A DNA stretch of 30,887 nt. Source: a virus. The stretch spans positions 1 to 30,887 of IMG/VR virus record IMGVR_UViG_3300022841_000005; one strand, written 5' to 3'. Made by a program: the position numbers and the translations under genes. Shown here one piece after another: positions 1 through 30,887 of this stretch. Positions within the stretch are counted from its first letter, which is position 1. The number at the start of each line of letters is the position of its first letter. Under the pieces are notes generated by a model. The model worked only from the letters and a program-made list of their open reading frames with translations, was not told where the DNA came from and made no database searches.

Positions 1-121
1 TCGGGTAAATACAATATTAAAGAATACGATACAGCAAACCCTGAGGTGTTAAAAGATATGCCGATGAGTGCAGCTTTAGGTAGCCTTTTTTTTTTGTATC
101 ATTTAGGGATGGAGTTATCGA
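1..121. repeat. Left copy of 121-bp terminal direct repeat
   Basis: The first 121 bases are identical to the last 121 (30767-30887), including the length of a T10 run. A protein-coding frame passes through the junction without a break. An odd overlap of this length at the ends of a contig is typical of assembler k-mer overlap on a circular or circularly permuted genome, so the unit length would be 30,766 bp. A true short terminal repeat is possible but less likely, because the repeat lies wholly inside a gene. Confidence 0.95.
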
Positions 122-267
122 AACATATGATTCTTTGTTCAACCAATCAGGAGGACAGACAGGTTATTCAAGAACTGCAAACTTTGGACAAAAATGGGGT
201 TGGTATCAATCTATTTATGGACTCGCTAACGGAGATGTTCAAAGATTTGAAGATATCACTAAATTAA
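1..267 (+). CDS. Tail assembly chaperone, G-type product (C-terminal part; gene begins at 30380 across the join)
   Basis: This is the downstream part of the gene that starts at 30380; joined, the unshifted product has 217 codons. In this frame the part after the T10 run reads LFFLYHLGMELSKHM and ends in NGVGINLFMDSLTEM and DLKISLN. That pattern looks like a normal amphipathic protein end, not a random frame. The first 160 residues are shared with a longer frameshifted product (see 93-350). Tail assembly chaperones bind the tape measure protein while the tail tube polymerises and are absent from the mature virion. The assignment rests on the G/GT layout, on the T-like extension and on position between terminase and tail genes; no annotated homologue was available to compare. 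Confidence 0.65.
   Translation, partial: SGKYNIKEYDTANPEVLKDMPMSAALGSLFFLYHLGMELSKHMILCSTNQEDRQVIQELQTLDKNGVGINLFMDSLTEMFKDLKISLN
85..96 (+). promoter_or_regulatory. Candidate -1 programmed ribosomal frameshift site (T10 run)
   Basis: The zero frame reads CTT TTT TTT TTG at 85-96. This contains T TTT TTT (87-93) and T TTT TTG (90-96), both in the X XXY YYZ register required for tandem -1 slippage. After a -1 shift the frame is open to a stop at 348-350, directly against the ATG of the next gene at 351. A miscalled homopolymer (true length 8 or 11) would give the same appearance and must be excluded. Transcriptional slippage on the T run is a further alternative. Confidence 0.6.
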
Positions 268-350
268 ATATACATCAATGTCTAACGATGCTATCTTTTA
301 AAAAGGAATTGGCGGAGGTTGAATCACAAAATATTAAAAACAAATTCTAA
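93..350 (+). CDS. T-like extension of the tail assembly chaperone (GT product by -1 frameshift)
   Basis: Read in the -1 frame, this adds 85 residues to the shared 160-residue N-terminal part, giving a product of about 245 aa. The segment FGQKWGWYQSIYGLANGD, followed by FEDITKL and an L/C-rich helix, has the features of T-domains of tail chaperones: a WGWY core, a GD turn, then D-[IV]-T-x-L. The stop codon abuts the next start at 351, as expected for a real gene. From about 93 to 267 both frames are open, so this stretch would be dual-coding. An internal start such as TTG at 135 is an alternative, but no convincing initiation context precedes it. Confidence 0.6.
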   Translation, partial: FVSFRDGVIETYDSLFNQSGGQTGYSRTANFGQKWGWYQSIYGLANGDVQRFEDITKLNIHQCLTMLSFKKELAEVESQNIKNKF

Positions 351-806
351 ATGCAAGGATTTTATACAGTTACTCAAAAAATTAAAGACCAATTGTTAGC
401 AGACGCAGACGTCAACACCGTAACGTCTGGCGATATTGCTCGTGTTGATTTAGCTAAACAATCGATATACCCTATCTCTCATTTAATGGTTAACAACGTG
501 TCTAATAACGACCAAGTGTTAACTTTCTCAATGTCTGTCTTAGCTATGGATGTTGTCAATGTATCTAAAGAAGAAACAACGGATATATTTAGAGGTAATA
601 ACAACGAGCAAGATATTTTAAACACTCAATTAGTTGTGTTAAATAAGTTGGTTCAATTATTAAGAGGCGGCGGATTACATCAAGAAAAATATCAATTACA
701 AGGCACACCATCTTTTGAGCCTTTTTATGATAGGTTCGAGAATGAGGTAGCGGGTTGGGCATTAAGCTTTGAGATTATAGTACCTAACGAGGTTGAGATA
801 TGTTAA
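351..806 (+). CDS. Putative tail terminator / neck-type tail protein (151 aa)
   Basis: A 151-residue soluble protein whose ATG directly follows the chaperone stop and whose end overlaps the next gene by 7 nt. Visible features are a central DILNTQLVVLNKLVQLLRGG helix, then FEPFYDRFENEVAGWALSFEI and an IVPNEVEIC end. This 'EPFYDRFENxxAGW' signature is, from memory, shared by a conserved tail-region protein of Bacteroidetes phages. Its size and its place next to a gp10-like gene fit a tail-terminator or tail-completion role at the head-proximal tube end. That function is inferred from context and no catalytic motif is expected. Confidence 0.5.
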   Translation: MQGFYTVTQKIKDQLLADADVNTVTSGDIARVDLAKQSIYPISHLMVNNVSNNDQVLTFSMSVLAMDVVNVSKEETTDIFRGNNNEQDILNTQLVVLNKLVQLLRGGGLHQEKYQLQGTPSFEPFYDRFENEVAGWALSFEIIVPNEVEIC

Positions 807-1339
807 AGAATGTACAAGCGGAATTAAATAGATTTGGTAAGTATGTAATACAGCAGTCAAGGTCTAATCTAAGTAAGACTAATAAGAACGACACAAAGGC
901 GGGGTATGATAGTTTGAAATATGATTTGAATGTAAGCCCTAATAGTTTCGGTCTTGAGTTCTTAATGGAAAACTATTTAGTGTTTCAAGACAGAGGTGTT
1001 AAGGGTACGAAGAGCGGAAAGTCTTTAGACAACTTCTCTTATAAAAAGAGTTCGAATTTAGTAGGTGTTGAATACCATACGGGTACATTTAAGAAATGGG
1101 CTAAACGTAAAGGTGTACAGTTTAGAAATAAGAAAGGACGATATGTAACACACGAACAGACAGGTTATATGTTGGCGAACCTAATAAAAAGGAGAGGTAT
1201 AAAGCCTAGTATGTTTTTTACGAAGCCATTTAACAAAGCATTCGAAAGACTAGATAAAGACATTGTAAAAGCATTTAGATTAGATGTCGAAGCATTACTA
1301 TTAACAACAACTAAAGACAATTTAAACAATGGCAATTAA
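800..1339 (+). CDS. Putative HK97 gp10-like head-tail joining / tail completion protein (179 aa)
   Basis: A basic 179-residue protein. The N-terminal helix (about residues 1-25) is followed by a segment with VFQDRGVKGTKSG (about 55-75), then GTFKKWAKRKGVQ and KPSMFFTKPFNKAFERL. The 'x-D-x-G-V-x-G-T' strand plus a C-terminal helix with PS(x)FF before it resemble gp10-like neck proteins, which sit at the interface of connector and tail. It overlaps both neighbours (7 nt and 11 nt), so it is part of a tightly packed late operon. The family call is by pattern and is moderately sure. Confidence 0.5.
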   Translation: MLKNVQAELNRFGKYVIQQSRSNLSKTNKNDTKAGYDSLKYDLNVSPNSFGLEFLMENYLVFQDRGVKGTKSGKSLDNFSYKKSSNLVGVEYHTGTFKKWAKRKGVQFRNKKGRYVTHEQTGYMLANLIKRRGIKPSMFFTKPFNKAFERLDKDIVKAFRLDVEALLLTTTKDNLNNGN

Positions 1340-2429
1340 TACACGAAGCCCTTATTTCGTTTCGATTGAAGACGAAAACATATCTTACGCTGAGTTGAAG
1401 ATATACGTTTGGGAGGGCGATAAAAACACACCACCAAGTGAAGAAAAATATTATTTAAAAAAGAATACATTGCCGGGTGTTACTAAAGTAAGTTTTGAGG
1501 TATCGGAATTGATTAGAGATTTTATAGGTGTTAAGTTTCGCTTTGCAAGTATTTTGCAAGATGGTATAGAAAACCAAATAGAAGACGGATTCTCTAGGTT
1601 GATTATAACGGCTAGTGATTCTGGAAACTCGGTTGTATGGGTCAAATTAGATTTAAAGGCTTACGATTCTAACGACATCGAAATAGCGGATAGTACAGAA
1701 ACAAACTTAGCTTTAGACTCTTATTCTTATTTCGAAAACTCAGGTTTCAACTTAGGCGAAAGTTCAATATTAATAAGTAATCGTAATTTAGTTTTACTAA
1801 GAGAAGACGCTTATAACCTACCAATCTATGTTGAAAACAATCCTACTGTAACTTTGTACAATGGTGCAACGGTTGTAAAAACAGAATCTTATATCGCATC
1901 TGATGAAAGCAATGAGCAAATAGAATACTTTAACATATTTGATATTGGCGATTTAACTAGCATAGTAGTTGTAGACGACAACAAAACGGAAACAATAAAA
2001 CTAAGTGTTATAAGTGAGTGCAAACAAACACCTTCAAAAGTAACTTTTCTAAATAAGTTCGGGGTGTTGGAAAATATGCATTTCTTAAAGAAATACGTAG
2101 AAACAATAAACACAACAAAAGATTCTTACAAAAGCAACATACTTACGTTTGGTAATTCATACGACAACACGAACCACGTTAACAAAGATTTTAACATCAA
2201 TGCAAACGAATCTATTTCTTTGAGTTCAGGTTTTTTAAACGAGGGCTATAACGAAACCCTAAGACAGCTTTTGTTATCAGAGCAAGTATGGAATACAAAA
2301 AGCGCTAAAACTACACCAATAAACGTTAAAACAAGCAGTCAAGTTTATAAGACATCTTTAAATGACAAGCTAGTAGAATACACGATAAACTTTGAAAACT
2401 CATTTGATACAATAAACAATATTAGATAG
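1329..2429 (+). CDS. Tail-associated structural protein, function unknown (366 aa)
   Basis: It begins at ATG 1329, overlaps the upstream gene by 11 nt, and is followed without a gap by the next gene at 2430. The protein is rich in beta-type sequence with many Asn, Thr and Ser. The first 100 residues hold YAELKIYVWEGDKN and an LIRDFIGVKFRF segment. The middle has a VTLYNGATVVKTESY strand pair, and residues about 225-250 contain a CKQTPSKVTFLNKFGVLE stretch. I know similar proteins upstream of tape-measure genes in Bacteroidetes phages, where they are listed as virion or tail proteins without a proven role. A distal-tail or tail-sheath-like beta protein is plausible. Confidence 0.5.
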   Translation: MAINTRSPYFVSIEDENISYAELKIYVWEGDKNTPPSEEKYYLKKNTLPGVTKVSFEVSELIRDFIGVKFRFASILQDGIENQIEDGFSRLIITASDSGNSVVWVKLDLKAYDSNDIEIADSTETNLALDSYSYFENSGFNLGESSILISNRNLVLLREDAYNLPIYVENNPTVTLYNGATVVKTESYIASDESNEQIEYFNIFDIGDLTSIVVVDDNKTETIKLSVISECKQTPSKVTFLNKFGVLENMHFLKKYVETINTTKDSYKSNILTFGNSYDNTNHVNKDFNINANESISLSSGFLNEGYNETLRQLLLSEQVWNTKSAKTTPINVKTSSQVYKTSLNDKLVEYTINFENSFDTINNIR

Positions 2430-4460
2430 ATGCAAAAAATACAACTATACATTGAGGGTCAAAGGGTGTCTATGTTTGAGGATGAAAGCGTAACGATTAC
2501 GCAATCAATTCAAAACATTAAAGACATATCTAAGGTTTTTACTGACTTTACGCAAACGTTTAGTCTACCAGCGGATAGTGTAAATAATAAGATATTCAAT
2601 CACTACGAAAACAATAGCATTGTTGGGGGTTTTGATGGACGTAAAAAGAAAAGCGCTAACATTGAGTTGAACGGTTTGCCTTTTAAAGATGGTAAAATTA
2701 AACTAGAAGGTGTTGGATTGAAGAATAACAAGGCACACACGTACAAAATAACTTTTTTCGGTAGTACGGTAGAGCTAAAAGATTTGTTAGGCGATGATAA
2801 TTTATCAGCTTTAGCGAATGGTTTATCAGCTTATAATAAAACATACTCGCCAACGGACATAAAAAGCAGTCTGCAATTAGACCCTACTACAAATGATGTA
2901 ATCACACCTTTGATAAGTCACACACGTAGGCTTTTTTATGATAGTTCGGACGGTCAACACGGCAATACGGGCGATGGTAATCTATTTTATACGAACGAAG
3001 ACAACCATAACCACGGAGTTTTATGGTCAGATTTAAAGTATGCGATTCGGTTAGATGTAATAATTAAAGCAATTGAGACAACGTATGGTATAGTGTTTAG
3101 TGATGATTTTTTTACAAACACAAACGAGCCATATTATAATTTGTTTTTATGGTTGCATAGAAAAAAAGGAGATGTAGAATCACCTTCTGGGCTTAACGAA
3201 TCTATTGTAGACGGTTGGTCTTACGAGGTTGATGATGATACGGTTACTAAAATAAGCAATACATCATTGACCGTAAATGGAAACCCTTTAAAATATAAGG
3301 CTCATAGTTTGACTTTTTACACCTCATCTTCTGAGGATTATATTGTGTCGCTTTTAAAAGATGGATTAGAGGTTTATAATTCTGGCACAACTTCGGGAAA
3401 TTTAGCCATAGGCGATAATGATTTTGATTTAGAAAGAGGTAATTATACGACTTATATTAGCTCAAGTGCAAGTATAACCTTTTCTAGAATAGATTGGTTT
3501 GTTGTTTATAGACCTGACAATTCACAAGAACTTTATGAAAAAACATATTCTTCAGGTACATATGTTCATACAAATAATTTTGTGTTTGACATTACGCAAC
3601 AAATCCCCGAAATAAAAGTAATTGATTTTATTACAGGCGTTTTCAAAACATTCAATCTTACAGCTTTTGTAGATAAAAACACAAAAGAAATAGTAGTAAA
3701 AACATTAGATAGTTTTTATGCAGATGGTAACTCTTTTGAGATTACAAAATATGTAGTTCCAAGTGTTAGTTCTGTGGATTCTGCTTTACCTTTTAGACAA
3801 ATAAATCTAAAACATAAAAGCACTAAGACGTTTTTAGCTGCTATTCATAATCAATTATTTGGAAAACAATGGGCAACTATAGAATATAAAAACGGTGAAA
3901 AATTAGACGGTGGTATCTACAATGTCGAGACTTGTTTTTCTCATTTAAAATATGAGCGTCTATACAACGTAAATGATGACACGGCTACAACTATTCAATA
4001 TGGTTATTTCGTGGATGACAATCAAGAATCTTTTTATAGTGAGCCGTTGTTATTTTATCCTGTAAAGCAAACAAATGGCACCGCTATAAACTTTCGTACA
4101 AGTGAGATATCTTATTCAAGTGTTACGAATTACAACGTACCATCGAATAGCCTGTCTTTGTCTTCATCAATTAGCAAGGCAAATATTAATTTCTTTAACG
4201 AGTTAAACGAATACCAAACCGTTTTACCAAATGATTTTACAGACACCTTATTCGAGGTTTATTATAAGAATTATATTGCTGGGGTTTTTAATGAATCAAA
4301 TAGAATAACAAAGCTAACCGCTTACTTGCCTTTAAAGATAATGTTAAATTTTACGTTGGCAGATAGGTTCGAGATTAACGGAAAGAGTTATAAAATAAAT
4401 TCAATTAAAACAAATCTTAAAAGCGGAAAATCTGATTTAGAATTATTAAACGATATATAA
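2430..4460 (+). CDS. Large tail tip / baseplate-type structural protein (676 aa)
   Basis: 676 residues, starting exactly after the stop of the previous gene. The N-terminal part has VFTDFTQTFSLPADSVNNK, then FDGRKKKSANIELNGLPFKDG, a pattern I associate with large tail proteins of Bacteroidetes phages. The middle (about residues 260-380) looks like an inserted, Ser/Thr/Asp-rich beta module (YKAHSLTFYTSSSEDYI and following). The C-terminal 60 residues, with LPLKIMLNFTLADRFEING and YKINSIKTNLKSGKSDLEL, form a compact beta end. Size and location before the tape measure suggest a distal tail or hub protein. The inserted module might contact host surfaces, but this is inference only. Confidence 0.5.
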   Translation: MQKIQLYIEGQRVSMFEDESVTITQSIQNIKDISKVFTDFTQTFSLPADSVNNKIFNHYENNSIVGGFDGRKKKSANIELNGLPFKDGKIKLEGVGLKNNKAHTYKITFFGSTVELKDLLGDDNLSALANGLSAYNKTYSPTDIKSSLQLDPTTNDVITPLISHTRRLFYDSSDGQHGNTGDGNLFYTNEDNHNHGVLWSDLKYAIRLDVIIKAIETTYGIVFSDDFFTNTNEPYYNLFLWLHRKKGDVESPSGLNESIVDGWSYEVDDDTVTKISNTSLTVNGNPLKYKAHSLTFYTSSSEDYIVSLLKDGLEVYNSGTTSGNLAIGDNDFDLERGNYTTYISSSASITFSRIDWFVVYRPDNSQELYEKTYSSGTYVHTNNFVFDITQQIPEIKVIDFITGVFKTFNLTAFVDKNTKEIVVKTLDSFYADGNSFEITKYVVPSVSSVDSALPFRQINLKHKSTKTFLAAIHNQLFGKQWATIEYKNGEKLDGGIYNVETCFSHLKYERLYNVNDDTATTIQYGYFVDDNQESFYSEPLLFYPVKQTNGTAINFRTSEISYSSVTNYNVPSNSLSLSSSISKANINFFNELNEYQTVLPNDFTDTLFEVYYKNYIAGVFNESNRITKLTAYLPLKIMLNFTLADRFEINGKSYKINSIKTNLKSGKSDLELLNDI

Positions 4461-4592
4461 ATGATAGATAAAATATTATTCTTATTAAAAGATACGGATT
4501 GCAAAAGTGATATTGTGCAATTAGCAAAAGGTAAAAACAAGTTCCCAAATAGTTTTAAAGAATTAATAAAAAGACAAGAATGGAAAAGATAG
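4461..4592 (+). CDS. Small protein overlapping the tape-measure start (43 aa)
   Basis: ATG 4461 follows the preceding stop at once, and the stop TAG lies 13 nt inside the tape-measure gene. The 43-residue product (MIDKILFLLKDTDCKSDIVQ at its start) is Lys-rich and has one Cys. Gene packing with no gap on the left and an overlap on the right argues that it is translated and coupled to the tape measure gene. No function is recognised. Confidence 0.55.
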   Translation: MIDKILFLLKDTDCKSDIVQLAKGKNKFPNSFKELIKRQEWKR

Positions 4593-6508
4593 TAGTTGAG
4601 TTAGATGTAAAGTCGGGAGATGCTGAAAAGAACGTTAAAGCGGTTGGAGGTAGTTTAAAAGATTTAAACAAAGAAGCTACAACGGCAACAAAAAAAACTA
4701 AAAAAGGTTTAGATGACACGGGAAAAGCTGCAAAGAAATCAGAAAAAAGCGTTGGTCTTTTAACCAAAGGTTTTAAGGGAATGGGTACGGCTTTGAAATC
4801 TGCGGGTATCGGTTTGTTTTTGGCAGCGATTGGTATTCTTTTTGAGGTGGTACGTAAGAACCAAAAAGTTTTAGATGCTTTAGAAACCGCAACAAACTTT
4901 ATAGCTTTAGGTTTTAAAGCCGTTACAGATGCGTTGTCGAATGCTTACAAATCACTTACGGAAGCTACTAATGGATTTGACGCTTTAAAGAAGGTTGTTG
5001 GCGGTTTAATGACTATTGCATTAGTTCCTTTAAAAATGTTGTTTTATGAATTAAAACTAGCTATGGAGGTTCTTAAACTTGGTTACGAATCTATGTTTGG
5101 AGATGATGCATCTATTAAACAAGCAAAAGCAGACTTAGCACAAACACGATTAGATATATTAGAGGTTTCTGCAGATGCAATTCAAGCGGGTAAAGATATT
5201 GCGAACAACATAGTTGAAGCAGTTAGCGAAGTTGGAGCGGGTGTTAGTGCAGTTGTCAAAGAAGTGTCTAAGATAGACCCTAAAAAGCTTTTAGAAACTG
5301 CTGATGCAATGACAACGTTAAAAAATAATGCAGAAGTAGCAGCTGCGGTGCAAGCTGGGTTGGTTGAAAAGTACGATAGACTAGCAGAGAAACAAAGACA
5401 AGTTAGAGATGAAGAACGTAATAGTATAGCGGACAGAAAAAATGCAAATGATGAGTTATTAATCATTTTAGAAAAGCAAGAGAAAGCAATGTTAAAAGCT
5501 GCTGATGCTCAAATCGCAGACGCACAGGCTCAACTATTAGCAAACGATAACCAAGAAAATAGAATCAAATTAATTGATGCAGAGAATAATAAATTAGGAG
5601 TTAAGGCACAAATAACGGGTTTATTATCAGAGCAAAAAGTAAATGATTTAGGACTAGATAGAGAACAAATAGCCTTAGATAATTTAAAAGGAGAAAGCGA
5701 AAGTAGACTAAGTATTGAGCGTAAAAGATTTAATGCAGAGCAAATAGATGATGAATTATTAAGACTAGAAAAGTTAAAAGAAATTGATGCCTTAGAAAAA
5801 AAACAAGAAAGCGAAAGGCTACAATCAATTGTAGACAATGCAAATGCAGGAACACAAGCTAAGATAGATGCTCAAATAGCCCTAGACGATTTTACAGAAC
5901 AATCGAGACAAGTTGGTATTGATAGGGAAACCGAAATAGAAGAAAAAAGAATCGCTTTAAAAACAAGAACTTTAGATTCTATAATAGGCTTAGCGGGTGC
6001 AGAAAGTGCTTTAGGAAAAGCGGGTCTAATTGCAAAACAATTCTTACTAGCTAAAGAATTGCTGATTGATTTAGGTTACATAAAAAGTAAAGCAACAAAA
6101 ACAATTGTTAGTGCAAATTTAGACGCAGCGTCAAGTGGTGCAAGTGTCGCTACGGGTTTTTCTAAAACGTTGGCTTTAGGTTTTCCTGCAGCTATTCCCG
6201 CTTTAATTGGTTACGCGGCGAGTGCAGCTGGTATTATATCATCTGTCGCTTCTGCGGTCGGTGGTGCGAAAAGTGTTGCGTCTTCTATAGGTGGTTCGGG
6301 TGGTGGTTCTAGTCCGTCTAGCCCAACTATACCATCGATACCAAGCACACCGCCCTCTTTTAATATCGTAGGTCAAAGTGATACAAACCAATTAGCGGAT
6401 GCAATAGGCGGACAATCACAACAACCTACACGGGCGTACGTGGTTAGTGGAGATGTAACGACATCACAATCTTTAGATAGAAATATTATAGATGGAGCAT
6501 CGATTTAA
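4580..6508 (+). CDS. Tape measure protein (642 aa)
   Basis: The tape measure spans the tail lumen and sets tail length. Evidence is overall architecture: Lys/Ala-rich helical N-terminus (residues 1-70); a hydrophobic stretch at about 75-91 (SAGIGLFLAAIGILFEVV); long Ala/Glu/Gln/Lys-rich coiled-coil sequence at about 140-470; a second hydrophobic Ala/Gly region at about 530-580; and a Gly/Ser/Pro-rich tail. At 642 residues it is short for a siphovirus tape measure, predicting a fairly short tail. No peptidoglycan hydrolase motif is visible in it. It overlaps the small gene upstream by 13 nt. About 36 bp after its stop lies a candidate late promoter for the head module. Confidence 0.85.
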   Translation: MEKIVVELDVKSGDAEKNVKAVGGSLKDLNKEATTATKKTKKGLDDTGKAAKKSEKSVGLLTKGFKGMGTALKSAGIGLFLAAIGILFEVVRKNQKVLDALETATNFIALGFKAVTDALSNAYKSLTEATNGFDALKKVVGGLMTIALVPLKMLFYELKLAMEVLKLGYESMFGDDASIKQAKADLAQTRLDILEVSADAIQAGKDIANNIVEAVSEVGAGVSAVVKEVSKIDPKKLLETADAMTTLKNNAEVAAAVQAGLVEKYDRLAEKQRQVRDEERNSIADRKNANDELLIILEKQEKAMLKAADAQIADAQAQLLANDNQENRIKLIDAENNKLGVKAQITGLLSEQKVNDLGLDREQIALDNLKGESESRLSIERKRFNAEQIDDELLRLEKLKEIDALEKKQESERLQSIVDNANAGTQAKIDAQIALDDFTEQSRQVGIDRETEIEEKRIALKTRTLDSIIGLAGAESALGKAGLIAKQFLLAKELLIDLGYIKSKATKTIVSANLDAASSGASVATGFSKTLALGFPAAIPALIGYAASAAGIISSVASAVGGAKSVASSIGGSGGGSSPSSPTIPSIPSTPPSFNIVGQSDTNQLADAIGGQSQQPTRAYVVSGDVTTSQSLDRNIIDGASI

Positions 6509-6512
6509 AAAT

Positions 6513-6547
6513 ACAAAAACTAACGATATAAATATTATATAACTATG
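6513..6547 (+). promoter_or_regulatory. Bipartite late element, copy 1 (ACAAAA-N14-TATTATATAA, then CTATG)
   Basis: ACAAAA at 6513-6518, 14 nt, then TATTATATAA at 6533-6542, followed by CT and the ATG of the protease gene at 6545. It is one of five copies with the same spacing in this genome, each before a late gene. Promoter function is inferred from the fixed spacing and locations. Confidence 0.5.
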
Positions 6548-7141
6548 GATATGAAAATTATAGAATTAATCTTAGACGAAGAGGAGGGTATCGGTGTTGA
6601 AGCTATTTCGGTAGTAGAAAATCCCGCTATCGAATCTGACTTTATAGCTTTGAAAAGCGAACAAATACAACTTGCTGAAATAAACAAAGAGAAACGTTTA
6701 TTGATGGGTGCTTTGTTAATACCAGAAAAGCCTATTTATCGTAAGAATGAAGTAGAAGAATATTATGTATTCTTTTCAAAAGAAACTATTGTTAAAGCTT
6801 CTCAATTATATCTAACAAACGGCAATCAATCTAACTCAACTTTAGAACATAAAGGAAAATTAGAGGGTTTAACGTTGGTAGAATCTTGGATAGTTGAGGA
6901 CAAAGACAAAGACAAAACTAAACTATACGGTTTAGATGTGCCTGTAGGTACTTGGATGGGTTCGGTAAAAGTAAACAATGATGATGTTTGGAACGAATAC
7001 GTTAAGACGGGTAAAGTAAAAGGGTTTTCTATAGAGGGATATTTTGCAGATAAATTAGTAGAAACTAAACACGATGAAAAATTGTCTTTAGAGGATGAAC
7101 AATTATTAACTGACTTAATAAAACTTTTAACAGATGGCTAG
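6545..7141 (+). CDS. Head maturation protease, XkdF-like (198 aa)
   Basis: The protein matches the XkdF-type putative phage serine protease family. It opens with IELILDEEEGIGVEAISVVENPAIESDF, a typical start; then RLLMGALLIPEKPIYR (about 51-66), STLEHKG with His102, LVESWIVED (about 111-119), GTWMGSVKV (135-143) and GFSIEGYF with Ser162. His102 and Ser162 are the probable catalytic residues. It would process the scaffold and capsid during head assembly. Here it stands alone with its acidic and coiled-coil partners before the capsid gene. The start at 6545 is set by the upstream late element; ATG 6551 in the same frame is an alternative. Confidence 0.8.
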   Translation: MDMKIIELILDEEEGIGVEAISVVENPAIESDFIALKSEQIQLAEINKEKRLLMGALLIPEKPIYRKNEVEEYYVFFSKETIVKASQLYLTNGNQSNSTLEHKGKLEGLTLVESWIVEDKDKDKTKLYGLDVPVGTWMGSVKVNNDDVWNEYVKTGKVKGFSIEGYFADKLVETKHDEKLSLEDEQLLTDLIKLLTDG

Positions 7142-7259
7142 AGCGGTTTATTGTAAGTGCAAAAACACTTATTCAATTGAATGTAAAGACGACCAAAAAT
7201 GCGAAACTCCAGACTATTGGAAACAAGGCATCGGCTCTATTAATAAAATAGATGAGTAG
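7134..7259 (+). CDS. Small Cys-containing protein (41 aa)
   Basis: ATG 7134 overlaps the protease stop by 8 nt, and the frame runs 41 codons to TAG 7257. The product has four cysteines spaced C-x-C-x(8)-C-x(5)-C (VYCKCKNTYSIECKDDQKC) and ends QGIGSINKIDE. The Cys pattern could bind a metal. Small proteins of this sort are common in Bacteroidetes phage head modules by my recollection, but no role is known. The next late element follows 6 nt after its stop. Confidence 0.5.
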   Translation: MARAVYCKCKNTYSIECKDDQKCETPDYWKQGIGSINKIDE

Positions 7260-7265
7260 CAAAAT

Positions 7266-7300
7266 ACAAAATTTAACTTAATAATTATTATATAAATATG
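7266..7300 (+). promoter_or_regulatory. Bipartite late element, copy 2 (ACAAAA-N14-TATTATATAA, then ATATG)
   Basis: ACAAAA at 7266-7271 and TATTATATAA at 7286-7295, spacing 14 nt, with the ATG of the next gene at 7298. It is identical in both boxes to copies 1 and 3. Confidence 0.5.
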
Positions 7301-7684
7301 AACGTAAGCAAACAAGTCTTTAGCAGACTTTTTAAGGAAGAGAAAACCGAGTTAGAAACTCATAAAATTGAGTTGGCATTGGTTGACGATATTGTAAAGG
7401 TTTATAATGATATAAAATCAAAAGCAGACGCCTTATCAATGCAAGCTAGACGAGCAGCACAAGAATTAGACGAAACATCAAATAAAGCAAAGCAATTATT
7501 AAAGGAGATTCAATCTTCTGAATCTGATAGCAAAAGGCTTACAACATCTGCAAAAGATTTAGGTATACAGATACCCGCAGAAGCTTCTATCGCTATTAAT
7601 CAATTACAAGCATATAGAAGTGATTTAGCGGAATTAGATTCGACAACATCAAAAGCTTCGGATATGGTTTTTGGTATGATGTAA
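7298..7684 (+). CDS. Coiled-coil head-module protein, putative scaffold or assembly factor (128 aa)
   Basis: 128 residues, almost entirely helical in pattern: a Lys/Glu-rich N-terminus (VFSRLFKEEKTELETHKIEL), then heptad-like sequence around residues 25-80 (DIKSKADALSMQARRAAQEL), and a C-terminal helix ending DMVFGMM. It has no Cys and no enzyme motif. Its place between the head protease and the capsid gene, and its composition, fit a scaffold or a capsid assembly aid. This is inference; no family is recognised. It has its own late element immediately upstream. Confidence 0.55.
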   Translation: MNVSKQVFSRLFKEEKTELETHKIELALVDDIVKVYNDIKSKADALSMQARRAAQELDETSNKAKQLLKEIQSSESDSKRLTTSAKDLGIQIPAEASIAINQLQAYRSDLAELDSTTSKASDMVFGMM

Positions 7685-7721
7685 TAATAAAATAAAAGGT
7701 TTTGAATTTTAAATTAAATAT

Positions 7722-8330
7722 ATGAACACAAAAGAAACATTAAACAAAGTTAGAACCTTACTTGGTATTCAGGTAAAGTTTGAACAGATGCAAATTGAGA
7801 ACGGTGCAGTTTTAGAAGCTGAAGCGTTTGAGGTTGGTGCAGAAGTTTTTATCGTTGCGGATGATGAAAGAGTCGCAGTACCCGTAGGAGAGTACACCGT
7901 TACAGAAAGCGGAATGGTAATCATAGTATCTGACGAGGGAATTATCGGAGAAATTAAAGACGCTACAGCACCTGAAGAAGAAGTTGTTGAAGAAGAAGAA
8001 AATCCACAAGCCGAATTACCAGCAGACCCGTCTGCAGCAGGCAGAACGCCTGTGCCGACTTTACCAGATGAATTAGCAAACGAAAAAGCAACTCCTAAAA
8101 AGGTTGTTAAATCTATTTCAGAAGAAACGTTCTTTGCAGAGATTGAGAAGTTAAGAAATGAATTTAAATTGTCTCAAGAACCTAAAGTAGAATTATCTGC
8201 GGAGGTTGAAGAAGTTAGTGGAATTTCTCACAATCCAGAAAGCAAATCAGATAAAAAAGAATTATTCCTTTATTCTCAAAAAGGTAAAAAATCAGTATTA
8301 AACACAATCTATAATCAAATAAATAAATAA
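7722..8330 (+). CDS. Acidic head-module protein, putative scaffold (202 aa)
   Basis: The first 90 residues contain a beta-like repeat region (EAFEVGAEVFIVADDERVAV, then VGEYTVTESGMVIIVSDEG). A very acidic linker follows (EEEVVEEEEN, about 86-95), then a Pro/Ala-rich stretch (about 97-125) and a Lys/Glu helix at about 130-160. The C-terminus, SQKGKKSVLNTIYNQINK, is basic. This domain order is familiar from a protein that precedes the major capsid gene in Bacteroidetes phages and may act as scaffold or capsid chaperone. It lies 2 nt before the capsid start, so the two are almost certainly co-translated. Confidence 0.55.
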   Translation: MNTKETLNKVRTLLGIQVKFEQMQIENGAVLEAEAFEVGAEVFIVADDERVAVPVGEYTVTESGMVIIVSDEGIIGEIKDATAPEEEVVEEEENPQAELPADPSAAGRTPVPTLPDELANEKATPKKVVKSISEETFFAEIEKLRNEFKLSQEPKVELSAEVEEVSGISHNPESKSDKKELFLYSQKGKKSVLNTIYNQINK

Positions 8331-8332
8331 AA

Positions 8333-9265
8333 ATGGCTACAGTTTTAACAATTAACACAACTTACGCTGGAGAATTTGCAGGAAAATATATTTCTGCTGC
8401 ATTACTTTCAGGTAACACAATCGCAAACGGACTAATTGAAATTAAGCCGAATGTAAAATTTAAAGAAGTTTTAAAAAGACTTGACATTGATGGTATCGTT
8501 GCAGATGCATCTTGTGATTTCTCTGATACTTCTACGGTAACTTTAAGCGAAAACATCTTAGAGCCTAAATCTTTACAAGTAAATTTAGAACTTTGTAAGA
8601 CACCTTTCGAAAGCGATTGGGAAGCGGTATCAATGGGATATTCTGCACACGATAACTTGCCAAAGACTTTTAGCGATTACTTTATTGCACACGTTGCAGC
8701 AAAAGTAGCTACTAAGACAGAAAAAGATATTTGGACAGGTGTGGCTGGTGCGGGTGCATTTGATGGTTTTTCTACATTGTTGGCAGCTGATGCTGATTTG
8801 CCAGCTAATCAAAAAATTGCGGGTGTAGCGATTACTGCTGCAAACGTTGTTGAGGAGTTAGGTAAGGTAGTAGACGAGATTCCAACCTCTTTATATGGTA
8901 ATGAAGATTTATATATCTACGTTTCGCAAAACGTATGGAGAGCATACAAAAGAAGTTTAGGTGGTTTCCAAAGTGGTGGTCAAGGAGGTTCAGGATTTAG
9001 TGCAATGGGTAACAACCAAGACATAGACATTCAGTTTTTTGATGGTGTAAAGGTTGTCGTTGCAAATGGTTTAGCAGATTCAACAATGATTTCAACTTTA
9101 AAAACTAACTTATTTTTTGGAACAGGTTTAATGTCTGACCAAAACGAAGTAAAAGTATTAGATATGGCTGATTTAGATGGTTCTAAAAACGTTCGTTTCA
9201 TTATGAGATATACGGCAGCAGTTCAGTACTCTATTGTTGAAGACATCGTTACATACGGAATCTAA
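8333..9265 (+). CDS. Major capsid protein (310 aa)
   Basis: 310 residues, of normal length for an HK97-fold capsid protein without a large delta domain. It starts MATVLTINTTYAGEFAGKYI; residues about 60-100 hold a CDFSDTSTVTLSENILEPKS segment and the E-loop-like TPFESDWEAVSMGY. A FIAHVAAKVATKTEKDIWTG helix (about 118-137) corresponds to the spine helix, and the C-terminus ends MRYTAAVQYSIVEDIVTYGI. Location after protease and scaffold-like genes and before a strong terminator supports the call. The terminator at 9289-9323 lies just past its stop, as is frequent for capsid genes. Confidence 0.8.
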   Translation: MATVLTINTTYAGEFAGKYISAALLSGNTIANGLIEIKPNVKFKEVLKRLDIDGIVADASCDFSDTSTVTLSENILEPKSLQVNLELCKTPFESDWEAVSMGYSAHDNLPKTFSDYFIAHVAAKVATKTEKDIWTGVAGAGAFDGFSTLLAADADLPANQKIAGVAITAANVVEELGKVVDEIPTSLYGNEDLYIYVSQNVWRAYKRSLGGFQSGGQGGSGFSAMGNNQDIDIQFFDGVKVVVANGLADSTMISTLKTNLFFGTGLMSDQNEVKVLDMADLDGSKNVRFIMRYTAAVQYSIVEDIVTYGI

Positions 9266-9288
9266 AAAATAATTAATAACATTAAAAA

Positions 9289-9323
9289 GAGGTAGGTGGT
9301 TTATCTACTTACCTCTTTTTTTT
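9289..9323 (+). terminator. Rho-independent terminator after the capsid gene
   Basis: GAGGTAGGTGG (9289-9299) pairs with CTACTTACCTC (9305-9315) in an 11-bp stem with two G-T pairs and a 5-nt loop, followed by T8 (9316-9323). The next gene starts only 18 nt later, so it depends on read-through or on RNA processing. Confidence 0.85.
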
Positions 9324-9340
9324 ATAACACAAAAAAATAT

Positions 9341-9868
9341 ATGGCTTGTTTATTAACATCGGGTAGAAAATTACCTTGTAAAACGTCTGTAGGTGGTTTA
9401 AAAGCGGTTTATTTCGCTGACTATGGCACACTTGGAGATGTAACAATTACAGCGGGAGAGATTACAGCGGTTGCTGGTACTCCTGAATTTTTCAAGTTCG
9501 ATATAAAAGGTAATTCATCTCTAGAAACTGCGGTTAACAGTTCAAGAGAAAATGGAAGTACTTTTTATACAACGACTTTAAACTTAACATTAACAACTTT
9601 AGATAGAGCAACACAAGAAGAAATTAAGTTATTATCTACTTCAAGACCACACGTGGCGGTAGAAGACTATAATGGTAATTTCTTTATGGTTGGTTTAGAA
9701 CACGGTTCGGAAGTAACGGGTGGTACTATTGTATCAGGTGCTGCTATGGGCGATTTGTCAGGATTTACCTTGACATTGGAAGCTATGGAAACCGCTCCAG
9801 CTAACTTTACTGCATCAACTGTAGTAACTTCAAATGAGAGTGTAGACCAAATAGACCCTAACGCTTAG
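9341..9868 (+). CDS. Major tail tube protein (175 aa)
   Basis: The reading frame is open from further upstream, but that would start inside the terminator; ATG 9341 (MACLLTSGRKLPCKTSVGGL) is the natural start. The 175-residue protein has the Bacteroidetes tail tube pattern: GGLKAVYFADYG (18-29), an ENGSTFYTTTLNLTL strand pair (about 72-86), HGSEVTGGTIVSGAAMGDLSG and FTLTLEAMETAPANF. Such proteins form stacked hexameric rings of the tail tube. It is framed by two strong terminators, so it may make its own short mRNA. It is separated from the tape measure by the whole head module, which is unusual. Confidence 0.75.
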   Translation: MACLLTSGRKLPCKTSVGGLKAVYFADYGTLGDVTITAGEITAVAGTPEFFKFDIKGNSSLETAVNSSRENGSTFYTTTLNLTLTTLDRATQEEIKLLSTSRPHVAVEDYNGNFFMVGLEHGSEVTGGTIVSGAAMGDLSGFTLTLEAMETAPANFTASTVVTSNESVDQIDPNA

Positions 9869-9886
9869 GACTATATTAAATGATTT

Positions 9887-9922
9887 AAAAACCCTTAACT
9901 TAATTGTTAAGGGTTTTTTTTT
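9887..9922 (+). terminator. Strong rho-independent terminator after the tail tube gene
   Basis: A perfect 13-bp stem, AAAAACCCTTAAC-type arm at 9887-9899 with its complement at 9906-9918, has a 6-nt loop and continues into T9 (9914-9922). With a late element 12 nt further on, it separates two transcription units. Confidence 0.9.
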
Positions 9923-9933
9923 GCTTTTCAACT

Positions 9934-9968
9934 ACAAAAAACGTGCTTTATTGTATTATATAACTATG
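9934..9968 (+). promoter_or_regulatory. Bipartite late element, copy 3 (ACAAAA-N14-TATTATATAA, then CTATG)
   Basis: ACAAAA at 9934-9939 and TATTATATAA at 9954-9963, spacing 14, ATG at 9966. It stands 12 nt after a strong terminator, where a promoter is needed to transcribe the portal genes. This is the best contextual evidence that the element is a promoter. Confidence 0.55.
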
Positions 9969-10328
9969 AAGCATTTGTTACCGATTACAACAACCCAAAC
10001 CATACAGATTATACCTCGTGTATATTCTATAATCGTTACGTTAAAGCTTCGAGATGATAGCACAAACGAAACGGTTACAATATTACCAAGTGCTATTAAA
10101 TCTGGCAACTACATTGAGTTATCAAATGTTTACGAACTAAAAGAGGGTCGTTTTTACGATTTAAAAATATACAATGGTCAAGGTGTCGTAACTGATTTAG
10201 ACATCATCTATAGAGATAAAATATTTTGTACCGAGCAAACAATAAACCAAACCGCAAACGAACGTTACAGAATCAACAAAGACGAATATAAAGAGCAAAG
10301 CGGTAATAATGATTTTATAATATTATGA
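9966..10328 (+). CDS. Conserved phage structural-region protein (120 aa)
   Basis: The frame opens at 9921, but that is inside the terminator; ATG 9966, placed 2 nt after the late element, is the start. The 120-residue product is beta-rich: VYSIIVTLKLRDDSTNETVT, LKEGRFYDLKIYNGQG, then IIYRDKIFCTEQ and a NNDFIIL end. This 'fY-L-x-I ... iYRDKIFCT' signature recurs, from memory, in a short virion-associated protein of Bacteroidetes phages with no proven function. It overlaps the portal start by 4 nt (ATGA). A small head-decoration or neck protein is possible. Confidence 0.55.
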   Translation: MKHLLPITTTQTIQIIPRVYSIIVTLKLRDDSTNETVTILPSAIKSGNYIELSNVYELKEGRFYDLKIYNGQGVVTDLDIIYRDKIFCTEQTINQTANERYRINKDEYKEQSGNNDFIIL

Positions 10329-12181
10329 GTAAATACATAAACAAACATCGTAAAACGTTTACACCTACACCAAACAAGTCTAAAGTTAGTTTTGTAAATC
10401 TTAGCACCTATACAAGTCCCGAGATTATAGAATCTAAAAACAAAGAATGGGTTGAATTTGGAGCGAATAACGACTACTTTCAATTTCTAATAGACCGTTA
10501 CAACGGTTCTGCGACAAACAATGCGGTAATCAATGGAATAAGTCAAATGATATACGGTCGTGGCTTAGATGCTACGGATTCGGCTCGTAAGTCAGATGCA
10601 TACGCTCGTATGATATCATTGTTTAAAAAAGAAGATAATAAACGATTTGCATCTGATTTAAAACTAGCTGGACAGTGTGCTATTCAAGTTATTTATTCAA
10701 AAGATAAAAAGACTATTCAAAAGGTTGAGCATATCCCTATTGAAACATTAAGAGCAGAGAAATGCAGCGAAGATGATAAAGAGATACAAGCGTATTACTA
10801 CCATCCTGATTGGGTGAGTATAAAGCCTAGCGAAGAACCTAAAAGAATACCATCATTTGGATTGACCGAGAAACCCGCACCTATTGAAATACTTTATGTT
10901 AAACCATACAGATCGGGTATGTATTATTACAGCACACCTGATTATCAGGGTGGTTTGCAATATGCTGAACTTGAAGAAGAAATTAGTAACTACCATTTAA
11001 ACAATATTATGAATGGTTTAGCACCTAGTATGTTAATCAATTTTAATAATGGTGTGCCAGAAGAAGAAGCACAAAAACTAATAGAAAATAAGATACAACA
11101 AAAGTTTAGCGGGTCTAGTAATGCGGGTAAATTTATACTAGCTTTTAACGACTCTAAAGAATCACAAGCGGACATTACACCCGTTCAATTATCTGACGCT
11201 CATAATCAATATCAGTTTTTAAGTGATGAATCACAAAAGAAAATAATGGTTGCTCATAGAGTGGTTAGCCCTATGTTATTAGGGATTAAAGACGGAAGCG
11301 GATTTGGTAACAATGCAGACGAATTAAAGAACGCTAGTATATTGATGCACAACACGGTTATAGTGCCATTACAAGAAATGCTAACAGATGCGTTCGATAA
11401 AATACTAGCGTTTAACGGGATTAGTTTAAACCTTTACTTTAAGACGTTACAGCCATTGCAATTTATGGATTTGGACAACGTACAAGACGAAGAAACTAGA
11501 GAAGAAGAAACGGGTGTTAAAATGAGTGTTGCGTTGTCTAAGTTAAATGAATTAGGCGAAGATGAAAACCTTGAGGAATGGGAATTAATAGACGAAAGAA
11601 AGGTAGATTATGAAGACGAAGACGAGTTAGACGAACAAATCAATAGTTTAAACAAACCAAAACAAAGTCTATTATCTAAGATTAAGAACTTCGCTACAAC
11701 GGGAACGGCAAGACCCAACGCAAAAAGTTCACAAGATGGTGTAGAGCCTACTTTCGGATTACAATATAAAGTAAGGTATCAATACGCACCTCTTAAAGCA
11801 TCTAGAGATAGTAGAGATTTTTGTAAGAAAATGGTAGAATCTAAAAAAATATATCGTAAAGAAGATATTGTAGGTAAAAATTACCCAGCTTCATTAGGTG
11901 GTATGTCTAGTAGTTCAGTCAATGCTGGTTGGGGTCTTAATGGTGCTGATAATTACGACATTTTTAAGTATAAAGGCGGTGGAGATTGCCATCATTTTTG
12001 GATGCGTAAGACTTATTTAGCTAAAAGAGTAGGCGGAAAGCCTGATGTTGGAAATCCTAAATCGGTTATTAGTGTAAATAAAGCAAAGAAAGCGGGCATA
12101 AAACCCGTTAGGAATGATAAAGAAGTGGCAATGTTACCAACTGATATGCCTAATAACGGATTTGTAAATAAAAGAAGATAA
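10325..12181 (+). CDS. Portal protein with extra C-terminal domain (618 aa)
   Basis: Residues 1-430 match the Bacteroidetes phage portal type: EWVEFGANNDYFQFLIDRYNG (about 42-62), AVINGISQMIYGRGL (about 68-82), a QYQFLSDESQKKIMVAHRV helix and MLLGIKDGSGFGNNADEL. Portals form the dodecameric vertex ring through which DNA enters. After an acidic linker (about 390-440) a separate domain follows (about 475-570): SRDFCKKMVESKKIYRKEDI, then NYDIFKYKGGGDCHHFWMRK. That domain resembles the C-terminal part of minor head (Mu F/SPP1 gp7-like) proteins and may replace a separate head-morphogenesis gene. The start overlaps the upstream stop (ATGA). Confidence 0.8.
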   Translation: MSKYINKHRKTFTPTPNKSKVSFVNLSTYTSPEIIESKNKEWVEFGANNDYFQFLIDRYNGSATNNAVINGISQMIYGRGLDATDSARKSDAYARMISLFKKEDNKRFASDLKLAGQCAIQVIYSKDKKTIQKVEHIPIETLRAEKCSEDDKEIQAYYYHPDWVSIKPSEEPKRIPSFGLTEKPAPIEILYVKPYRSGMYYYSTPDYQGGLQYAELEEEISNYHLNNIMNGLAPSMLINFNNGVPEEEAQKLIENKIQQKFSGSSNAGKFILAFNDSKESQADITPVQLSDAHNQYQFLSDESQKKIMVAHRVVSPMLLGIKDGSGFGNNADELKNASILMHNTVIVPLQEMLTDAFDKILAFNGISLNLYFKTLQPLQFMDLDNVQDEETREEETGVKMSVALSKLNELGEDENLEEWELIDERKVDYEDEDELDEQINSLNKPKQSLLSKIKNFATTGTARPNAKSSQDGVEPTFGLQYKVRYQYAPLKASRDSRDFCKKMVESKKIYRKEDIVGKNYPASLGGMSSSSVNAGWGLNGADNYDIFKYKGGGDCHHFWMRKTYLAKRVGGKPDVGNPKSVISVNKAKKAGIKPVRNDKEVAMLPTDMPNNGFVNKRR

Positions 12182-12182
12182 T

Positions 12183-12683
12183 ATGGCTACAGCATTATTC
12201 ATAAGCAGAACAGATTTAGTAAAGAATACGATTGTAGACGGCAATGTCGACACCGATAAGTTTATACAATTCATTAAAATTGCTCAAGAAATACATATTA
12301 CGAACTATTTAGGCTCGAAATTATATAATAAAATTAGTTCAGACATTGTAGCGGGTAGTTTATCAGGCGATTATTTGTCTCTAGTGAACGATTACATACA
12401 ACCTATGTTAATACATTTCGCTATGGTTGAGTATTTACCATTCGCAGCGTATCAAATTAAAAATGGTGGTGTTTCTAAGCATAGTTCTGAAAATTCCGAA
12501 AGCGTAAGTAAGAGCGAAATTGAGTTTTTAGTACAAAAAGAACGAGATACATCGGAATACTACACAAGACGCTTTGTGGATTACATTTGTTTTAACTCTG
12601 ATAAATTCCCAGAGTACAACACAAACAAAGATAGCGATGTACGACCAGACAAGGATTCTAACGTATCTAATTGGGTTTTATAA
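12183..12683 (+). CDS. Head-tail connector protein, DUF6712-like (166 aa)
   Basis: 166 residues beginning 1 nt after the portal stop. The N-terminal half is helical: LFISRTDLVKNTIVDGNVD, then FIKIAQEIHITNYLGSKLYN and LVNDYIQPMLIHFAMVEYLPF, the normal signature of the DUF6712/gp6-like connector that stacks under the portal. The C-terminal part (SEIEFLVQKERDTSEYYTRR) forms a further helix. Position directly after the portal supports the call. Confidence 0.65.
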   Translation: MATALFISRTDLVKNTIVDGNVDTDKFIQFIKIAQEIHITNYLGSKLYNKISSDIVAGSLSGDYLSLVNDYIQPMLIHFAMVEYLPFAAYQIKNGGVSKHSSENSESVSKSEIEFLVQKERDTSEYYTRRFVDYICFNSDKFPEYNTNKDSDVRPDKDSNVSNWVL

Positions 12684-12757
12684 TGAAAGCGACATACAAA
12701 CCAAAACAATCGAACATAGAGCGCTTAAAGACATACCTAAGTAAAAAAGAAAAATAA
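12683..12757 (+). CDS. Very small basic protein (24 aa)
   Basis: ATG 12683 overlaps the stop of the connector gene by 1 nt (TAATG) and the frame closes at 12755-12757, 3 nt before the fibre gene. The product begins MKATYKPKQSNIERLKTYL and is strongly basic. Tight junctions on both sides favour translation; the function is unknown. Confidence 0.4.
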   Translation: MKATYKPKQSNIERLKTYLSKKEK

Positions 12758-12760
12758 ATT

Positions 12761-14977
12761 ATGGCTACAATTAAAATAAACGAATTACCTACATCTTCTA
12801 TAAATTCAACTGATTTTTTAGTCAAAGCGGACGGTAATGGATTAGCTACAAAAAACACGGTTGAGAATCTTTTAGTTCCCTTGGCTAAATTAGAGGGAGG
12901 TAATTCATTTACGGGAATCCAAACCGTTACAAATACAGCTAACACCTCTGGAATAAATGCCGTAAACGAAAATAATGGTTTTGGAATAAATTCTTTAAAT
13001 AAAGCGGATGGTTCTGGTATTTATGTTACTAACAAAGCAGACGGGACAGGTATTTATGTTATAAACGAGGATTTCGGAACGGGTGCGTATTTATTAAATC
13101 TAACGAGTGGAGATGGTTTGGTTTTAGATTCTACAGGCGATACTACGGGTCTTAGCTTTGTTGTAAAAAACAACGGATTAAACAGTTTTACAATTGATAA
13201 AGAGGGCAATGTTATAGCAAATACTTTTGTTGGTAATGGTTCGGGATTGACAAATTTACAAAGCGACCCTACTAAAGCTGATTTAAACGGTAATATTTCA
13301 GAATTATTCGAGGTATCTAATGGTTTATCTGCTAATGACGCTATAAATAAAACTCAATTAGACGGATTAGAAACAAGTTTACAATCTAACATTGATTTAA
13401 AAATAGATATTGCGAGCATTGTAGACAACGTAACAGCAGGAGGTTCTAGCGTTCCTTTATCAGCAGAACAAGGAAAGGTACTAAAAGCTGAAATACTAGC
13501 CCTAGCGGGTTCTTTAATACCGCAAGGAAATTGGGACGCAGATACAAATACACCAGATATTTCAGGAACTACAGAAACAGGTTATTTTTGGATAGTATCG
13601 GTTGAAGGTGCGACAGATATTGGTGGTATTACTGATTGGAAAGTAAACGATTGGGTAATTAAAACCGCAGATGGCTTTGCAAAAATAGACAACACGGATA
13701 AAGTTTTAAGTGTTGCGGGTAAGATTGGCGAGGTTGTTTTAGCTAAAGCAGATGTAGGATTGTCTAATGTAGATAATACAACGGATGCAAATAAACCGAT
13801 TTCAACCGCACAACAAACCGATTTAGACTTAAAATTAAATAAAAATAATTCTATAACAGGTGCTACAAAAACAAAGATAACTTATGACGCTAAAGGTTTA
13901 GTATCTGCGGGTGAAGATGCAACAACTAATGATATTGCCGAAAGTACAGATAAAAAATATGTTACAGATGCGCAATTAACGATTTTAGGTAATACAACTA
14001 ATACTAATTCAGGGGATAATACGGTAAACTCTTCAAGTGCTTCAACTGCTCAAGGAGAACTAGCCGATTCGGCTTCTCAAGCAACAGGCGTAGAAGACAA
14101 TGCAACAGCAGACCAAACAGGAGCAGAGATAAAAACAGCTTATGAAGCGGAAACAAATGCTTATACAGATACTAAGAACACAAAACTAGACGGAATAGAA
14201 GCAAATGCAGACGTAACTGATGCTACTAACGTAGCCGCAGCAGGTGCTTTAATGGATAGTGAGATTACAAACTTAGCACAAGTGAAAGCTTTTGATTCAA
14301 GTGATTACGCTACTTCTGCTAATTTAGATTTAAAAGCAAATAAAGCCTCACCAAGTTTTACAGGTGATGCTGAATTTGGGGGTAATGTAGATGTAATAAG
14401 TAGTGGAGATACTTATCTAAATATATCATCAACAAACGATGGTAGAAAATCAGGTTTAAAATTAAGACAAAGTAGTGTCTTTGGAATAGATTTATTTTAT
14501 AACGATTCAACTTCCGAAACTAGAGGTTTAAGATTTGACGTTGTAAAAGATGATGTTACAGAACAAGCTTTTTTTATTGAAAGAGATAATAAAAAAGTAA
14601 AAGCCTTTGCAGACTTCGAAGCAGTAGGAAACGCCACGTTTGGGGGTTCTGTAACTGCTTCAAGTTTTGTGGGTGCTATAGAAGAGAACTTTACTTCTTT
14701 AACCGCTACACATACTTTAACAGATACGGACTACAACGTACACAATGGGCAACCTTTTGCTACGTCAACTGTAACAATACCAACAGGGCTTTCTATAAAA
14801 AGGTCTTGGCAATTTAGCGCGGAAGGCTTCGATATTAACTTTACAAAAGCTTCAGGTGTGACTATTACAGTAATTGCAAACGGTGCGCCTAGTGGTAACA
14901 ACCTAAAAGTAGCAGGTGCGTATTCTGCAAGACTTGTAGCAACTGCAACCGCAAACGAATTTTTACTAATAAAATAA
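12761..14977 (+). CDS. Tail fibre / receptor-binding protein (738 aa)
   Basis: 738 residues. The N-terminus, MATIKINELPTSSINSTDFL, is a normal virion-attachment start for Bacteroidetes phage fibres. Residues 64-130 hold an 11-residue repeat with glycine at 64, 75, 86, 97, 108, 119 and 130 (GINAVNENNGF, GIYVTNKADGT and so on), typical of a beta-solenoid. FVGNGSGLTNL marks the end of this module. A collar-fibre motif follows (KADVGLSNVDNTTDANKPIS, about 325-345), then Ala/Asp/Thr-rich repeats and a C-terminal beta domain (about 650-738). The C-terminal end is the likely host-binding tip. No intramolecular chaperone motif was seen. Confidence 0.75.
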   Translation: MATIKINELPTSSINSTDFLVKADGNGLATKNTVENLLVPLAKLEGGNSFTGIQTVTNTANTSGINAVNENNGFGINSLNKADGSGIYVTNKADGTGIYVINEDFGTGAYLLNLTSGDGLVLDSTGDTTGLSFVVKNNGLNSFTIDKEGNVIANTFVGNGSGLTNLQSDPTKADLNGNISELFEVSNGLSANDAINKTQLDGLETSLQSNIDLKIDIASIVDNVTAGGSSVPLSAEQGKVLKAEILALAGSLIPQGNWDADTNTPDISGTTETGYFWIVSVEGATDIGGITDWKVNDWVIKTADGFAKIDNTDKVLSVAGKIGEVVLAKADVGLSNVDNTTDANKPISTAQQTDLDLKLNKNNSITGATKTKITYDAKGLVSAGEDATTNDIAESTDKKYVTDAQLTILGNTTNTNSGDNTVNSSSASTAQGELADSASQATGVEDNATADQTGAEIKTAYEAETNAYTDTKNTKLDGIEANADVTDATNVAAAGALMDSEITNLAQVKAFDSSDYATSANLDLKANKASPSFTGDAEFGGNVDVISSGDTYLNISSTNDGRKSGLKLRQSSVFGIDLFYNDSTSETRGLRFDVVKDDVTEQAFFIERDNKKVKAFADFEAVGNATFGGSVTASSFVGAIEENFTSLTATHTLTDTDYNVHNGQPFATSTVTIPTGLSIKRSWQFSAEGFDINFTKASGVTITVIANGAPSGNNLKVAGAYSARLVATATANEFLLIK

Positions 14978-14984
14978 TATGAAA

Positions 14985-15069
14985 GTAAAGTATATAATCT
15001 TTACATAAGGAACGCAATAGGATAAGAAAATTAAAAAACCTTTACATAATAACCAATAGTTATAACTAT
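14985..15069 (+). promoter_or_regulatory. Leader of the lysis cassette with inverted repeats
   Basis: The 108-nt gap before the first lysis gene contains GTAAAG (14985-14990) and CTTTAC (14999-15004) as an inverted repeat with an 8-nt centre. It also holds a second CTTTACATAA (15040-15049, the first being 14999-15008) and a perfect 14-nt palindrome ATAGTTATAACTAT (15056-15069). GTAAAG/CTTTAC is the core of the octamer clustered at 26.9-27.2 kb. An operator or promoter for lysis genes is inferred. Only a 9-codon frame (14979-15008) is present. Confidence 0.35.
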
Positions 15070-15085
15070 AAGTGAACATAATAAT

Positions 15086-15247
15086 ATGAAAGAAATTATA
15101 AAAAATTGGAAAACGTCCTTAATAGGATTAGTAATAATTACAGGACTTGCATACTCTGGACTTTCAAATGGTTTTACAATTTCAGAAGCAATAGCTGGAC
15201 TAATTGCAATAGGTTTTTTAAGAGCAAAAGACAAAAAAAATGACTAA
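15086..15247 (+). CDS. Small membrane protein, putative holin (53 aa)
   Basis: 53 residues: a short basic start (MKEIIKNWKTS), a first hydrophobic segment (LIGLVIITGLAYSGL, about 11-25), a short link, and a second segment (ISEAIAGLIAIGFL, about 32-45), ending in charged AKDKKND. This matches the small holin-like proteins of Bacteroidetes phages, which start 'NWK-S/T-L-x-G'. It overlaps the next gene by 8 nt and heads the lysis cassette. The alternative is a pinholin or antiholin paired with the next gene. Confidence 0.6.
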   Translation: MKEIIKNWKTSLIGLVIITGLAYSGLSNGFTISEAIAGLIAIGFLRAKDKKND

Positions 15248-15554
15248 TAAGTTTTTACTTGAAGAAATACATAAGGAGCAAAGGGAGCAGGCTAAAAAGC
15301 AGTTGCAACTTTCTGCGGACTTTTCTAATTTTATGAATAAACAGGAAGCTTTTAATCAAAAAATATCTAGTTTACTTTATAGCGATAGCGATACAAATAG
15401 TACGGGATATATTGAAGACCATAACAAATTGAGCGAAAGAGTTTTAGATTTGGAGGTAAAAAATAAAATTACTGCAGGTAAAATAGCAATTAGTGTCGTT
15501 ATATTAACCGCAATAGGTGGTGCAGTTTGGAAAATGTTAAGCATATTAGATTAA
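15240..15554 (+). CDS. Membrane-anchored coiled-coil protein, holin accessory (104 aa)
   Basis: 104 residues with a long N-terminal helix rich in Gln, Glu and Lys (LEEIHKEQREQAKKQLQLSA), a DLEVKNKI segment, and one C-terminal hydrophobic segment (about 81-100, AISVVILTAIGGAVWKMLSI). This layout resembles XhlA-type holin partners. It sits between the holin-like gene and the endolysin, overlapping both (8 nt and 1 nt). Role as holin subunit or lysis timer is inferred. Confidence 0.5.
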   Translation: MTNKFLLEEIHKEQREQAKKQLQLSADFSNFMNKQEAFNQKISSLLYSDSDTNSTGYIEDHNKLSERVLDLEVKNKITAGKIAISVVILTAIGGAVWKMLSILD

Positions 15555-15952
15555 TGAAATTAACAAAAAACTTTATAAAGTCAGAGTTTGAATGTAAGTG
15601 CGGTTGTGTAATGCCTAAAGATGTTTTAGAAAACATAAAACTACTTGCAAAACAGTTGCAAATTATTAGGGATTACGTAGGGCAACCAATATCTGTTAAT
15701 AGTGGTTTTAGGTGCAAAAGTCACAATAGTAGGATTGGTAGTAATGATTCGAGCCAGCATATTTTAGGAAAAGCTTCTGATGTAACAATAAAAAGTTTCA
15801 CACCGAATGAGGTTGCTAACATTGTGGAAAATATGCTGACAAATGAAATGCTAACCTCGGTTATACCGATAGCAGGTTTTCATATTGGTGGACTAGGAAT
15901 TTACAAAACTTTCAATCATATAGATATTAGAGAAAGTAAAGCACGTTGGTAA
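15554..15952 (+). CDS. Endolysin, M15 family zinc peptidase (132 aa)
   Basis: The frame is open further upstream, but ATG 15554 (TAATG with the previous stop) gives the natural start MKLTKNFIKSEFEC. The enzyme cleaves peptide bridges in peptidoglycan. Zinc ligands are visible in SQHILGKASD (His69, Asp76) and NHIDIRE (His122), and PISVNSGFRC (45-54) is the normal M15_3 strand. The N-terminus has C-K-C-G-C. There is no signal peptide, so it needs the holin. It is of usual length for the single-domain M15 lysins of Bacteroidetes phages. Confidence 0.85.
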   Translation: MKLTKNFIKSEFECKCGCVMPKDVLENIKLLAKQLQIIRDYVGQPISVNSGFRCKSHNSRIGSNDSSQHILGKASDVTIKSFTPNEVANIVENMLTNEMLTSVIPIAGFHIGGLGIYKTFNHIDIRESKARW

Positions 15953-15954
15953 AT

Positions 15955-15977
15955 AAAAAAACCACCCTTTCGAGTGG
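15955..15977 (-). terminator. Rho-independent terminator of the minus-strand operon
   Basis: Read on the minus strand: CCACTC-GAAA-GGGTGG, a 6-bp stem (one T-G pair) with a GAAA tetraloop, then T7 (15961 down to 15955). On the plus strand the hairpin has no following T run, so it is directional. It lies about 500 bp past the last minus-strand gene. Confidence 0.7.
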
Positions 15978-16031
15978 CTAAAAACAAGATAAAAAAACAA
16001 TATCTTAGATACGTAAATTTAATACAAATAA

Positions 16032-16481
16032 ATGAGACTGCAAAATAAATCTTACATTTTTTTATTAATATTTTTTTTTACTTCTTGTGTCGCTTCAAAA
16101 TCTACGGTCGAATATCAAGAACGCATTATACGAGATACGATTAGCTTGGAAACGATTAGGACTATCGTTAAGCCAATTAATAAAATTTTATACGTAGACA
16201 ATCCCTGCGATTCTTTAGGTGTCTTAAAACCATTCGAAAAAGAGATTAAGACAGAAAAAGCAACGGTTAAATTATCTAACAATAAAGGGGCTATAAAAGT
16301 TGAGGTTAATATTGATAGTATCATTGATGTAAAAGAAAAAGAATTTAAAAGTAAATATCTATCAAATAAAAAAACCAAAGAGGTAGAAATAATTAAATTT
16401 CGTTACCCTCTTTGGTTAATGCTTGGTTTAGTTGGTTCAGTGTTGTTAAACTTATTACTATTAAAGTTTAAGTTTTTTTAA
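16032..16481 (+). CDS. Putative unimolecular spanin (149 aa)
   Basis: The N-terminus MRLQNKSYIFLLIFFFTSC is a lipoprotein signal with lipobox Cys19. The C-terminal segment (about 125-145, LWLMLGLVGSVLLNLLLL) is a transmembrane helix followed by a basic end (KFKFF). A protein anchored in the outer membrane by lipid and in the inner membrane by its C-terminus is the u-spanin layout, known from phage T1 gp11. The middle (YVDNPCDSLGVLKPFEKEIK, then VKVEVNID-type strands) is a conserved periplasmic region in Bacteroidetes phages. It follows the endolysin and would fuse the membranes at lysis. It ends by overlapping the convergent exonuclease gene by 4 nt. Confidence 0.65.
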   Translation: MRLQNKSYIFLLIFFFTSCVASKSTVEYQERIIRDTISLETIRTIVKPINKILYVDNPCDSLGVLKPFEKEIKTEKATVKLSNNKGAIKVEVNIDSIIDVKEKEFKSKYLSNKKTKEVEIIKFRYPLWLMLGLVGSVLLNLLLLKFKFF

Positions 16482-17419
16482 ATCATTCTACGTTGTAAGA
16501 AATCCATATAAGACTTGTTAGATACTTTGTATTGGTGTTGTGTATCATCACAAAACAATATTCTTTGTACTGTGCCTTGCTCTGTGAATATAGTTTTTAA
16601 TAGCCTAATGTCTAAAGAACCGCTAACAGGACAAGCCCATTTTGGTAAACCTTGTTTTACAGCGTTATTTGTAACACTACCAAAATACGGTTTTAAAGTC
16701 ATATACAACTCTTCTGTAGTTACAATATCCCCTTTGTTGTATGCGACCATTTTAGCTAAGTATTCTTTTTGCTCTGAACTTGTGCCATACTCTATCATAT
16801 CCCACATATGAATACCCTCGTGCGATTGCTTCAAAGTTAAACCGAAATACTTAGCCATATAAGCCATTGAGAAACTAGGCAACCTAAAATATCTTTTTGC
16901 CATTCTGTAGATATCAAAAGACTTGACGTATCTATCTACTCTTAATTTATGTTTCGCTGCCCTGGTTGATATCCATTTATTATCAAAAGAATTATTGTTT
17001 TGACCAATCACCATCGATGCCTTATTGTATTCTTTTAAAAACTTTTCTAACATTGTCTTGTCGCAATGTTCATTATCCCAAGTTAAAAAATGAACTTTAT
17101 CTTTGCCTAACCATTTCCAAGCTATAGATATGATTTTTGGTTCGGTTCTAAGTTGCTTATGGTTGATGTATTGTTTACCTGTCCACCATACCGTGGCTTC
17201 AGTTCTACTTGTTTCGATATCATACACCATTATTTTATCATCTACTATATTCGATGCCTTTACGCTAATGCTTAATTCTTTTGCATATTTTCTAATGCAT
17301 CTAGGTGTTACACCTATAGCTTCTGATAATTCATTTTGTACAACTTTCCTAGACTTGCTACTTGCGTATTGGTCTATAATTAATTGTCTGTTTTTTTTAC
17401 TTAAATTGTTTACGCTCAT
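16478..17419 (-). CDS. DnaQ-like 3'-5' exonuclease with N-terminal HTH (313 aa)
   Basis: Residues 63-240 form an RNase H-like DEDDy exonuclease: Exo I VYDIET (Asp67, Glu69), Exo II GQNNNSFDNKWI (Asp146), Exo III YNKGD (Tyr227, Asp231). It should remove nucleotides from 3' ends in phage replication, recombination or host DNA breakdown. The N-terminus (residues 5-55) looks like a helix-turn-helix (IGVTPRCIRKYAKELS). At the C-terminus CPVS (263-266) and CDDT (290-293) look like a zinc ribbon in which the second Cys of each pair is lost. It is the last gene of the minus-strand cluster and has its own TAAATTTG box upstream. Structure-specific ribonuclease activity cannot be excluded. Confidence 0.7.
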   Translation of the reverse strand: MSVNNLSKKNRQLIIDQYASSKSRKVVQNELSEAIGVTPRCIRKYAKELSISVKASNIVDDKIMVYDIETSRTEATVWWTGKQYINHKQLRTEPKIISIAWKWLGKDKVHFLTWDNEHCDKTMLEKFLKEYNKASMVIGQNNNSFDNKWISTRAAKHKLRVDRYVKSFDIYRMAKRYFRLPSFSMAYMAKYFGLTLKQSHEGIHMWDMIEYGTSSEQKEYLAKMVAYNKGDIVTTEELYMTLKPYFGSVTNNAVKQGLPKWACPVSGSLDIRLLKTIFTEQGTVQRILFCDDTQHQYKVSNKSYMDFLQRRMI

Positions 17420-17461
17420 TTTTTTGATTTTTGTAAAAGTAAGTTAAATAATTGAATTACA

Positions 17462-17469
17462 CAAATTTA
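17462..17469 (-). promoter_or_regulatory. Candidate host-type promoter (-7 box TAAATTTG)
   Basis: On the minus strand TAAATTTG fits TAnnTTTG exactly, 43 nt before the exonuclease ATG, predicting a leader of about 35 nt. A TTG lies upstream at shorter than usual spacing, so the -33 element is weak or absent. Confidence 0.4.
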
Positions 17470-17523
17470 TTTCATAGGTTCAATTTATTGAATGGAGTAT
17501 ATAAGTTGTTGTAAAACATAGCC

Positions 17524-17805
17524 TTACTTTAGTATTTTATTTAGCCTATCTATAACCTTTTGGTCTCCCTCTTGGGTCAATGTACCATAAAGCGTGGGGT
17601 TTAATCCCTTTGGTGCTTTTTTAGTCCATTCAGGCAATACACTAAAAATAAATTCTACATCTTCAATCGGCAACGATTCCACAACACCAGATAAAATTAA
17701 TTGCTGCTCAAGTACTTCTTTATCTTTTTTCAGTTCTTTTACTCGCTCTTTTAAAAGATAATTATCTTTAATAAGATTGTCTATTTCAAATTTATTTAAT
17801 TTCAT
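17524..17805 (-). CDS. Hypothetical coiled-coil protein (93 aa)
   Basis: Residues 1-38 form a charged helix with heptad spacing (NYLLKERVKELKKDKEVLEQ). The second half (LPIEDVEFIFSVLPEWTKKA, then GTLTQEGDQKVIDRLNKIL) appears globular and helical. No family is recognised. It lies between the VRR-NUC gene and the exonuclease with short gaps on both sides. Its ATG follows an A-rich leader like the other genes of the operon. A small accessory replication factor is possible, but nothing in the sequence proves it. Confidence 0.55.
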   Translation of the reverse strand: MKLNKFEIDNLIKDNYLLKERVKELKKDKEVLEQQLILSGVVESLPIEDVEFIFSVLPEWTKKAPKGLNPTLYGTLTQEGDQKVIDRLNKILK

Positions 17806-17836
17806 ATTTTCTATGTTTATTTATTTCATCTTGTAA

Positions 17837-18076
17837 TTATCTTATAGCCTTACTTACAAACGCTTCAAATCCTAATTCTTTTAACTCGTCTATTCTGAAT
17901 TGTTGTAATGGTTTTAATGTATCTGTCTTTTCTTTGCACTCAATAAAAGTAGGTTTTTCACCATCTTTTAAACACAACAAATCAGGTATTCCGTTTTTGT
18001 TAGTCTTTATTAAGTTTATAACATACCAACCTTCTTTTTTATATTGGTTTATTATTTTTGTCTGGTGTTTACTCAT
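17837..18076 (-). CDS. VRR-NUC domain nuclease (79 aa)
   Basis: The start is ATG 18076, which overlaps the stop of the upstream small gene (ATGA); a longer frame to 18106 is therefore not used. The 79-residue protein is a minimal VRR-NUC: NKNGIPDLLCL (Asp32), PTFIECKEK (Glu46, Lys48) and LKPLQQFRIDEL (about 53-64). These are the PD-(D/E)xK residues of a DNA structure-specific nuclease. Stand-alone phage VRR-NUC proteins are often coded next to an SF2 helicase, as here, and may resolve branched intermediates together with it. Confidence 0.8.
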   Translation of the reverse strand: MSKHQTKIINQYKKEGWYVINLIKTNKNGIPDLLCLKDGEKPTFIECKEKTDTLKPLQQFRIDELKELGFEAFVSKAIR

Positions 18077-18246
18077 AATATTTCTGTATCCAAGTGATTG
18101 TAGCAAACGTTTCTTAAAACATTAACTGTTATAATGTCTAAATAGTTGATATTTTTAATATCAAATAGTTCTGTATTGTTTAACTCTTGAATTATATTCA
18201 TTAATTGATAAGCTGTTATTTGAAAACTTGGTTCTGGAATACTCAT
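18073..18246 (-). CDS. Hypothetical small protein between helicase and nuclease (57 aa)
   Basis: 57 codons from ATG 18246 (overlapping the helicase stop) to TGA that overlaps the nuclease start in ATGA form. The product begins MSIPEPSFQITAYQLMNIIQ and ends VCYNHLDTEIL; it is acidic and helical. Overlaps at both ends show that it belongs to the operon. No family is recognised. Translational coupling suggests that it is made in equal amount with the VRR-NUC protein. Confidence 0.6.
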   Translation of the reverse strand: MSIPEPSFQITAYQLMNIIQELNNTELFDIKNINYLDIITVNVLRNVCYNHLDTEIL

Positions 18247-19469
18247 ATTTTATAGTCTTTTTTAAATATTCTTAAATTATAATCTTTTTTATTTAATACG
18301 CTTTTATATATTTTGCCCTCAATACCACCCTTAGAAAACACCCAAAAAATCTCGTTTGTTTTTCTTTCCATTGTTGTAAGTCTGTCCCTACTTTGCCAAT
18401 AACTTACCGCTGAAAAATCAATGTTATAATAAACCAAGTAATCAGCTTTTTTTAAACTTATTCCCTCACGACCACTTACTACCTGTAACGCTATATTCAT
18501 TTTAGAGTCGTTATTAAATACTTCTAAATCATTTGTTAGTGTTTCACCATAAATATTTTTTAAAGCGTTGTACTCCTCTTTAAATTTGTAGAAAATACCT
18601 ATCTTATTATTTGCAAACTTATTCTTTATAAATTGAGCCTTTGAATAATCTATCACTTTACTGTTACCGCTTTCAAATTTTATAGTTCCGCTACAAAGTT
18701 GATGTATTTTTGACTGTAATTTTGCACCCGTGTCAGCTAATATAGTTTCGTCTTTTCCTTTTACGAATAAATCAGTTAATAAAACCTTACATAATTTCTT
18801 TGTTATTGGTAACATATCGCAATATAATACATTTTCTATTACGTTCGTTTCAAAACCTGCATCTTTTTGAGTTAATTTTATTAAATAGTTATCAATAAAT
18901 AAACTTACTTTGTGAAAATCTGCATCTGAATAGTCGATTGCTTCGTGTGTACCTAAATATTTTACTTTTTTTTCTACAAACGAGTTAGCCCATTTATAAA
19001 ATGTAGTGTATTGATGAAAAGGACTAAATTTACTCACCCAAAATTGATGATAAACTTGGCTGTATGATTCTGGGAAAGGTGTCCCGCTTAGAAAAATCAT
19101 AGGTAAATGACTATACATTTTTTTAAATAACCTTGCTCGTGTGCTTGGCTTAGGGAATGAGCCAAAACGGTGGTGTTCATCGTGTATTATTAAATCATAA
19201 GAACCCGTTATTTTATGCAAACTTTCGTCATTCATAACGGTAAGTTTAAATTCAAACCCAGCCATTTTATAATCGTCCTCAATGCTTTTAATTGCTTTCT
19301 TTTTAGTTAAGAATAGCACGTCTTTAGCACCGTACAGTTTAGCTACGTTAAGAGATGTTAGTGTCTTACCTGTTCTTACCTCCATTGCTAAGTAAACTAT
19401 CTTTAATTTACTTAGCGTTTCTGTGGCTTTCTCTGATATCTGTTGCTGGTATGGTCTTAGTTTGAACAT
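18243..19469 (-). CDS. SF2 DNA helicase, SNF2/DEAD-like (408 aa)
   Basis: Motifs in order: LRPYQQQ (4-10, Q-motif-like), motif I EVRTGKTLTSL (30-40), motif II DEHH (97-100), motif III SGTP (128-131), and near the C-terminus GREGISLKKADYLVYYNID and motif VI YWQSRDRLTTM. Both RecA-like lobes are present in 408 residues, the short form of phage SF2 helicases. It would unwind or remodel DNA with ATP during replication. It overlaps the upstream gene by 13 nt and the downstream small gene by 4 nt, and lies next to the VRR-NUC gene, a frequent phage pair. Confidence 0.85.
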   Translation of the reverse strand: MFKLRPYQQQISEKATETLSKLKIVYLAMEVRTGKTLTSLNVAKLYGAKDVLFLTKKKAIKSIEDDYKMAGFEFKLTVMNDESLHKITGSYDLIIHDEHHRFGSFPKPSTRARLFKKMYSHLPMIFLSGTPFPESYSQVYHQFWVSKFSPFHQYTTFYKWANSFVEKKVKYLGTHEAIDYSDADFHKVSLFIDNYLIKLTQKDAGFETNVIENVLYCDMLPITKKLCKVLLTDLFVKGKDETILADTGAKLQSKIHQLCSGTIKFESGNSKVIDYSKAQFIKNKFANNKIGIFYKFKEEYNALKNIYGETLTNDLEVFNNDSKMNIALQVVSGREGISLKKADYLVYYNIDFSAVSYWQSRDRLTTMERKTNEIFWVFSKGGIEGKIYKSVLNKKDYNLRIFKKDYKI

Positions 19470-19801
19470 ATTAATTCTTTTTGAGTTAATGCAAAGTACA
19501 AGTTTTGTAATTGGTGTACGTGTTTTAATATAACAAAGTTTCCATTTAAATTATACCAATAAATATTTTCTCTTTTTTGAATCCAATTACCAAACATTTC
19601 AAATCCATATCCATTTTTCTTTTCAAAACCAAACTTAAATAACCAATCTTCTGTTAATGATATTGGCTGAACTATCCTAACGTTAATGTTATTTACATAC
19701 CAAGCACCTTCGTCATAATCAAACACAATACCATTTGTAACAGTAGTTTCACGGTCATCTATACTAACCTTATTCCCAATTCTTAATTCGTTTGCTTTCA
19801 T
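19457..19801 (-). CDS. Conserved Bacteroidetes phage protein, unknown role (114 aa)
   Basis: It starts MKANELRIGNKVSIDDRETT and ends with YVHQLQNLYFALTQKEL-like sequence (HVHQLQNLYFALTQKEL). The internal motif ISLTEDWLFKFGFEKK is also typical. I recognise this as a very common small protein in phages and genomic islands of Bacteroidetes, without known function. Its beta-strand N-terminus ('RIGN-x-V') looks like a small SH3-like barrel. It is located between the primase-helicase and the SF2 helicase, so a DNA-metabolism role is reasonable but not shown. Confidence 0.7.
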   Translation of the reverse strand: MKANELRIGNKVSIDDRETTVTNGIVFDYDEGAWYVNNINVRIVQPISLTEDWLFKFGFEKKNGYGFEMFGNWIQKRENIYWYNLNGNFVILKHVHQLQNLYFALTQKELICSN

Positions 19802-19803
19802 AT

Positions 19804-22056
19804 CTATTTGTTTTCGTTATCAAATTTCTTTGCGTAATTGTATATTTGTTGTCTACTAACACCTAACAACTCTGCAAGTTCTGTTTTCTTTATGTTTTGA
19901 TTTGTAGCGTATATCTTTTTAAAATTAATATAATGGTCATCTTTTGAATTTATACTACTTTTTATTTTACCTCTTTCTATACTATTCGTCTTTATCTTCT
20001 TAGCCATATTAATAAAGTACTTAGACAAAATCTCGGCTTTAAGCACACTTTCAACTGTTATAACATCTTTTGTAGTTCCGTTCTCTTCGTTTGATTCTAG
20101 CGTATTTAAAATAAGTGCAAAGCGTGGCACGTATGCTTTCTGCTTTGGCAACATTGATTTCATATATTCGTTTTCGAAATCGCTGTTTTGAATGTCTGTT
20201 ATTTCGTTAAAAATTCTAATCCATTCTATTTTAGCTTCGGGTGTCATTTTCGCAATAATTGGCTTAATCTCATCATCTTCATTAGTCTTAATGCTTTTCT
20301 TTTGAGTTTCATAAAATCGGATGATATAATCTGAATACCAATTAATTTGGCTTTCTTTCATATCCTTTTCAGAATATTTATCTACAGTTATTTCAGGATA
20401 GCAAAATAAAATTCTATCAATAAAACCGTTATCTTTGTTTTCATCCGTGTAAAACTCATCCATAATAGTCGGTTGAATACCTCCTAATATTGGCAAAAAA
20501 GCACGTTCAACAAATGATGATTTTGCGGTTTTTCTGTTTAGGTTTATTTGTTTACCCGACCAACTAGACAACCAATGTTCTTTATCTCCGCCCTCACGAT
20601 ACTTATTCATATCTTTAAAGAATCCAGCTAACTCATCTTTAAGTACACCGATACCGTTTGAATTTTCGTTATGTAATTCTATTAATGCTTCTAGCGTAAT
20701 GTCGTTTACAATAAATTGAGATTTTCGGGGTTGTCTTACCTCTTCCGTAAGACCTTTGTCTTTTTTGCTTAGTGTTTGATAGTTTTCAAATGCTTCTGAA
20801 TCTTTAATATATTTTTTAATTTCTCTATTATTAATCTTTTCTAAAGGGAATGTAATAGCAGAAATAGATGGGGTTTTACCGACACCCGCTTTACCAACTA
20901 AAGACAGCCAAATATTTGCTGATTCGTTCCAACCTTTTTTAACTTCTATCTGCATAGAGTTACCTATAATAATTGAAGATAAAAACAACAACGAACATCC
21001 CATGTAATCAACACTATTATTTAAAGTTTGGTTAGAAACTAATATGTATTGCTGCAAAGATAAAGGTAATATCTCTAAGGGGAATGTATCGTTATAGTCT
21101 ATTGGTTCGGGTTGTGGTTCCGCTGTTTGTTCAAAAGTTTGCGTTTGCTTTAATCTATCGCCATAACCATCTTTATACAATTGTTTAGCTGCTTCGCTAA
21201 AATCGTTGTTATGAATTAAATGAGCATAAACAGAAAAAGCGTTATAAGTTTTCTCAGCGTCAAAAGTTGTGCCTGTGCTAAATAAATACATCAACCCGCT
21301 ATCTTTAAAGATGTATCCTGAATGAGGACTAAGCGAACCGTGTCTTTTTATAATATACTTGTCTTTTATGTTTCTAACTATTTTGAAATCATTAGATATT
21401 AAATCGAAAACAGAAGTTTTATTATTGTAGTCTTCCCAGGAGCTTAGTTGATTTTCTTCGTTGTTATAAACTTTCTTTTCAATTTTTATTACTGGTTGCT
21501 CTTCTACAAAGTTATAAGTTCTTGAAACTGAAAATAGTATTTGCCTATCTTCATCACTAATATAATCTATGTCTTTATATGTCTTGTCGGTTAGGTTTTT
21601 ACCGTCATAATTGAAAACATACCCGCCAATCCCTCTAGTCTCAAGTACGCATTGTTGGTGTCCTTTTAATTTAGCGACTTTTAAATTACCCTCAACTCTT
21701 TTTGATTTATACAGGATATGATACCCAGCGTTTTTAGTTTTATAAATTACAAACTTATCGTTAAAGTCAAAAATATTGTCTTGCAAAAAAGATAAATATT
21801 CGCTCCAAAAATCTTTTTGTTCTTTAGCGGTCGAGAACACTTTTAAATCTACATCAATACATTCTAAGTCAGCGAATCCCGTAACTATTCCAACATTATC
21901 TGTAGTTTTTAACTCGTAATGTTTAGCGAATACGTCTTTACTTATTGGTGTTGTTTGGTATTCCTTCCATTTTGTGTTCGGTATTTTATTGTCCGATACC
22001 GTTATCAAACTAAAGCCTTCGTCTAATAGTCTATTGCATTTGTTTATCTCTATCAT
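19804..22056 (-). CDS. Primase-polymerase / DUF3987 helicase-like replication protein (750 aa)
   Basis: A replication enzyme with several parts. Residues 1-160 are a prim-pol (AEP) domain: NVGIVTGFADLECIDVD with Asp68/Asp70, GYHILYKS with His113, LETRGIGGYV (139-148). Residues 215-300 form a linker domain. Residues 320-620 are DUF3987-like with Walker A GKAGVGKT (388-395) and GVLKDELAGFF (about 470-480). Near the C-terminus a helix-turn-helix (ELAELLGVSRQQIYNYAKKF) may bind the origin. It would prime and unwind phage DNA. The cluster has no separate DNA polymerase, so this protein or the host polymerase must extend DNA. Confidence 0.8.
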   Translation of the reverse strand: MIEINKCNRLLDEGFSLITVSDNKIPNTKWKEYQTTPISKDVFAKHYELKTTDNVGIVTGFADLECIDVDLKVFSTAKEQKDFWSEYLSFLQDNIFDFNDKFVIYKTKNAGYHILYKSKRVEGNLKVAKLKGHQQCVLETRGIGGYVFNYDGKNLTDKTYKDIDYISDEDRQILFSVSRTYNFVEEQPVIKIEKKVYNNEENQLSSWEDYNNKTSVFDLISNDFKIVRNIKDKYIIKRHGSLSPHSGYIFKDSGLMYLFSTGTTFDAEKTYNAFSVYAHLIHNNDFSEAAKQLYKDGYGDRLKQTQTFEQTAEPQPEPIDYNDTFPLEILPLSLQQYILVSNQTLNNSVDYMGCSLLFLSSIIIGNSMQIEVKKGWNESANIWLSLVGKAGVGKTPSISAITFPLEKINNREIKKYIKDSEAFENYQTLSKKDKGLTEEVRQPRKSQFIVNDITLEALIELHNENSNGIGVLKDELAGFFKDMNKYREGGDKEHWLSSWSGKQINLNRKTAKSSFVERAFLPILGGIQPTIMDEFYTDENKDNGFIDRILFCYPEITVDKYSEKDMKESQINWYSDYIIRFYETQKKSIKTNEDDEIKPIIAKMTPEAKIEWIRIFNEITDIQNSDFENEYMKSMLPKQKAYVPRFALILNTLESNEENGTTKDVITVESVLKAEILSKYFINMAKKIKTNSIERGKIKSSINSKDDHYINFKKIYATNQNIKKTELAELLGVSRQQIYNYAKKFDNENK

Positions 22057-22058
22057 TT

Positions 22059-22712
22059 TTAAAACATTGTTAGTTGTTGTTGGTGTTCTTTTAACCTCTT
22101 AGTTGCTGCAAGGTAATAATCTTTGTCTAACTCACAAGCCGTTAGGTCAAAGCCTAAATTATGACAAGCAAGTGCAATACTTCCAGAGCCTAAATGCGTG
22201 TCTAGTATTTTATCACTTTTTTCTGCATAGTTCATTAATAACCACTCATATAAATCTATTGGTTTTTGTGTTGGGTGGTATTTCTTACTAGCCGATGTGT
22301 TGCCTTCTAGGTTTCCGTAGTACCTAAAATTAAACATTTTAGCAACTTTGTTAAAAGAAGTATAAGCTAACTCTCCATCTGCAAAATTAGGAACAGGATT
22401 TCCTTTATTCCAAAACACAAAACCTTTGCATCCTTCACTCCACAAAAAAGGAAAATAATTACCACCCCAAACAATTTGATTTTTTGAAACTCTTTTAAGT
22501 TCTGTAAAGTATTTATCTGTTGGTATTCCATCATCCCAATTTGAGTTTTTGTATTTATCCGCTTTTACTCTTGTTCCATCAGATGTTTTATTTGTTCTAT
22601 TAAATGTTCCAAATCCAATCCCATAAGGCGGGTCTACAATCGCTAAATCAAAGTGATTATCTTCATACCTAGCCATTAACTCCATATTGCACTCGTTTGT
22701 TATCTCTATCAT
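22059..22712 (-). CDS. DNA methyltransferase, beta-type (DPPY) (217 aa)
   Basis: Motif IV VDPPYG (26-31) precedes motif I ILDTHLGSGS (about residues 167-176), the order of beta-class amino-methyltransferases (N6-adenine or N4-cytosine). The HPTQKP motif before motif I is also typical. There is no restriction gene beside it, so it is an orphan enzyme, most likely protecting phage DNA from host restriction. It follows the DnaA-C-like gene by 1 nt and precedes the primase-helicase gene by 2 nt. DPPY favours adenine as target, but the recognition site cannot be read from sequence. Confidence 0.85.
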   Translation of the reverse strand: MIEITNECNMELMARYEDNHFDLAIVDPPYGIGFGTFNRTNKTSDGTRVKADKYKNSNWDDGIPTDKYFTELKRVSKNQIVWGGNYFPFLWSEGCKGFVFWNKGNPVPNFADGELAYTSFNKVAKMFNFRYYGNLEGNTSASKKYHPTQKPIDLYEWLLMNYAEKSDKILDTHLGSGSIALACHNLGFDLTACELDKDYYLAATKRLKEHQQQLTMF

Positions 22713-22713
22713 A

Positions 22714-23205
22714 CTAACAGCTTTCTATTATTTCGTAATTGTTTTTCATTTTCCAAGCCCAAGACTTTTTACGCAATGTAATCATTTCTATCAACTCATC
22801 ACTTTGTTGTTGTGTTAAATCTGAAACTAATTTTTGAACTTCTGTTAAATCTGATTTATCAATTACAACTATTTTCTTTTCTTTCGGTGTCGATTCTTTA
22901 AAAAATAAGTTTAAATAGTTTTTTAATTCTGGGTATGTATAGCAATAGCTTTCAAATTTACCTAATGAATGTAAGTATTTATCGTGGCTATATTGCAAAC
23001 CTCTATTTCTGTAGTATTGTGCCATACTCGATGGACTTACTTTGTGTTTTCTAAACGCTATCGTATTAAACAAGCATCTATATTCGGGATATAAACGACT
23101 TCTAAAATTAATCATAATATTAATATTCAAATCATTTACAATAAACTCTAATATTTTATCTAAATCTTTTTCTACTTTCTTTGTTATCTTGCTATATTTC
23201 TCCAT
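22714..23205 (-). CDS. DnaA C-terminal-like DNA-binding protein (163 aa)
   Basis: Residues 30-85 (NFRSRLYPEYRCLFNTIAFR, then VSPSSMAQYYRNRGLQYSHD) resemble the DnaA domain IV helix-turn-helix, in which a basic loop and a final helix bind DNA boxes. No ATPase part is present. Phages use such proteins as origin or operator binders. The C-terminal half has a predicted helical and acidic region (LVSDLTQQQSDELIEMITL). The gene is preceded by a hairpin that may lower its expression compared with the DUF3127 gene. The octamer cluster at 26.9 kb is a possible target. Confidence 0.5.
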   Translation of the reverse strand: MEKYSKITKKVEKDLDKILEFIVNDLNINIMINFRSRLYPEYRCLFNTIAFRKHKVSPSSMAQYYRNRGLQYSHDKYLHSLGKFESYCYTYPELKNYLNLFFKESTPKEKKIVVIDKSDLTEVQKLVSDLTQQQSDELIEMITLRKKSWAWKMKNNYEIIESC

Positions 23206-23219
23206 CTTGTTTTTGTTTT

Positions 23220-23250
23220 AAAAAGGGTGCTAAATTAATAACACCCTTTT
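23220..23250 (-). terminator. Hairpin attenuator between DUF3127 and DnaA-like genes
   Basis: On the minus strand AAAAGGGTG (23250-23242) and CACCCTTTT (23229-23221) form a perfect 9-bp stem with a 12-nt loop; T5 ends at 23220. Only five T residues follow the stem, so partial termination is more likely than complete stop. The structure is symmetric, but there is no plus-strand gene for it to serve. Confidence 0.6.
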
Positions 23251-23260
23251 GTTTTAATAA

Positions 23261-23605
23261 TTAAAAAGGCAAATCTTTTGCAGCTTCTTCTATTCTTTCT
23301 GTTGGTGTTAACTCGTTGCTTGGTGTGTCGCTTAATTTTTCAATCCTCCAACCTTGCAAAGAATTGAAATACTTAGCTACACCCTCGTTATTAATCCATT
23401 CACGACCCCGTAAATTAATACCAACCTTAACGTTTTGACCTAGTTCGTAAGCGTCTAACAGTTCGCATTTGTCCTGCACAAACTCAATCATAATATCCTG
23501 CGGATATTGGTCTTCTGTTGTTACTACTAACTCACGTTTTTTAAATGCCTTAGCACCAAATTCTGCTGTTTCTCCTACTACTTTAATCGTTCCTTGTACT
23601 TCCAT
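23261..23605 (-). CDS. DUF3127 protein, putative ssDNA-binding OB fold (114 aa)
   Basis: It matches DUF3127 along its full length: MEVQGTIKVVGETAEFGAKA, KKRELVVTTEDQYPQDIMIE, LLDAYELGQNVKVGINLRG, REWINNEGVAKYFNSLQGWR. The fold is predicted to be an OB barrel. The short tail EEAAKDLPF is acidic and ends in hydrophobic residues, like the interaction tip of SSB proteins. Together with position in the replication operon this suggests a single-strand DNA-binding protein that recruits partners. It is the last gene before a hairpin, so it may be made in larger amounts than the genes downstream. Confidence 0.75.
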   Translation of the reverse strand: MEVQGTIKVVGETAEFGAKAFKKRELVVTTEDQYPQDIMIEFVQDKCELLDAYELGQNVKVGINLRGREWINNEGVAKYFNSLQGWRIEKLSDTPSNELTPTERIEEAAKDLPF

Positions 23606-23618
23606 AATTTCTATTTAT

Positions 23619-24140
23619 TTAATTAATTATTGTTTTACCTAATTCTTTTTCTGCTTGTTCTTTTGTAATGGTATCTGTAATAGTTGCCCATTTACCGTCT
23701 TTTAATAATAACAACCAATTACCCAGCTCAACTTGTTTAACCCATAATAAATTACCTCTTGATTCAAATTCAAAACCCATTTCCTTGACAGTACATCTTT
23801 TACCATCTTCTAAGCATTTAACTTTAGCACCCTCTTTAAACCCTCTCTTCTTAGCTTCTTTAATTAATACGGTTTCTACTTCTTTGTCGGTGGCTGGTTT
23901 AATCTTATTTATAACAGCTGTCTTTCTTTCTTTTTCCCAAACACCGCTATAAAAACCATAAGATTTAAGGGGATTTAATTCTGTAACATAGAATGTAGCA
24001 ATAATTGTTTTATACCATTTACCAACCTCTAATTCAGTTTCTTTAAACAACTTAGGAAACTCAAATTCAATCATATATTTCCAATCACTACAAGCGTGTT
24101 TATGGGCCTCAATGATAAACTTTTTTCTACTTTCTTTCAT
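23619..24140 (-). CDS. Hypothetical protein (173 aa)
   Basis: 173 residues, Lys/Glu-rich. The middle (GKWYKTIIATFYVTELNPLK, then FYSGVWEKERKT) and the region AKVKCLEDGKRCTVKEMGF suggest two small beta modules; ELGNWLLLLKDGKWATI repeats a similar short-strand style. This is the format of many phage accessory proteins and no enzyme motif is seen. Its leader over 18 nt is identical to that of the DUF3127 gene, suggesting the same translation signal. Role unknown. Confidence 0.6.
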   Translation of the reverse strand: MKESRKKFIIEAHKHACSDWKYMIEFEFPKLFKETELEVGKWYKTIIATFYVTELNPLKSYGFYSGVWEKERKTAVINKIKPATDKEVETVLIKEAKKRGFKEGAKVKCLEDGKRCTVKEMGFEFESRGNLLWVKQVELGNWLLLLKDGKWATITDTITKEQAEKELGKTIIN

Positions 24141-24145
24141 AATTT

Positions 24146-24520
24146 CTATTTATTTTCTAATTCTTTCTCTAAAAATGCTAACGCCCTCCAAGCTACCTTT
24201 GTGATATGTCTTATTCCGTCATCGTCTATTGGCTCGATGCTATGGTCTAACAAATGTCTAGACAATGCGTCTAATTCATCGCCTGACTTTGACCTATCCC
24301 AAGCTAATGTCTTGTCGGGGTTGTGTTGTTGCTGACCCGCAAAGCTACATTGTGCAACAGCCTTAATTGCATTCGGGAAGTATGCCAACACACCCGAAAA
24401 TACTGGGGTTTCTTTTCTCTTACCAATACGTTCTTGGTAGTGCGTACCATCGTTACCGTTTTGCTCAACGATTCGTTGTCTACGTTCTCTAGCTTCTTCT
24501 TCTACGTCTGTAATATTCAT
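24146..24520 (-). CDS. DUF5664 protein (dATP/dGTP diphosphohydrolase-type domain) (124 aa)
   Basis: The conserved order of DUF5664 is visible: VFSGVLAYFPNAIKAVAQCS (about 39-58), QQHNPDKTLAWDRSKSGDEL (about 63-82), LDALSRHLLD, then DDDGIRHITKVAWRALAFLE. In related phage proteins this fold is linked with dATP/dGTP diphosphohydrolases that alter the nucleotide pool. The His, Glu and Asp residues in these motifs could bind metal. Whether this protein is active on dNTPs is not proven. It overlaps or abuts its neighbours closely in the early operon. Confidence 0.75.
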   Translation of the reverse strand: MNITDVEEEARERRQRIVEQNGNDGTHYQERIGKRKETPVFSGVLAYFPNAIKAVAQCSFAGQQQHNPDKTLAWDRSKSGDELDALSRHLLDHSIEPIDDDGIRHITKVAWRALAFLEKELENK

Positions 24521-24522
24521 AA

Positions 24523-25167
24523 TTAAAAGTCTAAATTGTTTTTATGTTCGTTAATTTTAGTTTGCAATTCGTTTGCATACGTCAAAGATAATACTTTTAT
24601 TTCATTAATTGTTAATAATTTTGGTTTACTTTTAGTTCCGATATTTACAACACTTTCAAGCGTTAACTCTTTTACAAAGCTTTTCACGCTTTCAGGTCTA
24701 AAGGCACAAAAAAACAATTTCTCTAATTTAGGGTTTACCGTAAAATAGTGTACGCATTGGTGTATGTATTCCAAAGGTATTTCATTTGATATCAATATCT
24801 CGGTATGTTTCTTACGTGCTAAGCATTTTGTTTCACACGCCGCGGTATGGTCTTCTGTCAAACCGTCAGGACTAATACCTAACAATTCATTATCTTCACT
24901 CTGCAACCATCCGAACGCTTCGAACTTATAACCGCTATAAGTTTCTAAGTACTCTATTGCAAACGGTTCTAAATCATTACCTCTTTGCGTGTGTTCGTTC
25001 TCGAATGAATCGCTAGGCTCGAACTCTTCTAGGTGTTGACTAAGCAAGTCGATAAACAATGTATCTCCTTTTATATGTAATCCTTTCGATGCTGTGCCAC
25101 CAACACGACCCCATTTTAACTCAAACCATTCTAAGCTGGTTTGCTTTACTTCTTTATATGCTATCAT
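24523..25167 (-). CDS. YqaJ-type recombination exonuclease (214 aa)
   Basis: A PD-(D/E)xK enzyme of the YqaJ/lambda exonuclease group: RGNDLEPFAIEYLE (Glu67), LLGISPDGL (Asp101) and CETKC (Glu112, Lys114), followed by YIHQCVHYF (about 134-142), all in the expected order. It would degrade one strand at double-strand ends to load an annealing protein. The partner might be the 178-aa protein encoded two genes upstream (25358-25894), which is not proven to be an annealing protein. The start overlaps the upstream stop (ATGA). 214 residues is normal for the family. Confidence 0.85.
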   Translation of the reverse strand: MIAYKEVKQTSLEWFELKWGRVGGTASKGLHIKGDTLFIDLLSQHLEEFEPSDSFENEHTQRGNDLEPFAIEYLETYSGYKFEAFGWLQSEDNELLGISPDGLTEDHTAACETKCLARKKHTEILISNEIPLEYIHQCVHYFTVNPKLEKLFFCAFRPESVKSFVKELTLESVVNIGTKSKPKLLTINEIKVLSLTYANELQTKINEHKNNLDF

Positions 25168-25358
25168 AATTTATTTATTTCTTGTTTAACTTCTTGCCAA
25201 TACTCTAAGTCAACCCTATCATAAAAATTTAGTATCTCATCTACACAAATCAATGCACATTGTTTAGCACTAGTTTTGCTACCTTGATAACATTCGTTAA
25301 AATCTATGTTGCAATAAAAATTTTCTACTAATTCCTTAGCTTTTTCTTTTGGTGTCAT
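25164..25358 (-). CDS. Small conserved phage protein (64 aa)
   Basis: The sequence pattern MTPKEKAKELVENFYC... AKQCALICVDEIL... LEYWQEVKQEINKL is one that I recognise as a very common small protein of Bacteroidetes phages. It is helical, with no known activity. It overlaps the upstream gene by 1 nt and the exonuclease gene by 4 nt, so expression is linked with recombination genes. Confidence 0.7.
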   Translation of the reverse strand: MTPKEKAKELVENFYCNIDFNECYQGSKTSAKQCALICVDEILNFYDRVDLEYWQEVKQEINKL

Positions 25359-25894
25359 TACTTTAATTCTTTTTTAAGTGATTCTTTAAATGCTACGACA
25401 CTTGGTAAGCTTTTTTCTTCGCTACTAAGCTTATTCCAATTGCTAACAAGTTGTTTTAAATCCCTAGCATCATCTAACAACATTTTAGCTTTTACGTCTG
25501 AAATCTTAGATATTGGACTAATAGGCGAAACCCTGATACCACCCGTAAGTTTACCCATCATCTTTACGTTTTCATCAAAGATTAACTCTAACTTTAATCC
25601 TTTCCAATTACCTATATTTCTACTCGCTGCACCTGAACATTTGTTCTTAATCTTAATAATAGATGCTATTACTTTTCTATTAGTTGAGTTGACAACCATT
25701 GGCTTAACCGCTTCCATAAACTCTAAGAAATAGCCATCTGTTCTATTTCCTGAAACATCAACACCCGTATTATAATATGCGTCTTTTATTGTTAATATAC
25801 ATTTACCCTTTTCGGCTGATATCATATCTACATCAACACCAGCTAAATGGGTTGACTTTCTGTATTTCATACAATCTATATTATTTTCTTTCAT
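25358..25894 (-). CDS. Conserved phage protein beside YqaJ exonuclease; possible ssDNA-binding partner (178 aa)
   Basis: Visible signatures: MKYRKSTHLAGVDVDMIS, CILTIKDAYYNTGVDVSGNR, TDGYFLEFMEAVKPMVVNST, SRNIGNWKGLKLELIFDENV and GGIRVSPISPI. The C-terminal 50 residues form a helical domain with LVSNWNKLSSEEKSLPS. From memory this is a recurrent early protein of Bacteroidetes phages with no proved role. The beta-rich first two thirds may be an OB-like fold. Its neighbourhood (exonuclease, DUF3127) suggests that it binds or anneals DNA, but it does not match RecT, Erf or Sak signatures that I can see. Confidence 0.65.
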   Translation of the reverse strand: MKENNIDCMKYRKSTHLAGVDVDMISAEKGKCILTIKDAYYNTGVDVSGNRTDGYFLEFMEAVKPMVVNSTNRKVIASIIKIKNKCSGAASRNIGNWKGLKLELIFDENVKMMGKLTGGIRVSPISPISKISDVKAKMLLDDARDLKQLVSNWNKLSSEEKSLPSVVAFKESLKKELK

Positions 25895-25994
25895 CTTGTT
25901 TGGTTTTATCTATTCGTTGTTGTGCTTTTTGTATTGATACTTTGTTGTACATTTCTTTGTGTTTAAGAATGTGTTTCGCTTCGTCTAGTCTCAT
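25881..25994 (-). CDS. Small basic helical protein (37 aa)
   Basis: ATG 25994 overlaps the upstream stop (ATGA) and the stop lies 14 nt inside the next gene. The product starts MRLDEAKHILKHKEMYNKVS and ends in KTKQDERK; strongly basic and helical. No family is recognised. Confidence 0.5.
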   Translation of the reverse strand: MRLDEAKHILKHKEMYNKVSIQKAQQRIDKTKQDERK

Positions 25995-26128
25995 AAGTCG
26001 TTATGTTTATAACATTGTTCGCTGCAAAAGTCTTTCCCTTGCTCGATTGGTTGCTCACACTCTAAACAAGTGTTAGTGTTATCGTAATCTTCGTTGTATT
26101 GGTCTAAATCGTTGTCGAATGCTTCCAT
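25991..26128 (-). CDS. Small zinc-ribbon-like protein (45 aa)
   Basis: An acidic start (MEAFDNDLDQYNEDYDNTNT) is followed by CLECEQPI...FCSEQCYKH: CxxC and CxxxC pairs separated by 10 residues, a short zinc-binding knuckle like those of DUF2116-type proteins. It is joined to the next gene by ATGA overlap. Host-interaction or regulatory functions are usual for such early proteins, but none is shown. Confidence 0.6.
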   Translation of the reverse strand: MEAFDNDLDQYNEDYDNTNTCLECEQPIEQGKDFCSEQCYKHNDL

Positions 26129-26129
26129 A

Positions 26130-26270
26130 TTATTTTAATCTAAAGTCTTTGTTTGTGTTGATGTCCTCTTTTAGTTTGATTTCTTTTATCAATCGCTTTG
26201 CATCTTGTTGAGTTTCACACTCAGCAATTAACTCATATTTCTTTTGATATACTTTTGTTTTCTTACTCAT
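26130..26270 (-). CDS. Small hypothetical protein (46 aa)
   Basis: 46 codons from ATG 26270, which overlaps the upstream stop, to TAA ending at 26130, 1 nt before the zinc-ribbon gene. The product starts MSKKTKVYQKKYELIAECET and is Lys-rich with a helix (QDAKRLIKEIKLKED). No family is recognised; tight packing indicates a real gene. Confidence 0.5.
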   Translation of the reverse strand: MSKKTKVYQKKYELIAECETQQDAKRLIKEIKLKEDINTNKDFRLK

Positions 26271-26493
26271 ATTGCTTTAAATAATTACGTGTTAATTCTA
26301 ATTGCTCGTCTGTTGGTGTTTCCCTGTTACCCATATCCATATCAAATTCTACAAATACATCGTGTCTAAAGTCATATATAATACTAAGGTATGCAATGCT
26401 ATCAGAAATAAACAAAGATAGCGTACAACCTTGCTTAATGGGTTCTTGACTATGTAGCAAGAGTCGGAACTCTTTATTTTTTAAATAACTCAT
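26263..26493 (-). CDS. Small hypothetical protein (76 aa)
   Basis: Start ATG 26493 (MSYLKNKEFRLLLHSQEPIK) is chosen because it reduces overlap with the upstream gene to 20 nt; an ATG at 26514 would add seven residues. The middle (CTLSLFISDSIAYLSIIYDF) is hydrophobic and beta-like, the end (PTDEQLELTRNYLKQYE) helical. No family is recognised. The stop overlaps the next gene by 8 nt. Confidence 0.5.
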   Translation of the reverse strand: MSYLKNKEFRLLLHSQEPIKQGCTLSLFISDSIAYLSIIYDFRHDVFVEFDMDMGNRETPTDEQLELTRNYLKQYE

Positions 26494-26644
26494 CGTTTTG
26501 TTTTGCGATTTCATTATAAACTTCTATTTTGCCCTCTGTAACTGCTATTTTAATTTCGGTTTCTAATTGCTGCAACTTAGTTTCTAGCCACCAATTATCG
26601 TTTGAATTTGCGTAGTTTATTAAATCTTCTAATACTTCTTTCAT
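26474..26644 (-). CDS. Small helical early protein (56 aa)
   Basis: 56 residues starting MKEVLEDLINYANSNDNWWL and rich in Glu, Lys and Asn; likely one or two helices. It lies 4 nt after a 20-codon frame and overlaps the next gene by 20 nt. No family is recognised. Confidence 0.45.
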   Translation of the reverse strand: MKEVLEDLINYANSNDNWWLETKLQQLETEIKIAVTEGKIEVYNEIAKQNDELFKK

Positions 26645-26648
26645 AATG

Positions 26649-26711
26649 TTATCTTTTTATACTGTGGATTGCTCTGGCTAATTCTTTTAAAAAATTGTAT
26701 AGTTTTCTCAT
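26649..26711 (-). CDS. Very small basic peptide (20 aa)
   Basis: A 20-codon frame (MRKLYNFLKELARAIHSIKR) lies between two other tiny early genes with gaps of only 4 and 7 nt. The peptide is amphipathic and basic. The regular spacing favours translation, but so short a frame could occur by chance. Confidence 0.3.
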   Translation of the reverse strand: MRKLYNFLKELARAIHSIKR

Positions 26712-26718
26712 AATGTTT

Positions 26719-26841
26719 TTAGTTTGCGGTAATACTACCATCCGAATAATGTAGGCAAATAATACCTGTTTGTAAAATAACCACGTTCGTTACGTGCTTT
26801 GTGTTAAAAATCTTGTTTACTGCTCTTTTAATTAGTTTCAT
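26719..26841 (-). CDS. First gene of the minus-strand operon (40 aa)
   Basis: 40 codons from ATG 26841, starting MKLIKRAVNKIFNTKHVTNV and ending HYSDGSITAN. It is the most promoter-proximal gene: a TATCTTTG box lies 20 nt upstream. Its N-terminus is basic and the rest beta-like. First early genes often act on the host, but no function can be read from the sequence. Confidence 0.5.
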   Translation of the reverse strand: MKLIKRAVNKIFNTKHVTNVVILQTGIICLHYSDGSITAN

Positions 26842-26860
26842 ATCTTTTTTAATTATACAT

Positions 26861-26868
26861 CAAAGATA
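26861..26868 (-). promoter_or_regulatory. Candidate early promoter of the replication operon (-7 box TATCTTTG)
   Basis: On the minus strand TATCTTTG fits the Bacteroidetes -7 consensus TAnnTTTG exactly; transcription would begin near 26854, 13 nt before the first ATG. A clear TTG at -33 is not seen (GTTTC occurs there). The octamer cluster begins about 60 bp upstream, so binding there could control this promoter. Confidence 0.5.
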
Positions 26869-26927
26869 CAACATTATTTTAGTTTTGAAACTACTTTTGT
26901 GATATTTTAACATAACTTTAACATATT

Positions 26928-27214
26928 AGTGTAAAGTAAACTGTAAAGTGTAAAGCGTTTGTAAAGTCGAGTTTACAATTTTTTTTGATGTAACTTATTG
27001 ATTCTCACAGCCTTTAGCTCATATTTGTAAAGTACTTTACACTTTACACCTATATAAATAAATATTTTTATTTTTACTTTTTTTTAAAATTACATTAAAA
27101 AAGTGTAAACTTTACACTCTAAAACTCTGCAACACTAGCTACCATTACAAACAACCCTCAAAACACTTTACACTTTTTTGTAAAGTACTTTACACTTTAC
27201 TTTACACTTTACAA
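26928..27214. repeat. Cluster of about 16 octamers GTGTAAAG / CTTTACAC: candidate origin or operator region
   Basis: The 443-bp divergent gap (26842-27284) has no gene. Sites on the plus strand (some with one or two changes): 26929, 26941, 26948, 26959, 27025, 27103, 27178. Inverted: 26971, 27035, 27042, 27110, 27166, 27188, 27195, 27200, 27207. They form a 17-nt palindrome with C centre (27102-27118), two copies of GTAAAGTACTTTAC (27027-27040, 27180-27193) and a 23-bp direct repeat (27025-27047 and 27178-27200). Between them lie A/T-rich stretches (27050-27100). Iterons with an adjacent AT-rich block suggest a replication origin; a large operator is the alternative. Confidence 0.75.
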
Positions 27215-27284
27215 TAATAGTATATATAATATATTGTTATTAAGTATTATACTATAGTAAGTCTATTATTATTACCTTTACGTT

Positions 27285-27767
27285 ATGAAAACTATGTTAG
27301 AGAAAGTATTTGACGACCACACTAAGTGGATTAATACAACCAAACGCTTTGGATGCTCTAAAGAAGAGGCAGAAGACATAGTGGGAGATATGTATTATAT
27401 TATAGGTAAGATGCTCAACAAAGGTTTAGATATTAGTTATGGCGATAGTGTAAATTATTTCTATATCTATAGAACTCTAAAGACATCTTTTCTACAATTA
27501 AAGAACAGACAAACAAAAGAGAATGCAATATCTTTAGACAATGATTTTGATGTTTACTTAGAATCATCCGAGCCTATAGACTTTGATATAGCTAATAATA
27601 AAGTATTAGATGCCTTAGATAAAATGCATTGGTATGATAAAAAGATATATAATTTAATTCAATATGAATACTCAATCACTAAGCTACATAAAAAGACGGG
27701 TATAAGCTATCATAGTTTATACAATACATATCGAAAAGTTAAACAACAACTAAAAGAATTGTTATAA
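27285..27767 (+). CDS. Sigma-70-family-like transcription factor (160 aa)
   Basis: Two-domain layout of ECF-type sigma factors. Residues 15-75 resemble region 2: RFGCSKEEAEDIVGDMYYII, then VNYFYIYRTLKTSFLQLKNR. Residues 105-158 resemble region 4 with a helix-turn-helix: DKKIYNLIQYEYSITKLHKK, TGISYHSLYNTYRKVKQQL. An acidic linker joins them. It would direct host RNA polymerase, or act as a transcription regulator, possibly at the five late elements of this genome (inference). It is transcribed away from the octamer cluster. A stand-alone HTH regulator is an alternative because region 2 is only weakly conserved. Confidence 0.6.
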   Translation: MKTMLEKVFDDHTKWINTTKRFGCSKEEAEDIVGDMYYIIGKMLNKGLDISYGDSVNYFYIYRTLKTSFLQLKNRQTKENAISLDNDFDVYLESSEPIDFDIANNKVLDALDKMHWYDKKIYNLIQYEYSITKLHKKTGISYHSLYNTYRKVKQQLKELL

Positions 27768-27970
27768 TGAAAAAAACCCTAATATTAATACTTACCTTTT
27801 ATAGTTGCACTACCATAGATGATATCGTGCTTTATTGTGATTGCACCGAAACAATCTATTCCTTAGACACTAAGGCAACCGTAACTAATTTAGATGGGTG
27901 CTATAATGATTTTGAAATACAAGACTTTAAGTACCTAGATGGTAGAATTAAAATAATAAACTGTGAATAA
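27767..27970 (+). CDS. Small lipoprotein (67 aa)
   Basis: MKKTLILILTFYSC is a short lipoprotein signal with lipobox Cys14. The mature part (about 53 residues) has four further cysteines (YCDCTE, GCYND, INCE at the end), which may form disulfides in the periplasm. It overlaps the sigma-like gene by 1 nt, so both are translated together early or middle in infection. An exported early phage lipoprotein could block superinfection or modify the envelope; this is inference only. Confidence 0.6.
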   Translation: MKKTLILILTFYSCTTIDDIVLYCDCTETIYSLDTKATVTNLDGCYNDFEIQDFKYLDGRIKIINCE

Positions 27971-28034
27971 TCTAATCGTGTATTTCGTTTGTGCGATGCT
28001 CGTTTGTATGGTGCTGCTAAAAAAAGAAAAATGA
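27963..28034 (+). CDS. Very small membrane protein (23 aa)
   Basis: A GTG-started frame of 23 codons (NNLIVYFVCAMLVCMVLLKK) with one full hydrophobic segment and a basic end. It overlaps the lipoprotein gene by 8 nt and the next gene by 4 nt (ATGA). Overlap at both ends and the clear membrane segment favour a real gene in spite of its size. Confidence 0.45.
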   Translation: MNNLIVYFVCAMLVCMVLLKKEK

Positions 28035-28162
28035 AACTAGGGAACTTAATTGAATTAATTACAAGATACACGGGTATAAAATGGCTCGTAAAAAAGATAT
28101 GGGGCGATGCTTGTAGATGTGATGAAAGAAAAGATACATTAAATGATATTGAATTATGGTAG
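28031..28162 (+). CDS. Conserved small phage protein with GD-CxC-DERK motif (43 aa)
   Basis: 43 residues starting MKLGNLIELITRYTGIKWLV and continuing KKIWGDACRCDERKDTLND. The pattern 'ITxxTGIKxxVKxxxGDxCxCDERKxxLN' is one that I recognise as a frequent small protein of Bacteroidetes phages, located near the terminase genes, without known role. Its two Cys residues could bind metal. It overlaps its neighbours on both sides (4 nt and 7 nt). Confidence 0.6.
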   Translation: MKLGNLIELITRYTGIKWLVKKIWGDACRCDERKDTLNDIELW

Positions 28163-28350
28163 ATGATGTAAGATTGTGGGGAGATGTGCGGTCTAAGATA
28201 GTTAACAAGCTATCTAATGAACATTTTAAGATATTGTGTGTGCTTCATTCAAAGTATTTTAATCATCGATATAACGAGCCTTGTACGTGTAATAAAAGAA
28301 TATTAAGAAAATGGATATTAGATTTAGACAACAAACTCCTTGCCAATTAA
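28156..28350 (+). CDS. Conserved small phage protein with CxC motif (64 aa)
   Basis: 64 residues: MVDDVRLWGDVRSKIVNKLS, then FKILCVLHSKYFNHRYNEPC and TCNKRILRKWILDLDNKL. The 'LHSxYFNHxYxxPCxC' pattern is, from memory, recurrent beside terminase genes in Bacteroidetes phages. Cys and His residues suggest a small metal-binding fold. Role unknown. It overlaps the preceding gene by 7 nt. Confidence 0.55.
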   Translation: MVDDVRLWGDVRSKIVNKLSNEHFKILCVLHSKYFNHRYNEPCTCNKRILRKWILDLDNKLLAN

Positions 28351-28394
28351 AGTCAGCTACTAAATTAGGGCGTAGTACAGATGAGTGTTGGTAA
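28311..28394 (+). CDS. Possible very small protein (27 aa)
   Basis: ATG 28311 lies inside the previous gene (40 nt overlap) and the frame continues to TAA 28392-28394, giving a product that ends LGRSTDECW. It fills part of the gap before 28416. Long overlap and small size make this uncertain. Confidence 0.25.
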   Translation: MDIRFRQQTPCQLKSATKLGRSTDECW

Positions 28395-28415
28395 GGGTTT
28401 TAATAAAATATAATT

Positions 28416-28538
28416 ATGAAAAATAAAAAGTTTACAGTTAACGAAAGGTTAGTACTTGTTGAGAAAATGACCTATAAATTAGCATTAGAAGTACAAGCGA
28501 TTGTGAATGCTATTAAAAAAACTAAAGAAGAAATATAA
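28416..28538 (+). CDS. Small basic protein (40 aa)
   Basis: 40 codons after an A/T-rich leader (TAAAATATAATTATG, related to the late element but without its upstream box). The product starts MKNKKFTVNERLVLVEKMTY and ends AIKKTKEEI; helical and basic. No family is recognised. Confidence 0.45.
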   Translation: MKNKKFTVNERLVLVEKMTYKLALEVQAIVNAIKKTKEEI

Positions 28539-28556
28539 CAACTAAATACAAACAAA

Positions 28557-28724
28557 ATGACTAAAGTAATTAAGAAAGATGAACAACTAAACGACCAACA
28601 AAAACAAGCACTAAACATCTTGATTCAAGCGGTTAAAATCGCAACAACTAAAGGGTGTTTCGAGTTAGACGATGCTATAGTAATCGGTTACGCAAAGAAT
28701 ATTGTTGAGAGTCTTTTAAAATAA
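28557..28724 (+). CDS. Small conserved helical protein (55 aa)
   Basis: 55 residues: MTKVIKKDEQLNDQQKQALN, then LIQAVKIATTKGCFELDDAI. The 'QALNxLIQAVxxAxxKGxFxLxxA' pattern occurs in many small proteins of Bacteroidetes and their phages; its function is not known to me. It is the last small gene before the terminase operon, with a late element 13 nt after the stop. Confidence 0.55.
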   Translation: MTKVIKKDEQLNDQQKQALNILIQAVKIATTKGCFELDDAIVIGYAKNIVESLLK

Positions 28725-28737
28725 TCATAGAACTTTA

Positions 28738-28772
28738 ATAAAATATAGTAATATATCTATTATATAACTATA
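28738..28772 (+). promoter_or_regulatory. Bipartite late element, copy 4 (ATAAAA-N14-TATTATATAA, then CTATA)
   Basis: ATAAAA at 28738-28743 and TATTATATAA at 28758-28767, spacing 14. Here the triplet at the usual ATG position is ATA, and the gene start is 34 nt downstream (28804). This copy therefore shows that the element is kept without a start codon, as expected for a promoter and not a ribosome-binding site. Confidence 0.5.
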
Positions 28773-28803
28773 AGGTTTGAATAATCAAGTTTTATCAAAG
28801 ACT

Positions 28804-29043
28804 ATGGAAAACGAAAAGAGAGGTGGTAAAAGAGATAATGCAGGTCGTAAATCAAAGAGCGAAGAGGTGCAAATGATTGAACGACTTACACCTTTAGAGC
28901 CTAAAGCATTTGAAGCGTTAGAGAAAGGAATCGAAAACGGGGATTTTAAATACGTGCAAATGTTTTATAACTACTACGCTGGTAAACCAAAAGAAACGAA
29001 AGACATTTCTATTACGTCTGAACAACCTTTATTCGATTTGTAA
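28804..29043 (+). CDS. Terminase small subunit (79 aa)
   Basis: ATG 28804 is preferred to an upstream TTG at 28777. The start MENEKRGGKRDNAGRKSKSE has the basic 'GG-x-R-x-x-AGRK' signature that opens small terminases of Bacteroidetes phages; helices follow (LTPLEPKAFEALEKGIENGD, then YVQMFYNYYAGKP). It recognises phage DNA and recruits the large subunit, whose ATG follows the stop directly at 29044. 79 residues is short for the family, so it may be only the DNA-binding and oligomerisation core. Confidence 0.7.
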   Translation: MENEKRGGKRDNAGRKSKSEEVQMIERLTPLEPKAFEALEKGIENGDFKYVQMFYNYYAGKPKETKDISITSEQPLFDL

Positions 29044-30207
29044 ATGTTCCAAAGCACAACAGCTATTAAGAAGTTACACGCACTTACAAAGCGTAAGAAA
29101 GTAATACAAGGGGGTACATCGGCTGGTAAAACATTCGGGATACTCCCTATTCTTATTGATAGAGCTATTAGAACACCTCAATTAGAAACGAGTGTTGTAT
29201 CTGAATCTATCCCGCATTTACGTAGGGGTGCAATGAAAGACTTTCTTAAAATAATGATATCAACGGGTCGGTATCGAGATGGTCAATGGAATAGGTCAGC
29301 ACTTAAATACACTTTTACGAATGGTTCGTACATTGAGTTCTTTAGCGTAGAGCAACCCGACAAACTAAGAGGTGCAAGACGTAACGTGCTCTATGTTAAT
29401 GAAGCAAACAACATACCATTTGAAGCTTACAATCAATTAGCTATTAGAACATCTGGAGATATTTGGATTGACTTCAACCCAACAGCAAACTTCTGGGCAC
29501 ACAAAGAAGTCGCAACTCAAGATGATGCAGAGTTCATCACACTAACTTATTTAGACAACGAAGCACTACCTGATACGATTGTAAAAGATATTGAATCAGC
29601 AAGGGACAAAGCTAAGGATTCATCTTATTGGCACAATTGGTGGCAAGTGTACGGTCTTGGTAAGGTGGGTTCTTTAGATGGTGTGTGTCTTACCGATTGG
29701 CAAGAAATAAAGCTACCTGATGAAGCACGTTTGTTATGTTATGGTATGGATTTTGGATATTCAAATGACCCTACAACTTTGATAGGATTGTATAAGTATA
29801 ACAATGCTTATATTTTTGATGAGATAATACACCAAAAGAAACTATTAAATTCAGATATATCCGACTTATTAAAAGCAAACGATATAAACGAGGTGGTGTA
29901 TGCGGATAGTGCTGAGCCGAAATCAATAGCTGAACTAAGAACACACGGACATAATATATTACCGTGTACTAAAGGCAAGGACTCTATCGTCTATGGTATT
30001 AATTTAATCAACCAAAATAAGATATACATAACTTCAAGAAGTACGAATCTAATCAAAGAATTACAATCATACACTTGGTTAAAAGATAGAGAAGGCAACA
30101 CAATAAATAAGCCTATTGATGCTTTTAATCATTGTATAGACGCTTGCAGATATGCTATCACTTCACAATTGAAGACACCTAACAAGGGTAAATACTTTAT
30201 TAGATAA
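29044..30207 (+). CDS. Terminase large subunit (387 aa)
   Basis: The DNA-packaging motor. ATPase part: Walker A GGTSAGKT (23-30) and Walker B-like VLYVNEAN (115-122), in which Asn replaces the usual first Asp, as in related phages. Nuclease part: YGMDFGYSNDPT, then VVYADSAEP and DAFNHCIDACRYA, giving the three acidic positions of the RNase H-like centre. 387 residues is slightly short but complete, and all motifs are present. It cuts concatemers and translocates DNA into the head through the portal. It overlaps the next small gene by 1 nt (TAATG). Confidence 0.9.
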   Translation: MFQSTTAIKKLHALTKRKKVIQGGTSAGKTFGILPILIDRAIRTPQLETSVVSESIPHLRRGAMKDFLKIMISTGRYRDGQWNRSALKYTFTNGSYIEFFSVEQPDKLRGARRNVLYVNEANNIPFEAYNQLAIRTSGDIWIDFNPTANFWAHKEVATQDDAEFITLTYLDNEALPDTIVKDIESARDKAKDSSYWHNWWQVYGLGKVGSLDGVCLTDWQEIKLPDEARLLCYGMDFGYSNDPTTLIGLYKYNNAYIFDEIIHQKKLLNSDISDLLKANDINEVVYADSAEPKSIAELRTHGHNILPCTKGKDSIVYGINLINQNKIYITSRSTNLIKELQSYTWLKDREGNTINKPIDAFNHCIDACRYAITSQLKTPNKGKYFIR

Positions 30208-30359
30208 TGGACACACTTACAATGATTGCGACAATACAATGCTTTATCCACCACAAAGCGGGTAAAGAAATTAAGGTCGCAATGCCTAGAACACCATCAC
30301 AATTTTTTCTTGTTACTAAAGCATACGAAAATTGTAAGGGTTTTTTTATAAAACATTAA
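30207..30359 (+). CDS. Small hypothetical protein after terminase (50 aa)
   Basis: ATG 30207 overlaps the terminase stop; the frame ends at TAA 30357-30359. The 50-residue product (MDTLTMIATIQCFIHHKAGK at its start) has basic patches and ends GFFIKH. Its 3' end contains the first box of late element copy 5. No family is recognised. Confidence 0.45.
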   Translation: MDTLTMIATIQCFIHHKAGKEIKVAMPRTPSQFFLVTKAYENCKGFFIKH

Positions 30360-30382
30360 CAAAATACTATTATATAAATATG
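30348..30382 (+). promoter_or_regulatory. Bipartite late element, copy 5 (ATAAAA-N14-TATTATATAA, then ATATG)
   Basis: ATAAAA at 30348-30353 and TATTATATAA at 30368-30377, spacing 14, ATG at 30380. It overlaps the end of the small gene upstream and precedes the tail operon. Confidence 0.5.
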
Positions 30383-30887
30383 AAGATTGAAATAAAAGTA
30401 CCTACAACACTTGACGAAATTACATTAGGACAGTATCAAAAGTTTCTAACCATTCAGGAAAACAACCCAGACGGTAACTTCTTGGATGCTAAGATGATTG
30501 AAATATTTTGCGGGATCCCTTTAAGTGAATCTTACAAACTTAGAATGTCGAGCGTAACAGCTATTATTGAAATATTAAATGAGTTGTTAAACACAACACC
30601 CGAACACGTAGAAAGGTTTACATTGGATGATGTAGATTACGGTTTCGTACCTGACTTAAACGAGATGTCTTTAGGCGAATATATCGACTTAGACAACAAC
30701 GCAAGTAAGTGGGAAGAGATGCACGTTGCTATGAATGTATTATACAGACCGATAAAAAGCAGTGGTTCGGGTAAATACAATATTAAAGAATACGATACAG
30801 CAAACCCTGAGGTGTTAAAAGATATGCCGATGAGTGCAGCTTTAGGTAGCCTTTTTTTTTTGTATCATTTAGGGATGGAGTTATCGA
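30380..30887 (+). CDS. Tail assembly chaperone, N-terminal part (continues at position 122)
   Basis: It starts MKIEIKVPTTLDEITLGQYQ and continues with an FCGIPLSES segment, a helix (AIIEILNELLNTTPEHVERF), FVPDLNEMSLGEYIDLDN and MHVAMNVLYRPI. This order (LGQYQKF, then GEYIDL, then VLYRPI) is familiar from a tail-region protein of Bacteroidetes phages. The frame runs through the contig end and carries on at the start of the window. It yields either a 217-aa product (end at 267) or, after -1 slippage on the T10 run (30852-30861, the same as 86-95), about 245 aa (end at 350). No internal break occurs. Confidence 0.65.
   Translation, partial: MKIEIKVPTTLDEITLGQYQKFLTIQENNPDGNFLDAKMIEIFCGIPLSESYKLRMSSVTAIIEILNELLNTTPEHVERFTLDDVDYGFVPDLNEMSLGEYIDLDNNASKWEEMHVAMNVLYRPIKSSGSGKYNIKEYDTANPEVLKDMPMSAALGSLFFLYHLGMELS
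30767..30887. repeat. Right copy of 121-bp terminal direct repeat
   Basis: Identical to 1-121. Removing one copy closes the genome at 30,766 bp and restores the chaperone gene. Confidence 0.95.

Follow-up and report, generated by a model that had tools for sequence, protein, structure and literature searches.

Predicted late promoters and a candidate ECF-type sigma factor in the genome of an uncultured phage

The stretch of DNA analyzed here (the window) comprises all 30,887 nt of the virus record IMGVR_UViG_3300022841_000005. Since a 121-bp direct terminal repeat is present at positions 1-121 and 30767-30887, the record probably represents the whole genome in circularised form. Its late genes are directed rightward; they start at 28.7 kb, cross the record end, and reach about 16.5 kb. 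The early/replication block is directed leftward and occupies 16.5-26.5 kb.

A first-pass annotation of the window had placed the sequence TATTATATAA at positions 6533, 7286, 9954, 28758, and 30368, always on the plus strand and always with AYAAAA exactly 14 nt upstream, the letters of the spacers being different. This description proved accurate: TATTATATAA is present at all five positions, the upstream box stands at that distance in 5 of 5 cases, and the pattern AYAAAA-N14-TATTATATAA has five exact matches on the plus strand and none on the minus strand. When up to two mismatches were allowed over the whole record, again just these five elements were detected, and a reversed-pattern control gave zero matches. 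Scored with a matrix derived from related phages, which takes in sites of near-identical relatives, the five elements reach 25.7-30.0 bits, while the sixth-best place in the window has a score of 0.9. As a control, 60 order-2 Markov sequences of window length were scored, and their best places had a mean of 3.5 and a maximum of 17.5 bits. Chance AT-rich repeats were ruled out by these spacing, strand, and score controls. A search in Rfam gave no match.

The elements are interpreted below as predicted late promoters, all on the plus strand. Promoter 1 (6513..6545, ACAAAA-N14-TATTATATAA-C-TA) has its predicted +1 at 6545, the A of the ATG of the head protease gene; promoter 2 (7266..7298, ACAAAA-N14-TATTATATAA-A-TA), at 7298, the A of the ATG of a 128-aa gene; and promoter 3 (9934..9966, ACAAAA-N14-TATTATATAA-C-TA), at 9966, the A of the ATG of a 120-aa gene ahead of the portal gene. 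For promoter 4 (28738..28770, ATAAAA-N14-TATTATATAA-C-TA), the predicted +1 at 28770 would be followed by a 7-nt leader and the TTG start of the ORF at 28777, which is in the terminase small-subunit position. Promoter 5 (30348..30380, ATAAAA-N14-TATTATATAA-A-TA) has its predicted +1 at 30380, the A of the ATG of the next gene. As for the genes named earlier behind these elements, profile matches confirm the protease (Peptidase_S78_2), the portal, and the terminase. No confirmation was obtained for a "coiled-coil head protein" at 7298 or a "tail chaperone" at 30380.

Alignment of the sites showed that the element extends beyond its first description. A conserved N-T-A follows TATTATATAA, the spacer contains only A/T just before the -10 box, and A is preferred 5 and 4 bases ahead of the -35 box. 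At four of the five window sites (6545, 7298, 9966, and 30380), the final A of the TA doubles as the first base of the start codon, and the same coincidence with ATG is found in 53 distinct sites. At 39 distinct sites without ATG, this T is retained in 87% and this A in 90%, and the following base is unconserved. Because the TA is conserved even at sites without ATG, its A is probably the +1 position, seven bases past the TATTAT part. In addition, homologous proteins start at the same abutting ATG; since the predicted +1 is the A of this ATG, the corresponding late mRNAs probably have no leader. This would set the late genes apart from the usual gene of this kind of host, since 87% of the predicted transcripts of F. 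johnsoniae have a leader of >10 nt (PMC6847099).

Conservation of the element was analyzed in 160 related loci, which were collected from viral contigs with the portal as one query and the sigma-like ORF as the other. These loci contain 93 exact copies along the late-gene orientation and none in the opposite one; 93 copies have a spacing of 14, none a spacing of 8-13 or 15-20, and three a spacing of 21. A separate scan of a viral collection with TATTATATAANTATG plus RYAAAA, in which the gap was free from 8 to 22, gave a gap of 14 at 49 of 84 sites among the matches listed, each other gap accounting for eight or fewer. In the related loci, sites with gaps of 12 or 16 seem to have a -35 box of this family that is shifted or degenerate, and are probably not a separate class. 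With up to two mismatches, 19 of 20 long related records contain sites, per record on one strand only, and a backward control pattern gave 0-1 matches per record. Random occurrence on both strands in relatives, which the first-pass annotation had named as an observation against its promoter reading, was looked for and did not happen. Motif-blind examination of the regions upstream of orthologs picked by gene (protease, g202, g120, and g30380; ~50-90% protein identity) showed both boxes in nearly all protease, g120, and g30380 cases and in most g202 cases. These comparisons show the element to be conserved in a large family of uncultured phages.

Nine loci with a gap of 14 have no homologs of window genes. 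Eight of the nine share one conserved site, and the ninth, L228, stands apart. One exact motif copy each was seen in L247 (1075-1626), L210, L223, L225, L227, L246, L249, and L284, where it precedes a gene that resembles, by eye, that of the gp55 late sigma. These eight contigs apparently belong to T4-type marine phages, and their motif copy is probably a resemblance to the T4 late promoter.

The ORF at 27285..27767 (plus strand) encodes a putative ECF-type sigma factor of 160 aa with sigma2 and sigma4 only, as indicated by alignment, profiles, and predicted structure. When viral contigs were scanned with a profile, at least 552 relatives were confirmed. According to an alignment, the N-terminal half is region-2-like, and the C-terminal half has a helix-turn-helix with a near-invariant SLYNTYRKVK. 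The Sigma70_r2 profile matches 9 of 20 members of the family (best 1e-4) and Sigma70_r4_2 matches two of 20 (0.03); the window's own protein, which is too diverged for a confident single-sequence profile match, has neither and gives weak HTH and phrog_1740 matches alone. According to the predicted structure (pLDDT 85), two helical domains, with helices at 4-80 and 100-159, are separated by a stretch of low confidence at 82-94, which corresponds to the ECF layout of sigma2 and sigma4 joined by a linker, with no sigma1.1 or sigma3. Nearly all of the best 19 PDB matches found by Foldseek are ECF sigma chains, and the best solved structures are ECF sigmas of M. tuberculosis, P. aeruginosa, and E. 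coli (E-values 0.002-0.1). The pTM of 0.46 and the Foldseek E-values >0.001 are due to the loose linkage of the two domains. The predicted sigma identity draws its support from the consistency of these results, not from one strong match.

A tblastn search of phage records with the window sigma as a single query found nothing, and the same search with a diverged member of the family led to P12024. When bacterial genomes were scanned with the sigma profile, a single MAG contig of 3.5 kb was matched, at L208:1230-1670; binned with a Campylobacterales MAG, it is probably a misbinned phage contig, and the scan gave no sign of a host-genome origin of the sigma. The 30.7-kb record G027, to which L243 belongs, contains two sigma-family matches (27254-27736 and 30412-30618), one of which is a partial C-terminal copy.

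Several observations connect this sigma with the element. The sigma gene is present in 9 of 11 long records selected by portal, and the two records without it may be fragments. In the relatives, the element is located 170-190 nt upstream of the sigma gene for 44 of 74 sigma genes, a position that suggests autoregulation; the window has no good copy upstream of its own sigma gene. In relatives (L103 9804-10001 and orthologous places), a long leader of 170-190 nt extends from the promoter copy to the sigma start codon. In the isolate P12024L, which also has a sigma relative, a count of bipartite words unguided by the motif was topped by ACAAA-N14-CGTTAAT, with five copies that precede late genes and mostly abut ATG; for the genes at 3031, 5412, and 26011, the A of ATG lies 12 nt past the C of CGTTAAT. 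In the Flavobacterium phage FPSV-S2, whose terminase is 52% identical, neither a sigma relative nor any motif variant was found.

The -10 box also varies with the sigma clade: it is TGTAATATAA in L150-L151 and L076, CGTTATATA in the 42-48% group, and CGTTAATA in P12024L. The sigma proteins L149/L150 and L336 (the sigma of the L076 record) have RALRNxF in region 2, where others have RTLRTSF-like sequences, and these sharers of RALRNxF are just 59% identical overall. In L152, at the same distance from the window, TLRTSF and a TATTA box are both retained. The resulting region 2/-10 pairs are RTLRTSF-like with TATTATATAA, RALRNxF with TGTAATATAA, and TLxxxFLD with CGTTATATA. This is suggestive of co-divergence of the sigma and its -10 box, a correspondence confounded by shared ancestry.

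The five elements are very probably late promoters that are read by the phage's own ECF-type sigma on the host RNA polymerase. In the proposed mechanism, the phage sigma would join the host enzyme; its region 4 would contact RYAAAA in the -35 role and its region 2 would contact TATTATATAA in the -10 role, and the conserved TA downstream would supply the starting A of the transcript. In four of the five cases, this A belongs to the ATG, so that the late mRNAs would be leaderless or nearly so, and in most relatives the promoter copy of the sigma gene itself would create positive feedback. The first-pass annotation had suggested a late promoter class that is specific to the phage and contacted at two points by one protein, and the fixed spacing of 14 against varying spacers, the constant late-gene orientation, and the presence of a suitable sigma in the genome all speak for it. 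In addition, the -7 box TAHHTTTG, a consensus from Bacteroidetes (PMC6847099), the presumed host phylum, occurs in 0 of 5 sites. With somewhat less assurance, it can be proposed that late transcription in this large family of flavobacteria-type siphophages proceeds mostly via its own ECF sigma with +1 at the start-codon A, which would make virion mRNAs leaderless, and that changes in region 2 between clades were accompanied by changes in the -10 box.

Recognition of the same promoters by the primary or an alternative sigma of the host is improbable. The AT-rich -10-like sequence and the absence of a phage RNA polymerase among the profile matches would agree with it, but the sequence differs from the Bacteroidetes promoter with TAHHTTTG and the -33 TTTG (PMC6847099), the elements accompany the phage sigma and diverge along with it, and the phage with a related terminase that has no such sigma has no elements either. 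Even less probable is that the elements are activator sites or operators next to a separate unseen promoter. The sites end at start codons or 2-30 nt before them, their last bases are an initiator-like TA, and no room is left downstream for a separate promoter; moreover, sites in reverse orientation are absent in the related loci and long records, although a fixed two-part spacing would suit an activator too and the TTATATAA part is palindromic.

The remaining two explanations concern the start codon. An RNA-level signal for translation initiation, that is, an extended Kozak-like context of the start codon, would account for the four of five sites that adjoin ATG; start codons in this phylum normally follow A/T-rich sequence (PMC6847099), and motif-free genes show taaatATG-like contexts. 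Against this stand the 39 distinct sites without ATG and the copies at a distance from the gene they precede (170-190 nt for the sigma gene, 20-40 nt for others). We know of no role of a fixed box 30 nt upstream in Bacteroidetes ribosome binding. A translation signal was ruled out as many sites are away from a start codon, and it has the lowest probability of the explanations considered. A more plausible option, though a minority one, is a +1 displaced by a few bases from the A of ATG, giving a leader of 1-5 nt or the use of a downstream start codon; this is a refinement of the late-promoter explanation and is compatible with it. Start-site choice by a sigma holoenzyme can vary, and a second in-frame ATG lies two codons after the one at 6545, whereas the beginning of homologous proteins at the abutting ATG and the conservation of the A even where there is no ATG favor a start at the A itself.

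The closest proven precedent for late promoters read by a phage sigma is Salmonella phage 7-11 with its sigma gp47 (PMC8948821). This phage sigma has region 4 and uses late promoters of the form GTAAtg-16-aCTA; the bipartite promoters are all upstream of late genes, and early genes are left to the host sigma (PMC8948821). Both systems combine a phage sigma, putative in the window, with a pair of boxes that keep a set distance and lie ahead of late genes, pointing the same way as these, but the boxes and the spacing are different, the host of 7-11 is gammaproteobacterial, and its leaders are not reported to be absent. By analogy, the system of the window may work like that of 7-11, the new features being the boxes, the host phylum, and a +1 fused to the start codon. 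In phiEco32, gp36 drives middle and late genes with a start 6-8 bp downstream of the box (PMC8948821, PMC4331800); it uses the single element tAATGTAtA and has no region 4 homology, whereas the window has a sigma4-like domain and a -35 box. The late promoters of T4 (TATAAATA), which depend on gp55, are similar in having a phage sigma-like protein and an AT-rich -10 element at late genes. They have no -35 box and require the gp45 clamp. The role of gp45 is described in PMC2988020.

The Nonlabens phages P12024L/S (Inhavirus) have a portal with 36% identity and an analogous element abutting ATG. The sigma relative of P12024L is 28% identical to L158 and carries an independent annotation of Sigma-70 region 2. 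Unlike the window, P12024L has the -10 box CGTTAATA instead of TATTATATAA, and nearly all its genes are on one strand. No description of promoters of Inhavirus or related Bacteroidetes phages was found in open-access literature. From sequence alone, the analysis names a candidate regulator of the early-to-late switch and candidate sites of its action, for a large family of marine-type phages in which no published study of transcription was found. It also offers a natural set of sigma/promoter pairs that appear to change together, and predicts leaderless late mRNAs in a phylum without Shine-Dalgarno signals.

Other signals were found near the promoters. A strong intrinsic terminator with a 13-bp stem and a T-tract (9887..9918, plus strand) ends just 5' of promoter 3. 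In relatives, the terminase-gene promoter is often nested in a terminator, with the -35 hexamer as the hairpin loop and the T-tract as the spacer. At least five such promoter/terminator hairpins have stems unlike in sequence and an identical layout (plus strand; -35 starts at L097:6827, L204:3284, L194:4295, L098:3640, and L288:940). This nesting suggests selection for halting incoming transcription at the very point from which the late promoter would start it anew.

A scan for sigma-70-type promoters around the late genes found 17, compared with 15 in shuffles, an uninformative difference. Boxes of the TAHHTTTG type are too frequent in the window to count as evidence alone. One of them, TATCTTTG (26861..26868, minus strand), a host-type -7 box by the published consensus (PMC6847099), precedes the leftward early gene block and is a candidate early promoter, for which the evidence is weak because its 8-mer class is common. 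In the divergent region between the early genes and the sigma gene, a cluster of TGTAAAGTACTTTACA and GTGTAAAG direct and inverted repeats (26916-27219) looks like iterons or operator sites.

Follow-up and report, generated by a model that had tools for sequence, protein, structure and literature searches.

A dense repeat array around an A/T block in a phage genome record, its probable role as a replication origin, and the primase linked to it

Single-chain initiators and the phage primase

The alpha protein of satellite phage P4 joins primase and helicase in one polypeptide to a C-terminal DNA-binding domain, which binds repeats at the origin (PMC4234260). The Rep protein of SaPIs is a helicase that acts as initiator and, apparently as two hexamers, uses its C-terminal domain to recognise iterons that follow immediately downstream of the rep gene (PMC7581432). 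For ORF904 of pRN1, a cis element downstream of the gene has been described (PMC4234260). Among primases that contain DUF3987, this domain was predicted to be a helicase, and it was speculated that a C-terminal winged helix (WH) recognises the origin (Kazlauskas et al., 2018; PMC5862659). That DUF3987 primases recognise origins through a C-terminal HTH/WH has thus been suggested since 2018, and P4 alpha and SaPI Rep are functional precedents built from other domains. Our literature search, which covered few subscription papers, found no paper describing arrays or a recognition code of the kind reported below.

The DNA analysed here (the window) is a virus record of 30.9 kb. It is probably a fragment because genes run off either end. 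Its closest terminase matches are in Flavobacterium phages (52% identical) and, judged by this terminase alone, the host may be of Flavobacterium type. In the window, a dense array of short repeats separates a leftward replication operon from a rightward gene for a 160-aa sigma-like protein, as had been read from the sequence earlier and as the gene positions confirm. Leftward of the array are encoded SSB, a YqaJ exonuclease, a methyltransferase, a Prim-Pol-DUF3987-HTH primase, a helicase and a 3'-5' exonuclease. Rightward, the sigma-like gene is followed by terminase, about 1.5 kb from the array. Sequence comparison makes it probable, with some confidence, that the array is the replication origin of the phage, or its core, bound by the phage's own Prim-Pol-DUF3987-HTH primase; the array binder is very probably this protein, encoded on the minus strand (Table 1).

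Pfam and fold matches together with the structural model place the primase and the ATPase in one chain with a C-terminal domain of DNA-binding type. PHROGs matches the protein to helicase/primase, and HTH families of Pfam are found across its homologues (set A3). The DUF3987 region matches MCM ATPases with a Z of 9.7 at moderate model confidence, and this likeness is not pressed because residues 449-562 are poorly modelled (pLDDT under 50). Likewise, the HTH is given no named class because the fold search returned generic HTH matches only (E about 0.1 or worse). A search of PDB sequences with the primase profile gave no useful match, and cultured phages gave only partial matches, 21-30% identical.

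The primase is like P4 alpha in that a single chain holds primase and ATPase with a C-terminal DNA-binding domain. P4 alpha has a TOPRIM-type primase and a winged helix, whereas the window protein has a Prim-Pol (AEP) domain, and so is not of the TOPRIM (DnaG) type, together with DUF3987 and a wingless three-helix HTH. The four-cluster layout of the array around an A/T block also sets the window apart from P4. The SaPI origin has an A/T region with iterons on its flanks. As in the SaPI Rep-ori pair, the C-terminal domain would set the specificity for the repeats and the array stands beside the gene in the family, though in the window, unlike in most relatives, 5 kb separate the array from the primase. 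SaPIs use a DUF927 or D5-type helicase, usually have a separate primase and occur in another host phylum, whereas the core of the window protein is DUF3987 (PF13148); in the SaPI texts that we consulted, no residue-to-base code is reported, unlike in these phages. With pRN1 ORF904 the protein shares the Prim-Pol fold (Z 15.5), an ATPase and a C-terminal DNA-binding domain, while the pRN1 origin is a stem-loop of ~100 bp without iterons and is served by an SF3 helicase with a winged helix, in place of repeats and an A/T block. By domain order (AEP, DUF3987 and a C-terminal HTH/WH), the protein resembles primases of the PrimPol-PV1/PrimQH type. The 2018 work on these was a prediction, to which the window family adds cognate arrays and covariation.

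The array and its layout

The original prediction had counted sixteen octamers in the region between the two transcription units. This count stands for degenerate sites, of which about 16 lie at 26929-27214 (an array-trained matrix also scores 16), and not for the exact octamer GTGTAAAG, of which eight copies are present, at 26929-27207. Nine exact copies are found in the whole window against 1.4 expected, and 0 of 100 shuffles reached nine. With one mismatch to GTGTAAAG allowed, the array has 14 sites. TGTAAA occurs 15 times and TGTAAAG 13 times in the array region, the latter within ~340 bp. When the array region was shuffled 5000 times, TGTAAAG averaged 0.28 copies and never exceeded 4. The sites are present in either orientation, in agreement with the earlier description, and of the 16 matrix sites eight fall on each side of the A/T block. 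The palindromes noted earlier were recovered as TGTAAAGTACTTTACA (27026-27041 and 27179-27194) and GTGTAAACTTTACAC (27103-27117), and the direct repeat, first given as 23 bp, is an exact 24-bp repeat of TTTGTAAAGTACTTTACACTTTAC (27024-27047 and 27177-27200). The adjacent A/T block was also recovered, at ~27050-27102 with 4% GC between the inner sites.

Table 1. Positions of the array, the candidate initiator and flanking features in the window
Feature	Position	Strand	Remarks
Initiator candidate, 750 aa, Prim-Pol + DUF3987 ATPase + C-terminal HTH	19804..22056	-	PF13148 E 2.8e-54, PF09250 E 4e-5, HTH families (Pfam)
Recognition helix, residues 735-749	19810..19854	-	735, 736, 740 and 743 covary with array motif
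C-terminal three-helix HTH, residues 708-749	19810..19935	-	Model pLDDT ~90; helices 708-718, 724-731, 735-749
DUF3987 ATPase, residues 304-691	19984..21147	-	Pfam; weak MCM-like fold match
Prim-Pol domain, residues 1-185	21502..22056	-	Fold match to pRN1 ORF904 prim-pol, Foldseek E 7e-7, Z 15.5
163-aa protein, not likely binder	22714..23205	-	No Pfam match
Single-strand DNA-binding protein, replication operon	23261..23605	-	PHROG 4932 E 3e-40
-7 motif TATCTTTG, just outside array	26861..26868	-	Conserved in relatives L004-L006
Left outer cluster, heptamer sites	26929..26978		TGTAAAG x4 on +, one TTTACA on -; -143 to -102 from A/T-block centre
Left inner cluster	27025..27049		Palindrome TGTAAAGTACTTTACA and overlapping 7-bp-spaced copy; sites -47, -38, -31
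A/T block, candidate unwinding element	27050..27102		Between inner clusters, about 4% GC
Right inner cluster	27103..27117		GTGTAAACTTTACAC palindrome; sites +31, +37
Right outer cluster	27166..27214		CTTTACACTTTTTTGTAAAGTACTTTACACTTTACTTTACACTTTACA; sites +93 to +134
Sigma-like/HTH protein, 160 aa, right of array; not likely binder	27285..27767	+	

Among near relatives, L004, L006 and L093 conserve the array, and in L005 it is partly rearranged. At about 640-960 of L005 it is largely rearranged between conserved flanks, and the sigma-like gene there is 98% identical, which suggests recent turnover.

More distant relatives were compared in a set of more than 100 related phage fragments, all uncultivated contigs, from which 53 non-redundant lineages (<85% identity) were drawn. 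The layout is conserved in most of these lineages: on both sides of an A/T gap of ~62 bp, sites cluster at 30-50 bp (inner) and at 80-130 bp (outer), with few sites between, and the median array span is 250 bp. The gap in the window is 62 bp at 4% GC, a low value that is partly selected because the most A/T-rich gap was the one picked, whereas the two-peaked spacing is not a product of this choice.

A large cooperative operator would account for part of this picture. The primase HTH or another phage regulator would then control divergent promoters of the replication operon and of the late/sigma-like genes, and the site would be no origin. The window array does lie between two divergent transcription units. 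Bacteroidota promoters have the -7 consensus TAnnTTTG, and TATCTTTG, just outside the array and conserved, is by this consensus presumably a -7 motif of that type, likely the promoter of the leftward replication operon; promoter-like matches are also seen at the right edge of the array. Yet only 3 of the 53 lineages have the array between divergent genes; in 28 it follows the primase in a same-strand arrangement and in 19 it precedes it in such an arrangement, and still it keeps its layout around the A/T block. Moreover, the protein that covaries with the array is a primase-helicase and not a regulator. We regard an operator in place of an origin as unlikely.

Linkage and covariation of array and primase

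Loci of primase homologues were retrieved by protein alone, and those flanked by 400 bp or more on each side were kept (n = 83). In 79 of the 83 the best array and the primase gene were no more than 1 kb apart, and this zone makes up about 18% of the sequence. The array word reached 5-17 copies at these loci, against a maximum of 3-4 in shuffles. The search was also run in reverse. AT-rich, densely arrayed loci found by the words of the window array almost all encode a primase homologue, which usually stands beside the array. Many TGTAAA-word matches (for example L208, L214 and L225) lay in other contexts without a primase homologue, and a scan of bacterial genomes gave one spurious match only. 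No clear array was seen in L110 and L113, whose homologous primases have a diverged C-terminal HTH and which possibly use another origin type. Cellulophaga phage phi40:1 has no array around its Prim-Pol gene. In two fragments, L235 and L325, AGCCGAA also forms a dense array (16-17 copies per 300 bp), which is unrelated to the first and lies about 5.4 kb upstream of the primase.

The array word varies by lineage and includes TGTAAAG, TGTAACA, GGTTTAA, ACACGAC, ATGTCGC, TGTGAAA, TGCGCAA and others. Array motifs of the 53 lineages were aligned without reference to the protein, and four motifs were not placed in register. It was found that motif similarity tracks the identity of the recognition helix even when the rest of the protein is corrected for (partial Mantel r 0.41); none of 2000 permutations reached this value (maximum 0.195). 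Motifs were also predicted better from the lineages nearest in the helix than from those nearest in the protein body (p 0.001). When the 659 columns were ranked, residues 743, 735, 740 and 736 were four of the six best (hypergeometric P 2e-7).

The associations are specific to single bases. At core position 6, N740 goes with A in 16/16 lineages and R740 with C in 11/11. On a body tree built without the HTH, the N/R740 and A/C states each changed nine times, and all seven supported independent pairs agree (p 0.016). R735 is found with G at position 2 (TG) in 36/36 lineages against 3/13 without R. R736 is found with G at position 4 in 6/9, with three exceptions, against 2/40, and K740 is weakly associated with C at base 7 (9/18 against 1/14). 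A natural series of helices, SRQQIY followed by N, R or K, is paired with TGTAAAG, TGTAACA and TGTAAAC. L352 is a natural case of R740 with TGTAACA, and L247 one of R736 with TGTGAAA. The window helix SRQQIYNY and the window motif are consistent with this pattern. In L246 the primase is 75-76% identical, the helix is SNRQVQRY and the G+C-rich word GGACAT surrounds its own A/T block. From the linkage and the residue-base covariation, the HTH of the primase would determine the specificity for the array word. The residue-to-base code here is unusually explicit.

These results bear on two other candidate binders. The sigma-like protein, bound to the array as an enhancer or promoter for middle/late genes, was considered since it is encoded beside the array and has an HTH-like C-terminus (a weak match). 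Its gene has at least 191 relatives in viral contigs, and its protein no match in the cultured-phage collection. A TGTAAAG array stands upstream of the gene in only three very close contigs and is missing at relatives of 65-71% identity; 20 relatives that were checked have no array of any word, and homologues occur in just 2 of the 53 array lineages. The sigma-like protein was therefore rejected as binder or anchor of the array, a role that we consider extremely improbable.

A DnaA-type origin, bound by host DnaA or by the 163-aa protein, was suggested by the resemblance of the array to an iteron origin and by the original prediction, in which that protein was called DnaA-C-like. Neither Pfam nor PHROGs gave the protein a DnaA match, and a homologue is present in only 1 of the 53 array lineages, so this label was not upheld. 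TGTAAAG is not a DnaA box. The array words change along with the primase HTH from one lineage to the next, which a fixed host DnaA cannot explain. We give a DnaA-type origin next to no likelihood. The other binder proposed at the outset, a primase with a C-terminal HTH, is strongly supported by the linkage and covariation in relatives.

Proposed initiation and related arrays

The reading of the array as an iteron-type origin, also raised in advance, is strongly supported by the relatives through linkage, covariation and the conserved layout. As in iteron origins, the repeats are denser than chance allows, an A/T block lies within them and, by comparison, a putative cognate initiator is encoded in the same replicon. 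We propose that the Prim-Pol-DUF3987 protein attaches through its C-terminal HTH to the ~16 TGTAAAG sites, and that the clustered sites load one ATPase assembly on each side of the ~60-bp A/T block. The block would open, the ATPase would unwind the DNA and the Prim-Pol domain would make the first primers. The same protein may plausibly also repress or activate the flanking divergent promoters as a side effect. Direct binding of the primase to the array is suggested by the covariation, while the later steps, in which two assemblies are loaded, the DNA is unwound and the origin fires, are modelled on the domain content and on P4 alpha and SaPI Rep.

The GC-skew analysis that had been recommended was run and does place the minimum of the window at the array. 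This minimum follows gene orientation, and where genes are codirectional there is none: among relatives with mostly same-strand genes on both sides, the shift was positive in 24 of 43, which amounts to no shift. GC skew is uninformative on the origin because of this dependence.

A packaging (pac), partition (parS-like) or other structural site would leave the primase HTH as the binder with no part in initiation. The nearby terminase genes in the window speak for such a site, and clustered sites are also known in partition loci. The array stays beside the primase in relatives, though, and binding of a primase-helicase to sites around an A/T block belongs to the design of an origin. We consider a structural site very unlikely. 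Under the origin reading, an anonymous cluster of repeats becomes an origin-initiator pair that can be tested, and the 2018 prediction that the C-terminal HTH/WH of DUF3987 primases recognises origins gains support.

Tentatively, these phages may form a large replicon family in which the origin geometry is fixed and the word is switched repeatedly and rapidly, under selection, through a few recognition-helix residues (735, 736, 740 and 743) as a readable amino-acid-to-base code. Selection of this kind, if true, could for example bar competing phages or satellites from the same origin. The covariation is a natural mutational scan of a DNA-binding helix, in which N, R and K at residue 740 appear with matching bases in many independent lineages. 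It would let the origins of uncultivated phages be predicted from protein sequence alone, and it offers simple orthogonal replication modules.

Bacteroides and Parabacteroides elements also carry DUF3987-HTH genes with short arrays directly 3'. Their proteins are 25-29% identical with a match that starts at the ATPase region, and the arrays are shorter and of putative function. If they work alike, the arrangement would be a general design of mobile elements of Bacteroidota, and those in cultured elements would be a tractable system. CTGAAA is found eight times in pFunn3_1, GTTGAC seven times in plasmid 19 of P. distasonis and ACTGCA eight times in the fecal phage MT836643. A fourth word among the short arrays near DUF3987 genes of Bacteroides/Parabacteroides elements and fecal phage contigs is CTGCAA, with eight copies. 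Short word arrays were seen at or near the 3' ends of DUF3987 genes in L359 (6300-6450), L362 (5250-5430), L356 (4020-4140) and L364 (about 4940).
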